Part shown: piece by piece, positions 1 to 64,000 of the stretch | How the letters are laid out: every line of letters begins with the position of its first letter | Position numbering within the stretch: the first letter of the stretch is position 1 | Assembly (NCBI RefSeq): GCF_006547065.1 | Contig: NZ_CP041243.1 | Location: 372,001 to 436,000, forward strand | Direction of reading: 5' to 3' | Length of the DNA: 64,000 nucleotides | Source: Brevundimonas sp. M20 | GTDB lineage: Bacteria; Pseudomonadota; Alphaproteobacteria; Caulobacterales; Caulobacteraceae | Notes under the pieces: model-generated | Told to the model about the DNA's origin: nothing | Databases searched by the model: none | The model's input: only the letters and a program-made list of their open reading frames with translations | Program-made: the position numbers and the translations under genes

Positions 1-68
1 ACCAGCTAGCTCACGACAGGGCATTAGAAACACACGTTTTTTTAAGTCGCCTGTGCCAATCCGGGGCA

Positions 69-1343
69 ATGTCGGGAAGTAATGCCCAAACCCCGGCCGC
101 CAGAAAGCGGCTGACGCAACAGGAACTGGACGCCATCTGCGTCCGGCACGACCGTCTGTGGCAGGCCAAGCCGGGGGGCGCCCGCGCGGTCTTCGCCTGG
201 ATGGACCTGACGGGCCTGTCTCTGGCCGGGCGCAATCTGGCCGACGCCGATTTCGCCGCCGCTTGCCTGATCGACTGCGACCTGACCGGCGCGCGGCTCG
301 ATAACGCGACCTTCTTCGGGGCCGACATGCAGGACGCCGTCTTCCGGGACGCCAGCATGCGACGGGCCGATCTGCGCGGCGCCTGCCTGCGCGGCGCGGA
401 CCTGACCGGCGCGGACCTGTTCGAGGCGGACCTGCGCGAAGGCACCATCGCCGCGGCGGACTCCCGGCTCGGCTTCCGGGTGGTCGAGGCCCGCTCCATT
501 CGCGACACCACGGCCCAGGGGGCCTGTCTGGCGGGCGCAAATCTGGAGCGATCCAAGCTGACCGGCGTCATCGCTGTGGCCGCCGACTTTTCGGACGCGG
601 TGATGAAGGACTGCAAACTGGTCCGCGCCAACCTGAAACAGGCCAGCTTCAAGGGCGCGAACCTCGCCGGCGCCGACCTGTCCGGCGCGGACCTGACGGG
701 CGCCGACCTGCGTGACGCCGTACTGGTCGGGGTGAAATCCGCCATGTGGCGCACCGACGGCGCCGATATGGCCGGCGCCCTGACGGACAACCGGTCCGCC
801 GGTGAGCCGGTGGGCAAGATGCCCGCCGCCGAGATGCTGTCCGAACATGCCCAGTGGTGCGAGACCGGCGGCGCCTCGGGCCAGCCGTCCGTCTTCGACG
901 GCGTCGACCTGCGGGCGCTGAAGTCCATCCGCGGCTACAATCTGACGGCCCTGTCGGCCAAGGGCGCTGTTTTCTACGGCCTCGACATGGGCGGAGTGCA
1001 GCTTCAGGGCGCGCATCTGGAAGGCGCCGACCTGCGCTCGGTCAACCTGCGCGGCGCCGATCTGCGCGGCGCCCGTCTGGCCCGGTCCCGTCTCGACGGC
1101 TCGGACCTGCGCGAGGCCCAGCTCGGGCCCTTGATGATCGCCGCCGACCGCCTGATGCCCGCCGACCTGACCGGCGCCAGCCTCAAGGGCGCGGACCTCT
1201 CGGGCGCGGACATGAAGCGCGCCAACCTGACCGACGCCGCTCTGAATCGGGCGATCCTGCACGGCGCCAGCCTGCGCCAGGCCGAGCTTCGCGGCGCCGC
1301 CACCTTCGGCGCCAAGGGCCTGGACGCGGCGCTTCAGGCATAG
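69..1343 (+). CDS. pentapeptide-repeat protein
   Basis: This is a 424-residue protein made largely of A(D/N)LxG-type five-residue repeats, as in 'ADLTGADLFEADL' and 'LKGADLSGADMKRANL'. Such repeats fold into a right-handed quadrilateral beta-helix. There are two repeat blocks, roughly residues 50-240 and 300-415, separated by a less regular linker of about 60 residues. The first 45 residues (with 'LDAICVRHDRLW') are not repeat and may be a capping domain. No signal peptide or membrane segment is visible, so it is probably cytosolic. Members of the family range from gyrase-binding DNA mimics to proteins of unknown role, and nothing here decides which. A hairpin terminator follows the stop codon. 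The start is the first ATG in frame after the upstream AT-rich stretch. Confidence 0.88.
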   Translation: MSGSNAQTPAARKRLTQQELDAICVRHDRLWQAKPGGARAVFAWMDLTGLSLAGRNLADADFAAACLIDCDLTGARLDNATFFGADMQDAVFRDASMRRADLRGACLRGADLTGADLFEADLREGTIAAADSRLGFRVVEARSIRDTTAQGACLAGANLERSKLTGVIAVAADFSDAVMKDCKLVRANLKQASFKGANLAGADLSGADLTGADLRDAVLVGVKSAMWRTDGADMAGALTDNRSAGEPVGKMPAAEMLSEHAQWCETGGASGQPSVFDGVDLRALKSIRGYNLTALSAKGAVFYGLDMGGVQLQGAHLEGADLRSVNLRGADLRGARLARSRLDGSDLREAQLGPLMIAADRLMPADLTGASLKGADLSGADMKRANLTDAALNRAILHGASLRQAELRGAATFGAKGLDAALQA

Positions 1344-1346
1344 AAA

Positions 1347-1383
1347 AGGGGCGACGCATCGCGCCGCCCCTCTCTTCTTTTGG
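1347..1383 (+). terminator. intrinsic terminator after the pentapeptide gene
   Basis: A GGGGCG...CGCCCC hairpin begins four bases after the stop codon and is followed by a pyrimidine/T-rich run (TCTCTTCTTTT). It separates this gene from the convergent hsp20 gene. Confidence 0.7.
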
Positions 1384-1454
1384 CCTGGCGCCTGTCGGCT
1401 GCTTGAGGCCGGGTTCGGCCAACCTTCAGGGTTCGGCTTCTGGTCTGACGACGC

Positions 1455-1922
1455 TTACGCCGCCTTGGTCTTCTTGTCTTCGATCAGCTTCGAACCGCCG
1501 CCGATCTCGATACGGCGGGGCTTCAGCGCTTCCGGCAGTTCACGGGCCAGCTCGATGGACAGCAGGCCGTTCGCCAGGTCGGCGGTCTTCACGACCACAT
1601 AATCGGCCAACTGGAACCGGCGCTCGAAATCGCGCTCGGCCAGACCGCGGTGCAGGAAGTTGCGCTCGGCGCCCGCATCGTCATTGGCGGTCTTGCGACC
1701 GGTCACGGTGAGCAGGTTCTCCTTCACCTCGATGTTCAGCTCGTCAGGCGTGAAGCCAGCGACGGCGATCTCGATGCGATAGGCGTTCTCGCCGGTGGTC
1801 TCGATGTTGTAGGGCGGCCAACCGTTCTCCTGGCTGGTGCGCGCGGCGCTTTCCAGCAGACTGGCCAGACGGTCGAAGCCGACGGCCGAACGGTAGAGCG
1901 GCGAGAAATCATAGGTACGCAT
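1455..1922 (-). CDS. Hsp20/alpha-crystallin small heat-shock protein
   Basis: This 155-residue protein is an ATP-independent holdase that keeps unfolding proteins soluble. The N-terminus '[19 protein letters not shown]' matches class A small heat-shock proteins of proteobacteria (IbpA type). An alpha-crystallin domain spans roughly residues 35-130, with '[20 protein letters not shown]' entering the domain and '[13 protein letters not shown]' near its end. The C-terminal I-x-I anchor is represented by 'RRIEIGG'. Length is normal. An AGGAGG ribosome-binding site lies 8 bases before the ATG inside a predicted small hairpin, and a sigma-32-type promoter lies about 140 bases upstream. Both transcription and translation are therefore probably heat-controlled. 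Confidence 0.95.
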
Positions 1923-1960
1923 GTGTCATCCTCCTGAGGATCAGCAAGGTTGTCGGTCCT
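1923..1960 (-). promoter_or_regulatory. putative ROSE-type RNA thermometer
   Basis: On the minus strand the leader just before the start reads TTGCT, then ATCCT-CAGG-AGGAT, placing the Shine-Dalgarno AGGAGG in a stem. A conserved U(U/C)GCU close to a paired Shine-Dalgarno sequence is the hallmark of ROSE elements before alphaproteobacterial small heat-shock genes. The assignment rests on this motif, the gene class and the roughly 130-nt leader; folding was not computed. Confidence 0.55.
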
Positions 1961-2060
1961 GCGGTTTGTTGCCCGGACCGAGGATGGGAGTTCGGCTCGT
2001 GCGGCCCGTGATCGGCCCCGCGCGCTCCGGAGGCCCCGACATCGGCGGCCTCGGAAAGTC

Positions 2061-2088
2061 AGATGGGAAGCCGCGTTTCGACGTCAAG
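2061..2088 (-). promoter_or_regulatory. sigma-32 (RpoH) heat-shock promoter for hsp20
   Basis: The minus strand carries CTTGACG, 14 bases, then CCCATCT. This fits the alphaproteobacterial RpoH pattern (CTTG... / CCCAT-T). It points at the hsp20 gene and leaves a leader of about 130 nt, a length suited to a ROSE element. Confidence 0.75.
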
Positions 2089-2166
2089 AGCGCGTGATCG
2101 TGTCGCGCAGGACGTGATGCATCTTGCCCCTGCCGCCCTCCGCCGTCAGGGTCGCGCCTCCTTCAA

Positions 2167-3012
2167 ATGAAGCGGGGCTCCCCGATGCGACTTACCCTTC
2201 TGGCCGCGACCAGCGCTTTCCTTGTCCCGACCGCCGCCATGGCCCAGGCGCTGCCGACGCTCCCGTCTCTGGATGAAAGCCCGTCCCAACGTTCGGCCCG
2301 CCGCGCCGCCATGCTTCCGCCCGAACTTCAGGAAGACGCCGCCCTGCAGGCCGCCGTCGCGTCCCCGACCCGTCCCGAGGCCGATCGCGCCCGTGACGCC
2401 GCCCGCCATCCCTTCGAGACCCTGACGTTCTGGGGCCTGCGTCCCGGCCTGACGGTGGTGGAGATCGAGCCGGGCCGCGCCGGATGGTGGCGAAACATCC
2501 TCGAGCCCTATGCGGCAGCGACCGGTGGCCGCTATGTCGGGGTCAATCGCCCGCTGGAGGGCATGGGGGTCGAGGACGGATCGGCGGACATGATCGTGGT
2601 CGCCCGCGCCCTGCATAACTGGCACCGCGCCGGTCGCACCGCGCCCTATATGGCGGCCTTCTTCAAGGCGCTGAAGCCGGGCGGCGTTCTGGCCATCGAG
2701 CAGCATCGCGGCGCCGAAGGCCTGAACGCCGACCAGACCGCCCCGACCGGCTATGTCTCCGAAAGCTATGTGATCCACGCCGCCCAGGCCGCGGGCTTCG
2801 TGCTGGAGGGGCGAAGCGAACTGAACGCCAATCCGGCCGATGACCACAATCACCCCTTCGGCGTCTGGACCCTGCCGCCGACGCGGGTGAGCGCGCCGCG
2901 TGAGGGCAACGCCAATGATCGCCCCACGCCCCTGACGGAGGAGGAGCGCGCTCGCTTCGACGCGATCGGCGAGAGCGACCGCATGACCCTGCGATTCCGC
3001 AAGCCGGAGTAA
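2167..3012 (+). CDS. exported methyltransferase-like protein (COG4798 type), paralogue 1
   Basis: This 281-residue protein has a cleavable signal peptide ('LTLLAATSAFLVPTAAMAQA') followed by a class I SAM-methyltransferase-like fold. Visible blocks are 'TLTFWGLRPGLTVVEIEPG', 'ADMIVVARALHNW', 'FKALKPGGVLAIEQHR' and the ending 'ESDRMTLRFRKPE'. The same blocks occur in the next gene, so the two are tandem paralogues. The glycine-rich SAM loop is degenerate here (G-R-A-G-W-W instead of G-S-G-W-Y-T), so catalysis is doubtful. Periplasmic location is also odd for a SAM-dependent enzyme. The start could be the second ATG at 2185, which also begins a good signal peptide. Confidence 0.8.
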   Translation: MKRGSPMRLTLLAATSAFLVPTAAMAQALPTLPSLDESPSQRSARRAAMLPPELQEDAALQAAVASPTRPEADRARDAARHPFETLTFWGLRPGLTVVEIEPGRAGWWRNILEPYAAATGGRYVGVNRPLEGMGVEDGSADMIVVARALHNWHRAGRTAPYMAAFFKALKPGGVLAIEQHRGAEGLNADQTAPTGYVSESYVIHAAQAAGFVLEGRSELNANPADDHNHPFGVWTLPPTRVSAPREGNANDRPTPLTEEERARFDAIGESDRMTLRFRKPE

Positions 3013-3108
3013 GCAGGTGCCGCTTCCGATCCCGGTTTTGACCCTGCGCGGGAACAAGGTTAAGCCCTCCGCTCCGGTGGCGGTCCGACCGCTCCGCGGG
3101 GGCCGTGC

Positions 3109-4020
3109 ATGACGAAGATCACCGAGGGTTTGCGACCGTTGCTGTCTCGCCGGGGCGTATTGTCCGGCGTTGCGGCCTCGGCCCTCGTCGGTCTGGCCGC
3201 CTGCGGGAAGAAGGAACAGACCGCCGAGCCGCCGGAAACCCCCAACGGTCCGCCCAAGGGCTCGCTGGAGTGGGCCGTGGCCGGTCCCTGGCGCGCCCAG
3301 GACCGCTGGCGTGACGGCGCCCGCCATCCGATGGAGACCCTGCGTTTCTTCGGCCTTCAGCCGCGCATGACCGTGGTCGATTTCTGGCCCGGCAGTGGCT
3401 GGTACACAGAGATTCTGGCCCCCTATCTCGCCGAGGGCGCCGGTCACTATATCGCCGCCGGCTATCAGACCGGACCGGGCGCGGATCCGGCGCAGGTCCA
3501 GCTCATGGGCGCCTTCCAGCAGCGGTTCGCCAACGACCGCAAACTGTATGGCGAGATCGAGCTGACCAGCTTCGGCCCGACCTCCGGACCGGTGGCCCCC
3601 GCCGGAACCGCCGATCTGGTTCTGTTCATGCGCAGCATCCATGCCTGGATGGCCGCGGGCATCGCCGAAAAGGCCTTCGCCGACGCCTGGGCGGCCCTGC
3701 GTCCCGGCGGCATTCTGGGTGTCGAGCAACACCGTCTCGGTCCCGAGGAGGACCAGGACCCGGTCGCCGCGAACGGATACGTGCAGGAAGCGTTCGTCAG
3801 ACAACTGGCCGCCGAAGCGGGCTTCGCCTTCGTCGCTGCGTCGGAAATCAACGCGAATGAAAGGGATACCAAGGATCATCCCTTTGGAGTGGACACCTTG
3901 CCGCCGCTGCGCCTGACCGCGGCGCGTGGTTCTCCGCCGGACCCGAGCTTTGATCGAACGAAGTATGAAGAGATCGGGGAAAGCGACCGCATGACCTTGA
4001 AATTCAGGAAGCCTGAGTGA
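3109..4020 (+). CDS. exported lipoprotein, methyltransferase-like, paralogue 2
   Basis: This 303-residue protein begins with a twin-arginine-like segment ('LLSRRGVLSGVAAS') and a lipobox ending 'LVGLAAC', so it is probably a lipidated periplasmic protein. The rest resembles the preceding gene: 'TLRFFGLQPRMTVVDFWPGS', a G-S-G-W-Y-T loop, 'LRPGGILGVEQHR' and the closing 'ESDRMTLKFRKPE'. It belongs to the predicted methyltransferase group COG4798. Unlike paralogue 1 it keeps a GxGxxT-like loop. The stop codon overlaps the start of the following hydrolase gene (GTGA), implying translational coupling. Confidence 0.82.
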   Translation: MTKITEGLRPLLSRRGVLSGVAASALVGLAACGKKEQTAEPPETPNGPPKGSLEWAVAGPWRAQDRWRDGARHPMETLRFFGLQPRMTVVDFWPGSGWYTEILAPYLAEGAGHYIAAGYQTGPGADPAQVQLMGAFQQRFANDRKLYGEIELTSFGPTSGPVAPAGTADLVLFMRSIHAWMAAGIAEKAFADAWAALRPGGILGVEQHRLGPEEDQDPVAANGYVQEAFVRQLAAEAGFAFVAASEINANERDTKDHPFGVDTLPPLRLTAARGSPPDPSFDRTKYEEIGESDRMTLKFRKPE

Positions 4021-5093
4021 ACCGAGCCGCCGCCTATGCCGCCAATGCGCCCCTGATGGGCGTTCCGGGCGCTTCCTCGCCTCCCGGCGGCGAGGGAGAG
4101 TGGTTCCGCGGCGCGGGCGGTCTGCGTCTGCGCGCCGCCTTCTGGACGCCCTCGGCTCTGGTGGCCCGCAAGCCGCGCGGCACCGTGGTGCTCAGCCCCG
4201 GCCGCACCGAGCCGATCGAGAAGTATTTTGAGGTCATCGGCAACTTCCTGGCGCGGGGTTGGTGCGTTCTGGCCCATGACTGGCGGGGGCAGGGTCTGTC
4301 GGCCCGCCTGCTGCCGGACCGGCTGAAAGGGCACGCCCGCGCGGTCGAGGAATTCCTGGACGACTACGCCCGCCTGCTCGACGCTTTCGAGGCCCGCGCG
4401 CCCAAGCCGTGGGTCATGGTCGGCCATTCGATGGGCGGCGCCCTGAACCTCATGACGCTCGAGAACGGCGAAAGCCGCTTCTCCGGCGCGATCCTGTCCA
4501 GCCCGATGCTGCGCATCCGGACCGGCAAACGGTCGATGTGGTCGGTCAAGCTGGCGGTGCGCTGGAACCTGCGTCACGGCAAGGCGGGCGACTATGTCCT
4601 TGACGACGCCGACGATCCCTTCGACCACACCTTCGAGAAGGACGCCCTGACGTCCGACGAGACCCGCTACGAGCAGTGGCGGCAGCAACTGTACGCCTGC
4701 CCGCATCTGGCGGTCGGCGGTCCGACCTGGGGCTGGCTCGCTTTCGGGCTGGACGTCGGCGAACGCGCGCTGAAGCCCAAGGCTCTGAAGGCCGTCCGCA
4801 TCCCTGTCGCCGTGGTCCAGTCGGGCGAGGATGATCGCGTCTGGAAGCAGACCAACAAGTGGGCGGCCCGCCGTCTGGGTCGTGGTCGCTACGTCGAGGT
4901 TCCCGGCGCCAAGCATGAAGTCATCATGGAGACCGACGACAAGCGCGCGGTCTTCCTCGAGGAATTCGACGCCATGGCCGCCTATGTCTCGCCGGTCGAG
5001 GATCTCAGCCCGACCGCGGCGGCCGAACCCGCCGCCGCTGAACCGGCCGCTGACGTGGGCTTCCCACAGGGCACGGAACCTTCGGCGGCCTGA
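4017..5093 (+). CDS. alpha/beta hydrolase (lysophospholipase/monoacylglycerol lipase-like)
   Basis: This is a 358-residue serine hydrolase. The nucleophile elbow is 'MVGHSMGGAL' (about residue 140). The acid and histidine of the triad are likely in 'VQSGEDDRVW' and 'PGAKHEVIME'. The oxyanion-region block 'VVLSPGRTEPIEKYFEVI' and 'LAHDWRGQG' are typical of the PldB/monoglyceride-lipase group. No signal peptide is evident and the C-terminal 40 residues are Ala/Pro/Glu-rich. The GTG start overlaps the stop of the upstream lipoprotein by four bases, so the two are co-translated. Substrate is not known. Confidence 0.85.
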   Translation: MNRAAAYAANAPLMGVPGASSPPGGEGEWFRGAGGLRLRAAFWTPSALVARKPRGTVVLSPGRTEPIEKYFEVIGNFLARGWCVLAHDWRGQGLSARLLPDRLKGHARAVEEFLDDYARLLDAFEARAPKPWVMVGHSMGGALNLMTLENGESRFSGAILSSPMLRIRTGKRSMWSVKLAVRWNLRHGKAGDYVLDDADDPFDHTFEKDALTSDETRYEQWRQQLYACPHLAVGGPTWGWLAFGLDVGERALKPKALKAVRIPVAVVQSGEDDRVWKQTNKWAARRLGRGRYVEVPGAKHEVIMETDDKRAVFLEEFDAMAAYVSPVEDLSPTAAAEPAAAEPAADVGFPQGTEPSAA

Positions 5094-5095
5094 GC

Positions 5096-5216
5096 CCGGC
5101 TAGTGATTGGTGGTTAGTGATTCGTGGGTGGCCGTTGGTCGGCCTGCGTCAGGGCGACAACCGCCTGTCGCGGCATCGAACCACTAATCACTAACCACCA
5201 ATCACTAGCCGGGCGC
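5096..5216. repeat. imperfect palindromic intergenic repeat, copy 1
   Basis: Outer arms starting GGCTAGTGATTGGTGG and ending CCACCAATCACTAGCC are almost perfectly complementary over about 35 bases, with a GC-rich centre. It lies between two convergent genes and could act as a bidirectional terminator. Related elements are at about 14079, 16473, 25470 and 26770. Confidence 0.85.
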
Positions 5217-5239
5217 CGCCCCCACCGACGGCCCTCGGC

Positions 5240-6043
5240 CTAAACCGCTGCCCGCTTCAGAGTCACCAGCGCCTGTTCGATCAGGCGTTCGTCGCCCACG
5301 GCCAGCACCTGTCCGGCGTCATCGGGCGCGCCGCCGCGCCAGTTGACCACCTTGCCGCCGGCCGCCTCGATGACGGGCACGAGGGCGGACCAGTCCCAGG
5401 GTTTCAGGCTGGTCTCGGCGACCAGATCCATCTTTCCGGCCGCCACCATCGCATAGGCGTAGGCGTCGCAGCCCAGCCGGGCCAGTCGCGCCGCCGCCCG
5501 CACCTGCGTCCAGGCGCCCAGTTCGGCGCCGTTGAAGATGTTCGGATCGGTGGTCGAGATCGTCGCCTCGGTCAGCTTTTCGCAGGACCGCGTCTTCAGC
5601 GGGGTCTCCTGACCGCCGCGTATCAGGCGCGCGCCGGATGGTCCGCCCAGAAAGATCTCGTCCAGACAGGGCTGGGCGATCACGCCCACGCTCGGTCTCC
5701 CCTGCACCCGCAGGGCGATCAGCGTCGTCCACAGGGGCAGGCCCGAGATGAACGCTCTTGTTCCATCAATAGGGTCCAGCACCCAGACGAACTCGGCGTC
5801 CGGCCGGTCCTCGCCGTATTCCTCGCCGATCACGCCGTGGTCGGGATAGCGTTCGGCGATCAGCTTGCGGATCGCGGCCTCGGCCTGTTTGTCGGCCTCG
5901 GTGACCGGGTCGAAGCCCGCCTTGCCGCCCTTGTCCTCATGCCCGATGTCCGAACGGAAGAAGGGCAGGGTGACGGTCGCCGCCGCGTTCGCCAGCTCAA
6001 CGATGAAGCGCTCATGTTCGGTCATGACAGGCGGGATACTCAC
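5240..6043 (-). CDS. hisN: histidinol-phosphatase, inositol-monophosphatase family
   Basis: This 267-residue Mg-dependent phosphatase most likely performs the histidinol-phosphate dephosphorylation step of histidine biosynthesis. Metal-binding motifs are 'GEEYG' (about residue 73), 'DPIDGTRAF' (about 91) and the C-terminal 'KPWDWSALVPVIEAAGG'. The 'FISGLPLWTTLIAL' stretch and the opening 'ERFIVELANAAA' agree with the HisN subgroup rather than inositol phosphatases or CysQ, though this split rests on resemblance only. Length is normal. Its 3' end faces the upstream hydrolase across a palindromic repeat. Confidence 0.82.
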   Translation of the reverse strand: MSIPPVMTEHERFIVELANAAATVTLPFFRSDIGHEDKGGKAGFDPVTEADKQAEAAIRKLIAERYPDHGVIGEEYGEDRPDAEFVWVLDPIDGTRAFISGLPLWTTLIALRVQGRPSVGVIAQPCLDEIFLGGPSGARLIRGGQETPLKTRSCEKLTEATISTTDPNIFNGAELGAWTQVRAAARLARLGCDAYAYAMVAAGKMDLVAETSLKPWDWSALVPVIEAAGGKVVNWRGGAPDDAGQVLAVGDERLIEQALVTLKRAAV

Positions 6044-6176
6044 GCCCCGCCGTCATGTCACCCTCCGACGCCGTGCAATGCGCGGATGGGCCGCCGATCA
6101 GACACGCGGTGCAACGCGCGTCCGGAAACCCTCGCCCTCACAGCACGCGACCGTGTCGCGTGCGCTAGGGCAAGCA

Positions 6177-6554
6177 TCAGGCGGGCGAGCCGTCCGTGTG
6201 CAGCGACTTGGCCAGATCCAGCAGGCGTCGGCGCGGCTTCTCGTCGAGCTGATAGTAGGCCTGGATCAGGTCGAGCGTTTCCTTGCGGGAAAACATCTCG
6301 CCGCCCTGGCTGGCGGCCTCGCGGCGCTCGATGGCCTCTTCCAGCCCGTCGTAGAAATAGCTCACCGGCGATTCCAGCGCTTCGGCCAGCTGCCACAGGC
6401 GGGCGGCCGAGATGCGGTTGGCGCCGCATTCGTACTTCTGGATCTGCTGGAAGCGGATGCCGACCTGGATGGCCAGCTGCTGCTGGGTCAGGCCCAGCAG
6501 GCGACGGCGGCGACGCAGCCGACGTCCGAGGTGAAGATCGATGTCCGAAGCCAT
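6177..6554 (-). CDS. XRE-family helix-turn-helix regulator
   Basis: This 125-residue protein has an N-terminal Cro/C1-type helix-turn-helix at about residues 10-65 ('LGLTQQQLAIQVGIRFQQIQ', then 'KYECGANRISAARLWQLAEA'). A short C-terminal segment carries 'ETLDLIQAYYQLDEKPRRRL'. This is the SinR-like arrangement common in Caulobacterales, where several paralogues occur per genome. It is divergent from the small membrane protein at 6737, with 180 bases between. Targets are unknown. Confidence 0.85.
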   Translation of the reverse strand: MASDIDLHLGRRLRRRRRLLGLTQQQLAIQVGIRFQQIQKYECGANRISAARLWQLAEALESPVSYFYDGLEEAIERREAASQGGEMFSRKETLDLIQAYYQLDEKPRRRLLDLAKSLHTDGSPA

Positions 6555-6736
6555 GGCCCGGGTCCCTTGATGGATCGCCTGTCCCGAAGCGGGACGGCTC
6601 GCCCTTCACGCGGCAAGGGACATGCCGCGCTCGCCTCCCGGGGGATTACGGAAAATCGCGGTTCTGCCCAGTGGAGGCAACCCGACCTCGACCGAGGCGT
6701 TTCCGGCCCGAGCGTTGCTTTTTGGAGAAGGCTGAA

Positions 6737-6979
6737 ATGACCATCATCTTCTGGATTATCGTCGGCATCATCGCGGGCTGGCTGGCCGAACAGATCATGG
6801 GCCGCAACCACGGCCTGCTCACCAATCTGATCGTGGGTATCCTGGGCGCCATCCTCGGCGGTTTCATCGCCAACGCCCTGGGCTTCTCGTGGGGCGGCTG
6901 GATCGGTTCGACCCTCGTCGCCACCCTGGGCGCCATCCTGCTGCTGTTCCTGCTGGGACTGTTCAAGCGAAAGGCCTGA
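6737..6979 (+). CDS. GlsB/YeaQ/YmgE-family small membrane protein
   Basis: This 80-residue protein has three hydrophobic helices. 'IIVGIIAGWLAEQIMG' and the glycine-rich 'LIVGILGAILGGFIANALG' are the signature of the transglycosylase-associated (GlsB/YeaQ/YmgE) family. The longer reading frame extending upstream is not needed, because this ATG follows a GGAGAAGG ribosome-binding site (6724-6731). Family members are often stress-induced, but their function is unproven. A strong bidirectional terminator follows. Confidence 0.88.
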   Translation: MTIIFWIIVGIIAGWLAEQIMGRNHGLLTNLIVGILGAILGGFIANALGFSWGGWIGSTLVATLGAILLLFLLGLFKRKA

Positions 6980-6995
6980 TGATCAGTCGGGCCTG

Positions 6996-7030
6996 AAAAA
7001 AGGGCGGCTCCGCGAGGAGCCGCCCTTTCT
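6996..7030. terminator. bidirectional intrinsic terminator
   Basis: AAAAAAGGGCGGCTCC, a four-base loop, then GGAGCCGCCCTTTCT. It sits between the convergent genes ending at 6979 and 7046 and works in both directions. Confidence 0.85.
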
Positions 7031-7045
7031 GTTGCGTCATGTCGA

Positions 7046-7588
7046 TCAGACGCCGGGAGGGCTCTGGCCTTCGCCCGGCGCGGGCTCCGGCGATGGCGTG
7101 GGTTCGCCCGCTGTCCGGGGTTCCGGCGCGGTGGTCGGAGGCGAGGCTTCCGGCGGCGAGGTCGGTTCCGAAGGGGCCGGCGTCGGAGCAGGCTCCGGCA
7201 TGGGCTCTGGCGCCGGGGGCGCGGACGGCTCGGGCGCGGCGGCGATCGCGGGCGCGGCGGAGAACTGACTCGCCGTCCAGCCGACCTTCACGCCGTTGGC
7301 CTGCGGCTCAAGACCGCCGGACGTCGGAACGCCGCGAAGCACGCCGTCGGAACCGCGGACAGTAAGCTCCTGTCCGGAAGGCCCGTTGCGGACGCCTTCA
7401 AGAACGCCGAGGGGCAAGCCGTCCGAGCCGACCACGGGCGACCCGGGCTGAAGCTCAAGCGAGCGGGGCTGGGCAGAGGCGGGAGGGGCGGACGGGTCTT
7501 GTTGCGGCGCCGTGCCGTCCTGGGCGATCGCCGGAGCGGTCATGAGGAACAGGCCGGCGACGCCGGTGAGGAGCGCGGTCTTTCGCAT
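7046..7588 (-). CDS. secreted Pro/Ala-rich protein
   Basis: This 180-residue protein starts with a clear signal peptide ('MRKTALLTGVAGLFLMTAPA', cleavage after AIAQ). A small globular middle follows with 'GSPVVGSDGLPLGVLEGV' and 'LTVRGSDGVLRGVP', then a Pro/Glu/Ala-rich low-complexity tail of about 60 residues. The middle resembles short PRC-barrel-like repeats found in Caulobacterales secreted proteins, but this is only a guess. The start is the ATG at 7588, because the upstream extension would disrupt the signal peptide. Confidence 0.7.
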   Translation of the reverse strand: MRKTALLTGVAGLFLMTAPAIAQDGTAPQQDPSAPPASAQPRSLELQPGSPVVGSDGLPLGVLEGVRNGPSGQELTVRGSDGVLRGVPTSGGLEPQANGVKVGWTASQFSAAPAIAAAPEPSAPPAPEPMPEPAPTPAPSEPTSPPEASPPTTAPEPRTAGEPTPSPEPAPGEGQSPPGV

Positions 7589-7719
7589 GATGTCAGCTTT
7601 CAATCTGGGCGGGCAAGATTGCTCGCCCGGTCCCAACACGGCCTGTTTCTGTTTGTTTCAGCTGCCCGAAAATGACCTTGGGCTTGCCGTGATTGGCCGA
7701 CTTCGGGTCTATCTGCGCC

Positions 7720-9432
7720 ATGTTCAAGGTAAACGGCGCGCGGGCGAGCAGATTGATCGGCAGGGCCATGGCCCTGCTGTTCGAGGTGTCACCCCAGATC
7801 TTCGCCGCGCTGTGCGTCGGCGCGGGCGCCCTGCTGCTGACTTCCGGCGTGACGCCCGCCTATGAGGACCGGCTGGATCATATCCGCGCCGTCCTGCCGC
7901 CGATTCTGATTGAACTGTCCCACTTCGGGGCCAGTATCTCCGGATTCCTCCTCCTGCTGCTGTCGGCGGGGCTCTGGCGTCGTCGGCGGGGCGCCTGGCT
8001 GGCCGCCATCGTGGTCCTGCTCGTCGCGGCCTTCTTCTCGCTGCTCAAGGGACTGGATTGGGAAGAGGCGGCGCAAGTGCTGTTGCTCGCCGCGCTTCTG
8101 GCCCCCTGCCGCGCGGCGTTCGACCGTCGCTCGCGGGTGTTCGAGACCCTGTCGCCTTCCTGGCTGATGCTGGTCCTGACCGTGGTGGCGGGCATGCTCT
8201 GGCTCGGCTTCTTCGCCTATCGCGATGTGGCCTATTCCGATGACCTGTGGTGGAGCCTGCTGATCGACCGTGAGGTGTCGGGCTTCCTGCGCGTCGGCGC
8301 CGTTCTCGCCCTGCTGGCCGTCATCGTCGCCGGACGGTCCCTGATCTCCGCCCCGGGCGCCCGCAGCCACGGCCCCGCCGACGACGCCGATATCCAGCGC
8401 GCCCTGACGGTGCTGCACGCCGGGGAGGGCGTGATGCCGGACGGCTGGCTGGCCATGCTGCGCGACAAGGCCCTGATGTTCAGCCCCTCGGGCCGGACCT
8501 TCCTGGCCTATCGCGTCATCGGTCGCCGCTGGATCACCATGGGAGAGCCTGTCGGCCCGCAGGAGGAGCGTCTGCCCCTGCTCTGGGCCTTCGCCGAGCT
8601 GGCCGACAGCTACGGCGGCGTTCCGGTCTTCTATGCGGTCGAGGAAAGCGCGCTGGCCGACCTCGCCACCCTTGGCCTCGCGGTCCGCAAGATCGGCGAG
8701 GAGGCCCTGGTCGACACCCACGCCTTCACCCTTCAGGGCAAGTCGCGCCAGAACCTGCGCACCGCCGTCAATCGCTGCGAACGCGAGGGGGCGAACTTCG
8801 AGATGCTCCCGCCCGGCGGCGCCGCGGACGTCATGGACCAGCTGAAGGCCGTGTCCGATGTCTGGCTGACCCACCACATCGGGGTCGAGAAGGGGTTTTC
8901 GCTGGGCCGTTTCGATCCGGCCTATCTGACGCTCACCCCGGTCGCTGTCGTGCGGCAGGAAGGACGGATCATCGCCTTCGCCAATCTGATGCCCGGCGGC
9001 GACCGGCTGGCGGTGGACCTGATGCGCTTCACCCCCGATGCGCCCCCCGGCGTCATGGACTATCTGTTCATCCGCGCCATCGAATGGGCGAAGGAGGCCG
9101 AGTACCGCTGGCTCGACCTCGGCCGCGCGCCCCTGGCGGGCCTCGAGAACCGTCGTCTGGCCCCCGTCTTCGCCCGCGTCGGCGCCCTTGTGTTCGAGGA
9201 GGGCGGCGCCCTGTACGGCTTCGCGGGCCTGCGCGCCTGGAAGGCCAAGTTCGCGCCCGACTGGCGGCCCTGCTTCATCGCCGCCCCGACCTCGACCCCG
9301 CTGGCTCTCGCCCTGCTGGACGTCGCCCTGCTGACCAGCGGCGGCTGGACCGGCATGCTGGGCCTGAATGCAAGAAGGGCGAGCCCTGCGGCCCGCCCTT
9401 CTGAAGCTCCGGCTATCGCCGACGCAGCCTAG
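7720..9432 (+). CDS. MprF-like aminoacyl-phosphatidylglycerol synthase (DUF2156)
   Basis: This 570-residue membrane enzyme has about six hydrophobic helices in the first 220 residues. The cytosolic C-terminal domain is of the DUF2156/LPG-synthetase type, with blocks 'FLAYRVIGRRWITMGEPVG', 'GKSRQNLRTAVNRCEREGA', 'IAFANLMPGGDRLAVDLMRF' and 'WLDLGRAPLAG'. Family members transfer lysine or alanine from aminoacyl-tRNA to phosphatidylglycerol, lowering surface negative charge. It has fewer helices than full MprF, so a flippase half may be reduced or absent. An in-frame TTG at 7693 is possible, but the ATG at 7720 is preferred. The last codons contain a hairpin terminator, and the stop overlaps the convergent typA stop. 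Confidence 0.8.
   Translation: MFKVNGARASRLIGRAMALLFEVSPQIFAALCVGAGALLLTSGVTPAYEDRLDHIRAVLPPILIELSHFGASISGFLLLLLSAGLWRRRRGAWLAAIVVLLVAAFFSLLKGLDWEEAAQVLLLAALLAPCRAAFDRRSRVFETLSPSWLMLVLTVVAGMLWLGFFAYRDVAYSDDLWWSLLIDREVSGFLRVGAVLALLAVIVAGRSLISAPGARSHGPADDADIQRALTVLHAGEGVMPDGWLAMLRDKALMFSPSGRTFLAYRVIGRRWITMGEPVGPQEERLPLLWAFAELADSYGGVPVFYAVEESALADLATLGLAVRKIGEEALVDTHAFTLQGKSRQNLRTAVNRCEREGANFEMLPPGGAADVMDQLKAVSDVWLTHHIGVEKGFSLGRFDPAYLTLTPVAVVRQEGRIIAFANLMPGGDRLAVDLMRFTPDAPPGVMDYLFIRAIEWAKEAEYRWLDLGRAPLAGLENRRLAPVFARVGALVFEEGGALYGFAGLRAWKAKFAPDWRPCFIAAPTSTPLALALLDVALLTSGGWTGMLGLNARRASPAARPSEAPAIADAA
9373..9402. terminator. terminator hairpin inside the 3' coding end
   Basis: AGAAGGGCGAGCC, loop CTGC, GGCCCGCCCTTCT: a 13-pair stem with one mismatch. 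It lies within the last 20 codons of the MprF-like gene and just past the convergent typA stop, so it can serve both genes. Confidence 0.6.
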
Positions 9433-11261
9433 TCTTCCTTCACGCGACGCTTGCGGAAGCTGGGGTTCAGCACCGACTTGCGCAGGCGGATCGACTTCGG
9501 CGTCACTTCCACCAGTTCGTCGCTTTCGATGTAGGCGATGGCCTGTTCCAGCGACGGACGACGCGGCGGGGTCAGGCGCACGGCCTCGTCCTTGCCCGAG
9601 GCGCGGACGTTGGTCAGTTGTTTGCCCTTGATCGGGTTGACGTCCAGGTCGTCCGACCGCGAGTTCTCGCCGATGATCATGCCCTGATAGGTCTTCTCGC
9701 CGGCGCCGACGAACATCACGCCGCGCTCTTCGAGGTTCCACAGGGCGTAGGCCGCCGTTTCACCATCCGAGTTCGACACCAGCACGCCCTTCAGGCGGCC
9801 CTCGATCGCGCCCTTGTAGGGCTCGTAGTGGCTGAACACGCGGTTCAGCACGCCCGAGCCGCGGGTGTCGGTCAGGAACTCGCCCTGATAGCCGATCAGC
9901 GAACGCGACGGGCAGGCCAGCTGGATACGGGTCTTGCCGGCGCCCGACGGGCCCATGTCCTTCAGTTCGGCCTTGCGGGTCGACAGCTTCTCGATGACCA
10001 CGCCGGTGAACTCGTCATCCACGTCGATGACCACGTCCTCGATGGGCTCCAGACGCTCGCCGTTCTCGCCGGTCTGATAGACCACGCGCGGACGGCTGAT
10101 CGACACCTCGAAGCCCTCGCGGCGCATGTTCTCGATCAGCACGCCCAGTTGCAGTTCGCCGCGACCGGCGACTTCATAGGCGTCGGCGCCCGGCGTCTCG
10201 GTCACGCGGATGGCGACGTTGGCCTCGGCTTCCTTCAGCAGGCGGTCACGGATGACGCGCGACTGGACCTTGTCGCCTTCGCGACCGGCCAGCGGGCTGT
10301 CGTTCACGCCGACGGTCATCGAGATGGTCGGCGGGTCGATCGGCTGGGCGTCCAGCGGCTCGGTGACTTCCAGCGCGCACAGGGTGTCGGCCACGGTGGC
10401 CTTGGACATGCCGGCGATGGCGACGATGTCGCCTGCTTCCGACCCTTCGTCCAGCGCCTGACGCTTCAGGCCGCGGAAGGCCAGAACCTTGGTGATACGG
10501 CCCTGTTCGATCTGCTTGCCGTCGCGGTCCAGCGCCTTGATCGGCATGCCCGGAATGGCTTTGCCGCTCTCGATGCGGCCGGTCAGGATGCGGCCCAGGA
10601 ACGGATCGGACTCGATCAGCACGTTCAGGATGCGGAACGGCTGGTCCTTGTTGGCCTGCACGGCGGGCGGCGGCACGTGCTCGACGATCAGGTCGAACAG
10701 CGGGGCCAGGGTGTCCGACTTCTCGTTCAGGTCCAGCGTCGCCCAGCCGTTGCGGCCCGAGGCGTAGATGTGCGGGAAGTCCAGTTGCTCTGGCGTGGCG
10801 CCGATGGCCTCGAACAGCTCGATGGTTTCCAGGTGAACGCGGTCCGGGTCAGCGTGGGCGCGGTCGACCTTGTTGATGCAGAGGATGGGACGCAGGCCCA
10901 TCTTCAGCGCCTTGGTCAGCACGAATTTGGTCTGGGGCATGACGCCCTCTTCGGCGTCCACCAGGATGACGCAGCCGTCCACCATGCCCAGGATGCGCTC
11001 GACTTCGCCGCCGAAGTCGGCGTGGCCGGGGGTGTCGATGATGTTGATGCGGGTCTCGCCGGCCTTGCCGTTCCACAGCACCGAGGTGGCCTTGGCCAGA
11101 ATGGTGATGCCGCGCTCTTTTTCCTGGTCATTGGAGTCCATCGCGCGCTCGGTCGTCGCTTCGTTGGCTCGGAACACGCCCGATTGAGCGAGCAGTTGGT
11201 CAACCAGGGTCGTCTTGCCGTGGTCAACGTGGGCGATGATGGCGACGTTGCGCAGATTCAT
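9429..11261 (-). CDS. typA: ribosome-associated GTPase TypA/BipA
   Basis: This 610-residue translational GTPase, related to EF-G, helps ribosome assembly and stress adaptation. Visible G motifs: 'AHVDHGKTTLVDQLL' (G1, residues 10-24), 'ERGITI' (G2), 'DTPGHADFGGEVERI' (G3), 'NKVDR' (G4). The BipA-specific C-terminal part includes 'GRGELQLGVLIENMRREG' and 'KGKQLTNVRASGKDEAVRL'. Length is usual. The start is the ATG before 'NLRNVAIIAHVDHGKT'; the longer upstream frame is not conserved-looking. Confidence 0.97.
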   Translation of the reverse strand: MNLRNVAIIAHVDHGKTTLVDQLLAQSGVFRANEATTERAMDSNDQEKERGITILAKATSVLWNGKAGETRINIIDTPGHADFGGEVERILGMVDGCVILVDAEEGVMPQTKFVLTKALKMGLRPILCINKVDRAHADPDRVHLETIELFEAIGATPEQLDFPHIYASGRNGWATLDLNEKSDTLAPLFDLIVEHVPPPAVQANKDQPFRILNVLIESDPFLGRILTGRIESGKAIPGMPIKALDRDGKQIEQGRITKVLAFRGLKRQALDEGSEAGDIVAIAGMSKATVADTLCALEVTEPLDAQPIDPPTISMTVGVNDSPLAGREGDKVQSRVIRDRLLKEAEANVAIRVTETPGADAYEVAGRGELQLGVLIENMRREGFEVSISRPRVVYQTGENGERLEPIEDVVIDVDDEFTGVVIEKLSTRKAELKDMGPSGAGKTRIQLACPSRSLIGYQGEFLTDTRGSGVLNRVFSHYEPYKGAIEGRLKGVLVSNSDGETAAYALWNLEERGVMFVGAGEKTYQGMIIGENSRSDDLDVNPIKGKQLTNVRASGKDEAVRLTPPRRPSLEQAIAYIESDELVEVTPKSIRLRKSVLNPSFRKRRVKED

Positions 11262-11360
11262 TTGAGTATCGCGAATGGGCGGCCGGAACGGTTCGGGCCG
11301 CTGGACAGGGCGTAATTGCAGGGAAGGCGCGCGCCTCATACAGGCCCGAACGCCGAAACG

Positions 11361-11422
11361 CCAGTGCGCGTGAAGCACGCACTGGCGCCGGATGTTCGCT
11401 TATCGCCGCCGAAAGCGGCGAT
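11361..11422. other. two hairpins between the OPT gene and typA
   Basis: CCAGTGCG...CGCACTGG at 11361-11385 and ATCGCCGC-CGAAA-GCGGCGAT at 11402-11422. They follow the OPT transporter stop on the minus strand and may terminate it, but there is no clear U-tract. Confidence 0.4.
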
Positions 11423-11432
11423 CAGAGGGCGG

Positions 11433-13499
11433 TCAAACCTTGGCCGACTGGCGCTTGATCCAGTTGTACAGCGCTAGGGCGATCAGGCCGAAGACCAGCG
11501 CGCCGGTCAGCATGCCGCCGCCTTCCGGCCAGTGCTCGCCGATGCCGAAGACCGCGAACGGCGCCTCGTTTTCGGTGCCGCCGATGACGCCCGCGTTCAG
11601 CACGCCGAACAGGCTTTCGCCGACGATCAGGCCGGAGGCCATCAGGATGCCCATGCGCTTGCCGACCTCCTCAAACGACTTGCCCTTCAGCGCCTTCTCG
11701 TAAAGCCAGCCGGCGGTCGCGCCGATGACCAGCATCGTCGTGATGGCGGCGGGCAGGTAGAAGCCGATGCCGACGGCCAGCGGCGGCAGCTTGACCTTGC
11801 CCTTGGTCGTCGCGCTCAGCACGGCGTCCAGAATGATCACGGCCACGCCGATCACGGCGCCGACGCCGATCAGGTCCCAGCGCAGGTCGCCGCTGATGAC
11901 GCCCTTGGCCAGAGCCGAGATCAGGGTCGCCTGCGGCGCCGCCAGCGGCTCAGAGGCGATGCCCACCGGTCCACCCTCGAAGCCGAACGCGCGGTTCATG
12001 GCGTTCAGCACGAAGGGGATGACGATGGCGCCGGCGACCACGCCGACGATCAGGGCCGTCTGCTGACGCCACGGCGTGGCGGCCACCAGCTGACCGGTCT
12101 TCAGGTCCTGCAGGTTGTCGTTGGCGATGACGGCCACGGCGAAGACGATGGCGGTGACGATCAGGGCGTAGGTGATGAAGGCCGGATCGGCCGGTACGCC
12201 CGCGATGGCGATGACGGCCAGCATCAGCAGTGAGGCGACCACGATCGCCAGAATGCCGACGCCCGACACCGGGCTGTTCGACGAACCGATCAGACCGGCC
12301 ATGTAGCCGCAGATCGCGGCCACGGCGAAGCCGATGATGACCACATAGACTACGCCGCCCGCGACCAGCATCGGGGCGGTGGCGGCCAGCGCGGGCTGGG
12401 TGTTGGCGACGAAGGCCAGCAGGGCCGCGATGCCGATCACGCAGGCGACGGAGACGCTGCCGACCCAGTTGATCGGAATGTCCTGCTCGGTGCGGTCCAG
12501 CACTTCGCCGCCCTTGCGCCTTGCCTGGGTGGCCAGCGCCGAGGTCAGGCCGCCGACCAGCGGGCCGGCCAGCTTGATCAGGGTCCAGATGGCGGCCACG
12601 CCGATGACGCCCGCGCCCATGAAGCGGACTTCGTTGCGCCACACGGTATTGGCCAGTTCAGCGGCCGATGCGCCCGGCGCCACGCTGGCGGCCAGCGATT
12701 CCAGACCCATCCCGGCGGTCCAGGTGACATAGTCCGGCGAGGTCATGATCGGAACGATGATGAACCAGGCGACCAGCAGGCCGAACAGCTGGGCCAGACC
12801 CACGGTCAGGCCGATCAGGTGACCGGCGCCCAGCAGGGCGAACTGCATCCCGGCGCCCAGACCGGTCGCGCCGCCGCCGAGCGCGGCGGGCAGTTTGACG
12901 AAGCGGGCGGCTTCACCGGCGAACACGCGCGCCGCCTGCAGGAAGGCGAACAGGGCAGAGGCGACGGCCGACCAGACCACGACCCACAGGCCGGCCTTGT
13001 TTTCCCGCACCGCGCTTTCGGTCTGATCCGCGCCGCGCGAACCGACCTTCAGCACCTCGGCCGCGGCCACGCCTTCGGGGTAGGGCAGGCCGCCGTTGAC
13101 GACCAGCGCCCGGCGCAGCGGGATCGAGAAGGTGACCCCCAGAATGCCGCCCAGCAGACAGATGGTGATCGACTCCCAGATCGGGAACTCGCGCCAGGCG
13201 CCGACCATGATCAGGCCGGGCAGGACGAAGATGATGGCGCTCATCGCCCCGCCGACGGAGGCGACGGTCTGCACCGTCATGTTTTCCCAGATGGTCGAGG
13301 TGCGGAACGTCCGCATTACCGCCATGGCGATCACCGCCGCCGGAATGGCCGAGGCGAAAGTCAGTCCGACCCGCAGGCCCAGATAGACGTTGGCGGCGGT
13401 GAAGATCACCGCCAGAAGACAGCCCAGGATCAGCGCCCGGATCGTCAGTTCAATGCGTTTGCCGCCCGGCGTTGCAGGCGTGTTGGTGGCGTCCGTCAT
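11433..13499 (-). CDS. OPT-family oligopeptide transporter
   Basis: This 688-residue integral membrane protein has about 14-16 hydrophobic helices. Motifs typical of the OPT family: 'YLGLRVGLTFASAIPAAVIA' near the start, 'GGLPYPEGVAAAEVLKVG' at about residue 135, and 'LIGSSNSPVSGVGI' at about 405. OPT proteins import oligopeptides or metal-chelate complexes, probably driven by protons. The substrate cannot be told from sequence. It is a single gene upstream of typA on the same strand, with 170 bases between. Confidence 0.92.
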   Translation of the reverse strand: MTDATNTPATPGGKRIELTIRALILGCLLAVIFTAANVYLGLRVGLTFASAIPAAVIAMAVMRTFRTSTIWENMTVQTVASVGGAMSAIIFVLPGLIMVGAWREFPIWESITICLLGGILGVTFSIPLRRALVVNGGLPYPEGVAAAEVLKVGSRGADQTESAVRENKAGLWVVVWSAVASALFAFLQAARVFAGEAARFVKLPAALGGGATGLGAGMQFALLGAGHLIGLTVGLAQLFGLLVAWFIIVPIMTSPDYVTWTAGMGLESLAASVAPGASAAELANTVWRNEVRFMGAGVIGVAAIWTLIKLAGPLVGGLTSALATQARRKGGEVLDRTEQDIPINWVGSVSVACVIGIAALLAFVANTQPALAATAPMLVAGGVVYVVIIGFAVAAICGYMAGLIGSSNSPVSGVGILAIVVASLLMLAVIAIAGVPADPAFITYALIVTAIVFAVAVIANDNLQDLKTGQLVAATPWRQQTALIVGVVAGAIVIPFVLNAMNRAFGFEGGPVGIASEPLAAPQATLISALAKGVISGDLRWDLIGVGAVIGVAVIILDAVLSATTKGKVKLPPLAVGIGFYLPAAITTMLVIGATAGWLYEKALKGKSFEEVGKRMGILMASGLIVGESLFGVLNAGVIGGTENEAPFAVFGIGEHWPEGGGMLTGALVFGLIALALYNWIKRQSAKV

Positions 13500-13617
13500 G
13501 CGGCCCTCTCCCGATGTTGCGCGGACCTAAACCCGAAACTGTGCAGCCGTCGAGAGGCGGCGCGATTGACAGCGCCGCCGCCGCGCCCGACCGTCGCCGA
13601 AACGGGAGGGAGACCCC

Positions 13618-14061
13618 ATGAAGAGAATGCTGATCCTGTCCGCCGTCGGCCTGCTGTGCCTCGGCGGCGCCGCCAACGCCCAGGGCGCGCCCGAGGCGCT
13701 GGTGAAGGCCCGTCAGGCGGGGATGATCCTGTCCGGCAATGTCGTCGGCGGCATCAAGGCGGCCATCGACGCCGGTCAGGCGCCCTCGACCCAGCGCGGC
13801 GCCGTGCGTGGTCTGGCGCGCTGGGCGCACACCCTGCCGGACCTGTTCCCCGAAGGCACCGATCCGGACACCGTGGACACCGGCGCCAAACCCGCCGTCT
13901 GGACGGATCGCGCCGGCTTCAATGCGAAAGCCGCCGAGTTCTCCGCCGCCGTCGACCGCCTGTCCCAGCTCTCACAGGGCGATGACGCCGCCGCCTTCTC
14001 GGCCCAGTGGGCCACGGTCCGCGCCGGCTGTCAGAGCTGTCACTCGGTCTACAAGGACTAG
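13618..14061 (+). CDS. cytochrome c' / c-556 family protein
   Basis: This 147-residue periplasmic c-type cytochrome has an N-terminal signal peptide ('MKRMLILSAVGLLCLGGAAN') and a C-terminal haem-binding 'CQSCH' four residues from the end. This is the four-helix-bundle cytochrome c' arrangement. Members of the group bind NO or carry electrons. A GGGAGGGAG ribosome-binding site precedes the ATG. It stands alone, divergent from the OPT gene. Confidence 0.9.
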   Translation: MKRMLILSAVGLLCLGGAANAQGAPEALVKARQAGMILSGNVVGGIKAAIDAGQAPSTQRGAVRGLARWAHTLPDLFPEGTDPDTVDTGAKPAVWTDRAGFNAKAAEFSAAVDRLSQLSQGDDAAAFSAQWATVRAGCQSCHSVYKD

Positions 14062-14072
14062 GCGTCGCGCCC

Positions 14073-14184
14073 GGCCGGTGATTAGGGGTTGGTGATTGGT
14101 GGTCGCCGGTTCACCACCGGAGCCCCGATGGCGCCGGCCGCTGTGCGCCACCCACCAATCACCGATCACCAACCACCGCGAAGC
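14073..14184. repeat. imperfect palindromic intergenic repeat, copy 2
   Basis: Left arm GGTGATTAGGGGTTGGTGAT and right arm ATCACCGATCACCAACCACC pair imperfectly over about 32 bases. The right arm ends about five bases before the mutM ATG. Confidence 0.8.
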
Positions 14185-14189
14185 CGCCC

Positions 14190-15053
14190 ATGCCCGAACT
14201 TCCCGAGGTCGAAACCGTCCGACGCGGCCTGCAGCCGGTGATGGAGGGCGCGCGACTGGATCGGACGCGCCAGAACCGTCCCGACCTGCGTTTCCCCTTC
14301 CCCGACCGCTTCCCGGAACGGCTGGACGGCGCGGTGGTCGAGCGGATTGACCGGCGGGCCAAATATCTGCTGATGCGGCTTTCGACCGGCGAGACCTGGG
14401 TGACCCACCTCGGCATGACCGGCCGCTTCACCCTCGACGGCCGCCAGCTGGGCGAGTTCGAGGAGCCCGCCCCCATCGCGGGCAAGCACGAGCATATGAG
14501 CTTCTGCGCCACCCTGAACGGCGTCACCCATCGCGTGGGCTTCGCCGACGCCCGCCGCTTCGGCTTCATGGGCCTGATCCCCACCGATCAGGTGGAAGCC
14601 CATCCGTGGTTCGCGGGCATGGGGCCCGAGCCGCTGGGCAACGCCTTCTCCGGCGCCCACCTGTCGGAGGTGTTCGCGGGCCGCAAGCAGAACATCAAGG
14701 TCAGCCTGCTGGACCAGCGGCTCGTCGCCGGTCTGGGCAATATCTACGTCTGCGAGGCCCTGTACCGCGCCCGCATCTCGCCGTTGGTCGCCGCAGGCAA
14801 GGTTTCCCGCCCCCGCCTCGAAACCCTCGCCGCCGTCATCCGCGATGTCCTGAACGACGCCATCGAGGCGGGCGGTTCGACCCTGCGCGACTTCGCCAAC
14901 GCCGAGGGCGGGCAGGGCTATTTCCAGCACCGCTTCGACGTCTATGGCCGCGAGGGCGAACCCTGCCGCGCTGAAGGCTGCACCGGCGTGGTCAAACGCA
15001 TCGTCCAGTCCGGCCGCTCGACCTTCTTCTGTCCGGTCTGCCAGAAGCGCTAG
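14190..15053 (+). CDS. mutM: formamidopyrimidine-DNA glycosylase
   Basis: This 287-residue base-excision repair enzyme removes 8-oxoguanine and formamidopyrimidines and nicks the abasic site. The N-terminal 'PELPEVETVRRGL' supplies the catalytic proline and Glu3. 'RRAKYLLM' contains the conserved lysine. 'GLGNIYVCEALYRARISP' is the helix-two-turn-helix. The C-terminal zinc finger is C-x5-C ... C-x2-C ('PCRAEGC' and 'CPVCQKR'). Length is slightly above the usual 270, through a short insert around residue 90 ('EEPAPIAGKHEH'). Its start lies right beside a palindromic repeat. Confidence 0.97.
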   Translation: MPELPEVETVRRGLQPVMEGARLDRTRQNRPDLRFPFPDRFPERLDGAVVERIDRRAKYLLMRLSTGETWVTHLGMTGRFTLDGRQLGEFEEPAPIAGKHEHMSFCATLNGVTHRVGFADARRFGFMGLIPTDQVEAHPWFAGMGPEPLGNAFSGAHLSEVFAGRKQNIKVSLLDQRLVAGLGNIYVCEALYRARISPLVAAGKVSRPRLETLAAVIRDVLNDAIEAGGSTLRDFANAEGGQGYFQHRFDVYGREGEPCRAEGCTGVVKRIVQSGRSTFFCPVCQKR

Positions 15054-15101
15054 CTCCCGCCCGGGTTTTCCGGCACGACTGACGGGTCGAAGGGAGTGTG
15101 C

Positions 15102-15980
15102 ATGCGTCAGTGGTGGATTTCCGGCCTCGCGGCCCTCGCGCTCTGCGTGGTCTCCCCGGCCGTGGCCCGCGCCGATCCGCCGGTCTGGCGGGTCAGCGAT
15201 GCGGACACCGAGATGGTCCTGTTCGGCTCCATCCACGCCCTGCCGGAGGGCGTCGACTGGCGCAGCGAGGCGCTCGACAAGGCTCTGGCCGGGGCCGATC
15301 TCGTCGTCTTCGAAATCCTGACGCCCACCTCCGAAGAGGAGGAGACGGCGGCCTTCATGCCCATGCTGCGCTATCTGGTCAGCCCGCAGCCCCTGCATGC
15401 CGTCGTCAGCGCGGAGACCTACGCCCGGGCCCTCGCCCATGCGAAGGCGCAGGGGTTCGAGCCCCCGATGTTCGACATGCTGCGCCCCTGGGCCGCCGCC
15501 ATGATGCTGGACATGGGGGCGGATGAGGCCCGGGGCCGGTCGGGCGATCTGGGGGTCGACACCACCATCGAGACGGCCCTGCGCCCTGACCAGCGCACCG
15601 AGGCCCTCGACACCGACGCCCTGCTCCACGCCACCATGCAGGCGCTCGCCGAAGCCGGCGACGCCGAGGGCGAGCAGTTGCTGATCGAGACCCTGGACGC
15701 CCTCGATGAGGAAACCGAACTCGACATGGAGATCGAGAACGCCTGGGTCCGGGGCGACCTCCAGCCGATCCTTGACGACATGGCCGCGATGAAGGCCGAG
15801 GCGCCGCGCCTGTATCAGGTCATCCTCGTCGACCGGAACAACGGCTGGATGCCGGCGCTCAAGCGGATGATGGGCACCGAACGCCGCGTCGTCGTCATCG
15901 CCGGCGCGGCCCATATGGTCGGCGAGGACGGCCTGCCGACCCTGCTGCGTCAGGCGGGCTACAGGGTCGAGGGGCCGTAG
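15102..15980 (+). CDS. TraB/GumN-family secreted protein
   Basis: This 292-residue protein has a signal peptide ('WWISGLAALALCVVSPAVAR'). The family hallmark is at the domain start ('TEMVLFGSIHALPEGVDW', the GxxH motif) and the matching 'VVVIAGAAHMVGEDGL' (GxxH) near the C-terminus, followed by 'LLRQAGYRVE'. These two motifs probably form the active site of a metalloprotease-like (TIKI/TraB) fold. An AGGGAG site precedes the ATG at 15102, which is preferred over the GTG at 15096. The next gene begins seven bases after the stop, suggesting an operon. Confidence 0.88.
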   Translation: MRQWWISGLAALALCVVSPAVARADPPVWRVSDADTEMVLFGSIHALPEGVDWRSEALDKALAGADLVVFEILTPTSEEEETAAFMPMLRYLVSPQPLHAVVSAETYARALAHAKAQGFEPPMFDMLRPWAAAMMLDMGADEARGRSGDLGVDTTIETALRPDQRTEALDTDALLHATMQALAEAGDAEGEQLLIETLDALDEETELDMEIENAWVRGDLQPILDDMAAMKAEAPRLYQVILVDRNNGWMPALKRMMGTERRVVVIAGAAHMVGEDGLPTLLRQAGYRVEGP

Positions 15981-15987
15981 CAGCCCC

Positions 15988-16464
15988 ATGAGCCTGCGCG
16001 AGAAACAACTCTGGGCCAGCCTGCTCGCGGGCCTTCTGGTCTGGGGCGCCTATGCGGCCCGGGTCGTGCCGATCCTGCTCGATCCCGCCCACCCACACCC
16101 CGCCCGCGCGACCGGTCTGGCCTTCCTGATCGCCCTGATCGTCTTCGTCATCGTCGAGGGCGCGCTGGCCGCCGCCATGGCCTGGTTCCAGCGCCGCCAC
16201 CGCCCGGCCCGGGATCAGGCCCTGACCGAAGCCGCCCTCGTCGCGGGTCAGGTCGCGCTCGTCGTCCTGATCACCCTCGTGGTCGTGACCCTGCTCGGCC
16301 TGTGGGGCTTCGCCGTCTGGATCGAGAGCCAGTACGCCGTCGGCATCGGGACGACGATGTTCAGCCGCGCGCCCATGCTGCTCGCCAATCTCCTGCTGAT
16401 CGAGATCCTGCTCGCCAAGGGCGTGCGGACGATCCTGACCCTGCTGCTGGTCCGGCGGCGCTGA
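15988..16464 (+). CDS. four-helix membrane protein, unknown function
   Basis: This 158-residue protein has four hydrophobic helices (about residues 8-28, 42-66, 82-112, 122-150) and an Arg-rich C-terminus. I do not recognise a named family. It follows the TraB/GumN gene by seven bases and is probably co-transcribed with it. Confidence 0.75.
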   Translation: MSLREKQLWASLLAGLLVWGAYAARVVPILLDPAHPHPARATGLAFLIALIVFVIVEGALAAAMAWFQRRHRPARDQALTEAALVAGQVALVVLITLVVVTLLGLWGFAVWIESQYAVGIGTTMFSRAPMLLANLLLIEILLAKGVRTILTLLLVRRR

Positions 16465-16469
16465 TCAAG

Positions 16470-16574
16470 GGCAGGTGAAGAGTGAGTGGTGAGTCGTGAA
16501 TGGCGCGGACATCGACCGTTGCCGCCGCTCCCGCTACTCACTACTCACCCCTCACTCTTCACCCGCCGCCGGAG
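16470..16574. repeat. imperfect palindromic intergenic repeat, copy 3
   Basis: Left arm GGTGAAGAGTGAGTGGTGAG and right arm CTCACCCCTCACTCTTCACC are nearly complementary over about 36 bases. The arms use GTGAGT units instead of the GTGATTGG units of copy 1. The right arm ends about ten bases before the next gene's ATG. Confidence 0.85.
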
Positions 16575-16582
16575 CGTCTTCC

Positions 16583-17368
16583 ATGGACACCTACGCCAAC
16601 ATCCTGATCGAGCGTCACGACGACGGCTATGCGGTGGTCACCCTGAACCGGCCCGAGGCGCTGAACGCGCTGAACTCGGCCCTGTTCGCCGACATCGCCG
16701 CCTTCCTCGACAGCGTCGAACACGACGACAGCGTGCGCTGCCTGATCCTCACCGGTTCGGGCGACAAGGCCTTCGCCGCCGGCGCCGACATCAAGGAGAT
16801 GGCCGGTCAGTCCTACGCCCAGATGTACACGGGCAACTATTTCGCCCTCGGCCACGACCGCATCACCCGCTTCCGCAAGCCGATCATCGCCGCGGTCAAC
16901 GGCTTCGCCCTCGGCGGCGGCTGCGAGCTGGCCATGCTGTGCGACTTCATCATCGCCAGTGAGAAGGCGAAGTTCGGCCAGCCCGAGATCAACCTCGGCG
17001 TCGCCCCCGGCATCGGCGGCTCCCAGCGCCTGACCCGTCTGGTCGGCAAGTCCAAGGCGATGGACATGGTCCTGACCGCCCGCATGATGGACGCCGCCGA
17101 GGCCGAGCGCGCCGGCCTCGCCTCCCGCGTCGTCCCCCATGACGACCTGCTGGCCGAAACCCGCAAGATCGCCGCGAAGATCGCGAGCCAGAGCCCCCTG
17201 GCCGTCATGGCCAACAAGGAAATGGTCAACGCCGCCCTCGAAACCACCCTGACCCAGGGCGTCCAGTTCGAGCGCCGCCTGTTCCACTCCCTCTTCGCCT
17301 TCGACGACCAGAAGGAAGGCATGGCCGCCTTCGTCGAAAAGCGGAAACCCAACTTCACCGGCCAATAA
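16583..17368 (+). CDS. enoyl-CoA hydratase/isomerase (crotonase family)
   Basis: This 261-residue enzyme hydrates enoyl-CoA in fatty-acid beta-oxidation. Family blocks: 'VVTLNRPEALNALNSAL', the CoA/oxyanion-hole segment 'AFAAGADIKEM' (about 63-73), 'NGFALGGGCELAMLCD' (about 105-120, oxyanion glycine), and 'PEINLGVAPGIGGSQRL', with the second catalytic glutamate in its usual place. This is the short-chain EchA type. The start is the ATG at 16583; the frame upstream of it is the palindromic repeat. Confidence 0.93.
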   Translation: MDTYANILIERHDDGYAVVTLNRPEALNALNSALFADIAAFLDSVEHDDSVRCLILTGSGDKAFAAGADIKEMAGQSYAQMYTGNYFALGHDRITRFRKPIIAAVNGFALGGGCELAMLCDFIIASEKAKFGQPEINLGVAPGIGGSQRLTRLVGKSKAMDMVLTARMMDAAEAERAGLASRVVPHDDLLAETRKIAAKIASQSPLAVMANKEMVNAALETTLTQGVQFERRLFHSLFAFDDQKEGMAAFVEKRKPNFTGQ

Positions 17369-17371
17369 GCG

Positions 17372-17457
17372 CGCCCCGTCTGCTCCCCGTCGCCCCTCGA
17401 CGGGGAGGGGGACCGCGCGACGCCCGCAGGGCGCCGCGGGGTGGAGGGGCTCCGGCC
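17372..17457. repeat. GC-rich palindromic intergenic element
   Basis: CTCCCCGTCG-CCCCT-CGACGGGGAG is a perfect ten-base stem at about 17381-17406, followed by GC-rich sequence. It lies between convergent genes. A similar CTC/GAG-rich style is seen in the 28.0-29.1 kb gap. Confidence 0.6.
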
Positions 17458-17715
17458 TCAGGCGGCCTTGCGGCCCAAGCGTTCGATCTGATCGTTAAAA
17501 GCCGCGCAGACCGTCAGACGCTCTTCAGTCGGGAGCCAGTTCGACATCTGCGGCACCACAGTCGTCCAGAATCGCAGCTGCTTTTCGGTCAGCGGCATGG
17601 CATCCGCCGCCTCGAGCGTTTGCAGCAAATTCCCCAACCGCGCTCGAACAGTGTCGATGTCGGGGGTTATGGACGGCCGCTCCGCCGCCATGGAAAAAAG
17701 CTCGAACTGAGACAT
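17458..17715 (-). CDS. small unknown protein divergent from the RM enzyme
   Basis: This protein has 85 residues, starting 'MSQFELFSMAAERPSITPDI' and containing 'LTEKQLRFWTTVVPQMSNWL' and 'NDQIERLGRKAA'. It looks soluble and helical, with no motif I recognise. It is divergent from the large restriction-modification gene, about 98 bases apart. A role in that system (controller, antirestriction or accessory) is possible but only from position. Confidence 0.55.
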   Translation of the reverse strand: MSQFELFSMAAERPSITPDIDTVRARLGNLLQTLEAADAMPLTEKQLRFWTTVVPQMSNWLPTEERLTVCAAFNDQIERLGRKAA

Positions 17716-17813
17716 TCGGGGATCATCGCGCGATTCTGGGCGAGGTCCAGACGTCGTTATGGTTGCGCAAATACGATCCCCAAGCGATTGAAGGGGGTGT
17801 CGAGGGGGCATGG

Positions 17814-20800
17814 ATGTCTGTGACTGAGGAATTGGCGAAGGCTGTTTCGCGTTTTGGCGCATCGGCCACGTCCAAGCTGAAAAATTCGGCAGTCATTGGT
17901 CAGCCCGAAGATCAGCTTCGAGCGCCGCTCGAGGGGCTTGTCGCCGACCTTTGCGCTCTGATCGGCCCGGCGGCTGATGGAACCGTCCTCGTCGGCGAAA
18001 CCTCGCTGGCCGATCTTCTGACCCGGCCCGACTACGCCGTCATCCGCAAGGGAGCGCTGATCGGCCACATCGAGGTGAAGGCGCCCGGCAAAGGCGCGGA
18101 CCCCCGCAAGTTCAAGGACAAACACGACAAGGCCCAGTGGGAGAAGCTGAAGGCTCTACCGAACCTCATCTACACGGACGGGAACGCCTTCTCTTTGTGG
18201 CGCGATGGTGAGAAGGCTGCTGAGATCGTTGTCCTGGATGGCGACATCGAGACGAGCGGCGCCGATCTGAAGGCGCCGTTCGCCCTGCTCTCGCTTCTGG
18301 AAATCTTCCTCGACTGGGTGCCGATTTCTCCGCGGACGCCGAAGCAGTTGGCCGAGACCTCGGCACGCCTCTGTCGCCTTCTCCGGGATGAGGTTCTCGA
18401 ACTGCTTGAGCGCGAACCGCCATCGACCGTTCTGGTCGGGCTGCGCGATGATTGGCGCCAGCTGCTCCTGCCGGAGGCGACCGACGCTGATTTCGCCGAC
18501 GGGTTTGCCCAGGCGGTGACCTTCGGCCTGCTGATGGCGAAGGCGCGGAACATCGATCTCAGCCTCGGCATAGACGCGGCGGCGAAGACACTCAGCCAGA
18601 CGAACACCCTTATCGGTTCGGCGCTTCGTCTTCTGATCCAGCCGACGGCCGACGCCCATATTCTGGAGACCTCGATCCAGACCCTGGTCCGGGTGCTGGA
18701 CGTGGTGAAATGGAAGGCCCTGTCCAAAGGCCATCCCGAGGCCTGGCTCTATTTCTACGAGGAGTTCCTGCAGGCTTACGACACCTCTCTTCGCAAGAAG
18801 ACGGGCAGCTACTACACGCCGCCCGAGGTCGTCACCGCCATGGTGCGGATGGTGGATGAGGCGTTGCGCTCACCTGCTCGGTTCAATCTCGCGCGGGGTC
18901 TCGCGGCGTCGGAGGTTACGGTCGCCGATCCGGCAGTGGGCACCGGAACCTTCCTTCTGGGCGTGCTGAACAAGATCGCGAGAACGGTCGAAGATGAAGA
19001 AGGGGCCGGCTCGGTTCCCGCGGCTGTTCAGGCTTCGCTCAAACGCCTGATCGGGTTTGAGCTTCAGTTCGGCCCGTTCGCGGTGGCCCAGTTGCGTCTG
19101 CTGGCCGAGATCGCGGAGCTGACGGAGGCGGACCCGGACAAGACGGATTCCACGGCCCTGCGTCTGTATATCACGGACACCCTCTCCGATCCGGATGAGG
19201 AGACCCAATGGGTTCCGACCTCGGTAGCCGGCATCGCGGAGTCGCGCCGTGAGGCGAACCGGATCAAGCGGCACGAGGCCATTACCGTCGTCATCGGCAA
19301 CCCGCCCTACAAGGAGAAGGCCAAGGGGCTTGGAGGATGGGTCGAAAGCCGGGGGCCGGGACTGCGCACGCCTCTCGATGACTGGCAGCCCCCGGTCGAA
19401 TGGGGCGTCGGGGCCCACGCCAAACATCTGCGGAATCTTTACGTCTATTTCTGGCGCTGGGCGGCGTGGAAGGTCTTCGGCGGCGATCCCTTCCGGGGTG
19501 GTACGGACACCGCCGCCATCGACGACTGGACCCGGCGTCAGGGCATCGTCTGCTTCATCACCGTGGCCGGCTTCCTGAACGGACCGGGTTTCGAGAAGAT
19601 GCGTGCTGATCTGCGTCGCGATGCGGACGAAATCTGGGTCATCGACTGCACGCCCGAGGGGCATCAGCCGCCGGTGTCCTCGCGCATCTTTGATGGGGTT
19701 CAGCAGACGGTCTGCATCGTCATGGCCCTGCGCAAACGACCGGACAGCCCGTCGGGGTCGGCGCGGGTTCGGGTGCGTTCCTTGCCCGAAGGGGCGCGCA
19801 AAGAGAAGTTCGACGCGCTTGCGGCGATTGGTCTGGATGACGCTGGATGGGTGGAAGCGCCTCAAGAGCCGCGTGCCCCCTTCCTGCCTGCTGCCGAGGC
19901 AGCGTGGGGTGGCTACCCGGCGCTTGATGAGCTTTTTGTCTACAACGGCTCTGGAGTGATGACGGGCCGGACTTGGGTTATCGCGCCAGATGCTCAATCG
20001 CTTAAGGAGCGCTGGGCGCGCCTGGTTGCTGAGAAGGATGTCGCAAGGAAGGAAAATCTTTTCCATCCGCACATGAATGGCGACCGGACGCTGACCAAGG
20101 TCGTACGGGAATCCTTGGCCGGCCATAAGCATCCGCCATTGTCGGTGAATGATGACGAAGGGACGGGAAATGCCCCTCTTCCCTATGCCTTCAGATCCTT
20201 TGACCGACAGTGGGTGCTTCCCGACAATCGCCTGATTAATCGGGCGAATCCGACCCTGTGGGATGGCCACTCTGAGCAGCAGGTCTATTTCACTGCGCCT
20301 CACGACCGAACGCCGACCGCCGGGCCGTCCTTGACGGCAACTTCTCTGATGCCGGATTTGCACCACTACAATGGTCGCGGTGGTCGAGTTTTTCCGCTTT
20401 GGGGTAACGCTGACGCGACGCAAGCTGGTTTCTCGCCCGTTCTGATCAAGTCACTAGGCGAGACCTACGGCTTGGCGATTTCGCCCGAAGATCTGATGGC
20501 CTACATCGCTGCCGTCGCCGCCCATCCCGGCTACGTCGAGCGGTTCCGAACGAATCTCAAACAGCCCGGCCTGCGCATTCCCGTCACCGCCGATGGGGCC
20601 TTGTTCGCTGAGACTGCCAAGCTGGGCCGTGAGGTCATCTGGCTCCACACCTTCGGCGAGCGGTTCCAGGACGACCGCCCCGCTGGCTCGCCGCGCGTGA
20701 CCGATGGCCCCGAACCCACGATCCCCAAAGAAGGGGCGCTGCCCAAGACCTTGGCCGAGATGCCGCGCGATCTTGAGTATGACTCGGCTCTGAAGCGCCT

Positions 20801-21167
20801 GAAGATCGGTACGGGCTTCATCGACAATGTGTCGCCCGAAGTCTGGGCCTATGAGGTTTCGGGCAAGCCCGTGATCCGCCAGTGGTGGAGCTATCGACGC
20901 GAGGATCGCTCCAAGCCCCCGATGGGCGACAAGCGGCCGCCGTCGCCGCTCAGCCTGATCCAGCCGACCGAGTGGCTGGCGGAGTACACTACCGAACTGC
21001 TGAACGTGCTGCGGGTGCTGACGCGCTTGGTGGCGCTGGAGTCGCATCAGGATGAACTTCTGGGTCGGATCGTGGACGGGCCGACGATCGAGGCTGAGGA
21101 TCTTGTACAATCTGGCGCGCTGACGGCCGTACCATCGAGGAGTCTCGCCTCAGACGAGGAAGGCTAG
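17814..21167 (+). CDS. single-chain restriction-modification enzyme (type IIG/ISP-like, no helicase)
   Basis: This 1117-residue protein probably both methylates adenine-N6 and cuts DNA. An N-terminal PD-(D/E)xK-like site is visible as 'DYAVIRKGALIGHIEVKAPG' (D72, E86, K88). Then come a helical linker, the N6-adenine methyltransferase SAM motif 'ADPAVGTGTFLLGVL' (about 372) and the catalytic 'VIGNPPYKEKA' (NPPY, about 495). The 550-residue C-terminal part resembles the specificity domain of type ISP enzymes. True type ISP enzymes also carry a helicase of about 500 residues; no Walker or DEAD motif is visible here and the spacing leaves no room for one. ATG at 17814 is preferred over 17763. Base composition is somewhat lower in GC than its neighbours, which suggests acquisition. 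Confidence 0.85.
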   Translation: MSVTEELAKAVSRFGASATSKLKNSAVIGQPEDQLRAPLEGLVADLCALIGPAADGTVLVGETSLADLLTRPDYAVIRKGALIGHIEVKAPGKGADPRKFKDKHDKAQWEKLKALPNLIYTDGNAFSLWRDGEKAAEIVVLDGDIETSGADLKAPFALLSLLEIFLDWVPISPRTPKQLAETSARLCRLLRDEVLELLEREPPSTVLVGLRDDWRQLLLPEATDADFADGFAQAVTFGLLMAKARNIDLSLGIDAAAKTLSQTNTLIGSALRLLIQPTADAHILETSIQTLVRVLDVVKWKALSKGHPEAWLYFYEEFLQAYDTSLRKKTGSYYTPPEVVTAMVRMVDEALRSPARFNLARGLAASEVTVADPAVGTGTFLLGVLNKIARTVEDEEGAGSVPAAVQASLKRLIGFELQFGPFAVAQLRLLAEIAELTEADPDKTDSTALRLYITDTLSDPDEETQWVPTSVAGIAESRREANRIKRHEAITVVIGNPPYKEKAKGLGGWVESRGPGLRTPLDDWQPPVEWGVGAHAKHLRNLYVYFWRWAAWKVFGGDPFRGGTDTAAIDDWTRRQGIVCFITVAGFLNGPGFEKMRADLRRDADEIWVIDCTPEGHQPPVSSRIFDGVQQTVCIVMALRKRPDSPSGSARVRVRSLPEGARKEKFDALAAIGLDDAGWVEAPQEPRAPFLPAAEAAWGGYPALDELFVYNGSGVMTGRTWVIAPDAQSLKERWARLVAEKDVARKENLFHPHMNGDRTLTKVVRESLAGHKHPPLSVNDDEGTGNAPLPYAFRSFDRQWVLPDNRLINRANPTLWDGHSEQQVYFTAPHDRTPTAGPSLTATSLMPDLHHYNGRGGRVFPLWGNADATQAGFSPVLIKSLGETYGLAISPEDLMAYIAAVAAHPGYVERFRTNLKQPGLRIPVTADGALFAETAKLGREVIWLHTFGERFQDDRPAGSPRVTDGPEPTIPKEGALPKTLAEMPRDLEYDSALKRLKIGTGFIDNVSPEVWAYEVSGKPVIRQWWSYRREDRSKPPMGDKRPPSPLSLIQPTEWLAEYTTELLNVLRVLTRLVALESHQDELLGRIVDGPTIEAEDLVQSGALTAVPSRSLASDEEG

Positions 21168-21255
21168 AGCGTTTCATCCCTATCGCCTTGATCCGGCGAT
21201 CTCGCCTTTCCGACTCTTTTTCGGAACCCTCCCGCTAAGGTGACGCTTGAGCTCA

Positions 21256-23160
21256 ATGCTCAAAGCCAAGATGAACCCCCGCGTCTTCTGGGGGGCGAGC
21301 CTGATTATCGGGCTGCTCCTCCTCCTCGCCCTGCTCGCGCCGGGCGCTTCCGACAGGGTGTTTCAGGCCGCCCAGGCGTGGGTGATCGACACCTTCGGCT
21401 GGTTCTACATCGCCGCCGTCGCGGGCTTCCTCGGTCTGGTCCTGATCCTCGCCGTCGGGCCGACCGGGGCGCTGAAGCTGGGGCGGGACGACGCCGAGCC
21501 GGACTTTCCCTACATCTCGTGGCTGGCGATGCTGTTCGCGGCGGGGATGGGCATCGGCCTGATGTATTTCGGCGTCGCCGAGCCGATCCAGCATTTCATC
21601 AACCCGCCGGCTGAACAGGGCGGCACCTTTTCCGCCGCCCGCGAGGCCATGGGCATCACCTTCTTTCACTACGGCGTCCATGCCTGGGCGATCTACGGTC
21701 TGGTCGGGCTCAGCCTGGCCTTCTTCGCCTACCGGAAGAACCTGCCCCTGACCCTGCGCTCGGGCCTGTCGCCGCTGCTGGGCAAGCGGGTGAACGGGCC
21801 GTTGGGCGACGCCGTCGACATCTTCGCCATCTGGGGCACGGCCTTCGGCATCGCCACCTCGCTGGGGTTCGGCGTGTCCCAGATGAACAGCGGCCTGTCC
21901 TATCTGCTGGGCATCCCCAACACCGTTTGGGTGCAGGTCGGGCTGATCGCCGTGGTCATGGCGGCGGCGACGCTGTCGGTGCTCAGCGGGGTGGGCAAGG
22001 GGGTGCGGCGCCTGTCCGAGCTGAACCTGACGCTGGCCGTCCTGCTGATGATATTCGTGCTGGCGGTCGGGCCGACCGGCTTCCTGTTCAAGGCGCTGGT
22101 CCAGAATTTCGGCTTCTACCTCGACCATTTCTTCGAGCGCAGCTTCCTGATGTACGCCTATGAGCCGCGGGCGTGGATGGCGGACTGGACGCTGTTCTAC
22201 TGGGCCTGGTGGATCGCCTGGTCGCCCTTCGTCGGCATGTTCATCGCCCGCATCTCGCGCGGTCGCACGGTACGGGAGTTCATCCTGAACGTCCTGCTGG
22301 TCCCGGCGGGCTTCACCTTCCTCTGGATGACGGTCTTCGGGAACACCGCCATCAGCCTGGACATGGGGGCGGCGGCCGGGGCCATCTCCCAGGCCGTGAC
22401 GGCCGACCTCTCGACCGCCCTGTTCCACTTCCTCGAGCAGCTGCCCGGCGCCGCCATCACCTCGACCCTGGCGATCATGCTGGTGGCCGTTTTCTTCGTC
22501 ACCTCGGCGGATTCCGGGGCCCTTGTCATAGACACCATCGCCTCCGGAGGGGCGGACGAGACGCCGAAATGGCAGCGGCTCTACTGGTGCCTGCTGCTGG
22601 GGCTGGTGGCGGCCTTGCTGCTGCTGGCCGGCGGTCTGGGCGCGCTGCAGGCGGCCACGCTCGTGGCGGCCCTGCCGTTCACCGTCATCATGATCCTGAT
22701 CTCGGTCGGTCTGGTGCGCCAGATGAACGCGGACCTTTCCGGGCGGACGCTGGAGACCGAGGCGCCGCCTCTGTCCGAGCAGCTCAAGCGGATATTCTCG
22801 CCGGCCTCCCGCAAGGAGATCGATCGCCAGTTGGCCCGCGCCGGCGTTCCGGCGCTGGAGAGCGTGCGGGACGGCCTGCGGGATGAGGGGTTGGCCGCCG
22901 AGGCCGTCGCCGACGAGGGCGGGGCGTCCCTCACCGTCGATGTGACCGAGGGCCGGGCCTTCCACTACCGGCTCTCCGCGCTGCGGCGTCCGCGTCCGGC
23001 CCTCAGCGCCCTGGATGCGCCCGAGGGACGCCGGACCATGGAGTGGCGGCTGTCCGCCCGCTCGGACGACGCCGGTCGCGCCCGGGACGTCACCGGCTTC
23101 ACCCGCGACCAGCTGGTCGAGGATGTGCTGGATCACCTGCAGCGCTGGAGGCGGGGATGA
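21256..23160 (+). CDS. BCCT-family choline/betaine transporter (BetT-like)
   Basis: This 634-residue transporter has 12 predicted helices. BCCT signatures: 'FAAGMGIGLMYFGVAEP' (substrate/Na region, about residue 95), 'TFFHYGVHAWAIYGLVGLSL', and the aromatic box region 'DWTLFYWAWWIAWSPFVGMF' (about 310-330), followed by 'ISRGRTVREFILNVLLVP'. The C-terminal 130 residues form a cytosolic domain as in BetT-type choline importers. It probably imports choline or betaine for osmoprotection. The TTG at 21247 is an alternative start. Confidence 0.92.
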   Translation: MLKAKMNPRVFWGASLIIGLLLLLALLAPGASDRVFQAAQAWVIDTFGWFYIAAVAGFLGLVLILAVGPTGALKLGRDDAEPDFPYISWLAMLFAAGMGIGLMYFGVAEPIQHFINPPAEQGGTFSAAREAMGITFFHYGVHAWAIYGLVGLSLAFFAYRKNLPLTLRSGLSPLLGKRVNGPLGDAVDIFAIWGTAFGIATSLGFGVSQMNSGLSYLLGIPNTVWVQVGLIAVVMAAATLSVLSGVGKGVRRLSELNLTLAVLLMIFVLAVGPTGFLFKALVQNFGFYLDHFFERSFLMYAYEPRAWMADWTLFYWAWWIAWSPFVGMFIARISRGRTVREFILNVLLVPAGFTFLWMTVFGNTAISLDMGAAAGAISQAVTADLSTALFHFLEQLPGAAITSTLAIMLVAVFFVTSADSGALVIDTIASGGADETPKWQRLYWCLLLGLVAALLLLAGGLGALQAATLVAALPFTVIMILISVGLVRQMNADLSGRTLETEAPPLSEQLKRIFSPASRKEIDRQLARAGVPALESVRDGLRDEGLAAEAVADEGGASLTVDVTEGRAFHYRLSALRRPRPALSALDAPEGRRTMEWRLSARSDDAGRARDVTGFTRDQLVEDVLDHLQRWRRG

Positions 23161-23169
23161 GGGGACACG

Positions 23170-23186
23170 GAATCCGAGTCAGACTC
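23170..23186. promoter_or_regulatory. triple GANTC (CcrM) site before rpsT
   Basis: GAATC (23170), GAGTC (23176) and GACTC (23182) follow one another with an exact six-base period, immediately upstream of the likely -35 box at 23190. GANTC is the CcrM methylation site of Caulobacterales. Confidence 0.7.
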
Positions 23187-23189
23187 GCC

Positions 23190-23217
23190 TTGATCCCCCC
23201 GACCCTTTCCGCTATAG
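23190..23217 (+). promoter_or_regulatory. likely housekeeping promoter of rpsT
   Basis: TTGATC at 23190 and CTATAG at 23212, 16 bases apart, fit the alphaproteobacterial sigma-70 pattern (TTGAC / GCTATAG-like). The leader to the rpsT ATG is about 65 nt. Confidence 0.6.
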
Positions 23218-23289
23218 CCGCGCGCTCTTGAGATTTCCGCACGCCGTGGATGTGAGTTCCGCGGCGTTTTCCGTTCGAAGGTTTGACTG

Positions 23290-23559
23290 ATGGCCAACAA
23301 TCCCGGCGCCAAGAAAGCGATCCGCAAGATCGCCGCCCGCACCGAAGTGAACAAGGCGCGCCGCACGCGCGTCCGCACCTTCCTGCGCAAGTTCCAGGAA
23401 GCGGTCACCGGTGGTGACGCCGGCGCCGCCAGGACCGCGTTCGTCGAAGCTCAATCGGAGCTGATGCGCGCTGTGTCGAAGGGCGTCGTTCACAAGAACA
23501 CCGGCTCGCGCAAGGTCTCGCGCCTGGCCGCGCAACTGAAGAAGATGTCGGCCGCCTGA
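23290..23559 (+). CDS. rpsT: 30S ribosomal protein S20
   Basis: This 89-residue basic protein binds 16S rRNA early in small-subunit assembly. The opening '[20 protein letters not shown]', the R-rich helix '[14 protein letters not shown]' and the closing '[14 protein letters not shown]' are typical. It sits directly upstream of dnaA, as in Caulobacter. Confidence 0.98.
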
Positions 23560-23615
23560 TTTTCGGGCGCCGGACGGCCTTTCACAGGCCTGTCATGGTA
23601 AACACGAGCGATTTC

Positions 23616-23650
23616 AACGGCGAGGGCGCGCAAGCTCCCTCGCCGTTTGC
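23616..23650 (+). terminator. terminator-like hairpin after rpsT
   Basis: AACGGCGAGGG, ten-base loop, CCCTCGCCGTT, then TTGCG. It is a perfect 11-pair stem 57 bases after the rpsT stop, so dnaA likely has its own promoter downstream. Confidence 0.65.
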
Positions 23651-24019
23651 GCGTGCGGCGGTAACCGTTATCACGCGAAACGGCGCTCGCTTCTGTGGCG
23701 AAATCTGGATTTCCCAAGGCGGTGACAGCACTTGCTGGAGTCAACAATTTTAACTGCAAATTGAGTCTCGAATCAGCGTTGACCCGCCCTTCGCCGGGCG
23801 TAAGTTCAAGGGGCTGACGCACTTCCATCCCCACACGGATGAAGACGGCGCGGAACCCTGTTCCGCACCGGCGTGAGCCGTCTGATCGAGAGAACGACCC
23901 CATCCGGGCGGCGGCTTCGTCGCACCGGGCAGGAGAAGTCGTCCCTGCATCGGCCGGTTCAGAAGGGCGTCGCGTGATGGATTTTTGCGGCGGGTGGCTG
24001 ACCGATGATGGGGAGCGCA
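23651..24019 (+). promoter_or_regulatory. dnaA upstream region with GANTC sites and long leader
   Basis: This non-coding stretch holds GAGTC at 23738, GAGTC at 23763 and GAATC at 23770 in a locally A/T-richer patch (23725-23775) that is the best place for the dnaA promoter. The remaining 240 bases form a long 5' leader. I see no array of canonical TTATCCACA DnaA boxes, so this does not look like oriC. In Caulobacter the origin is beside hemE rather than dnaA. Confidence 0.5.
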
Positions 24020-25465
24020 ATGATGGCGGGGATGACGGATCCGGATCATATCTGGACCGAAGCGGCCGGACGGCTGCGCGGTGAGATCGGCGAGGGGGCG
24101 TTCAGTTCCTATATCGCGCCGTCGGCCGTGCGCGTGGACGGCTCGGGTCAACTGATCCTCGTCACCCCGACCGCCTATGCCCGTGACTGGGTGCGCAAGA
24201 ACGCCCTGCGTCGCATGAACGAGCTGTGGCTGGGCCTCGACGCCCAGGCCCGTCGTCTGGACGTCCGCTGCCGCGCCGAGATGGGCTCGGTCGCCCCGGC
24301 CTCGCAGGTCGCCGCCGGCCGCGCCGCCCCTTCGGCCCTGTCGGGCAATGTCGTCGCGATGCCCCACGCCTCCATGCCCCTGGCCACGGTCGCCCCGGTC
24401 GCCGACGGCGCCCGCGCCGTGCGCGCCGCCGGTCTGCAGGACCGCCTGACCTTCGACAGCTTCGTGGAAGGTCAGGGCAACGCCTTCGCCCTGGCCATCG
24501 CCCGTCAGGCCGCCGCCTGGGCTGACGGTCACTTCAACCCGATCTTCTTCTGCGGCCCCTACGGCTACGGCAAGACCCACCTGCTGAACGCCATCGCCTG
24601 GGAGGCCCAGCGCCTGCGTCCGGACGCTAGGGTGGTCTATCTGACCGCCGAACGCTTCCTGTCGACCTTCGTGCGCGCCATGCAGGACCGCTCGACCGCC
24701 GCCTTCAAGGACAGCCTGCGCTCGGCCGACATGCTGCTGATCGACGACGTCCAGTTCGTCGGCGGCAAGGCCTCGACCCAGGAAGAACTGCTCTCGACGC
24801 TGACCGCCCTGATCGAGGACGGCAAGAAGATCATCCTCTCGGCTGACAAGCCGCCGATGGCCCTGACCGAGGTCGAGCCGCGCCTGCGCAGCCATCTGGC
24901 CTCGGGCCTGACCTGCCCGGTCGAACCGGCGGATCGCTCGCTCAAGCTGGCCGTGGCCCGCAACCGCATCGAGGCCCTGGCGAAGCTGGGCGTCGTCTCG
25001 GGCGAGGTCCGTCCCGACGTGCTCGAGCATCTGGTCGATCGCACGCCCGGCTCGATGCGCGAGCTGGAAGGCGCCGTGAACACCCTGGCCGCCGTCGCCG
25101 CCGGCCGCCTGTCGGCCCTGACCGTCGATGAGGCGCAGGGCCTGCTCGGCTCGGCCCTGCGCGGCGGGCCGGAGCGCCGCATCACCGTCGACGAGATCCA
25201 GAAGACCGTCGCCGAACACTTCACCCTCAAGCAGGCCGACCTGCTGTCGGAGCGCCGCACCCGTTCGGTCGCCCGCCCGCGCCAGATCGCCATGTATCTG
25301 TGCAAGCAGCACACGACCCGCTCCTATCCGGACATCGGCCGTCGCTTCGGCGGGCGCGACCACACCACGGTCCTGCACGGCGTCCGCAAGATCGAGGAGC
25401 TGATCGCCCAGGACGAACAGATCGCCCGCGACGTCGAGGCCCTGACGCGCAAGCTGCGCGGCTGA
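24020..25465 (+). CDS. dnaA: chromosomal replication initiator DnaA
   Basis: This protein of about 481 residues opens the replication origin. Domain I (about 1-85) has 'EGAFSSYIAPSAVRVDG' and 'ARDWVRKNALRRMNELW'. A variable Ala/Pro linker follows to about 135. The AAA+ domain has Walker A 'GPYGYGKTHLLNAIAWEAQ', Walker B 'MLLIDDVQFV' and sensor region 'RLRSHLASGLTCPVE'. The C-terminal DNA-binding signature is 'IGRRFGGRDHTTVLHGVRKI'. A GGGGAG site at 24010 serves the ATG at 24020 or the one at 24023; the earlier ATGs at 24005 are less likely. A palindromic repeat separates it from dnaN. Confidence 0.97.
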   Translation: MMAGMTDPDHIWTEAAGRLRGEIGEGAFSSYIAPSAVRVDGSGQLILVTPTAYARDWVRKNALRRMNELWLGLDAQARRLDVRCRAEMGSVAPASQVAAGRAAPSALSGNVVAMPHASMPLATVAPVADGARAVRAAGLQDRLTFDSFVEGQGNAFALAIARQAAAWADGHFNPIFFCGPYGYGKTHLLNAIAWEAQRLRPDARVVYLTAERFLSTFVRAMQDRSTAAFKDSLRSADMLLIDDVQFVGGKASTQEELLSTLTALIEDGKKIILSADKPPMALTEVEPRLRSHLASGLTCPVEPADRSLKLAVARNRIEALAKLGVVSGEVRPDVLEHLVDRTPGSMRELEGAVNTLAAVAAGRLSALTVDEAQGLLGSALRGGPERRITVDEIQKTVAEHFTLKQADLLSERRTRSVARPRQIAMYLCKQHTTRSYPDIGRRFGGRDHTTVLHGVRKIEELIAQDEQIARDVEALTRKLRG

Positions 25466-25467
25466 CG

Positions 25468-25572
25468 CCGCAGTGGCGAGTGATGAGTGACGAGAACGGG
25501 CGTTCCACAGGGGCGCCGACTGTTCCACACCTATTCACTCGCCACTCGCCACTCGTCACTCGCCACTTCCTT
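25468..25572. repeat. imperfect palindromic intergenic repeat, copy 4
   Basis: Left arm GTGGCGAGTGATGAGTGACG and right arm CACTCGTCACTCGCCACT pair over about 30 bases. It lies between dnaA and dnaN. Confidence 0.8.
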
Positions 25573-25597
25573 GCTCCGGCCCGCTAATCCGCTAGTG
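25571..25597 (+). promoter_or_regulatory. candidate dnaN promoter
   Basis: TTGCTC at 25571 and GCTAGTG at 25591, 14 bases apart, resemble the alphaproteobacterial -35/-10 pattern and lie about 60 bases before the dnaN ATG. The match is moderate. Confidence 0.4.
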
Positions 25598-25653
25598 TCC
25601 ATACCCCATAGTTTACCGGCGGCTCTCGGTGAGTCGCCGCGGGGCGAGACGAC

Positions 25654-26772
25654 ATGCAACTGACCATCGAACGTTCCGCGCTTCTGAAGGCCCTCGGGCA
25701 CGTCCAGAGCGTCGTCGAGCGTCGCAACACCATTCCGATCCTCTCCAACGTCCTGCTGTCGGCGGGCCGCGACAAGCTCAGCTTCGCGGCCACCGATCTC
25801 GACATGGAGATGGTCGACGAGGCCGAGGCGACCGTGAACGTCGAGGGCCAGATCACCGCCCCGGCCCACACCCTGTACGAAATCGTCCGCAAGCTGCCGG
25901 ATGGCGCCGAGGTGTCCCTGTCCTATTCGGGCGACGACCCCCGCCTGCTGGTCCAGGCCGGTCGGTCCAAGTTCAACCTGCCGGTCCTGCCGGCCGGCGA
26001 CTTCCCGGTCATGTCGACCGAGACCACGGGCGCCCGCTTCACTCTGACGAAGGAAGACCTGGCCCGGCTGATCGACAAGACCCGCTTTGCCGTCTCGACC
26101 GAAGAGACCCGCTACTATCTGAACGGCCTGTATCTGCACACGGTGGCCGAGGGCGGCATTCCGCTGCTGCGCGCCGTGGCCACCGACGGGCACCGTCTGG
26201 CGCTCGCCGAGACCCCGGCCCCCGAAGGCGCCGCCGGCGGCCCGGGCGTCATCGTCCCGCGCAAGACCGTCGATCAGGTCCGCCGCCTGCTGGATGACGG
26301 CGCCGGCGCCGTCGAGGTGCAGGTCAGCCCCCAGAAGATCCGCTTCGAGTTCGGCGAGGCCTCTCTGACCTCAAAGGTCATCGACGGCGCCTTCCCTGAC
26401 TACATGCGCGTCATCCCCAAGGGGAACGACAAGCAGGCCGACATCGACAACGCCCTGTTCTCCAAGGCCGTCGATCGCGTCGCCACTATCTCGGCGGAAA
26501 AGAGCCGTTCGGTGAAACTGGCCTTCGAGCTGGACCGCGTCACCCTGACCGTCCGCAACATGGAGGCCGGGCAGGGCGTCGAGGAAGTCGAGATCGGCTA
26601 TTCGGAAGAGCCCTTCGAGATCGGCTTCAACGCCCGCTACCTGCTCGACGTCGCCGGCCAGATCACCGGCGAAACCGCCCACTTCAAATTCGCCGACCCG
26701 GCCAGCCCGACCCTTGTCCTCGATCCGGGCGATCCGGGCGTCCAGTACGTGCTGATGCCGCTGCGGGTGTGA
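25654..26772 (+). CDS. dnaN: DNA polymerase III sliding clamp, beta subunit
   Basis: This 372-residue ring protein tethers the replicative polymerase. It has three clamp folds. Typical blocks: 'RNTIPILSNVLLSA' in domain 1, 'EETRYYLNGLYLH' and 'AVATDGHRLALAE' in domain 2, 'VIDGAFPDYMRVIP' in domain 3, and the C-terminal 'VQYVLMPLRV', which forms the partner-binding pocket. Length is usual. Confidence 0.98.
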   Translation: MQLTIERSALLKALGHVQSVVERRNTIPILSNVLLSAGRDKLSFAATDLDMEMVDEAEATVNVEGQITAPAHTLYEIVRKLPDGAEVSLSYSGDDPRLLVQAGRSKFNLPVLPAGDFPVMSTETTGARFTLTKEDLARLIDKTRFAVSTEETRYYLNGLYLHTVAEGGIPLLRAVATDGHRLALAETPAPEGAAGGPGVIVPRKTVDQVRRLLDDGAGAVEVQVSPQKIRFEFGEASLTSKVIDGAFPDYMRVIPKGNDKQADIDNALFSKAVDRVATISAEKSRSVKLAFELDRVTLTVRNMEAGQGVEEVEIGYSEEPFEIGFNARYLLDVAGQITGETAHFKFADPASPTLVLDPGDPGVQYVLMPLRV

Positions 26773-26884
26773 GGCGAAGTGATTGGTGGGTAGTGATTGG
26801 TGATTGCTGGACTGCGGGCGGAATTCACCCGGTCGCCAGCGGTGCGCGCCGTTCTTCTACTCACCAGCCACTTTTCACCCACGC
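26770..26884. repeat. imperfect palindromic intergenic repeat, copy 5
   Basis: Left arm GAAGTGATTGGTGGGTAGTG and right arm CTACTCACCAGCCACTTTTCACC pair less well than in the other copies. The right arm ends about five bases before the recF start codon. Confidence 0.65.
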
Positions 26885-28009
26885 TTGATCACATCTCTCA
26901 CCCTCACCGACTTCCGCTCCTATGCGAGCGCGACCCTGCCCATCGCGGCGGGGGCGGTGGTGCTTCATGGGCCGAACGGCGCCGGCAAGACCAACCTGCT
27001 GGAGGCGCTCAGCCTCTTCACGCCCGGCAAAGGGCTGCGCGGCGCCACGGCTCCGGAGATGGGCCGCCGGGAGCCGGGCGAGGCGACCGGCCGCGCCTGG
27101 GCCGTCGCCGCCGTCCTCACCGACGGCGAGGGCGAAACGAAACTCGGCACCGGCGTCCAGACGCCCGGCGCGGCCCGCCGCATCGTCCGCATCGAGGGCG
27201 AGACCGCCCAGCCGGGCCGTCTGCTCGACTATCTGCGCCCCGTGTGGGCCACGCCCGAACAGGACCGTCTGTTCTCTGACGCCCGCGCCGCCCGGCTGAA
27301 ATTCTTCGACCGACTGGTCTTCGCCGACCGCCCTGATCACGCCGCCGCCGTTTCCGCCTACGAAAAAGCCCTGCGCGAGCGCCTGCGCCTGCTGACGGAG
27401 GGCGCCGAAGGCCGCCCGGCCGACCCCCTGTGGCTTGATGCGCTGGAAGTCAGGCTGGGTGAGGCCGGAGCCGCCGCCGCGACCGCCCGCGCCGCGGCCC
27501 TGACTGTCCTCCAGTCCGCCATCGACGCCCGCAATGATCGTCCTTTCCCGCAGGCGGATCTCAGCCTGACGGGGGAAGCTGAAGCCATGGCCGTCTCGGG
27601 TGCGGACCCGGACGCCATCGCCGCCGCCATCCGTGAAGGGATGGTGCGTTCGCGCGGGCGCGACGCCGCCGCCGGCCGCTCCCTGTTCGGTCCGCATCGC
27701 TCTGACCTGACCGCCCTGCATCGCGAGAAGAACCGCCCCGCCGCCGAGGGGTCGTCCGGCGAGCAGAAAGCTCTGGTCCTCAACCTGATCCTCGCCCAGA
27801 TAACCCGTCTGTCCGGCCAGAGCGCGGCCCCGATCCTCCTCCTCGACGAGGCCCCGGCCCACCTCGACACGGCCCGCCGCGCGGCCCTGTTCGACGAGAT
27901 CGAGGCCCTCGGCCTTCAGGCCTTCATGACCGGCACCGAGGCGGATTTGTTCGCGCCGTTGGCGGGTAGGGCCCAGTTCGTGAAGGTGGCGGACGGCGGG
28001 TTTGGCTAG
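26885..28009 (+). CDS. recF: DNA repair protein RecF
   Basis: This 374-residue SMC-like ATPase loads RecA at gaps. The N-terminus 'SLTLTDFRSYASATLPI', Walker A 'LHGPNGAGKTNLLEALSLF', the signature motif 'GSSGEQKALVLNLI' and the Walker B region 'ILLLDEAPAHLD' are all present. The start is taken as TTG at 26885, which places 'TSLTLTDFRSY' at the normal distance. Upstream of it the frame runs into the palindromic repeat. Confidence 0.95.
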   Translation: MITSLTLTDFRSYASATLPIAAGAVVLHGPNGAGKTNLLEALSLFTPGKGLRGATAPEMGRREPGEATGRAWAVAAVLTDGEGETKLGTGVQTPGAARRIVRIEGETAQPGRLLDYLRPVWATPEQDRLFSDARAARLKFFDRLVFADRPDHAAAVSAYEKALRERLRLLTEGAEGRPADPLWLDALEVRLGEAGAAAATARAAALTVLQSAIDARNDRPFPQADLSLTGEAEAMAVSGADPDAIAAAIREGMVRSRGRDAAAGRSLFGPHRSDLTALHREKNRPAAEGSSGEQKALVLNLILAQITRLSGQSAAPILLLDEAPAHLDTARRAALFDEIEALGLQAFMTGTEADLFAPLAGRAQFVKVADGGFG

Positions 28010-29134
28010 GTTGCCGCCCTCTCCCTCGGGGAGAGGGAAGGGGCCGCGCCGTCAGCCGTAGGAGGGAGTGGGGTTACACAGTCGGCCGCGCATCTCTCGA
28101 CCTCACCTCTCCATTCGCCCTCAAGCGAATGGAGAGGACAGACCGGCGCGGCAGCGACGGTCAGGAGAGGGCGGCTCGGTGTCGGCAGAAGACGCCTCGA
28201 ACACCGGTGTCGGCGACCAACCGTCAAACGCCTGCGCCGCCCCCTCCTGATCGCTGCGCGATCTGTCCTCCCCATCGCCTTGAAGCGGGCGATGGAGAGG
28301 TGAGGCGCCGCACTCCATCCTTCAAAGATACGGAGGAGTTCACGTCCTGCCCGCGCAATTCCGGGCACTAACCCTCTGACTGCGCTCCATAATTTCCCGG
28401 CCCAGCGTCATTTTCCCGCCATAGGAAGCCCGGCCCTCACAATACGTCCATCCCGTCGATGGGGAGGGCGTCGGATCCACGCTTCTCGACGACGGCGGGC
28501 TGTGGCCGAGCGATGAAGCCCGCGCGATGGAGAGTGCGGGGGGGCTCGTCGGGCAGGGATGGATCCCGTCCGCTTGCTCGCCGCGCGCTGTTGGAAGCGG
28601 ACCGCTGGCGTCTCTGAACGGTCGAAGTCCGCCCCGCGTCGGGGTCAGCAATGATCCCGGCGGTGATCCGGCAAGGCCCCAAGCAAAGGCCGCCAACCGG
28701 AGGAACGTGTGGAAAACGGCCGCGCGGGACGTCGCTCTCGTCGAAACGGTAAAACAAAACACCACACACCGGGCGAGGCCCGGCGTCCCGCGCCCTTCCC
28801 ACTCGACCTGCCGCGTTTCGCGGCGGGCCGAGACCGCATGCTTGTCATCCCGGAGCCCGAAGGGCGAGGCCGATCCGGGCCGATGCGGCGAACAGTCGTG
28901 CTCCATTCAAAGCCCTCCCGTTTGGCGGAGGGGGGAGGGTTGGGTGGGGTGAATGCAGTGACGCTCAGAACCACCCCGAAAGGCTCCATCGACCCCGCCT
29001 CCCGCGCCTCACGCCGAAACACCGCGCCCTCACCCCCATCCCCGGCCCTCCTCCCTCGAGGGGGAAGGGAGACGCACGAAGCCGGGCGGGGAGGGAGATG
29101 GGCGCAATCCACTTCCAACTCCGAAAGCCCGCCC
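28010..29134. repeat. 1.1-kb gap rich in palindromes, no gene seen
   Basis: I see no convincing gene here. It holds several hairpins: CTCTCCCTCGGGGAGAG at about 28019; CCTCTCCATTCGC and its complement around 28108-28139 (13 perfect pairs); TCCCCATCGCC with GGCGATGGAGA near 28269-28297; a 'TCATCCCGGAGCCCGAAGGG' type repeat at about 28846; CTCCCTCGAGGGGGAAGGGAG at about 29050. The reading frames through it on both strands are Arg/Pro/Ser-rich and differ from normal proteins. Confidence 0.6.
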
Positions 29135-29374
29135 ATGTCGCCACGCCGTCCCTCTCGCCGTCATCGTCGCAACGCCATGCTGATGGCCGCCCAACGCCTG
29201 CGCCTCGAAGGTGTCGCCCGCGGCGAACTGGAGCCGCGCAGTCCGCGCGAGGCCTGTTTTCAGGGCATGATCCAGGACTGCGGTCGCTTCCCGACGCGCG
29301 ACTTCATCGTCTCCCCGCTTCTCTTCCTGCTCGAGGATGTCGAGCCGGATTCCGACCCTGTCGGCGCCCCCTGA
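29135..29374 (+). CDS. small conserved-looking hypothetical protein before gyrB
   Basis: This 79-residue protein has a basic N-terminus ('SPRRPSRRHRRNAMLMAAQR') and a structured C-terminal half ('REACFQGMIQDCGRF', 'IVSPLLFLLEDVEPD'). I do not recognise a family. It begins at a clean ATG after the palindromic gap, 131 bases before gyrB. Its codon use looks normal for the genome. Confidence 0.55.
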   Translation: MSPRRPSRRHRRNAMLMAAQRLRLEGVARGELEPRSPREACFQGMIQDCGRFPTRDFIVSPLLFLLEDVEPDSDPVGAP

Positions 29375-29421
29375 AACCACCCACGGGAATCGCCCCGGAA
29401 AGCTCGCAATTCCCGCGATAA

Positions 29422-31944
<2,523 letters not shown>

Positions 31945-31969
31945 GAGCCGGGCTCCGGGTGGTCCGGGT

Positions 31970-32011
31970 CATAATAGATGAGAACTGACCCACAATAGAT
32001 GAGAACGGGTC
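31970..32011. repeat. two tandem repeats resembling an IS end
   Basis: CATAATAGATGAGAACTGACC (31970) and CCACAATAGATGAGAACGGG (31990) are near-identical 20-22 base units. Repeated AGATGAGAAC-type units near the tip are typical of insertion-sequence ends such as IS21-type elements. No transposase gene is present, so this is a remnant. It marks the left edge of the accessory island just after gyrB. From 32012 to 32393 I see no supported gene. Confidence 0.45.
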
Positions 32012-32393
32012 GGAGATTATCAGAATCGCCTGCAAGCCACCCACTTGCGGACGATGAGGCTCTGGACACGCAAATCAGCGGTACGGAGTTGTGACTTCGG
32101 ACCGCCCAATTCCGAGTAACAACCGAAGGCCGGCGCATGCTGGCCTTCCTTTGTTCGTCTTAGCTCGTCTGGGAGAACGGCTGTGCGCCAGTAGGGGAGA
32201 GGTAAGCAACCTTCAGACGTCCCGCTTGGGCTTGGGTCCGCTCCGCCGGACGTCCCGATCGCCCGATTCTGCCCTGCTCACATCCACGGCGGCATCGAAA
32301 CGTCTCGCGGTGGCATGATCCACCGAGACAGAGACCTTCAGGGTTTCAACTTCTGCGCCCACCTGCTTATCTTTACCGCTGGGAGAGGCGCCT

Positions 32394-32750
32394 TTGACAT
32401 CAGATATCACAATCCCGCCCTTTCTCGCGCAGGAAGCCGCGCGAGGCGGAGTTGCTCTATTTTTTGGAGCCGGCGCCAGTCGTGGTGCGCGTCACCCCGT
32501 TCCCAATACGAAAATGCCGCTTGGTCTTGGACTGCGGGACCTCTTGAGCGACGAGTTCTTGCAAGGCGACAGCAAAGACCGCGCTCTGAGTGAGGTGGCA
32601 TCGTTCATTGAGTTGGACGGCGGTCGCCTTCGCCTTGACTCCTACATCGCGAAGCTTATGCTCGGGCCATTCGGGCGACCGATGTTGGGGCAGCGCTCGC
32701 CACGGTTCGCAAGAGTCTGGTCCATAGCGGCTACAAGCGACGCTTTTTGA
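32394..32750 (+). pseudogene. truncated SIR2-like NAD-binding protein
   Basis: This 118-codon frame has an N-terminus that looks like the start of a SIR2-family protein: 'GGVALFFGAGASRGARHPVP' carries the GAGxS nucleotide-binding motif, followed by 'LGLGLRDLLSDEFLQGDSKD' and 'DSYIAKLMLG'. Complete members are at least 250-300 residues, and SIR2-domain proteins are frequent NADases in phage-defence systems. Here similarity fades after about residue 85 and a stop comes at 118, so it is a broken remnant. Confidence 0.55.
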
Positions 32751-32772
32751 TCGAGCAGGTCATCTGCGTGGT

Positions 32773-33441
32773 GTGCTTCGAACGTCGGCGGAGGCGTTTC
32801 AGAAGCAGTACGTTTCGAGCTCCGAGATCGCGAAGGCGCACGGGCTGAAGGCCGTCGCGGTGACACGCCGGCTCAAACATCTGGGGCTCAAGCCTGCACT
32901 GGAAAGCGACGGCAGCGCGCGCGTTCAGGCGTGTTGGCGACGCGCGGACGTTCGAGATCTGGATTTCCAATCCCAGTACATGCTGCCATGTGGACGGGCA
33001 TCGGCGCCGTCGATGTTGGAAGGCGCACACAGACTCGCGAAGCGGCCTACCGGGAGCCCTCGTCTGGCGGCTGGAGCCATCTACACCCACACCGCTTCCG
33101 GCATCCTCGGTACGAACTCCTGCAGCCTGCGGGCGGCCGTGGAAGAAGGTCACATCAGGGCCGTGAGCCGGTCGGCGACGGGCAAGATTTTGACCGTCAT
33201 CGAGGATGACGTGGTGGCCTTCGCACAGCGATACGTTTTTACGCCCAAGCTGGCTGCGGAACTGGGTCTGTCAGTTCGAAACATCTCACGGGGCTTGCTT
33301 CGACTGGGGGTAGAGCCGGTATGGGCGGGCAGAAAGCCGGTTCATGCCCTCTGGGATCGTGATGCGTTCGATACTGGAGATCTGCTGCAGCGATGGGTGA
33401 CGGCAACGGGCGAGCTGTCCGAGCAAAGCTCGCTCTTCTAG
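32773..33441 (+). pseudogene. HTH fragment resembling a TniQ C-terminal tail
   Basis: This 222-codon frame has a GTG start and no obvious ribosome-binding site. It holds two similar helix-turn-helix-like repeats: 'YVSSSEIAKAHGLKAVAVTR' followed by 'RLKHLGLKPA', and 'YVFTPKLAAELGLSVRNISR' followed by 'GLLRLGVEPV'. Such repeated helix-turn-helix units are seen at the C-terminus of TniQ-like proteins of Tn7-type and related elements. The N-terminal zinc-binding part is absent, so it is probably a remnant. The match is by pattern only. Confidence 0.4.
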
Positions 33442-33450
33442 GCTGGCGAA

Positions 33451-33747
33451 ATGGGACGAGATGAAACGATACAGGCACTCCGCCGGCTAGCGCCTGTCCT
33501 GGCAGCCCGTGGGGTCGAGCACCTCTATTTGTTCGGCTCCGTTGCCCGCAATCGCGCTGGTGAAGCGTCCGACGTTGACCTGGCGTTCGACGTCGCTCCG
33601 GATACCGTGTTTGACGCGTTCGATATGGGCGGTGTGGTGATGGACTTGATGGGGGCTCTTGGCCAGAGGGTGGACCTCGTCGAGCGCCGGTCTATGTCGC
33701 CCGAGTTCGCCGCACGCATCGCGCCGGACATCGTCCGAATATTCTGA
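33451..33747 (+). CDS. MNT-type minimal nucleotidyltransferase
   Basis: This 98-residue protein has the nucleotidyltransferase signature G-S-x10-D-x-D ('LFGSVARNRAGEASDVDLAF'). This is the MntA/NTase-fold antitoxin family, which usually pairs with a HEPN RNase toxin and AMPylates it. No HEPN gene is adjacent: the next gene is on the opposite strand and belongs to the secretion system. It is therefore an orphan. Its last 90 bases recur in degraded form at 51385-51477. Confidence 0.8.
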   Translation: MGRDETIQALRRLAPVLAARGVEHLYLFGSVARNRAGEASDVDLAFDVAPDTVFDAFDMGGVVMDLMGALGQRVDLVERRSMSPEFAARIAPDIVRIF

Positions 33748-33750
33748 GCT
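33657..33750 (+). repeat. left copy of island-flanking direct repeat
   Basis: The 3' end of the MNT gene. The stretch around GACCTCGTCGAGCGC and CGGTCTATGTCGCC is repeated in the same orientation at 51385-51477, with about four mismatches over the best 48 bases and more beyond. Confidence 0.65.
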
Positions 33751-33790
33751 GTATGCGACTGAAGATCATATGACAGTCTGGCGGCCACGA

Positions 33791-34231
33791 TTACCCGCCA
33801 GATACATCGTTCGATGCCGGTGCTGGGGCAGGCGCAAAAAGAGCGAGCGCCCGATCACCGGTCGGACCCCGGAGCAGGACGGTCCGTCCTCGTACGGACA
33901 CCAGTTTCCAGCCGTCCAGTTCCTCTCCAGACCGGACACGGATGACCTCGCCGTCGCTGCCCTTCAGGTAGGCCGTCGAACCCGCGATCCCGACCAGTGT
34001 CGGGGTTTGTACAGCATCGGCGACCGGCTCGGTCCGGAGGGCCCCCAGGGAGAAGGGGAAGACGGTGAGGCGCGTGGACGGGCGGGTCTCGAATGTCGGG
34101 CCGTCGAACCGGGCCTGCGCTGGCGCCTGCGCCGAGGCGGGTTCCGGCTGCGGCCACAGAAGTAATCCGAGGGTGAGCGCTGCGCATCCGCCGAGGAGCG
34201 CCGGGAGCAGATAGCGTCCGGCGATCTTCAT
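33791..34231 (-). CDS. gspC: T2SS inner-membrane connector, GspC-like
   Basis: This 146-residue protein has one N-terminal membrane anchor ('LLPALLGGCAALTLGLLLWP'), a Pro/Ala linker, and a small beta-rich periplasmic domain with 'TLVGIAGSTAYLKGSDGEVI' and 'VRSGEELDGWKLVSVRGRTV'. This resembles the homology-region of GspC, which touches the secretin. It lacks a PDZ domain. It is the last gene of the minus-strand operon and its ATG overlaps the preceding stop (ATGA). The call depends partly on context. Confidence 0.65.
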   Translation of the reverse strand: MKIAGRYLLPALLGGCAALTLGLLLWPQPEPASAQAPAQARFDGPTFETRPSTRLTVFPFSLGALRTEPVADAVQTPTLVGIAGSTAYLKGSDGEVIRVRSGEELDGWKLVSVRGRTVLLRGPTGDRALALFAPAPAPASNDVSGG

Positions 34232-34710
34232 GCGACGACCATCAGCAGTACGAGCGTCACTTGACCTCGCCCTTCGGCGCCCCGAGCCAGGACCAGCGAT
34301 TCAAGTCGAACGGCCTCCCTGTTCACCGCCACCCAGTTCGCGACGGAACCGACGGCCAGGGCGTCGCCGGATCCGGTGATGCGCATCTCCGCCAGTTTGA
34401 GGCCTCCCCCCAAGGGACGGACGGAGACGGTGTCGGCGCCATTGACGAGAAGGCCGAGCTCTCCCAGCCGGACGTTGAGATACTCCGCAATCGCGGTCTC
34501 GGGATCTGTGCCCGGCGCGCGAACGAGGGGGTGCAGGGACGGGGGCCGGGGACTCTGCGCGGGAGGCGATGCGGACACGGGCGCGCCGGCCCGGGCGGCG
34601 CGGACCGCCATGACGTCGCCGACCACGGCGATGAGGGAGGCGAGGGTGACAAGGCCGAGGCCGACCGCAGCCACCGCAGCCGCGCGCCTGAACCAGACCG
34701 GCGGGATCAT
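34228..34710 (-). CDS. gspM: T2SS assembly protein, GspM-like
   Basis: This 160-residue bitopic protein has a membrane helix at about residues 10-35, a Pro-rich linker, then a ferredoxin-like periplasmic domain ('SVRPLGGGLKLAEMRITGSG', 'VANWVAVNREAVRLESLVLA'). GspM partners GspL on the inner-membrane platform. Overlaps of four bases with both neighbours point to translational coupling. Confidence 0.68.
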   Translation of the reverse strand: MIPPVWFRRAAAVAAVGLGLVTLASLIAVVGDVMAVRAARAGAPVSASPPAQSPRPPSLHPLVRAPGTDPETAIAEYLNVRLGELGLLVNGADTVSVRPLGGGLKLAEMRITGSGDALAVGSVANWVAVNREAVRLESLVLARGAEGRGQVTLVLLMVVA

Positions 34711-35468
34711 CGGCAGGTCTCCTCACCAAAGAACACGCCTTGCGGCGCGCCGCCGCTGGCCGGTTGAGCCTCGGCGCCGAGCGTCTCCAGTCGCGCGATG
34801 TCGGCGGTGTTCTCCGGGGTGAAGGTCACCTGGCGTGTGTCGGCCGAAAGATTGAGGACGGGGACCGGCTGGGTCCCGATCGCGCCGCCGACGCACAGCA
34901 GCCGGGTGGAAGCATCCGTGCGCTCCAGGGCGGCCCAATCCGCCAGGGCGGCGTTACGCTCACGGGCGTCCCGCGTCCGACGGGCGGTCTCGCGTTGGGC
35001 CTCCGTGATCTCCGGCAATCGCTGCGCCTTCCATTGGTCGGCGCGCATCTGGCCGGCGAGCGCGACCGCGGCGAGGCCGAGCGCGATCAGCGCCGCCCGC
35101 GGCGCGTGGACCAACCAGCGGGCCTCGCGATCATCGACGGCGAAGATATTGCGGAACCGGAAGGTCGCCTCGACCCCATCGACAGATCGGGTGGCTGTGA
35201 TCGCCCGGCGGGAGGCGAATGCAGGGTTCTGCAGCGCCGACCGCCTGAGGATGCCGAGCGCATAGCCCGTCTCGGCGCCGGTTGTTTTCAGGCGAACGAG
35301 ATCGAAGACGACATCCTTGGGCGGCAGGGGCGATAACCGATCCAGTTGCAGGCGCACGATCGCCCGGGCCTGACGCAGCGAGGTCGTCGGCAGGCTGACG
35401 ATGCGGGTCATCACCTCCAGGCGGGGGGAGGCGGCCAACTCGAGGTTCAGGTCCTGTTCGGGCGGCAT
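34707..35468 (-). CDS. gspL: T2SS platform protein, short GspL-like
   Basis: This 253-residue protein has a cytosolic N-terminal part with 'ARAIVRLQLDRLSPLPPKDV', typical of the GspL/PilM-N group. A membrane helix spans about 124-144, and a coiled periplasmic segment follows ('AQRETARRTRDARERNAALA'). A full GspL is about 400 residues with an actin-like fold; this one is clearly shortened at the N-terminus. It should link the ATPase GspE to GspM. It overlaps the pseudopilin gene upstream by 22 bases. Confidence 0.65.
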   Translation of the reverse strand: MPPEQDLNLELAASPRLEVMTRIVSLPTTSLRQARAIVRLQLDRLSPLPPKDVVFDLVRLKTTGAETGYALGILRRSALQNPAFASRRAITATRSVDGVEATFRFRNIFAVDDREARWLVHAPRAALIALGLAAVALAGQMRADQWKAQRLPEITEAQRETARRTRDARERNAALADWAALERTDASTRLLCVGGAIGTQPVPVLNLSADTRQVTFTPENTADIARLETLGAEAQPASGGAPQGVFFGEETCR

Positions 35469-35821
35469 GACTGACTGACACTGTCAAACTCGCACCGCTC
35501 GGGCAGGGTGCAACGATAGGGGCGTTCGGGGGGCGACGAGGCGGGGTCTTCCGCGCGGCAGGTCGGGACGGCCCGATCCGCCAGCCCGGCCTGGGCGAGC
35601 GCCAGCCGGTGGGCGCTCCGCCCGAGCGCGGCGTAGGCCGCGCCTGCGCCGACCATCAGGATGGAGGCGACCGACATGGCGATCATGAGCTCGAGGACGG
35701 TGTAGCCGGCGCGGGCGGCGCCACGGCGTCCACGACCAGGTCCTGGCCGAACCGCCGGTCCACGGTGATCCGGATGCGCCGCGCGGCGGACCCGTCGGCG
35801 TCGAGACTTTCGTAGGTCCAT
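35447..35821 (-). CDS. minor pseudopilin (GspJ/GspH-like)
   Basis: This 124-residue protein has a prepilin-type cleavage site 'ARAG|YTVLELMIAMSVAS', with Glu at mature position 5, so it is processed by a prepilin peptidase and joins the pseudopilus tip. The leader of about 39 residues is unusually long and Arg-rich, because the only ATG (35821) lies 139 bases inside the upstream gspI gene. A non-ATG start or reinitiation is possible. The C-terminal region is short, with cysteines in 'CTLPERCEFDSVSQSC'. The position after gspI suggests GspJ. Confidence 0.65.
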   Translation of the reverse strand: MDLRKSRRRRVRRAAHPDHRGPAVRPGPGRGRRGAARAGYTVLELMIAMSVASILMVGAGAAYAALGRSAHRLALAQAGLADRAVPTCRAEDPASSPPERPYRCTLPERCEFDSVSQSCRPNRT

Positions 35822-36069
35822 GGGCGTCCATCCGTGCTTCCGGATTGCTGCCCGTCAGGACGAACGCCGGCGTAAAGATCCTCGTAAAGATCGTCGGCGA
35901 TCCGCATGGCGGTCAAGCGATCCTTTGCTTGCGCGAGGCGAGTCACCGTCGTCGCCGCCAGACCGACGGCGGCGGCGACGCCCAGGGTCATGACCGCCAG
36001 CCCGGCGAGGGCGTCGACCGCCAGATAACCGCTTCGACGGGACCGGAGGTCAGACGGCAACGGCGTCAC
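35683..36069 (-). CDS. gspI: minor pseudopilin GspI-like
   Basis: This 128-residue protein has a prepilin-like N-terminus 'RRSG|YLAVDALAGLAVMTLG', in which mature residue 5 is Asp instead of the usual Glu. After the hydrophobic helix, 'AQAKDRLTAMRIADDLYEDL' corresponds to the conserved GspI segment. It overlaps gspF by 20 bases upstream and the next pseudopilin by 139 bases downstream. Confidence 0.65.
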   Translation of the reverse strand: MTPLPSDLRSRRSGYLAVDALAGLAVMTLGVAAAVGLAATTVTRLAQAKDRLTAMRIADDLYEDLYAGVRPDGQQSGSTDGRPWTYESLDADGSAARRIRITVDRRFGQDLVVDAVAPPAPATPSSSS

Positions 36070-37240
36070 CGATCGCGAGAAGCCCCTGGAAGACCAGCAT
36101 GGTGATCAATCCGACCATCGCGCCGACCAGGATGATCACCAGCGGGGTCATGATCGACAACAGCCGTTCGACGTTCTCCTGGGCGCGCGCGGCCAGCAGG
36201 GCTGAGGCGTTCTGGAGCGCCTCCGCGGCCCGTCCGGACTGTTCGCCCATCGTCACATAGTGGAGCAGGTCCGCGGGCGTCTGGGGAATGGCGCTCAGGA
36301 TCTCTGACAGCCGCGCGCCCTCCATCAGACGATCATCCTGGCCGGCGAGGGCGCGGCTGAGCCAGTCCACCGTGACCGGATCGCGGGCGAGCCGCCAGGC
36401 GGGCGCGAGGGGAACCCCGGCGTGCAGCATGACCGCCAGGCGGGACGCGAGGTTGGCGAAGACGAAGTCCCGCAGGGGAGAAACGCGGCCTCGCATTCCA
36501 AGTCGGGACAGCAAGCCAAGCGTGAGCCTGCGCAGGCGGGCCGAGAGGACCAGGGCGCCGGCGCCCAGGCCAAGGCCTGCGGCTATGACGGGGGTCGCCG
36601 CGCGGACCATGAGGCCGAAGGTGATGACCGCCTGGGTCTGGGCGGGAATGTCCTGCCCCAGGCCTTCGAAGGCGGGCTCCAGGGCCGGCAGGACGGCGTA
36701 GGCGTAGATGCCGATCGCGCCCAGGGCGACCGCGATCACGAAGCCAGGATAGAGGCCCAGGGTGATCAGGCGACGCCCCAGCTGGTCCATCGCGGCCAAA
36801 GAGGCAGCGCCGGCGGCGAGCACCTCTGTCTGACGGCCGGAGGCCTCGCCGCCGCGCGCCAGGGACTGCAGGAGCCGCGCCGGCGCGCCGGTGGCGACGC
36901 CGAGGGCGCGTGAGAGTGGTTCGCCCTCGATCAGCCGACGGCGGATCTCCCGGATGATGGCGGCGACCTTCGGGGTTTCTCGGGCTTCGAGCAGGCTCAG
37001 GGCCGGGCCGATGGCCATGCCGCTCTGCATCAGTTGCGCCATGTCGCGGCCCAGCCGCGCGGCCTCGGCGTTCGACAGGCGAAGCGAGCTCTGACGCTGG
37101 AACAGGGCGGGGCGGATCCGGACGGGGTGCAGGCGGCTCTCGATCAGGCGATCGCGCAGCGCCGCGGCGGAGGCGGCGTAGCTCACCCCCGTCTGGTGTC
37201 GGCCTTCAGGGGTCAGCACCCGGTAGCGAAAGGCCTTCAT
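36050..37240 (-). CDS. gspF: T2SS inner-membrane platform protein GspF
   Basis: This 396-residue protein has two duplicated GspF domains. The N-terminal 'FRYRVLTPEGRHQTGVSYAA' is standard. The first domain is at about 70-190 ('GRDMAQLMQSGMAIGPALSL') and the second at about 270-390 ('LASRLAVMLHAGVPLAPAW', 'MGEQSGRAAEALQNASALL'). There are three membrane helices. GspF transmits ATPase motion to the pseudopilus. Its start overlaps the gspE stop (ATGA). Confidence 0.93.
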   Translation of the reverse strand: MKAFRYRVLTPEGRHQTGVSYAASAAALRDRLIESRLHPVRIRPALFQRQSSLRLSNAEAARLGRDMAQLMQSGMAIGPALSLLEARETPKVAAIIREIRRRLIEGEPLSRALGVATGAPARLLQSLARGGEASGRQTEVLAAGAASLAAMDQLGRRLITLGLYPGFVIAVALGAIGIYAYAVLPALEPAFEGLGQDIPAQTQAVITFGLMVRAATPVIAAGLGLGAGALVLSARLRRLTLGLLSRLGMRGRVSPLRDFVFANLASRLAVMLHAGVPLAPAWRLARDPVTVDWLSRALAGQDDRLMEGARLSEILSAIPQTPADLLHYVTMGEQSGRAAEALQNASALLAARAQENVERLLSIMTPLVIILVGAMVGLITMLVFQGLLAIGDAVAV

Positions 37241-38925
37241 CGGTCAGCCAGCCGCCAGGCGTCGCCCCAGTCGACCAGGCCTTGCGCGGACTGGGACAGG
37301 GCGTCCTGGCGCAGGCTTGCGTAGCCCGTTTGGCGCGGGAGGGTTTCGCGGAGCGCGGAGGCCGGGGCCCCGACGCCGATCAGTTCGCTCACCTCTGGCG
37401 TGCAGACCATCAGCTCGGTGATCGCCCGCCGACCACGCCGCCCGGTTCCCCCGCAGGCCGGGCAGCCCTGGGCGCGGCCGACGCGTGGAAAGCTTGGTAG
37501 CCCTGCGTCCGCAAGGGCCGCGCGTTCCGGGACGTCGAGCGGCTCCAGGGTGTGGCAGTGGGCGCAGAGCTGGGCCGCGAGCCTCTGGGCCATGACGCCG
37601 ATCAGGGCGTCGCCCAGCAGGTAGCGCTCGACCCCCATGTCGATCAGCCGCGACGGCGTGGTGGCGGCGTCGTTGGTGTGCACAGTCGCCAGCACAAGGT
37701 GTCCGGTCAGGCTGGCCTGGACGGCGAGCCGCGCGGTCTCCGTGTCGCGGATTTCGCCGACCAGGATGACGTCGGGATCGTGTCGCAGGAAGGACCGCAG
37801 GGCGGTGGAGAAGGTGAAACCGGCGGCTTCGTTGACCTGGCTTTGCAGGATGTCCTCGAAGACGTATTCGACCGGATCCTCGACGGTCAGGATCTTCTGG
37901 CGGGAGGAGGCCAGCCGACGAAGGCCGGCGTAGAGGGTGGTGGTCTTGCCGCTGCCGGTGGGACCGGTCACCAGAAGCAGGCCGTGGGTGCGTTTCAGGA
38001 GCTGGTCCAGCCCGGCGGTCACCGCATCGCGCAGGCCCAGCCGTTCAAGGGAGTACTCCACGTCGCGCCGCGTCAGCAAACGGACGACGAGGGACTCGCC
38101 GAACACTGTCGGCGTGGTCGAGATACGGACATCGACGGGCACGCCGCGGACGTTGATGGTGGTGCGGCCGTCTTGGGGCGCACGGCGCTCCGCGACGTCC
38201 AGATCCGACAACACCTTGATGCGTGCGATCAAAGCCGGGCCGATTTCGCTCGGCAGTCGATCCTGGTCCTGCAACTGGCCGTCGATGCGCAGGCGCACCC
38301 GGGTGTGATCGATTTTCTGCTCGATGTGGACGTCGGAGGCGTTCAGCAGGAAGGCGCGCTCGAGGATCTGTTCGGAGATTCGCACCACGGGGGCGTCGCG
38401 GGCGTTGTCGCGGAGTCTTTCGGCGTCATCAAGCCAGGTCGCGGCGATCGGCGCGGCTGTTTGCGGGAGATCTATTGCATCGACCGAGGTCTGGGTCTGG
38501 CGCCAACCGCTGAGCGTGATCGTGCGAATGCGTATCTCGCGCCCCAGGGCGAACCAAAGCGCCTCCCGGGTGGCCGCGTCCCCCGGATCGACCAGGCCCA
38601 GGCACCATTCGCCGGTGTCGTCCGCCATGGCGATCGCGTAGCGATCCTGCAGGAAGCGGGCGTTGAGGCCGGGCAACTCAAGGGGTTCGATCGGCCGGGT
38701 GTCCGGCCAACGCGGGGCGTCATACAACTGACTGCAGGCGTCCGCGATCGCCTCTTCGGTCGCCAGGCCCAGCAGGCTCAGGGCGACGGCCAGCGGTTGG
38801 CCGGAGGCCCGGCTGGCGCGGGTCGCGCGATCCACGGCGCTGCCGGACAGGCCGAGCGTCCCGGCCAGGTCAGCCCGCGCATGGTCGGGCGCCGGCAGTT
38901 CGAACTCATCAGACGTTACAGTCAT
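37237..38925 (-). CDS. gspE: T2SS assembly ATPase GspE
   Basis: This 562-residue secretion ATPase has an N-terminal GspE domain ('ALSLLGLATEEAIADACSQL'), Walker A 'VTGPTGSGKTTTLYAG' (about 320), an Asp box 'ILTVEDPVEYVF', Walker B 'RHDPDVILVGEIRDTETA' and a His box 'VLATVHTNDA'. A tetracysteine zinc site has CAHC ... CPAC at about residues 455-495. All catalytic motifs are intact. It is the first gene of the minus-strand operon, divergent from gspG with about 70 bases between. Confidence 0.95.
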   Translation of the reverse strand: MTVTSDEFELPAPDHARADLAGTLGLSGSAVDRATRASRASGQPLAVALSLLGLATEEAIADACSQLYDAPRWPDTRPIEPLELPGLNARFLQDRYAIAMADDTGEWCLGLVDPGDAATREALWFALGREIRIRTITLSGWRQTQTSVDAIDLPQTAAPIAATWLDDAERLRDNARDAPVVRISEQILERAFLLNASDVHIEQKIDHTRVRLRIDGQLQDQDRLPSEIGPALIARIKVLSDLDVAERRAPQDGRTTINVRGVPVDVRISTTPTVFGESLVVRLLTRRDVEYSLERLGLRDAVTAGLDQLLKRTHGLLLVTGPTGSGKTTTLYAGLRRLASSRQKILTVEDPVEYVFEDILQSQVNEAAGFTFSTALRSFLRHDPDVILVGEIRDTETARLAVQASLTGHLVLATVHTNDAATTPSRLIDMGVERYLLGDALIGVMAQRLAAQLCAHCHTLEPLDVPERAALADAGLPSFPRVGRAQGCPACGGTGRRGRRAITELMVCTPEVSELIGVGAPASALRETLPRQTGYASLRQDALSQSAQGLVDWGDAWRLADR

Positions 38926-38995
38926 TCCGACGCCGATGGACTCGGCCCCCGCTCCCCTATAGTCGCTTGATTAGCGCGTCGGTTCTGGGGGAGCC

Positions 38996-39454
38996 ATGGG
39001 GGATATCGGCAAAGGGGTGCGATCGGAGCGATCCGGTCGGCGATCAGGCTATACCCTGACGGAAATGCTGGTGGTTCTGGTCATCATCGGTTTGATCAGT
39101 GCGATCGTGGTTCCGCAGACCCTGGGTCAGATGGATCGCGCCAAGGTTCGGGCCGCGCGTCTGAAGATGGAGAGCGTGGCCGCGGCGCTGGAGATGTATT
39201 CGGCGGACCTGATGCGTTATCCGAGCGCCGAAGAAGGTCTGGCGGCCTTGACCGACGCCCCGGCGGGCGTGGCGGACTGGGCCGGTCCGTATCTGTCAGA
39301 CAAGGCCTTGCTGAAAGACCCTTGGGGCGCGGACATCGTCTATGCGCCGCCGGCTGCGGCAGGCGACCGGTTCACCCTCACCAGCTATGGGTCTGACAAG
39401 TCGCCCGGCGGCAACGGGTTCAAGCGCGACATCACCTTGCAGGCGGCCCAATGA
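38996..39454 (+). CDS. gspG: T2SS major pseudopilin GspG
   Basis: This 152-residue protein has the class III signal 'RSG|YTLTEMLVVLVIIGLIS' with Glu5. The GspG-specific features 'MYSADLMRYPSAEEGLAAL', 'KDPWGADIVYAPP' and the calcium-loop-like 'YGSDKSPGGNG' are all present. It polymerises into the pseudopilus that pushes cargo through the secretin. A GGGGGAG site precedes the ATG, and a CTATAG -10-like box is at 38957. Its stop overlaps the gspD start (ATGA). Confidence 0.95.
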   Translation: MGDIGKGVRSERSGRRSGYTLTEMLVVLVIIGLISAIVVPQTLGQMDRAKVRAARLKMESVAAALEMYSADLMRYPSAEEGLAALTDAPAGVADWAGPYLSDKALLKDPWGADIVYAPPAAAGDRFTLTSYGSDKSPGGNGFKRDITLQAAQ

Positions 39455-41472
39455 CCTTGAAGACCCGCGCGCTTATAGGCGCGGCGATGTGTGTTCTTGC
39501 CGGCTGTGAAGCGCCGCGCGCCATCCGACCGGACCTGGCGGTCATTCCCCAGAGCCGCCCGGCGGCGCTGACCCCGGCGGTCGAGGATACGACCGCGGCC
39601 GTGGATGAGGACGCGCTCGCATGGCGCATCGAAAACGCCGCCGCGGCGCCGTCGGCGCCCGCGCCGCGCGCATCACCGCAACGGTCGATGAATGTCGTGT
39701 TCGACCAGGCGCCGGTGGCGGCCGTCGTGGATGCGGTGATCGGCCAGTCCTTGCGCAAATCCTATCGTCTGGATCCCTCGGTGCAGGGGTCTTTGACGCT
39801 CAGCCTGGTCGGCCGGATGAGCGAGGCGGAGGCGCTGGCGAGCTTTGACCGCGCCCTGCGAAGCATCAATGCCGCTGTCGTTCGCGAAGGCGCGGGATAT
39901 GCCGTGGTGCCGTCCGCCCAAGCGACCCGGTTCAACGGCTTGCCGGTTGCGGGGGACAGCGCCGATGTCCTCGCGGGTTCCGCTGTCTATCAGGCGCGAT
40001 CGATCAGCGCCGCCGAGATCGCCCGGCTGCTGGAGCCTTTGGCGGGGGAGGGGGCGGTCGTTCGGGCCGACGCCTCGCGCGAACAGGTCTTCGTCACCGG
40101 TGATCCCACCACGGTCAGCGCTCTGGTACGCACCGCGCGGTCGCTCGATGTGGATTGGCTCCAGGGCAAGAGTCTGCAGTTCTTCCCCGTCCGTCATGCA
40201 ACCCCGGCGGACATCGCTTCGGACATCCGCCAGGTCTTCGGCGGTCCGGACGGCCCGCTGGGCAGCCAGATCCAGTTCATCGAGCTGAACAGGCTGAACG
40301 GCCTGCTGGTGATCGCCCGGTCTCCGGCCGGCCTGGACCGGGCTTCCGAGTGGATCGCCCGCTTCGACCGGTCGCCGCCGCCCGCGGCGCGGCGTTTGCG
40401 ATCTATTCCGCTGGCCAACCTTGAGGCCGAACAGTTTGTCACAACCCTGGGCTCCCTTCTCGGCGCCGCGACCAGTGTGACGCCGACCGCCGGGCAACAG
40501 CCCGGCGGACAGCCATCGACGCCCGCGCCCGCGGACACGACGGCCGGCGCCACGCCGGCGGCGGTCGCGGGGGGCGCGGCCGGAACCTTGCGGTTGACGG
40601 CCGACCCCAGAACGAATTCCCTGATCCTGCTGGCCGACGACGCGGAGTATCGCAATGTCGTCGACATCGTGCGCGAGCTGGACGCGCCGCCGCCCCAGGT
40701 CCTGATCGAGGCGACCATCGCCGAGGTCACCCTGAATGACCGCCTGCGCTTCGGCGTCCAATGGTTCCTGGATGATGGCGATCTGACCGGCGGCTTCTCC
40801 TCGACCAGCAATGACGAGGCCGCGCCCAGCTTCCCGGGCTTCTCGTTAAGCTATGCGACGTTGGACATACGGGCCGTGCTGAACGCCCTGTCGACCGTCA
40901 CGGATGTTCAACTGGTCTCGACTCCGAGGGTCCTGGTACTGTCCAACGAGACCGCCGAACTCCAGGTTGGCGACCAGGTGCCGATCATCACCCAGACCGC
41001 GGTCGGCCTGAACAACGATAGTCGCATCCTCAACAGCGTCCAGTACCGCGACACGGGCGTCGTTCTCTCCGTAACGCCACGGGTCACCGAGAGCGGCCGC
41101 ATGTTCATCCAGATCGAGCAGGAGGTGAGCGAGGTTGCGGGCACCACGACCTCCGACATCGATTCCCCCACCATCCAGCAGCGGCGGCTGAACACCCGTA
41201 TCCAGGTCGAGGACGGGCAACTGGTGGTGCTGGGCGGCCTGCTGCGGTCGAGCACCAGCCTGGGCGACACCGGCGTGCCTTATCTGAGCCGCATCCCGGC
41301 GCTGGGGGCCTTGTTCCGGTCGCGCGACAACAACCAGCGCCAGACCGAGCTGGTCATGTTCCTGCGCCCGAAGGTGATCCGGTCGCGGGGCGATATCGAA
41401 GCGGTGACCGCGGAAATGGTCAGCCGTCTCCAGGCCCTGAGTCTGCCCGTTGAAGCGCCCGTCGCGCCCTGA
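39451..41472 (+). CDS. gspD: T2SS outer-membrane secretin GspD
   Basis: This 673-residue protein begins with a lipoprotein signal (lipobox 'VLAGC'), so the secretin may be self-piloting. The N0 domain ('VVFDQAPVAAVVDAVIGQSL') and the N1-N3 domains follow, including 'FFPVRHATPADIASDIRQVF' and 'ADPRTNSLILLADDAEYRNV'. The C-terminal secretin barrel carries 'STPRVLVLSNETAELQVGDQ', 'RVTESGRMFIQIEQEVSEV' and 'DTGVPYLSRIPALGALFR'. A Pro/Ala/Thr-rich linker lies near 345-375. No separate pilotin gene is seen. Confidence 0.95.
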   Translation: MTLKTRALIGAAMCVLAGCEAPRAIRPDLAVIPQSRPAALTPAVEDTTAAVDEDALAWRIENAAAAPSAPAPRASPQRSMNVVFDQAPVAAVVDAVIGQSLRKSYRLDPSVQGSLTLSLVGRMSEAEALASFDRALRSINAAVVREGAGYAVVPSAQATRFNGLPVAGDSADVLAGSAVYQARSISAAEIARLLEPLAGEGAVVRADASREQVFVTGDPTTVSALVRTARSLDVDWLQGKSLQFFPVRHATPADIASDIRQVFGGPDGPLGSQIQFIELNRLNGLLVIARSPAGLDRASEWIARFDRSPPPAARRLRSIPLANLEAEQFVTTLGSLLGAATSVTPTAGQQPGGQPSTPAPADTTAGATPAAVAGGAAGTLRLTADPRTNSLILLADDAEYRNVVDIVRELDAPPPQVLIEATIAEVTLNDRLRFGVQWFLDDGDLTGGFSSTSNDEAAPSFPGFSLSYATLDIRAVLNALSTVTDVQLVSTPRVLVLSNETAELQVGDQVPIITQTAVGLNNDSRILNSVQYRDTGVVLSVTPRVTESGRMFIQIEQEVSEVAGTTTSDIDSPTIQQRRLNTRIQVEDGQLVVLGGLLRSSTSLGDTGVPYLSRIPALGALFRSRDNNQRQTELVMFLRPKVIRSRGDIEAVTAEMVSRLQALSLPVEAPVAP

Positions 41473-42130
41473 ACGGGAGAGCCGGCAGGGATACATCTCC
41501 CTGCTCGCCATGAGCCTGACGGTCGGTCTGGCGATCTTCGCCGGCGCGGTGGCGACGGGGACGGCGTCCTATATCCGGGCGACCGGCAGTGAGGCGGGGA
41601 CGATCCGTGAGCGCATCGGGATGGAAAGCGCGGCGGCGACCGTTCTTGGGCGAGCGGCTGAGGGTTTGACAGTCCAGGCCGAGACCGAGGTCGCGATCAA
41701 TGGGGTGACCTATCGTGTGTCGCTCACGCCGACGAGTCAGAAGGTCGATCTTGCGACGGATAATGAAACGGCGCTGACCCAAGCTGCTGAGGCGGTGGGG
41801 ATCGTCGTGGATTCCGAACTGGCGCGATCAGCGACGGGGTTGGCGAACCTCTCAAATCTGCTGAGGCTGAATGCGTCCGACGAGGATTGCCTGCGGGCCC
41901 GCTTCACCTATGGGCGCGGCGGGCAATCGCGGAGCGAGGGTGATCGTCCGCCTGCGCTGACCGTTGCTCCGGGTGATCAGCTCGATGTTCGGGTCGCTTC
42001 AAACGTCGTGCCGGGCACGGTGCTCTGGATGCGAGCGCGGTTTCTTGACCAGGCGTGGGCCTTGCATGACTACCGCCGGCTGCAAGGCGTCACTGTCTGT
42101 GAGACTCAGGGCTCGCCCGGTCCACACTGA
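41450..42130 (+). CDS. gspK: T2SS pseudopilin, GspK-like
   Basis: This protein of about 226 residues has an N-terminal prepilin-like helix 'SRQG|YISLLAMSLTVGLAI' that lacks Glu5, as GspK proteins do. 'ERIGMESAAATVLGRAAEG' corresponds to the post-helix GspK segment and 'GVTYRVSLTPTSQKVDL' to its first strand region. GspK caps the pseudopilus tip with I and J. It starts at TTG 41450 inside the gspD end. Its last 25 bases overlap the convergent YD-repeat gene. It is shorter than the usual GspK (about 300). Confidence 0.65.
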   Translation: MKRPSRPERESRQGYISLLAMSLTVGLAIFAGAVATGTASYIRATGSEAGTIRERIGMESAAATVLGRAAEGLTVQAETEVAINGVTYRVSLTPTSQKVDLATDNETALTQAAEAVGIVVDSELARSATGLANLSNLLRLNASDEDCLRARFTYGRGGQSRSEGDRPPALTVAPGDQLDVRVASNVVPGTVLWMRARFLDQAWALHDYRRLQGVTVCETQGSPGPH

Positions 42131-42915
42131 TTGCCGCCGCTGGGGACGCACCCCTCACCGAGCGTCACCTCCACGGTCACCTGGGCGGTGTCCGTGCCGC
42201 CATTCCCGTCGCTGACCGTGTAGCTGAAGGTATAGGTCCCGGGCGTGGAGGGCGCGGTATAGTTCAGATAGCCGCCGCCGGGCGCGATGGCGACGTTCCC
42301 GCCCGTCGGCGTGGTCACCGCGGTGATCGTCAGGGCATGGCCGTTGGCGTCCGTGTCATTCGCCAGGGGGAAGATAGCCTGTGCGGCGCTGACTGTCGCG
42401 CTGGCGTCGTCGTTCGTCGCCACCGGCGGTTGGTTCGCCGACGAGACGGTGACGGTGACGCTTGCCGTCGCCGTGCCGCCGGCGCCGTCAGAGACGGTGT
42501 AGGTAAAGGTCTTTGTTCCCGCGCTCGCCGGCGCTGTATAGCGCACGTAGGTTCCGCCGCCCTGGATGGACACGGAGCCGCCGCCGGTTATGGTCCCGAG
42601 GTTCGTGACGGTCAGGGTGTTTCCGTCCGGGTCGGAGTCGTTCGCCCGTACCGGAATGTTCACGCTCGCCGACACCTGCACCGACGCGGCGTCATTGACC
42701 GCGGTCGGCGCTGTGTTCGGCGTATTGGTGGTCACGATCTGGGTGCGATTGCCCGCCGCATCATAACGATAGTTGATGGTGACGCCGTTCGAATAGATCG
42801 CCCGGATGAGACGGCCGGAGCTGTCATAAACATACTGCACTCCCGCATGAGCCGGCAGGGCGGATGCAAGGAGCAGGGCGCCCAGAACGGCGCTGATGGG
42901 CTTGGCGAACGTCAT
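42106..42915 (-). CDS. secreted mini YD-repeat protein with two Ig/cadherin-like domains
   Basis: This 269-residue protein has a signal peptide ('VLGALLLASALPAHA'). Two adjoining YD (RHS-type) repeats follow, 'YVYDSSGRLIRAIYSNG' and 'INYRYDAAGNRTQIV', then two cadherin/Big-like repeats ('VNDAASVQVSASVNIPV... FTYTVSDGAGGTATASVTV' and the matching 'ATNDDASATVSAAQAIFPL... FSYTVSDGNGGTDTAQVTV'). The C-terminus has two cysteines (likely disulfide). It is encoded between the T2SS genes and the giant RHS gene and shares the YD repeat with it. It may be an accessory surface or adhesion protein. Confidence 0.75.
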   Translation of the reverse strand: MTFAKPISAVLGALLLASALPAHAGVQYVYDSSGRLIRAIYSNGVTINYRYDAAGNRTQIVTTNTPNTAPTAVNDAASVQVSASVNIPVRANDSDPDGNTLTVTNLGTITGGGSVSIQGGGTYVRYTAPASAGTKTFTYTVSDGAGGTATASVTVTVSSANQPPVATNDDASATVSAAQAIFPLANDTDANGHALTITAVTTPTGGNVAIAPGGGYLNYTAPSTPGTYTFSYTVSDGNGGTDTAQVTVEVTLGEGCVPSGGNQCGPGEP

Positions 42916-42923
42916 CGGCGACC

Positions 42924-43280
42924 TCAGTTCGGAACGGCTTTGTTAGCTTCGGCGAGCGCGGGCGAGAGTTCGGCTTCCATGGCGCGACCGGCGTCCTGGT
43001 TGGCGCGCCATTCCTGCTCGGTCGGGAGGCGCGGAGGCCTTCCGCGGAATTCGGGCTGTAGAAGCCAGGCGCCCAAGCTGACCGCGAGAGCGACGGTCGC
43101 CAGTCCGCTGCCGATGATCGCAACTCTCTTCCATGCAACGGCCTTCAGACGGTCCCGCCAGCTTGTCGCCGAGTGGAACTGCTCCATGTCCAGGATATGA
43201 GCCCATTGATGCCGAATGACGGATCCGCAGGCGCGCGCTCGCGCCCACAGTCCTGTCAGCAATGCGTTCAAACGCGCCAT
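42924..43280 (-). CDS. single-pass membrane protein of the RHS locus
   Basis: This 118-residue protein has one membrane helix at about 55-75 ('VAIIGSGLATVALAVSLGAW'). The basic N-terminal part is probably cytosolic, and the short Pro/Glu-rich periplasmic tail includes 'RLPTEQEWRANQDAGRAMEA'. No family recognised. It sits eight bases upstream of the mini YD-repeat gene and is likely co-transcribed with it, and it is divergent from the RHS gene. It could be an assembly or anchoring factor; this is a positional guess. Confidence 0.55.
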   Translation of the reverse strand: MARLNALLTGLWARARACGSVIRHQWAHILDMEQFHSATSWRDRLKAVAWKRVAIIGSGLATVALAVSLGAWLLQPEFRGRPPRLPTEQEWRANQDAGRAMEAELSPALAEANKAVPN

Positions 43281-43321
43281 ACATCCCCCGCCGGCAAGCG
43301 AGCAGACTAAAGCTGAGCCTT

Positions 43322-43342
43322 ATTGCAGGGACAAGCTGCAAT
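43322..43342. promoter_or_regulatory. perfect inverted repeat in the divergent RHS promoter region
   Basis: ATTGCAG, seven bases, CTGCAAT. It lies in the 150-base space between the divergent membrane-protein gene and the RHS gene. It is a candidate operator controlling both directions. Confidence 0.4.
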
Positions 43343-43430
43343 TTCTCGTTGAGGGGTGGATTTTCTCTCTTTCAAAGCGAGGGCGGTTGAGCTTGTCTGT
43401 AAGCGTAGCTGTTGCGCGGTGGGGGCGTTG

Positions 43431-46400
43431 ATGGGTCTCGGTGTTGGGAAGGTCCGGCAGGTTGTTCGCCGGATGGGACTTCGTCGCGTCATGCTGGCGG
43501 GTCTGGCCGGGACGATGGCGCTGGGCGCCTCGGCGGGCGCCTTCCTGTCGGTGTCGAAGACCGGCGCGCGCGCGCAAGGGACGCCAGGCTACACGCTCTC
43601 CACCTACACGGCGTCTGACCTCCCCGGGTTCCGGCTCTCGGTTCAGCAATCTCTCGTCTCGCCCGGCAGCGGTGATCTGGCGACGGTCTATGGTTCCCCA
43701 ACCTCGCCGACGGCCGGTGCGCCGAGTGCGCGGATCACTGCATTGGCCCGAGCGCTGGAGAACGATCCGGATCGCATCTACCAGTTCGTGCACAACACCA
43801 TCCTGTTCGAACCGCAGTTCGGCCTGCACAAGGGGGCGGACGGCGTGCTGCTGGACGGCTCGGGCGGGTCGTTCGACCAGTCGCAGTTGATGGTCGAGCT
43901 GCTGCGGGCCTCAAGCTATCAGGCGCGCTTCGTGCTGGGCCAGGTCAACCTGTCCGGCGCGGACGCCAAATCGATCCTGCGCGTCAGCAATGCGAGCCAA
44001 GCCTGTCTCCTGCTGGCGGCGGCGGGCACGCCGGCGACGGTGAACGGCGGGACGGCCTGCGGATCGATGAGCGGCGACGTCACCGGGGTGACGATGCTGC
44101 ACCTGTGGGTCGAGGCCAATATCGGCGGCAGTTGGTATGCCTTTGATCCGTCGCTGAAGCTGAACGACAAGATCACCGGCATCGACCTGTGGGACGCGGC
44201 GGGGACCAATGCGGCCTCGGCCTGGAACAACATCTCATCCGGCGTGTCGATCGGCGGCGATAATCTGACCGGCGCCAACGCTGCGAACATCCACGCAGAC
44301 CTGGAAGCCTACGCGACTGCGTTACAGAGCGACCTGATCAACAGCCACACCGACAAGTCGCTCAAGCAGCTGACCGGCGGTTGGGAGATCGTCCGTACAG
44401 AAGCCGCGCCGCGCGATGCGACTCTGGTTCGACAGGCTGCCGTCTCAGCCCGCTGGACCGGGGAGGTACCGGCCCCCTATCGCGCGACCCTCCGTGTCGA
44501 AACTGCCGGCTTCGACCACACCTTCGACCTGCCCGGCATATATGGGTGGCGGGTGCAGGCCCAACTCCAAGGCACTCTTGAAAGCAGCAAGCTCGTCGTC
44601 GCTGTCCGCAAGCAGGACCACCTCGACGCGAGCGCCAACGCCTATTTCGGGACCGGTGGGCCGAACGCCGCCTGCAATACCGAACTCGTGAAGTGCGGCG
44701 CCTTGCCGCTCGCCGCGGAGTTCGCCGCCCAGGATCGTCGCCTCGACCTGACCATCAACCATCCCTACGCCGCGCGCGCGACCGGATCGCCGACGACCGC
44801 CCTCGGAAGTTTCGGCGACGAAAAGGTGTCCAAGGCCCTCGAAGTGGGCAAGCGGGCGGACTTGTTGGTCCGTACCGGAGGCGGAGACGGGGATCGCCAC
44901 AGCGTCTGGTCGGCGGCGATGGATCCGGTGCAGGCGCACCGCATCATCCCTGCCGGCAACGCCTACGAATGCGCGTCCCAATCGGGGAACACCCAGACTG
45001 ACCCGCATGCGTGCGACGGCACCCAGGCGAGCGACTGGCGCTATTGGCGCCAGACAAGTCAGTACGGCCTCCGTCTTTTCCCGTTGGGCGAAAACGCCGT
45101 CGCGGAGATGGGTACGAAGAAGGACGCGCTGATCAACAGCTGGACGGACCTGTTCGACAACACAGTCCGGGTGATGGAAGGGCTGTCCGGAGCCCGCATC
45201 TTTCATCAGCATTCGGTTGGGATCGCCATCACCACTGACGGCATGGAGAATGTGCTCGACATCGACACCTCCGTCGGCGTCATGGCGATGGGGACGGATT
45301 CTCCCCACCACGTCATGGGCGCCCTCGCCGCTCTTGGAGCGATGGAAGAGGGCTTGGCGGTCAGTCAGATCGCGCGCGACCGAAACATGTTTACGGGCGA
45401 GTTGCCTGGCGTGAACGCTTCGCATCGGTTCGGCGAGGGGGCGGCCGGGTTGAAGGTGTTGTCGGCTCCTGGCGCGACTTCAAGCCTTCCGTCGAGCGTC
45501 CATCAGGATACGCGAACCCAGATCGAGCGGTATCTCGACCGGGGGTTCGAGGTGGTGGCCACGACTGCAGGGACGGAGAACGCGTTCTTCGCTCGCAGGA
45601 CGGACGGCTCAGAGCAGGCCTGGATCATCCGTACGCCGGTGCGAGCGCACGAGGACAATCTCGATCCGCGCTCCGCCTTCCGAAAGGGAGCTGAGTCTGA
45701 TGTGCCCAATCCGCTGGATTACCTGGGTAAGGCCGAAGGCCGCCGCATCGCCGCCAATGTCGCCGGCGCCCATCTCGGCGCGGTCGATCTCAGATCGGGA
45801 TCCCTTTCCTTCAGCGAAGGCGCCGAGATCACCGTCGGACAGGGGGATTTTCCCTACAGCCTCAGCTTCTCGCGCAGTTACAGTTCGTCCGGCCCCGTGG
45901 AGGGACGAAGCGGCCTGGGAACGGGTTGGACCCATAACTGGGAGTCCTCCGTCTCCCAAAGTTCGGACGTTCACGCCTTCTTCCCTGAGGCCAGTGTCGT
46001 ATCGGCAGCGCCCATGCTGGTTACGGCGATGGTCGCTTTGCAGGCTGCCCGAACCGATACCCTCGAAGGGGCCGTCGTGGGAGGCATCGCGACCTCCTGG
46101 CTGAATGATCAGGCCTTCGCAAACGTTATAAACGTCAACGGCGGCGGGCAATCCGCCCGTTTCGTGCGCTTGGTCAGCGGCGCTTGGCACAACCCGGCTT
46201 CACCGACGGAGACACTGAGCAATATCGGGCCCGGCGTCTCCTATGCGCGCACCCTCGATTGGACGCTGTCGGACAGGTCCATCATGCATTTTGAGGAAAT
46301 TCCCTACACTCCCGGGACTAATCGTTGGGATCATGTGTACGGCGAAGAGAACGGCCGGGCGGCCATGACGTCGTGGAGCTTCCCGACCGGTGTTGTGATC

Positions 46401-49400
46401 ACTCTCGCCTACACCGGCCAGAATGCGACCAACTCGCCGTCGTTGACGGCGGTCTCCAACAATCTCGGCGCTGTGCTGACGTTTACCAACAGCGCCGCGC
46501 CGGAGATGACGGACCAGGACGGCTGCGAGGCGACGGCGGCCCTGATCGATTACGATGGAGGACGCCGCGCGGCCCAGCAGTCCTGTCACGAGGGACGGCG
46601 CTTTGGCGGTCGTATCATGAAGGTGAGCGCCGGGGCGGACGAGGTCCGCTTCGAGTACACGGGGCAGTGCCCCAAGAATGTGAACTTCTGCGCCTTCGAG
46701 CTGATTTCGGCGCATCGGCAAGGCCTGCGTAAGCGCTACTACAGCTACGGCGCACCAGCGGGTGCTCTGGCGTATCCCGCCGCCGCCATCGATTATCAGC
46801 AGGTTCTGACGCAGGTCGTGGACGAGGGTGTTGCGACGCCGCGGGCCCGGTTCGACTGGCGGGCGGTGGGCGGTCAGGTGGCGCCCTATGTGGCGGAATC
46901 GTTCGACGCCCAGAACCGCAAGACGGTCTATCACTCCTCGACCTTCACCTTCTCCTCGGCGCGGGACGCCGAAGACGGCGTGGTGCGTCAGGCCTATGAC
47001 GAGGATGGTCGGCTGATCGCGTCGGCCGACGCTTTGGGCCGCACCTCGCGAGCGAAGTACGACGGCCCGGGCCGGACCATCGAGATCAAAACCCCTTACG
47101 GCGACCGGACGACGTTCGAGTTCGACCGCTGGGGCGATCTGCGGGCGCGTGAGCAGACGCCGATCGACAACTGCATGGCAGGTTACACAACCCCCCAGCA
47201 ACAGACCTGGGCCGCCAACTACTGGTGCGCCACCATCAGGATCGAGGCGGACTATGATCCGGTCTGGCACAAGCCGACCCTGATCCGCCTGCCGGCGACG
47301 GCGGCGGACCCGACCCGGCCGGAATGGACGTTGAGCTACAACAGCAAGGGCCTGGTCGATGTGATGACCGGACCCAAGGTCCCGGATGCGACCAACAACA
47401 ACGCCCTGACCCATCCGGTCTGGCGAACCTGGTACGACAGCTACGGTCGTCCGAACCGCACACAGGATCCGACCGGCGTGGAATCCGCCATGACCTATGG
47501 CGGTGGGACCAATCCGGCCTTCTGCCTCACCCGGCAGGTCCAGGGCTCCCAGGTCTCCGGCGGCACGATCTCCACGGACTTCACCTGTGATCCCGTCGGC
47601 AATGTGCTGACCACGACGGTGGGCGGCGCCACGACGACGGCCCACTACGATTCCATGCGCCGCAAACGTCTGGAGACGGGACCGGCCGGGACCAACATCG
47701 CGACCAAATGGTTCTATGACGACAACGGCGACCAGACCCTGGTCGAGCGCTGGGACTCCAACACTTCGACCTGGCAGGCGACGACGACCACATACTCCGC
47801 GACTCACCAGCCGCTGACCGTGACGGACCCGTCCGGCGACATCGCCCGCACCTGCTATGATCTGGTCGACCGGCCAGTGATGACCATTGATCCGGAACTG
47901 CGGGCGACGCGGACGGTCTACAACCTCGCGGGCCAGCCGACGGCCATCCATCGCTTCCAGCGCGCAAGCTCCAGCGGCTGCACGGCCGCGACTGAACTGC
48001 CGACCGACGTGAACTTTACCGAGACCCGCTGGCGCCGGTTCGAGTACAACGTCGGCGGAATGCAGGCGGCGGAGATCGACGCCAACGGTAATCGCACAGA
48101 GCAGCAGTACGACGGTCTGGGCCGTCAGGTTCGCACGATCTACGCCAACACCCTTCAGGCGTGGACGGCGAGCGACCAGCGCGGTCAGGTCGTGGCGCGC
48201 AAACAGCCCGCGGGCCATCTGGTCAGCCTGTTCTATGACGCCATGGGCCGCGACTTCCATGTGCGCGAGTTCGGCGCCGCCGAGACCGGTTACGTCTATC
48301 GTGGGCGCAACACGGTCGCCGGCTATGATCTGGCGGGTCGTCCCGCCTACCGGGACGTCTCGACCCAGACGACGAAGACCGCGACCTTCGACGACAGCCT
48401 GCGTCGGGATGTTCGCAACTACACCTACAACGACGGACTGAAGCGGCTGACGGCCGAGCAGTGGCGTCCCGAAGGGACGGGCGGCATCAGCTATACGACC
48501 GGCTACGAGTACGGGGACGGACGCGGCAACCGCACCGCGATCACCCAGCCTCAGTCGGGCGGGGGAAGCTGGACCATCGACTACATCTACGATCTGGCCA
48601 ATCGGGTGCAGACGGTCAGCTTCCCCAGCGCCTCGGGCACGCAGACGGTCAACATCAGTCATGACTCCCTCAACCGACGCACGGGCGTCGATCGGCCCGG
48701 CTCCGCGGCGGACACGACCTACGCCTATGACGTCGACAACGATCTGACCGGTATGAGCCACGCCTTCGTGGCGGGGACTGGCCCGGGCGCGACCAGCTTC
48801 ACCTATGGCCGGGACCAGTCCGGCAAGGTGACCTCCATCGGCATCAACCAGCCGGTGTTCGAGTGGATGCCGACGCTGGGTTATGGCCGCACCTATGGTC
48901 CGGCCTCGAACATGAACCGGATCAGTTCGGTCAGCGATGCGGTCGAGAGCCGAGGGCTGAGCTGGAACGGGGACGGAGACCTGAGCCAGGAGGTGCGCAC
49001 GCCGGTCGGCGGCGGGGCGGCGGTGACTTGGACCTACAGCTGGACCTACGGCCACCGTCTGGCCGTCGTGACCAACAACGCGGCGGTTAATCCGCTGACG
49101 GCCAGCTACCACTATGACAGCGACGACCGGCGCACCAAGAAGGTGGTCAACGGGGTCACCACCCGCACGATGTGGTCCGGAACCGACGAGCTGGCGGAGT
49201 ACGACGTCAACGGCGATCTGATCCGCAGGTTCATCCCGGACGGGACGGGCGGCATGGATCAGCGGCTGGCGACGGTGACGGCGTCAGGTGCTGTTTACTG
49301 GCACCACACCGACCATCAGGGCTCCGTGATCGCCACCTCGGGCAGTGACGGGCAGACGGTGGGGACGGCGACCTACTCGCCGCACGGGGAAGGCGCGCCG

Positions 49401-50171
49401 CCGGCCCAGAGCCCATTCGGCTACACCGGGCGGCAGTACGACCCGGAGACAGGGCTCTACTACTACCGTGCTCGGTACTACTCACCCTACCTGGGCACCT
49501 TCCTTTCCATGGACCCCATCGGGACCAAGGATGATCCGAACCTCTATATCTACGTGGGGCTGGACCCCACGAATGCGACGGATCCGACGGGGAGGCAACT
49601 CGCTGCTATAGGCCGGGCAATCAGGAATGTGCAGCAGGTCGGCGGCCCGATAGTTGATAGCTATCGGAGAGGAATTCGGGATTGGATTGACGGAGTTGAC
49701 TCCCAAGAGGCCCGAGACACAGAAGCTGTTGTCACGGGCGATGTTGTTGGCTTGTTGACCGGTGGAAACCTACGTGCGGACGAGAGGGTCGTCGTGGATG
49801 CGATGGTTGCAGGCGCAACTGGTGGCGTACTCGGCGGAGCTCGTCGTGGAGGGGGGGAGCAGGGAGGCCGGTCGGGAAGAGGGCAACGTGGTCCACAACA
49901 TCACAGGCCAAACCCCGAAGCTTCTGGGCCGCACTCTCAGTTTCGAACGAATCCAGAAAGCGGGCGGGTGTCTTCGTACGAGACCTACGATTATCCATCG
50001 GAGGGGCGTGGTGTCCGAGTTGATATAGAGGGGAGTTCGCATGGCGGTATCCCGACGCCCCATGCGGTTGATACTACGGTACATGTAAATCCGAACGATC
50101 CGTCCGCTAGTCGCGTGGTGGAAGGTCCTACTCGTCCTGCGCGTCCAGACGAAATACCTAGGGGGAGGTGA
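43431..50171 (+). CDS. Sec-exported RHS polymorphic toxin with transglutaminase-like domain and Ntox24-like tip
   Basis: This protein has about 2246 residues. The N-terminus holds an export signal ('RVMLAGLAGTMALGASAGAF'). A transglutaminase-like domain follows at about 100-245 ('DRIYQFVHNTILFEPQFG', 'MLHLWVEANI', 'YAFDPSLK'); its usual Cys position reads Gly-Ser-Phe-Asp-Gln, so it is probably non-catalytic. At about 788-840 is an RHS-entry domain ('GDFPYSLSFSRSYSSSGP'). A long YD-repeat shell follows ('YDGLGRQVRTIYAN', 'YDLANRVQTVSF'). The RHS core ends with 'FGYTGRQYDPETGLYYYRAR' and the self-cleavage-type 'DPTNATDPTG' at about 2043. The last 85 residues ('RVSSYETYDYPSEGRGVRVD', 'HGGIPTPHAVDTTVHVNP') resemble polymorphic toxin type 24. 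GTG at 43356 and ATG at 43473 are alternative starts. Confidence 0.88.
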   Translation: MGLGVGKVRQVVRRMGLRRVMLAGLAGTMALGASAGAFLSVSKTGARAQGTPGYTLSTYTASDLPGFRLSVQQSLVSPGSGDLATVYGSPTSPTAGAPSARITALARALENDPDRIYQFVHNTILFEPQFGLHKGADGVLLDGSGGSFDQSQLMVELLRASSYQARFVLGQVNLSGADAKSILRVSNASQACLLLAAAGTPATVNGGTACGSMSGDVTGVTMLHLWVEANIGGSWYAFDPSLKLNDKITGIDLWDAAGTNAASAWNNISSGVSIGGDNLTGANAANIHADLEAYATALQSDLINSHTDKSLKQLTGGWEIVRTEAAPRDATLVRQAAVSARWTGEVPAPYRATLRVETAGFDHTFDLPGIYGWRVQAQLQGTLESSKLVVAVRKQDHLDASANAYFGTGGPNAACNTELVKCGALPLAAEFAAQDRRLDLTINHPYAARATGSPTTALGSFGDEKVSKALEVGKRADLLVRTGGGDGDRHSVWSAAMDPVQAHRIIPAGNAYECASQSGNTQTDPHACDGTQASDWRYWRQTSQYGLRLFPLGENAVAEMGTKKDALINSWTDLFDNTVRVMEGLSGARIFHQHSVGIAITTDGMENVLDIDTSVGVMAMGTDSPHHVMGALAALGAMEEGLAVSQIARDRNMFTGELPGVNASHRFGEGAAGLKVLSAPGATSSLPSSVHQDTRTQIERYLDRGFEVVATTAGTENAFFARRTDGSEQAWIIRTPVRAHEDNLDPRSAFRKGAESDVPNPLDYLGKAEGRRIAANVAGAHLGAVDLRSGSLSFSEGAEITVGQGDFPYSLSFSRSYSSSGPVEGRSGLGTGWTHNWESSVSQSSDVHAFFPEASVVSAAPMLVTAMVALQAARTDTLEGAVVGGIATSWLNDQAFANVINVNGGGQSARFVRLVSGAWHNPASPTETLSNIGPGVSYARTLDWTLSDRSIMHFEEIPYTPGTNRWDHVYGEENGRAAMTSWSFPTGVVITLAYTGQNATNSPSLTAVSNNLGAVLTFTNSAAPEMTDQDGCEATAALIDYDGGRRAAQQSCHEGRRFGGRIMKVSAGADEVRFEYTGQCPKNVNFCAFELISAHRQGLRKRYYSYGAPAGALAYPAAAIDYQQVLTQVVDEGVATPRARFDWRAVGGQVAPYVAESFDAQNRKTVYHSSTFTFSSARDAEDGVVRQAYDEDGRLIASADALGRTSRAKYDGPGRTIEIKTPYGDRTTFEFDRWGDLRAREQTPIDNCMAGYTTPQQQTWAANYWCATIRIEADYDPVWHKPTLIRLPATAADPTRPEWTLSYNSKGLVDVMTGPKVPDATNNNALTHPVWRTWYDSYGRPNRTQDPTGVESAMTYGGGTNPAFCLTRQVQGSQVSGGTISTDFTCDPVGNVLTTTVGGATTTAHYDSMRRKRLETGPAGTNIATKWFYDDNGDQTLVERWDSNTSTWQATTTTYSATHQPLTVTDPSGDIARTCYDLVDRPVMTIDPELRATRTVYNLAGQPTAIHRFQRASSSGCTAATELPTDVNFTETRWRRFEYNVGGMQAAEIDANGNRTEQQYDGLGRQVRTIYANTLQAWTASDQRGQVVARKQPAGHLVSLFYDAMGRDFHVREFGAAETGYVYRGRNTVAGYDLAGRPAYRDVSTQTTKTATFDDSLRRDVRNYTYNDGLKRLTAEQWRPEGTGGISYTTGYEYGDGRGNRTAITQPQSGGGSWTIDYIYDLANRVQTVSFPSASGTQTVNISHDSLNRRTGVDRPGSAADTTYAYDVDNDLTGMSHAFVAGTGPGATSFTYGRDQSGKVTSIGINQPVFEWMPTLGYGRTYGPASNMNRISSVSDAVESRGLSWNGDGDLSQEVRTPVGGGAAVTWTYSWTYGHRLAVVTNNAAVNPLTASYHYDSDDRRTKKVVNGVTTRTMWSGTDELAEYDVNGDLIRRFIPDGTGGMDQRLATVTASGAVYWHHTDHQGSVIATSGSDGQTVGTATYSPHGEGAPPAQSPFGYTGRQYDPETGLYYYRARYYSPYLGTFLSMDPIGTKDDPNLYIYVGLDPTNATDPTGRQLAAIGRAIRNVQQVGGPIVDSYRRGIRDWIDGVDSQEARDTEAVVTGDVVGLLTGGNLRADERVVVDAMVAGATGGVLGGARRGGGEQGGRSGRGQRGPQHHRPNPEASGPHSQFRTNPESGRVSSYETYDYPSEGRGVRVDIEGSSHGGIPTPHAVDTTVHVNPNDPSASRVVEGPTRPARPDEIPRGR

Positions 50172-50175
50172 TTTT

Positions 50176-50616
50176 ATGAACTTCGATGATTTGATCGCGA
50201 GAGGGCTGATATCAACGCTGGATGCCTGGAATGAGGGTGCTGTGAGTAAAATTGGGCTGGAAGACTTGTCTTCTTTGTCGGGGGGCTCGGGATTATTTTT
50301 ATCTTATGCATCGTTGTTTAGCCCTAAGCTGACCGAAGTGGGGGGGGGTCACTTTCTATCTTTTAGGTTTGATGAAGGTATTTACTTAGAGTGGATTGGA
50401 TCTGGGCGCGCAATTAGCGATGTAGAACTTGTAATGAATCACGTTCACATGACTTATTTTGCTCAGGGCGAGGATGTTTCTATTGATGTTTTAGACAAAA
50501 TGGCCGAAGTTTTATTCCATTTCTGGAGTCTGGGTCTTCCGGCGGGGGTTTCCCCTGTTATCCTTGGCAAAGGAACCGTTGACGTTTCGGTGACATTTTT
50601 TACATCTTTGTCTTGA
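50176..50616 (+). CDS. putative cognate immunity protein of the RHS tip
   Basis: This 146-residue soluble acidic protein starts four bases after the RHS stop with a strong GGGGAGG site. Its base composition is much more A/T-rich than the rest of the window, typical of toxin-immunity pairs acquired by transfer. Blocks: 'FDDLIARGLISTLDAWNEGA', 'GHFLSFRFDEGIYLEWIGSG', 'ISDVELVMNHVHMTYFAQGE'. I recognise no named immunity family. The role is inferred from position, size and composition. Confidence 0.65.
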   Translation: MNFDDLIARGLISTLDAWNEGAVSKIGLEDLSSLSGGSGLFLSYASLFSPKLTEVGGGHFLSFRFDEGIYLEWIGSGRAISDVELVMNHVHMTYFAQGEDVSIDVLDKMAEVLFHFWSLGLPAGVSPVILGKGTVDVSVTFFTSLS

Positions 50617-50925
50617 TGGTTTATTTTGGTTTCTGGAACGTGTGTGCCCTATATTCTTTAGAGGGTTGCAGCCAGGCAAAGTGTTGCTCTCAAGGTGGTT
50701 GGCCAAGTGAAGACTATTTAGGGTGGTTGCAACTGGTGATTTGGTGGAAGCAGCGGATTGATACCAACGTAACTATCATGGGCGGTGATAAAACGGGGCG
50801 GTTTGTGCGTCTGGCGGATAGCAGTTTGCGCAACTCGAAATCGTCGAAGGAAGAGCTGATGGTCAGCACTCCGGCCCCAAGCTTCTGCCTTCATGACTGG
50901 ACCCAGTCACATGTGCAGCGGAACG

Positions 50926-51384
50926 GTGCAGGCTCGACGACCTTCAGCATAGCTCCGGCAAAGTGACCTCAATTGGCATGAGCCAGCCGGTTCTCGAGTG
51001 CATGCCGCGCTGGCTTTATGGCCCCACCTATGACCCGGCCTCAAACATGAACAGGATCGGTTCGGTCAGCGATGCGGTCGAAAGCCGGGCGCTGACGTGG
51101 TATGGGGACGGGGACCTATAACATGAGGTGCACACTCTGACGGGGGCGGGGCGGCGGTGACTTGGACCTCCGCTGGACCTACGGCCACCGTCTGGCGGGG
51201 GTGGCGAACTACTCCCCGGCGGCCCAGCTGGCGGCGACTTACCGCTATGACAGCGACGACCGGCGCACCAAGAAGGTAGTCGGCGGGGTCACCACCCGCA
51301 TGACGTAGTCCGGAACCGCCGAACTGGCCGAGCACGATGTCAACGGCGACCTTATCGGCGGTTCATCCCGGACCTTATGCAGGT
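50926..51384 (+). pseudogene. decayed second RHS core fragment
   Basis: Nucleotides here match 48785-49245 of the intact RHS gene in order and orientation (for example the runs encoding 'ASNMNRISSVSDAVESR' and 'YHYDSDDRRTKKVVNGVTTR'), with small insertions, deletions and in-frame stops (for example TAA at 51119 and TAG at 51306). It ends at the FIPD codons, well before the core end, so it has neither a shell end nor a toxin tip. From 50617 to 50925 I see no gene; that stretch is A/T-richer like the immunity gene. Confidence 0.85.
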
Positions 51385-51477
51385 CCTTGGATGGAGGGTG
51401 GGACCTCGTCGAGCGCGGGTCTATGTCGCCGGAGTTTGCCGCTCGCATCTAGTCGAGGATCATCTGGATATTCTGAT
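51385..51477 (+). repeat. right copy of island-flanking repeat (decayed MNT 3' end)
   Basis: TGGAGGG, GGACCTCGTCGAGCGC and GGTCTATGTCGCC match the end of the MNT gene at 33657-33750 in the same orientation, down to the terminal ATATTCTGA. Confidence 0.7.
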
Positions 51478-51516
51478 CTTTAGGCAGCCGTGGACGACAG
51501 GCAGGGCGGACCCCGG

Positions 51517-51620
51517 TTTTCTCGGAAATTGTGAACCGGGGTCTCACTTTCCCAGAAATTCTGAACCGCCCAGCTCACTTTCTCAAAAATTGTGAACCAG
51601 CATTCTCAAATTTTCTGAAT
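51517..51620. repeat. four tandem repeats resembling an IS end
   Basis: Units TTTTCTCGGAAATTGTGAAC (51517), CTTTCCCAGAAATTCTGAAC (51547), CTTTCTCAAAAATTGTGAAC (51578) and a weaker ATTCTCAAATTTTCTGAA (51602) recur about every 30 bases. This resembles the multiple terminal repeats of IS21-type insertion sequences. No transposase is present. From 51621 to 51708 nothing else is seen. Confidence 0.55.
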
Positions 51621-51708
51621 CTCGCAAGGAAAAGGCGAGTCATTTCAGCGAGAGCTTTCTCGTCAATTGTGATTCGGACCATCCGGGCGGCTTGGCCGGG
51701 GCCTCCGG

Positions 51709-52146
51709 CTAAGGCCGCCCGGCTTCCACGAAGGCCCGGATGCTGGGGTACGTCGTGCCTTGCGAGCGGGCGCCGTCACAGACGATCTGCTTGAGGAATT
51801 CCGGCGCCGTATTGGGGCGCACCGCTTCCCAGGCGGCGTTTTCCTCGGGATAGTCGCCGTCCTCGCTGCCGTCCGCGGCGAAATCCTTCGCCCCGGCCGT
51901 CCGCCATTTCCCGGCGCCGCAGTCGAACTGATAGATTTCCTGGCTGTGGCTGAGATCGGTGGCGGGCAAATTCAGCGGCGCCGAGGCGATCCGGATCGAG
52001 GTTATGCCGCCCGGGACCGACGTGATGCTGTCGACATCCGCCAGATAGGCGCGGTTCGGTGTGCGGGAAAAGGCGTGCCAGTCCTCAGCCAGGGCGGGCG
52101 TCGCGGCCATGGTCAGGGCAGCGGTGGCCGCCAGTGCGAATTTCAT
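51709..52146 (-). CDS. secreted surface-adhesin-E-like protein
   Basis: This 145-residue protein has a signal peptide ('MKFALAATAALTMAATPALA') and one small beta domain. The pattern 'DWHAFSRTPNRAYLADVDSI' with 'YQFDCGAGKWRTAGAKDF' and a late 'QIVCDG' matches the adhesin-E-type fold found in many proteobacterial periplasmic proteins, with a conserved cysteine pair. Function is unknown. It stands alone just outside the island. Confidence 0.72.
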   Translation of the reverse strand: MKFALAATAALTMAATPALAEDWHAFSRTPNRAYLADVDSITSVPGGITSIRIASAPLNLPATDLSHSQEIYQFDCGAGKWRTAGAKDFAADGSEDGDYPEENAAWEAVRPNTAPEFLKQIVCDGARSQGTTYPSIRAFVEAGRP

Positions 52147-52215
52147 CAGAGAACCTCCCCAGGAACATCGTTAGCCATGATGCTCCAGACCGGCGGTTTT
52201 TCAAGCGCCGCCCGC

Positions 52216-53370
52216 TCAGGCGGCTCTCGCCGTCGCTTCGCCCGCACGGGCCAACGGTTCGAACAGCCAGCGGGCCAGATGGCGCACGACCGGCGCCGCG
52301 ACCCCGTCTCCGGTCAGCTTGCAAGCCGCGCTGTAAGACCCCGGCAGACGGTAGCTGTCGGACAGGCCCATCAACCGCGCCGTCTCGCGCGCCGTCATCA
52401 GTCGCGACCGGATGCGGCCATGCTCGATCACCAACAGCGTCTGGCGGCTCGAACCGCCGCCCGGCGTCCGCAGGCAGCCGGCCATGTCGAACCGCACCTC
52501 GGCCCGCTGGACCTTGCGCCCGTCGGCGTCCTTCCGGGTTCGCCGGTAAAGGGCGCCGACCTGCCGGCTACCGGAGGACCGGGCCGCCTCCACCTTGGCC
52601 CGATTGACCGGCGACATCAGCTCCAGCAGCCGCGCCGTCTGCACCTGATTGTGCCACTCCAGATGGGCGCCCTCGGCCTCCGTCACTTCGGCCAGACGGG
52701 CGGGCGGCGCTTCCGGTTCCGGCAACCGCCACCACAGGGCGCGTTCCCGCAGGTCCTGCGGCAGCCGCTCGACCGCCCGGGTCAGATTGGCGGGATGGAA
52801 CGACCCCTCAGGTCCGCTCGCCAGCAAGGCCGGGTCGACGGACACATCGCCCCGGACCCCGATCACGAACAGCCGGGGTCGCGACTGCGGCACGAACCGG
52901 TCCGCGTTGATCACCAGCGCCCCGAAGGCATAGCCCGCCTCATCCCAGGTCCGGCACAGGATTTCGAAGTCACGCCCCTCCCGCGATGTCAGGGCCCCGC
53001 AGACATTCTCGATGGCGACGATCTTCGGGCCCCGCCCCTCGCGGACCAGTCCGTTGGCCAGTCCCCAGAAGGCGTGGAAAGTCCCCGAGCGGGCGCCGCC
53101 CAGCCCCGCTCCATGTCCCGCCAGCGACAGGTCCTGGCAGGGGAAGGAGCCCCACATCAGGTCCGCCTGTCCCGGCAGATCGGCGGAGCTCAGGGCGCCG
53201 ATGTCGCCGACCACCAGGTCCTCGCCGCCCCAGTTGGCGCGGTAGAAGGCGGCCTTTTGCGGGTCGATGTCATTGGCGAAGGCGCAGGTCCAGCCGTCGC
53301 CGAGCCCCGCCCGCAGCATGCCGCCGCCAGCGAAGAACTCATACGCCTGAAAAGGTGCCGATTCGACCAT
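52216..53370 (-). CDS. orphan DNA cytosine-5 methyltransferase
   Basis: This 384-residue protein has motif I 'YEFFAGGGMLRAGLG', motif II 'CAFANDIDPQKAAFYRANWG', the catalytic motif IV 'WGSFPCQDLSLAGHGAG' (PCQ), motif VI 'IVAIENVCG', motif VIII 'VPQSRPRLFVIGV' and the C-terminal motif X region 'TGDGVAAPVVRHLARWLF'. All key residues are present, so it should methylate C5 of cytosine. No restriction endonuclease or Vsr gene is next to it. The target sequence cannot be read from the protein. Confidence 0.92.
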   Translation of the reverse strand: MVESAPFQAYEFFAGGGMLRAGLGDGWTCAFANDIDPQKAAFYRANWGGEDLVVGDIGALSSADLPGQADLMWGSFPCQDLSLAGHGAGLGGARSGTFHAFWGLANGLVREGRGPKIVAIENVCGALTSREGRDFEILCRTWDEAGYAFGALVINADRFVPQSRPRLFVIGVRGDVSVDPALLASGPEGSFHPANLTRAVERLPQDLRERALWWRLPEPEAPPARLAEVTEAEGAHLEWHNQVQTARLLELMSPVNRAKVEAARSSGSRQVGALYRRTRKDADGRKVQRAEVRFDMAGCLRTPGGGSSRQTLLVIEHGRIRSRLMTARETARLMGLSDSYRLPGSYSAACKLTGDGVAAPVVRHLARWLFEPLARAGEATARAA

Positions 53371-53411
53371 TGCCTCCGAGCATGGAGCCTCGGCGGCGCC
53401 CGGTCCATGGG

Positions 53412-54377
53412 TCAGCCGACCAGGGCCTGCCGGTCCCGCTCCAGGAAGGCCACCACCTCGGCGATCTGCGTCCGCGGGTTGCGGGTGTGCGGATAGGCAT
53501 GGGCCGTCCGAGGCTTCCGGTCGAACCAGATTTCGTCCACCACCTCGGCTGGCCGGGTCGCCGCCAGCCAGTCGATGGTGTCGGCCCCCTCGTCGTCATT
53601 GCGCAGGATGGGCGCCAGCACTTTGCGGAACTTGGGCAGGGAGGTCTTCACCCCCGCCGTATCCGCCCAGCCGGGGTGTACGGCATAGGTCTTCGCCCCG
53701 ATGTCGGCGAAGGTCGCCCGCCAGTGCTCAGCCAGCGCCAGTTGCGCCCGCTTGTGCGCCGCATAGGCGGCGAAGCCGTTGAACTTTTCCTCGGGGATAT
53801 TCAGCATCGATTTGGTCAGGGGCAGATTATAGAGCCCGCCCGAGACGACGTTGATCACCGCCGCCCCCCGCGCCAGCCGACCCTCGGCATACAGCTGCTC
53901 GGTCAGGATGTAGTGGCCCAGCAGATTGGTCGCGTAGGAGGTCTCCAGCCCCTCCGCCGTCGCTTCGTAGGACCGCATCAGCAGCCCGACATTGTTGACC
54001 AGCACATCGAACGTCTGGCTCACGATCTCGGGCCGGCGGGTCAGGTCCGACACGGCCTTCATTGAGGACAGGTCGCAGACCACCGGGACGATCTGGCCGG
54101 GCAGGCCAGAGGCGGCGGTTTGCAGGGCTTCCAGCGCGGCGACGTTGCGGCCGACGGCATGGACGGTCGCTCCCTTCTTTACGCCGCGAAGCGCCGCGGC
54201 GCGGCCCAGCCCGCCTGTCGCACCGGTGACCAGCCAGGTCTGACCGGAATAGTCAGCCCGCACGGGACGGAAAGGCAGTCCACGCGCGACGTAGCCGACA
54301 CGCGTGAACGAAGGTGCGAAGCGGGCGTAGAAATTCATAGATTTCATAAGGGCTTGCAGAAACGGCGGTTCAGCCAT
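53412..54377 (-). CDS. short-chain dehydrogenase/reductase (DHRS12-like)
   Basis: This 321-residue protein has the NAD(P)-binding 'WLVTGATGGLGRAAAL' at about 48-63, 'VLVNNVG' (NNxG), a serine in 'VINVVSGGLYNLPL' and the catalytic YxxxK in 'FAAYAAHKRAQLALAEHW'. An N-terminal extension of about 40 residues and the C-terminal 'EIWFDRKPRTAHAYP' are seen in DHRS12-like SDRs of actinobacteria and alphaproteobacteria. It is divergent from the next gene by 134 bases. Confidence 0.88.
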   Translation of the reverse strand: MAEPPFLQALMKSMNFYARFAPSFTRVGYVARGLPFRPVRADYSGQTWLVTGATGGLGRAAALRGVKKGATVHAVGRNVAALEALQTAASGLPGQIVPVVCDLSSMKAVSDLTRRPEIVSQTFDVLVNNVGLLMRSYEATAEGLETSYATNLLGHYILTEQLYAEGRLARGAAVINVVSGGLYNLPLTKSMLNIPEEKFNGFAAYAAHKRAQLALAEHWRATFADIGAKTYAVHPGWADTAGVKTSLPKFRKVLAPILRNDDEGADTIDWLAATRPAEVVDEIWFDRKPRTAHAYPHTRNPRTQIAEVVAFLERDRQALVG

Positions 54378-54488
54378 CGGTCATCCTCCCCAGCGCGTCC
54401 ATTGTCGCTTTCGTAAACATACTAAATGAGTGAGGCGTGTTGGCAACCGGCTTGCGTTTATGGACTAATGGCGTAACGGTTCGATATC

Positions 54489-54497
54489 GAAAGTCAC
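54489..54497. promoter_or_regulatory. GAAAGTCAC motif before the catabolic operon
   Basis: GAAAGTCAC lies 15 bases before the ATG at 54512. A palindromic form is at 55558 and a related motif at 60189. It is a candidate half-site for the cluster's regulator. Confidence 0.3.
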
Positions 54498-54511
54498 AGG
54501 TGCCGCTTTTC

Positions 54512-55534
54512 ATGACCAGACCGATCCGCGTGATCCAGTGGGCGACCGGCTCGATGGGCAAGACCTGTCTGAGGGCGGTCATCGACGATCCGCGCTTCGA
54601 ACTGGTCGGGCTGTTCGTCTATGGGGCGGCCAAGTCGGGCAAGGATGCCGGTGAGATCGCGCGACGCGATCCGACCGGCGTGATCGCCACCCGGTCCATC
54701 GACGATGTTCTGGCGCTGGAGGCGGATGTGGTCCTGCACTGCCCGATGTTGTCAGACCCCTACGATGGTCATGACGCCGACGTTCGCCGCCTGCTGGAGG
54801 CGGGCAAGAACGTCATCTCGATCAACAACTACTTCGAGCCCGGGGCGCTCGGCGCGGACTATGCGGCCCGCCTCGAGAGCAGCGCCTTGAAAGGAGGCGT
54901 GACGCTCGCTGGAACGGGAGTCAATCCGGGATGGGTGGCCGAGAGAATGGCGGCCAATGCGGTGTCGCTATGCCTGTCGCATCGGAACGTCGCGACCCGG
55001 GAAATCATTGATTGCACAACGGTTCCGAACCCCGACTATGTGTTCGAGGCCCTCGGCTTCGGTGCGGACCCGGCGTCCATTGATCTTGTGGACGGCGCTC
55101 TGGCGCGGACCTTCGACAGCATGTTCGCCCAGAGCGTGGAAGGTCTGGCGCAGCGGATCGGGCTAAGCCTGGACGGCTATGAATCAGACCATCAGCTGCG
55201 GCTCGCGGCACGGGATCTGACCGTGGCCGCCGGGACTATTCCGGAAGGCACGGTCGCGGCGACCACCTGGCGTGTGCACGGCCTCGTAGACGGGGGCCGT
55301 CGCATCACCCATGAGGTCAACTGGATCATGGACCCGACCGATCCGGCCTTCGCCGGGAAACCTCACTGGCAGATCGACGTGGATGGCCTTCCGGGCCTGA
55401 CCATTGCAATGGATCTGGTGGATACGGCCCCCGAGGGTGTCCGCACCAAACCGGAGCAGTTCGCGGTCGCCGCCATGGTGCTGGACGCCATTCCACGCGT
55501 TGTTTCGGCGCCCCCGGGACTGCTGCGACTGTGA
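54512..55534 (+). CDS. NAD(P)-dependent dehydrogenase with DapB-like N-terminal domain
   Basis: This 340-residue protein has a Rossmann start of the dihydrodipicolinate-reductase type ('RVIQWATGSMGKTCLRAVID'), 'LEADVVLHCPMLSD' and 'NVISINNYFEPGALG', then 'GTGVNPGWVAERM'. Relatives include 2,4-diaminopentanoate dehydrogenase and many uncharacterised proteins in mycobacteria and sphingomonads linked to steroid or aromatic degradation. The exact substrate is unknown. It opens a run of plus-strand catabolic genes. Confidence 0.8.
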   Translation: MTRPIRVIQWATGSMGKTCLRAVIDDPRFELVGLFVYGAAKSGKDAGEIARRDPTGVIATRSIDDVLALEADVVLHCPMLSDPYDGHDADVRRLLEAGKNVISINNYFEPGALGADYAARLESSALKGGVTLAGTGVNPGWVAERMAANAVSLCLSHRNVATREIIDCTTVPNPDYVFEALGFGADPASIDLVDGALARTFDSMFAQSVEGLAQRIGLSLDGYESDHQLRLAARDLTVAAGTIPEGTVAATTWRVHGLVDGGRRITHEVNWIMDPTDPAFAGKPHWQIDVDGLPGLTIAMDLVDTAPEGVRTKPEQFAVAAMVLDAIPRVVSAPPGLLRL

Positions 55535-55557
55535 CCGGAGCGGGTTGCCCGCTAACA

Positions 55558-55573
55558 AAAGTCATGTCACTTT
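55558..55573. promoter_or_regulatory. inverted repeat AAAGTCATGTCACTTT
   Basis: AAAGT(C)A...T(C)ACTTT is nearly palindromic and lies 38 bases before the ATG at 55611. It is the best candidate operator in the catabolic cluster. Confidence 0.4.
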
Positions 55574-55610
55574 CAATCAAAGACTAAAATAGCGACTTGA
55601 GGAAACGACC

Positions 55611-56141
55611 ATGGCCGAACGCGATCCCGAGGTGCAGGCGCTTCTGGACAAGAAGGCGATCGAGGAAACGCTGCTGTTGTTCCTGCGCGGGTGTGATCGC
55701 GGGGATGAAGCGTTGGTGGAGCGGGCCTACTGGCCCGACGGCTGGGAGGATCACGGCGGCACCTTCAACGGTCCGGCCAGCGAGTGGGTGGCTGTGGTCA
55801 AGGAGCGTCTGCCCAAGGCCGGGCTGATGAACCACCTCGCCATGAACATGGTCATCGAGCTGAAGAGCGCCACCACGGCGACCGCGGAATGCTACATCCT
55901 CACGGCGTCCCGCCTGAAGGTGAAGGGCGAACTGTTTGACACCCGCACCTTGGCCCGCTGTGTCGATCAGATGGAAAAGCGGGGGAGCGAGTGGCGGATC
56001 CTGCGCCGCACCATGTGCTGGGAGTGGAACGAGGAACACGAAATCTCGGAAACCTGGGCGCGGGGCGCGATCACCAACGATCCGAGCCAGTTGCGCCGCG
56101 GAGCCAAGAAGCCCGACGACATCATCTACACCGCCGCCTGA
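55611..56141 (+). CDS. SnoaL/NTF2-like protein
   Basis: This 176-residue protein has the SnoaL-4 pattern: 'DKKAIEETLLLFLRGCDRGD' helix, 'YWPDGWEDHGGTFNG' with the conserved D-H pair, and 'EWRILRRTMCWEWNEE' at the end of the barrel. Such proteins act as small dehydratases, isomerases or ring-hydroxylase-like subunits. It is followed nine bases later by an SDR gene, so the two probably act on one pathway. Confidence 0.82.
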   Translation: MAERDPEVQALLDKKAIEETLLLFLRGCDRGDEALVERAYWPDGWEDHGGTFNGPASEWVAVVKERLPKAGLMNHLAMNMVIELKSATTATAECYILTASRLKVKGELFDTRTLARCVDQMEKRGSEWRILRRTMCWEWNEEHEISETWARGAITNDPSQLRRGAKKPDDIIYTAA

Positions 56142-56150
56142 GGTTCGATC

Positions 56151-56909
56151 ATGGAAGTTCAGGGCTGTGTCGCCATCGTCACCGGCGCCAATCGCGGGAT
56201 CGGCGAGGCTTTCGTCCGGGTGCTGATGCAGGAGGGGGCGGCCAGGGTCTATGCGGGCGCCCGCGACCCGGCGTCGGCCAAACACCTTGAGGAAGAGTTC
56301 CCCGGCAGGGTTCAGGCCGTGGCGCTAGACGTCTCGAAGCCGGACCAGATCACGGCGGCGGCGGCCGGCTGTCCGGACGTGTCGGTCGTGGTCAACAATG
56401 CGGGTGCCTTCCACAACGCGCTGCTGATCGGCGCGGACGACATGTCGGCGGCGCGCAACGAAATGGAGGTCAACTATTTCGGCCCCCTCGCGATGGCCCG
56501 CGCCTTCGCTCCGATCCTGAAAGCCAACGGCGGCGGGGCGATTCTGAACGTCCTTTCGGTGGGCGGCATCCTCGCCGTGCCGAACATGGGCGGCTACAGC
56601 CCGTCGAAATTCGCCATGCGCGCGGCGGGAACCTGTATCCGCGCTGAGCTGGCCGGGCAGGGTACGACCGTCACCTCATTGATCGTCGGATCGGTCGATA
56701 CCCGCATGGCCTCGCACGTAAGGGGCGCCAAGGAGGCGCCGGAAGACATCGCCCGTGTCGCCATGCGCGGTATCACGCGCGGGACCGACGAAATCGATAC
56801 CGACCGCTTCGCCGTCGAGATGCGCGCCGCCAAGGCCCGCGATCCGAAGGGGCTGGAGCGGCAGATGGCCAAGGCCGTCCACGTCAAGGAACCGACGACC
56901 GGCCGCTAG
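56151..56909 (+). CDS. short-chain dehydrogenase/reductase
   Basis: This 252-residue classical SDR has 'AIVTGANRGIGEAFVRVL' (TGxxxGIG), 'VVVNNAGAFHNALL', serine in 'AILNVLSVGGILAVPN' and YxxxK in 'GGYSPSKFAMRAAGTCIRAE'. The late 'VGSVDTRM' is the PG-motif region. It oxidises or reduces an alcohol/ketone on the pathway intermediate. It is preceded nine bases upstream by the SnoaL-like gene. Confidence 0.92.
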   Translation: MEVQGCVAIVTGANRGIGEAFVRVLMQEGAARVYAGARDPASAKHLEEEFPGRVQAVALDVSKPDQITAAAAGCPDVSVVVNNAGAFHNALLIGADDMSAARNEMEVNYFGPLAMARAFAPILKANGGGAILNVLSVGGILAVPNMGGYSPSKFAMRAAGTCIRAELAGQGTTVTSLIVGSVDTRMASHVRGAKEAPEDIARVAMRGITRGTDEIDTDRFAVEMRAAKARDPKGLERQMAKAVHVKEPTTGR

Positions 56910-56944
56910 GCGCCGGCGCACAAAGAAAAAGGGGAGGGAGCCCA

Positions 56945-57766
56945 ATGCCGCCGATTCAGGAGATCATCACGATCCTGGGAATTAACCTCGGGGTCTGTAT
57001 CGCGTCCTTCGTTATCCTCTGGGCCATCGGCTGCGTTCTGAAGGACGTCACGTTCGTCGACGCCTGGTGGGCGCTGGGGCTGGCCTTCATGGCCGTGACG
57101 ACCTTCCTGCAGGCGGATGGCTCGCCTGCCCGGATGCAGTTGCTGCTGGTGCTCGCCGGCGTCTGGGGGCTGCGCCTCGGTCTGTACATCCTTTGGCGCT
57201 GGCGCTCACATGGGCCGGACAGGCGCTATGTGAAGATGCTGACCCGCGCGCAGGAGACCAAGGGCTGGAGCTTCCCGGTCGCGTCCTGGCGTCTGGTCTT
57301 CATGTTCCAGGCTCCGATCCTTTGGGCCGTCAGCCTCCCGGTCCAGCTGGGTCAGCTTTCGACCACCCCGGCCGCAATCGGAACGCTCGGCTGGATCGGC
57401 GCCGCGTTGGTGATCTTCGGCATCCTGTTCGAGAGCACCGCCGACTTCCAGCTGGTGCGCTTCAAGGCGAACAAGGCCAACGAGGGCAAGGTGCTGTCCA
57501 GCGGCCTCTGGAAATATACGCGTCACCCGAACTACTTCGGCGACCTGTGCGTCTGGTTCGGCCTTTGGCTGGTGGCGGCCGAGACGGGGCTGCTGGGCAT
57601 CGTCTCCATCGCCGGCCCGCTGCTGCTCCTGCTGATGTTCGTGAAGTACAGCGGAGGGCCGTCCTACGAGAAACGCCTGACCTATCAGCGTCCCGGCTAT
57701 GCGGAATACATCGCCCGCACCAGTTCGCTGATCCCGTGGCCGCCAAAGAAGGCGGGGGCCGCGTGA
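56945..57766 (+). CDS. DUF1295 membrane protein (steroid 5-alpha-reductase-like)
   Basis: This 273-residue protein has about seven hydrophobic helices. The DUF1295 signature is clear: 'TFVDAWWALGLAFMAV', 'FESTADFQLVRFKANKANEG', 'SSGLWKYTRHPNYFGDLCVW' and 'KYSGGPSYEKRL'. Relatives reduce a double bond in steroid-like or isoprenoid lipids using NADPH. A GGGGAGGGAG site precedes the ATG. The stop overlaps the start of the next gene. Confidence 0.88.
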   Translation: MPPIQEIITILGINLGVCIASFVILWAIGCVLKDVTFVDAWWALGLAFMAVTTFLQADGSPARMQLLLVLAGVWGLRLGLYILWRWRSHGPDRRYVKMLTRAQETKGWSFPVASWRLVFMFQAPILWAVSLPVQLGQLSTTPAAIGTLGWIGAALVIFGILFESTADFQLVRFKANKANEGKVLSSGLWKYTRHPNYFGDLCVWFGLWLVAAETGLLGIVSIAGPLLLLLMFVKYSGGPSYEKRLTYQRPGYAEYIARTSSLIPWPPKKAGAA

Positions 57767-59268
57767 AGCGGCCCGCCACCCCCCGCGTCATGTCCACCCC
57801 CGGGATCGGCGAGATGACGCCGCGGGGGATGGGGGCCTTGCTGGACATCCACGCCGCGCGCGATCCGGACGCTCCGGCCCTGTCGTTCGAGGAAACGACC
57901 CTGACCCGCGCGGCGCTCGCTTCGCGGGTCAACCGTCGAGCACGGACCCTGGAACGACTGGGCGTGCAGGCGGGAGACTTCGTCGCCATCGCCTTGCCGA
58001 ACACCCCGGCCTTCCTGGAACTGGCGTTCGCGATCTGGGCCCTCGGAGCGACCCCGGCGCCCCTGTCGCACAAGCTGCCGGCCGCTGAACTGGCGGGTAT
58101 CCTTGATCTGCTGAAGCCTCGACTGGTGGTCATCAATGATGCGGCGAAGGCGGGCGAATGGCCCGCTCATGCGGAGGCCGACACCTTCGACCCCGACGCC
58201 GACAGCAGCCCGCTGCCGGAGAAGATCGCGCCTCACCTGAAAGCTATCGCCTCGGGCGGCAGCACCGGGCGGCCCAAGGTCATCGTCGATATGTCGCCGG
58301 GGGTCGCAGACCCGGACAAGCCCCTGCTGGGCATGTTGCCGGATGACGACGTCCTGATGAATCCGGGGCCGCTGTATCACGCCGCCCCCTTCGGCATGAC
58401 CTGCTTCGCGCTCGGTTGGGGCCTGCACGTGGTGCTGATGCCCCGCTTCGACGCCGAGGAAGCCCTTCGTCTGATCGAGCGGCACAAGGTCCGCTGGTTG
58501 TTTCAGGTGCCGACCATGATGCACCGCATCTGGGCCCTGCCGGATGAGGTGAAGGCGAAGTACGACATCAGCTCGCTGGACGCGGTCATGCACATCGCGG
58601 CCCCTTGTCCGCCCTGGCTCAAGCAGGCCTGGATCGACTGGGTGGGGGCCGAGACGGTCTGGGAGCTCTACACCGGTACGGAGGCCATGGGCGGCACCGG
58701 CATCAACGGTGTCCAGTGGTTGAGCAAGCCCGGCTCGGTCGGCCGCATCCTGCCCGGCTACGAAATGCAGGTCCTGCGCCCGGACGGCTCGCCCTGTGAC
58801 ATCGACGAGGTCGGGGAGATCTTCTTCCGCCCATTGCGGGGGCAGGGCGCCACCTACCGCTACCTCGGCGCCGAGCCGAAAGCGGTTGGCGGCTTCGAGA
58901 CCCTCGGTGACATGGGACGGGTGGACGCGGATGGCTATCTGTTCCTCGCCGACCGTCGTGTGGACATGATCCTGTCGGGGGGCGCGAACGTCTATCCGGC
59001 CGAGGTCGAGGCGGCGATCGACGCCTTCCCGGGGGTTCAGTGCAGCGTGGTCATCGGCCTGCCCGATGACGATCTGGGCCAGCGCGTCCACGCCATTGTT
59101 GAGACCGTGGACGGAGCGCTGGATCAGGCGGCGCTCGCTGAATTCCTCGCCGACCGCATCGCCCGCTACAAACAGCCCCGCACGTTCGAGGTCACCGCCG
59201 ACCGCCTGCGTGATGATGCGGGCAAGGTCCGGCGCAGTCAGCTTAGAGCCGAGCGGCTGGAGCGCTGA
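57763..59268 (+). CDS. acyl-CoA synthetase (AMP-binding, class I adenylate-forming)
   Basis: This 501-residue enzyme activates a carboxylic acid to its CoA thioester via an acyl-AMP. P-loop-like motif 'AIASGGSTGRPKVIVDM', 'WELYTGTEAMGGTGIN' (A5), 'YLFLADRRVDMILSGGANVY' (A8) and 'DRIARYKQPRTFEV' are visible; the final A10 lysine is represented by 'DDAGKVRRSQL'. The N-terminal part is short. GTG at 57763 overlaps the upstream stop (GTGA); the ATG at 57790 is the alternative. It resembles synthetases for cyclic or terpenoid acids, but this is uncertain. Confidence 0.88.
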   Translation: MKRPATPRVMSTPGIGEMTPRGMGALLDIHAARDPDAPALSFEETTLTRAALASRVNRRARTLERLGVQAGDFVAIALPNTPAFLELAFAIWALGATPAPLSHKLPAAELAGILDLLKPRLVVINDAAKAGEWPAHAEADTFDPDADSSPLPEKIAPHLKAIASGGSTGRPKVIVDMSPGVADPDKPLLGMLPDDDVLMNPGPLYHAAPFGMTCFALGWGLHVVLMPRFDAEEALRLIERHKVRWLFQVPTMMHRIWALPDEVKAKYDISSLDAVMHIAAPCPPWLKQAWIDWVGAETVWELYTGTEAMGGTGINGVQWLSKPGSVGRILPGYEMQVLRPDGSPCDIDEVGEIFFRPLRGQGATYRYLGAEPKAVGGFETLGDMGRVDADGYLFLADRRVDMILSGGANVYPAEVEAAIDAFPGVQCSVVIGLPDDDLGQRVHAIVETVDGALDQAALAEFLADRIARYKQPRTFEVTADRLRDDAGKVRRSQLRAERLER

Positions 59269-59282
59269 TACGGGCATGAAAA

Positions 59283-59308
59283 GAGGCGCACGGTCGCCCG
59301 TGCGCCTC
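59283..59308. terminator. bidirectional terminator
   Basis: GAGGCGCACGG, four-base loop, CCGTGCGCCTC, with A-rich sequence before and a T-containing run after. It lies between convergent genes. Confidence 0.75.
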
Positions 59309-59328
59309 TCGCTTTCGTCCCGTCCGGA

Positions 59329-59703
59329 TCAACCCATCGCGGCCGGGTCCTTCATCTGGAAATAGTCGCGCCAGGCGACGATCTTGCCAGCGTCATTGAA
59401 TTCGATGATGCCCATATAGGGGTGGGACACCTTCACCCCCTCGGCGTTGACGTAGTCCTCGCGGCCTTCTGTCAGCACCTTTTTGCCGTTCTGGGCCCAG
59501 TTATCGAGCACCCACTCGGTCTCTGAGTGATTGGCCCAATAGCGGCTGATGAACCTGTCGACCCAGTCGATTCCGATCAGGGGCCGCGTGCCGACGTGGT
59601 AGTGGTACTCTATGGCCGGGTCGAAGGCATCTAGGAACGCCGCCTTGTCGCGGCGTCCCGAGACTTCCATCAATGCCCGCAGGCGGTCGATCGGCGCGGT
59701 CAC
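59329..59703 (-). CDS. NTF2-like protein (limonene-epoxide-hydrolase-like), copy A
   Basis: This 124-residue protein has the small NTF2/LEH barrel: 'DAFDPAIEYHYHVGTRPLIG', 'DRFISRYWANHSETEWVLDN' and the closing 'GKIVAWRDYFQM', with the R-D-Y-F motif of the family. LEH-like proteins hydrolyse epoxides, but many relatives are dehydratases. It overlaps the next gene by four bases (ATGA), so the pair is co-translated. Confidence 0.82.
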   Translation of the reverse strand: MTAPIDRLRALMEVSGRRDKAAFLDAFDPAIEYHYHVGTRPLIGIDWVDRFISRYWANHSETEWVLDNWAQNGKKVLTEGREDYVNAEGVKVSHPYMGIIEFNDAGKIVAWRDYFQMKDPAAMG

Positions 59704-60101
59704 GCCGTAGCCTTGGTGGCGTCCGGCTTCGCCGGGGCGTGAACCTGCGAGGTGTCGTAATAGTCCCGCATCCGGCGGATCAGGCCGTCGCGCACCTCGA
59801 ACACCTGCACGAAAGGATTGTCCATCTTCACGCCCGTGGCGCGATCAATGAGAACCTCCATGCCTTCCACGAACAGCACCTCGCCGTTCTCGGCCGAATG
59901 GGTCACGCGCCATTCCTGCTGGTCAAAGCCCTGCTCATAATTGGACAGGAATTTGCGCATCTTCTCCTTGCCCACGGCAGCCCGTTTGGTGGGGTGCCAG
60001 TGGTACTCGATGTCGTCGGACAGGGTGGCGATGAAGCTCTCGACATCGCGCTTTTTCCACGCGGCCATCATGGCCTCGACCACCTTCATATTCTCGCCCA
60101 T
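59700..60101 (-). CDS. NTF2-like protein (limonene-epoxide-hydrolase-like), copy B
   Basis: This 133-residue protein is related to copy A: 'AWKKRDVESFIATLSDDIEY', 'HWHPTKRAAVGKEKMRKFLS', 'EVRDGLIRRMRDYYDTSQ'. The R-x-R-D-Y motif resembles the LEH active-site strand. Two adjacent copies suggest a heterodimer or two steps of one pathway. Confidence 0.82.
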   Translation of the reverse strand: MGENMKVVEAMMAAWKKRDVESFIATLSDDIEYHWHPTKRAAVGKEKMRKFLSNYEQGFDQQEWRVTHSAENGEVLFVEGMEVLIDRATGVKMDNPFVQVFEVRDGLIRRMRDYYDTSQVHAPAKPDATKATA

Positions 60102-60188
60102 GGCGTCACTCCCGTTCTTGTCGTTGAGCCAACGCTAGGACGGTAAGTTTGTTTATGCAAGCGACCTGACTTGCGCTTTCAAACCGAA

Positions 60189-60195
60189 ACTTTCA
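60189..60195. promoter_or_regulatory. ACTTTCA motif before the NTF2 pair
   Basis: ACTTTCA is the reverse complement of TGAAAGT, the half-site seen at 54489 and 55558. It lies about 90 bases upstream of the 60101 start and between it and the regulator gene's 3' end. Confidence 0.25.
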
Positions 60196-60218
60196 CGTCC
60201 CGGTGAACGCATTGGGGA

Positions 60219-61160
60219 TCAGGCGATGGTGTGGCCCTTGCCCGGCTTCAGCAGAACCTCGGACATCTTCAGCCGTCCCTTGCAGACGCTGCAATCCACC
60301 TCGCTGGCCAGCGCCGCGCCGCAATTGTGTCGGATGCGGACGGGGGCTCCCGCCTTGTCCTTGAGCCAGGTCTCGGCCCAATTCAACATCGTCAGGGCGT
60401 GGGGATAGAGGTCCAGCCCCTTCTTGGTCATCCAGTACTCGTACCGGGGCGGGGTGATCTCGTAGAGCCGCCGTTCGAAGATGCCGGCGGTCTCCAGCGT
60501 GCGCAGGCGGTCAGTCAGGATGTTGGATGCGATACCCAGCATGTTCTGCATTTCATCGAACCTGTGGATGCCGAAATACTGGACGCTGACGACCAGACCG
60601 GTCCACCGATCGCCCAGCAGGTCGACCAGCTCAAGGGCCGCCGTGCCGTCGGTGGGCTGACGTTTGCGGTGCATGCGCTGGACGGGGAGCTTTTCCATCC
60701 CCTGGCCGGGGCCGGGCACGAAGCTGCAGCTATGCAGGGTCATGGGCTCGCCGCAGTCAGAGCATCGCACCTCAGGCAGCATCGCCTTGCCGCAGACCGT
60801 ATGCACGAAGACGGTCGGGGCGCGGCGGCCTGCGACGCCCCAGCGCACGCCCCAGCCCCACATCAGGATCATGCTGTCGAACAGGTCGAGCCCGCGCGGC
60901 GTCAGATGATAGGCCATACGTGCGCCCTCATCCTTGTGCGGGCGCTTCTCGAGAATGCCGTGCCGTTCCAGCGCCTGCAGGCGGCTGGACAGGGTGCTGC
61001 GCGCACCGCCCAGCCGTTCGTGAAACTCCTCGAACCGGGTGGCGCCGAGGAAAGCTTCCTGAACGATCAGCAGGCTCCAGCGGTCACCGAGCGCATTGAG
61101 CGCCCGGTTCAGGGAACTTTTCGGAACCAGCCGGGTCTTCGGCGCGCCTTGGGAAGCCAT
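60219..61160 (-). CDS. double HxlR-type transcriptional regulator with two zinc-ribbon-like segments
   Basis: This 313-residue protein has two HxlR winged-helix domains in tandem, each about 100 residues. The first has 'LNALGDRWSLLIVQEAFLGA' and 'STLSSRLQALERHGILEKRP'. The second has 'DLLGDRWTGLVVSVQYFGIH' and 'NILTDRLRTLETAGIFERRL'. Each is followed by paired cysteines ('VRCSDCGEP' and 'NCGAALASEVDCSVCKG'), looking like small metal ribbons. Ordinary HxlR proteins are single-domain dimers of about 110 residues; here one chain may form both halves. The start is the ATG at 61160. It probably controls the surrounding catabolic genes. Confidence 0.85.
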   Translation of the reverse strand: MASQGAPKTRLVPKSSLNRALNALGDRWSLLIVQEAFLGATRFEEFHERLGGARSTLSSRLQALERHGILEKRPHKDEGARMAYHLTPRGLDLFDSMILMWGWGVRWGVAGRRAPTVFVHTVCGKAMLPEVRCSDCGEPMTLHSCSFVPGPGQGMEKLPVQRMHRKRQPTDGTAALELVDLLGDRWTGLVVSVQYFGIHRFDEMQNMLGIASNILTDRLRTLETAGIFERRLYEITPPRYEYWMTKKGLDLYPHALTMLNWAETWLKDKAGAPVRIRHNCGAALASEVDCSVCKGRLKMSEVLLKPGKGHTIA

Positions 61161-61191
61161 GGCTTGTCTTAGCGGTCTGGCCGAGCGGGTT

Positions 61192-62820
61192 TCAAGCGGT
61201 CGAGAGCTTCTGTCGGCGAACGGACAGACCGGCGGTTTCCCGATCAAACGTCTCCGCGGTGATCCCGTCCGCCCGCAGCCCCGTCTTCTGGATCTTGTTG
61301 GTCGGGGTTTTCGGCAGTTCCGCCTCGACCCGCACATAGCGCGGCACCATGAAGTGGGTCATGCGCGGGATCAGGTATTCGATCAGTTCCTTCGGATCGA
61401 TGGTCGCGCCGGGAACCGGGGCGACCGCCACCATCACCTCCTGCTCGCCGCCGGGCAGATCGACACCATAGGCCGCCGCCTCGCGCACCGCCGGATGACC
61501 GCAGACCTCAATCTCGATCTCCAGCGAGGACATGTTCTCGCCGCGCCTTCGGATCGCATCCTTCTTGCGGTCGATGAAGAAGAAGCAGCCCTCCTCGTCG
61601 CGCCGCATCAGGTCGCCGGTGTGGAACCAGCCATTGCGCCAGGCCTCGGCCGTCGCTTCCGGATCGCCCAGGTAGCCGTGGCTCAGGGTCCAGGGATTGT
61701 CGGCCCGAATGACCAGTTCGCCGGGTTCTCCGTGCGGCACCTCGTTGTCAAAGGCGTCAACGATCCGGCATTCCATGCCTTCGCGCGCCCGACCGCACGA
61801 GCGCATCACCGGCTCGTTCACCGCGCAGATCAGAGGGCCTGACACCTCGGTCATGTTGAAGCCCGAGATGTAGTCGAAGCCGAACCGGTCAGCGAGCGCG
61901 ACCGTGTCCTCGGTGATCGGCGCCAGGGTCACCATCCGCAGTGGATTGTCCCGGTCGTCCGGCTTCGGCGGTTCCTTCATCAGGAAGGCGGTCAGGGCGC
62001 CGATCAGGCCGCTGCACACGGTTGATTCCGTCTCACGGATCACGTCCCAGAAGCGTCGTGTGTCGAACGCCTCGAACAGGGCGACCGAACCGCCGCAGGC
62101 GACCGCCGCGGTGATCGCCGCGATGCCGCCGACATGGAACATCGGCAGGTTGACCAGCATCCGGTCGTCGCCGTGCATGTAGCCGTAGGTGACCTTGCCG
62201 GTCGTCCACTCCTGCACATAGGAGGTCAGCACCGCCTTCGACGGGCCGGTCGTGCCGGAGGTGAAGATGACCACGGGCACGTCCCATGGATCCGACTCGA
62301 CCCGGACATAGGCCGAGGCATCGCCGGTGAGGGCAGAGGCAGGTTCGACCGCGACGTCCAGATTGATCGGGCCGTGTGGTTCGCCGGTCAGGATCAGGCG
62401 CTGGACCGATCCCAGCGAAAGGCCTTCCAGTCGTTCGACCAGATCAGGGTGCACGATCAGGATCGTCGCCCCGGTCTTGCGAATCGCGTGCTCCAGCAGC
62501 TTGCCGCGGAAGCTGGTGTTGATCGGCGCCAAGGCTGCGCCGGCGAAGTTCGCGCCGAACCACGAGCGAACGAGCGCCGCCGAGTTCGGCGCCCAGGCGG
62601 CGACGATGTCGCCCTTTCTCACGCCACGTGACTGCAAGGCGACGGCTGTCTCCAGCGCCCGTTGCCGGGTCTGGCTCCAGCTCCATGTCTCGCCGGTCTC
62701 ATATCGGATGAAGACCTTGTCCGGCGTCGCGGCGGCGTATCGATCCAGCAGGCGCGGGATCACGCACTCATCCGCCGTCGGCGGCTTCGGATCGAACCAG
62801 GGAAGCTGCAGTCCGCCCAT
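61192..62820 (-). CDS. AMP-dependent CoA ligase
   Basis: This 542-residue acyl-CoA synthetase has the P-loop 'VIFTSGTTGPSKAVLTSY', 'GFNMTEVSGPLICAV' (A5 region), 'GWFHTGDLMRRDEEGCFFFI' with 'DRKKDAIRRRGENMSSLEIE' (A7-A8), and the C-terminal 'LPKTPTNKIQKTGLR' with the catalytic lysine. This is the carnitine/crotonobetaine-CoA-ligase-like group (CaiC type), often used for cyclic acids in sphingomonads. The start ATG at 62820 overlaps the MFS stop by one base. The longer frame continues into the MFS gene and is not used. Confidence 0.92.
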   Translation of the reverse strand: MGGLQLPWFDPKPPTADECVIPRLLDRYAAATPDKVFIRYETGETWSWSQTRQRALETAVALQSRGVRKGDIVAAWAPNSAALVRSWFGANFAGAALAPINTSFRGKLLEHAIRKTGATILIVHPDLVERLEGLSLGSVQRLILTGEPHGPINLDVAVEPASALTGDASAYVRVESDPWDVPVVIFTSGTTGPSKAVLTSYVQEWTTGKVTYGYMHGDDRMLVNLPMFHVGGIAAITAAVACGGSVALFEAFDTRRFWDVIRETESTVCSGLIGALTAFLMKEPPKPDDRDNPLRMVTLAPITEDTVALADRFGFDYISGFNMTEVSGPLICAVNEPVMRSCGRAREGMECRIVDAFDNEVPHGEPGELVIRADNPWTLSHGYLGDPEATAEAWRNGWFHTGDLMRRDEEGCFFFIDRKKDAIRRRGENMSSLEIEIEVCGHPAVREAAAYGVDLPGGEQEVMVAVAPVPGATIDPKELIEYLIPRMTHFMVPRYVRVEAELPKTPTNKIQKTGLRADGITAETFDRETAGLSVRRQKLSTA

Positions 62821-64000
62821 CAGTTCTCTCCCTGCCACTCGCGCGCCTCTTCCACGCTGGCGCGGAAGTGGGGCAGCGTCTTGATCAGGATGAGCGAGGC
62901 GACGGTGATGCAGATACCGCTGACGATGGACAGCGACAGGCCGATCTTCTGCGAACCGCCCAGCAGAGTGTCGCTGATCGCCGCCACGATGGTCGGGCCG
63001 CCGGCCAGCGAGATCAGGTTGCCGATCAGGAAGTAGATAGCGGTGACCTGCGCCCGGAACTGGTTGGGCGACACCGACTGCAGCGAGGTCGCGGGCAGGC
63101 TGTTCATCACCCCGGCGAAGAAACTGAATACGGCCAGCGAGGCGACGGTCAGGGGCGCGGTCGGCATCAGGGGCGTGGCGATGGCGAAGGGGATGCTGCA
63201 CACCAAACCGATGATGGCGGCGAACAGCGGGGCGTCCTTGCGGCCGCGCGAGGACAGGAAGTCGCTCAGCCAGCCGCCGACCAGCACGCCCGGCGTCGCG
63301 GCCAGCAGCAGGACCGCGCCATAGGTGAAGCCGACCTGCGAGGCCGTCCAGCCATGGGTGCGGATCAGAACCGCCGGAATCCAGGCGAGGTAGGAAATGC
63401 CCGCGATTCCGAAGATCGAGAAGCCGATGATCATGGCGTAGAAGGTCTTCTTGCGCGCCCACAGGAAGCGCATCACGCCGGAGTGGGCGTCGGCCTTCAC
63501 CAGTCCCTGACGAGGCGGCTCGCGGACGATCAGGAACAGGGCGGCGATCAGCAGGCCGGGCAGGCCGACCAGAACAAAGGTCTGTTGCCAGGGAGCCAGT
63601 TCACCGACGAGCGGCAGGGTCAGGGAACCGTGGTGGGCGATGACGTCGATCACCCCGCCGCCGATCATCAGGGCCAGACCGGCGCCGATATACGGCCCCA
63701 TGGAATAGACCGCCAGAGCGCGGGCCCGCATGCGGGGCGGGAAGTAGTCCGAGATCATGGAGTAGGCGGCGGGCGACAGGGCCGCCTCGCCGATGCCGAC
63801 GCCGATCCGCGCCGCGAAAAGGGCCCAGAAACTGTTGGCCAGACCGCAGCACACGGTCATTACGCTCCACACCACAATGCCGATCATGATGATCAGGCGG
63901 CGGCTGCCCCGATCGGCCAGCCGCGCCAACGGCACGCCCAGAAGGGTGTAGAACAGCGAGAACGCCAGGCCTGCCAGCAGGCTGAATTCAGTGTCGCTGA
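62820..64000 (-). CDS. MFS transporter, incomplete at the window end
   Basis: At least 393 codons are present; the 5' end lies beyond 64000. There are about 11 visible hydrophobic helices. MFS loop motifs: 'GVPLARLADRGSRRLI' (the first cytosolic loop) and the related second-half 'LVGGWLSDFLSSRGRKDAPL'. The start of the frame within the window reads 'SDTEFSLLAGLAFSLFYTLL', as in spinster-type and aromatic/steroid-acid MFS carriers. It is translationally coupled to the CoA ligase, fitting uptake followed by activation of the same acid. Confidence 0.9.
   Translation of the reverse strand, partial: SDTEFSLLAGLAFSLFYTLLGVPLARLADRGSRRLIIMIGIVVWSVMTVCCGLANSFWALFAARIGVGIGEAALSPAAYSMISDYFPPRMRARALAVYSMGPYIGAGLALMIGGGVIDVIAHHGSLTLPLVGELAPWQQTFVLVGLPGLLIAALFLIVREPPRQGLVKADAHSGVMRFLWARKKTFYAMIIGFSIFGIAGISYLAWIPAVLIRTHGWTASQVGFTYGAVLLLAATPGVLVGGWLSDFLSSRGRKDAPLFAAIIGLVCSIPFAIATPLMPTAPLTVASLAVFSFFAGVMNSLPATSLQSVSPNQFRAQVTAIYFLIGNLISLAGGPTIVAAISDTLLGGSQKIGLSLSIVSGICITVASLILIKTLPHFRASVEEAREWQGEN

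Follow-up and report, generated by a model that had tools for sequence, protein, structure and literature searches.

In T6SS PAAR-Rhs effectors and in the TcB/TcC cocoon toxins, an RHS shell surrounds a C-terminal toxin; in TcB/TcC, one shell is formed from two polypeptides. The type II secretion system (T2SS) is an exporter of folded periplasmic proteins. To our knowledge, it is not settled how RHS toxins with a signal peptide get across the outer membrane.

RHS toxins with an inactive N-terminal transglutaminase (TGase) domain comprise a signal peptide, RHS repeats, and a C-terminal toxin domain (Ntox24 is among those listed), and the toxin gene precedes the immunity gene (Zhang et al. 2012, PMC3482391). 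In the passages of that work covered here, "T2SS" stands for the general secretory pathway, under which the signal-peptide RHS toxins are filed, and the section on gene neighbourhoods names T5SS, T6SS, T7SS, PVC, and MuF genes but not Gsp genes.

The window analysed, 64,000 nucleotides (C1:372001-436000) of the one-contig, 3.32 Mb genome of Brevundimonas sp. M20, shares with the RHS toxins of Zhang et al. (2012) the signal-like start, the apparently inactive TGase-like domain, the RHS repeats, the Ntox24 tip, and the order of predicted toxin then candidate immunity ORF. In contrast, the linkage to a T2SS, a mini-YD partner, and the split RHS genes described below are absent from the passages covered of that paper. 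Our main reading, with a probability of roughly two in three, is that the genome gained an accessory, reduced T2SS along with the protein it mainly carries, an RHS polymorphic toxin exported by Sec.

Gene content of the locus

Positions 33791–42130 of the window encode a reduced T2SS, the second one in the genome, in two divergent blocks with a 70-bp gap between them. The genes follow the order C, M, L, J/H, I, F, and E on the minus strand (33791–38925) and G, D, and K on the plus strand (38996–42130). Overlaps between ORFs on the same strand range from 4 to 23 bp, with 139 bp between J and I.

The GspD secretin (39451–41472, plus strand) passes the TIGR02517 cut-off (424 bits for 351) and contains Secretin and N0 domains. 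The GspE ATPase (37237–38925, minus; T2SSE 1.5e-117), GspF (36050–37240, minus; T2SSF 8.4e-27), and the major pseudopilin GspG (38996–39454, plus; T2SSG 1.1e-29) match their Pfam families over the cut-offs. The last gene (41450–42130, plus) encodes a GspK-like minor pseudopilin of 226 aa with no Pfam match, assigned as the tip protein by its predicted fold: the top structural matches of its AF2 model are GspK/XcpX, with modest Z. A type IV pilus is rejected because the secretin is over the gspD cut-off, the ATPase has gspE as its top NCBIfam model (under the cut-off of that model), and the product of the last gene is predicted to fold like GspK. Two further minor pseudopilins are GspI-like (35683–36069, minus; TIGR01707 E 8e-4, under cut-off) and J/H-like (35447–35821, minus; N_methyl 2.9e-5 over residues 36–59), the true start of the latter being probably inside the annotated ORF.

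For GspC, GspL, and GspM, family matches are weak or absent, and homologues stand at matching positions in other loci. The GspC-like protein (146 aa; 33791–34231, minus) has weak family matches, and a PDZ domain was not found in it. The GspM-like (160 aa; 34228–34710, minus) and GspL-like (253 aa; 34707–35468, minus) proteins, without family match, are assigned by position, with homologues in the same place in loci L048 and L133; weak homologues of the GspL-like protein occur also in L053, L090, L100, and L149.

A complete-looking housekeeping T2SS, a point that the original prediction had left to be checked, is present at 1.50–1.52 Mb, and its GspC has a PDZ domain. With such a canonical system the island T2SS shares GspD, E, F, G, and the GspK-like tip protein; it differs by a GspC in which no PDZ domain was found, short GspL and GspK, no match for GspH, and GspD and GspE proteins that belong to a separate group (see below). 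Likewise, no prepilin peptidase is encoded within the cluster, whereas two A24 peptidases occur elsewhere in the genome, with a prepilin peptidase at the housekeeping T2SS; this fits the proposal, made from the window alone, of a reduced system that uses the peptidase of its host.

The T2SS genes are followed, in 42106–50616, by a mini-YD protein, a 118-aa ORF, a 2246-aa RHS protein, and a candidate immunity ORF. The mini-YD protein (42106–42915, minus) has a signal-like start, two YD strands, and two Big_9 domains. The putative 118-aa ORF (42924–43280, minus) has, in translation, one hydrophobic stretch and no Pfam match. The RHS protein (43431–50171, plus) has a signal-like start, a TGase-like domain, RHS repeats with an Rhs_assc_core (both by profile matches), and a 192-aa tail with the Ntox24 match. 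The TGase-like domain, which comes after the signal, is assigned by a Transglut_core match and a matching fold; as in the inactive-TGase RHS toxins, the catalytic residue appears to be lost, with no Cys in 23 aligned rows at the position that we take to be catalytic. The candidate immunity ORF (146 aa; 50176–50616, plus), named by position and composition only, has no homologue among 298 other genomes. The gene content thus bears out the arrangement first noted, a reduced T2SS directly adjoining an RHS protein with a signal-like start, a mini-YD protein, and a candidate immunity ORF.

A T6SS route is rejected for this genome: unlike what is expected with PAAR-Rhs effectors, there is no match for the sheath gene (VipB/TssC) in the one contig, while an E. 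coli positive control does match.

A second RHS gene is present in the same genome at G000:C1:2587476-2591176 (L016 9348-14251), with a 1582-aa open frame, an adjoining mini-YD-like frame, and no T2SS match in 19 kb.

The T2SS and the RHS gene lie in one inserted block

The block 31945–51711 (about 19.8 kb) is extra DNA in the host, since it is missing between gyrB and its neighbour in all of six same-genus stretches, hand-picked from gyrB matches. In these six, a homologue of 51712–52170 (minus) comes after gyrB (at most 30 bp away in five, about 1.1 kb in L217), with the methylase gene (52216–53370 in the window) next in four, and none has a T2SS or RHS HMM match. This single insertion, or island, holds HTH and nucleotidyltransferase genes, the T2SS, the mini-YD and RHS genes, the candidate immunity ORF, and a decayed RHS remnant.

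At its left end (32773–33747), a gene for an HTH-like protein (32773–33441, plus; a faint AbiEi-type match, to AbiEi_4, under cut-off) precedes that of a small nucleotidyltransferase-domain protein (33451–33747, plus; NTP_transf_2 / Polbeta). The last 85 nt of the latter (33672–33756) recur in a degenerate copy (51401–51485, plus; 81% identity), 17.7 kb apart and on both sides of the T2SS-RHS cluster, a possible trace of island formation.

Linkage from the RHS side

Homologues of the RHS N-terminal region (RHS_N, E <= 1e-15) are found in 3/385 genomes of the class and 16/299 of the order, the M20 genome being counted in both. T2SS genes D/E/F/G adjoin the RHS gene in five of the 17 other genomes (G510, G535, G071, G711, and G498), while in several of the remaining ones the locus ends at a contig edge.

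When the named collection is scanned with one peptide pattern from the TGase alignment, the result is 39 loci in 37 genomes, in part the same ones (L154 = G510, L171 = G071, and L184 = G711). T2SS D, E, or F genes occur in the fetched flanks of 12/39 (L153, L154, L161, L165, L167, L168, L171, L177, L178, L179, L184, and L189), and these same 12 are among the 25 loci with at least 8 kb upstream. By chance, about 0.23 linked loci of 25 are expected; P(>=12) is 1e-18 and P(>=11) 1e-16, values that treat the loci as independent and ignore shared ancestry. In L165 the secretin match is a weak one (E 8e-44) and its branch in the GspD tree is very long; excluding this locus, the counts are 11/39 and 11/25. 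A GspG-like match in L163 (5e-19), under threshold, is left out of the counts. The original prediction had staked itself on such a recurrence, and the recurrence is there.

The linked loci are titled Caulobacter, Maricaulis, Marinicaulis, Robiginitomaculum, Azospirillum, and Nitrospirillum, besides Brevundimonas, and the linkage is repeated in differing orientations and gene orders. Among the named RHS loci, the best match (L153, Brevundimonas sp. Ess09-07; 71%) has the order of the window, J-I-F-E/G-D-K/mini-YD/RHS. None of the eight gammaproteobacterial or melainabacterial RHS loci with at least 8 kb upstream is linked to a T2SS.

Linkage from the T2SS side

Of 100 relatives searched (60 of the same genus), two same-genus genomes, G030 and G040, have a GspE with 80% identity; in G030 a mini-YD gene adjoins K, and the contigs of both stop in this region. 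Forty T2SS regions were hand-picked from GspE match lists, blind to RHS. An RHS-type gene stands beside the T2SS in five of them (L049, L135, L136, L148, and L152), a mini-YD gene alone, at a contig end, in L047, and only short mini-YD-like matches are seen in L138 and L151. In L152 (G630:C1:2649500-2669499), the accessory T2SS is flanked on either side by RHS-type and mini-YD frames.

The trees, built by a quick method, contain 70 rows for GspE (after removal of five duplicates) and 67 for GspD (duplicate pairs L137/L199 and L050/L197 kept). For GspE, with L047 labelled as linked on its mini-YD gene alone and L090, L097, L100, and L102 entered through the RHS search, all 11 RHS-linked rows belong to a side of 22 rows (SH-aLRT 97), and there are none among the remaining 48, of which 24 were read in loci of about 3–4 kb only. 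The linkage takes 8 changes on this tree, for a mean of 10.4 after shuffling (10/500 shuffles as low). For GspD, where L203 and L204 are scored as linked from their place on the contig, one accessory group of 46 rows (97) takes in 17 of the 18 linked rows, L165 standing outside on its very long branch. Groups of 9 and 11 rows, the latter including the housekeeping T2SS, have no linked row (9/20 are pieces of about 2.2 kb with neighbours unread), and 11 changes are needed, for a shuffled mean of 16.1 (1/500 as low). Because the linked rows of both proteins cluster there, the linkage is, among the regions read and by these sequence trees, restricted to the accessory T2SS group, with several gains or losses.

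The accessory group could also export large beta-rich secreted or surface proteins generally, with RHS proteins as frequent passengers of a shared machine. Outside the genus, the closest T2SS (L133; 52% GspE, same layout) lacks an RHS gene in its 20 kb and has a large neighbouring frame with Peptidase_M1 domains. Other relatives adjoin Big_12 giants (L055 and L142), proteins with MBG_2 (L147) or apiosidase-fn3 (L134) domains, or frames of about 1900 aa (L051 and L150). We consider such sharing rather unlikely, since different branches of the accessory group each contain RHS-type genes and since, here, T2SS and RHS arrived in one block; moreover, the Big_12 neighbour in L142 may not need a T2SS because it has an autotransporter domain of its own. 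Open frames of about 1900 aa stand beside accessory T2SSs in L051, L052, L145, and L150; those of L051 and L150 were scanned and have no Pfam match. The original view of the T2SS as dedicated to the RHS toxin therefore stands in part: the linkage recurs, but the label "private" is unproven because giant proteins of other kinds stand beside related T2SSs and L133 is without RHS, to which the 0/8 of the gammaproteobacterial and melainabacterial loci is to be added.

Alternatively, T2SS and RHS genes could merely share an island, the RHS protein leaving by the housekeeping T2SS, by lysis, or never. The complete-looking second T2SS and the RHS modules without linked T2SS elsewhere agree with such hitch-hiking, which is nevertheless improbable given a linkage repeated in different genera, orientations, and gene orders, well above chance (12/25 for about 0.23), and, within the regions read, limited to the accessory group.

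The RHS tail and the split RHS genes

The GC content is 69% in the T2SS genes, 65% in the RHS gene outside its tail, 59% in the tail, and 44.5% in the candidate immunity ORF. Downstream of that ORF, a decayed copy (50954–51359, plus; 81–82% identity) of part of the RHS 3′ region (48819–49226) looks like a displaced older RHS end. Together, the low-GC tail, the ORF, and the displaced copy look like the outcome of a toxin-tip exchange. The tails of 22 relatives, compared by eye, differ between loci; of 10 scanned against Pfam, one matches (DUF6883). In another reading, the RHS protein would serve at the surface or in adhesion and not as a toxin, its tail and the next ORF forming no toxin–immunity pair. 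This would accord with the nine scanned tails without match, the Ig-type domains of mini-YD, and the surface anchoring proposed for inactive TGase domains in the passages covered of Zhang et al. (2012, PMC3482391), but is improbable in view of an Ntox24 match over its cut-off, tails that by eye vary between loci, and the signs of tip exchange.

Of the 34 loci with more than 1.5 kb upstream, 31 have an ORF with the two-strand motif close to the start of the RHS gene; in L187 this ORF is a neighbouring RHS frame, which leaves 30/34. The pattern is missing in L164, L177, and L180, the last two of which do give an HMM match. Mini-YD proteins may consist of about 100 aa or be extended by Big_9 or other tails. 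That mini-YD is so constant, whether or not a T2SS is close by, suggests that it is structurally a partner of the RHS protein.

In nine genes from six genomes (L094, L096, L097, L098, two in L101, L104, L166, and L177), the RHS protein is encoded in two frames. The second half aligns from residue 1364–1476 of the window RHS protein onward and has its own signal-like start (seven by script pattern; two, L094 and L096, by eye). In L096, the first frame aligns only up to residue 359, with a further RHS frame in between. Left out are the splits in L091 and L164, whose overlapping frames show no signal-like start, and in L107, where a wrong frame was paired. An assembly error could split a gene but would not add a signal. 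Two of the split loci, L097 and L177, adjoin a T2SS. Since two signals are present on two parts of one shell, the split genes suggest that the halves join in the periplasm before a T2SS-type export of the folded complex; the own signal-like starts of the halves set them apart from the two-polypeptide shell of TcB/TcC.

A proposed route and its meaning

Export of the RHS protein by the island T2SS is, as judged from gene content and linkage, the best explanation for these observations. The RHS and mini-YD proteins, with their signal-like N-termini, would reach the periplasm by Sec. There, the RHS shell would close around the tip, the TGase-like domain and mini-YD serving to cap, escort, or anchor it. 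The PDZ-less GspC, the N-domains of GspD, and the GspK-led pseudopilus would select the folded protein and drive it through GspD, powered by GspE/F, with pseudopilins processed by the prepilin peptidase at the other T2SS. Outside the cell or on its surface, the tip, a predicted RNase, would harm rival cells, and the product of the next ORF would protect the producer. Against this main explanation stand L133 without RHS, the 0/8 loci of gammaproteobacteria and melainabacteria, the 5/40 regions picked by GspE, the second T2SS, and the orphan immunity ORF.

More tentatively, and at somewhat less than even odds, the RHS shell would be assembled in the periplasm from separately Sec-exported parts (an RHS protein in one or two pieces plus the conserved two-strand mini-YD protein as cap or escort). 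It would then pass intact through the outer membrane by way of a T2SS subtype that was inherited with it and that has a reduced platform and a PDZ-less GspC, a T2SS counterpart of the two-component cocoon toxins.

The pairing of T2SS and RHS genes in distantly related bacteria points to what may be a little-studied exit route for such toxins, its novelty being judged against the passages covered of Zhang et al. (2012, PMC3482391) and general knowledge. The recurrent linkage supplies a candidate for the machine, a partner protein that is nearly constant, and RHS genes in split form, and the export route thereby becomes testable. If this is true, closed toxin shells with a mass of roughly 240 kDa (estimated from 2246 aa) would join the cargo of the T2SS.
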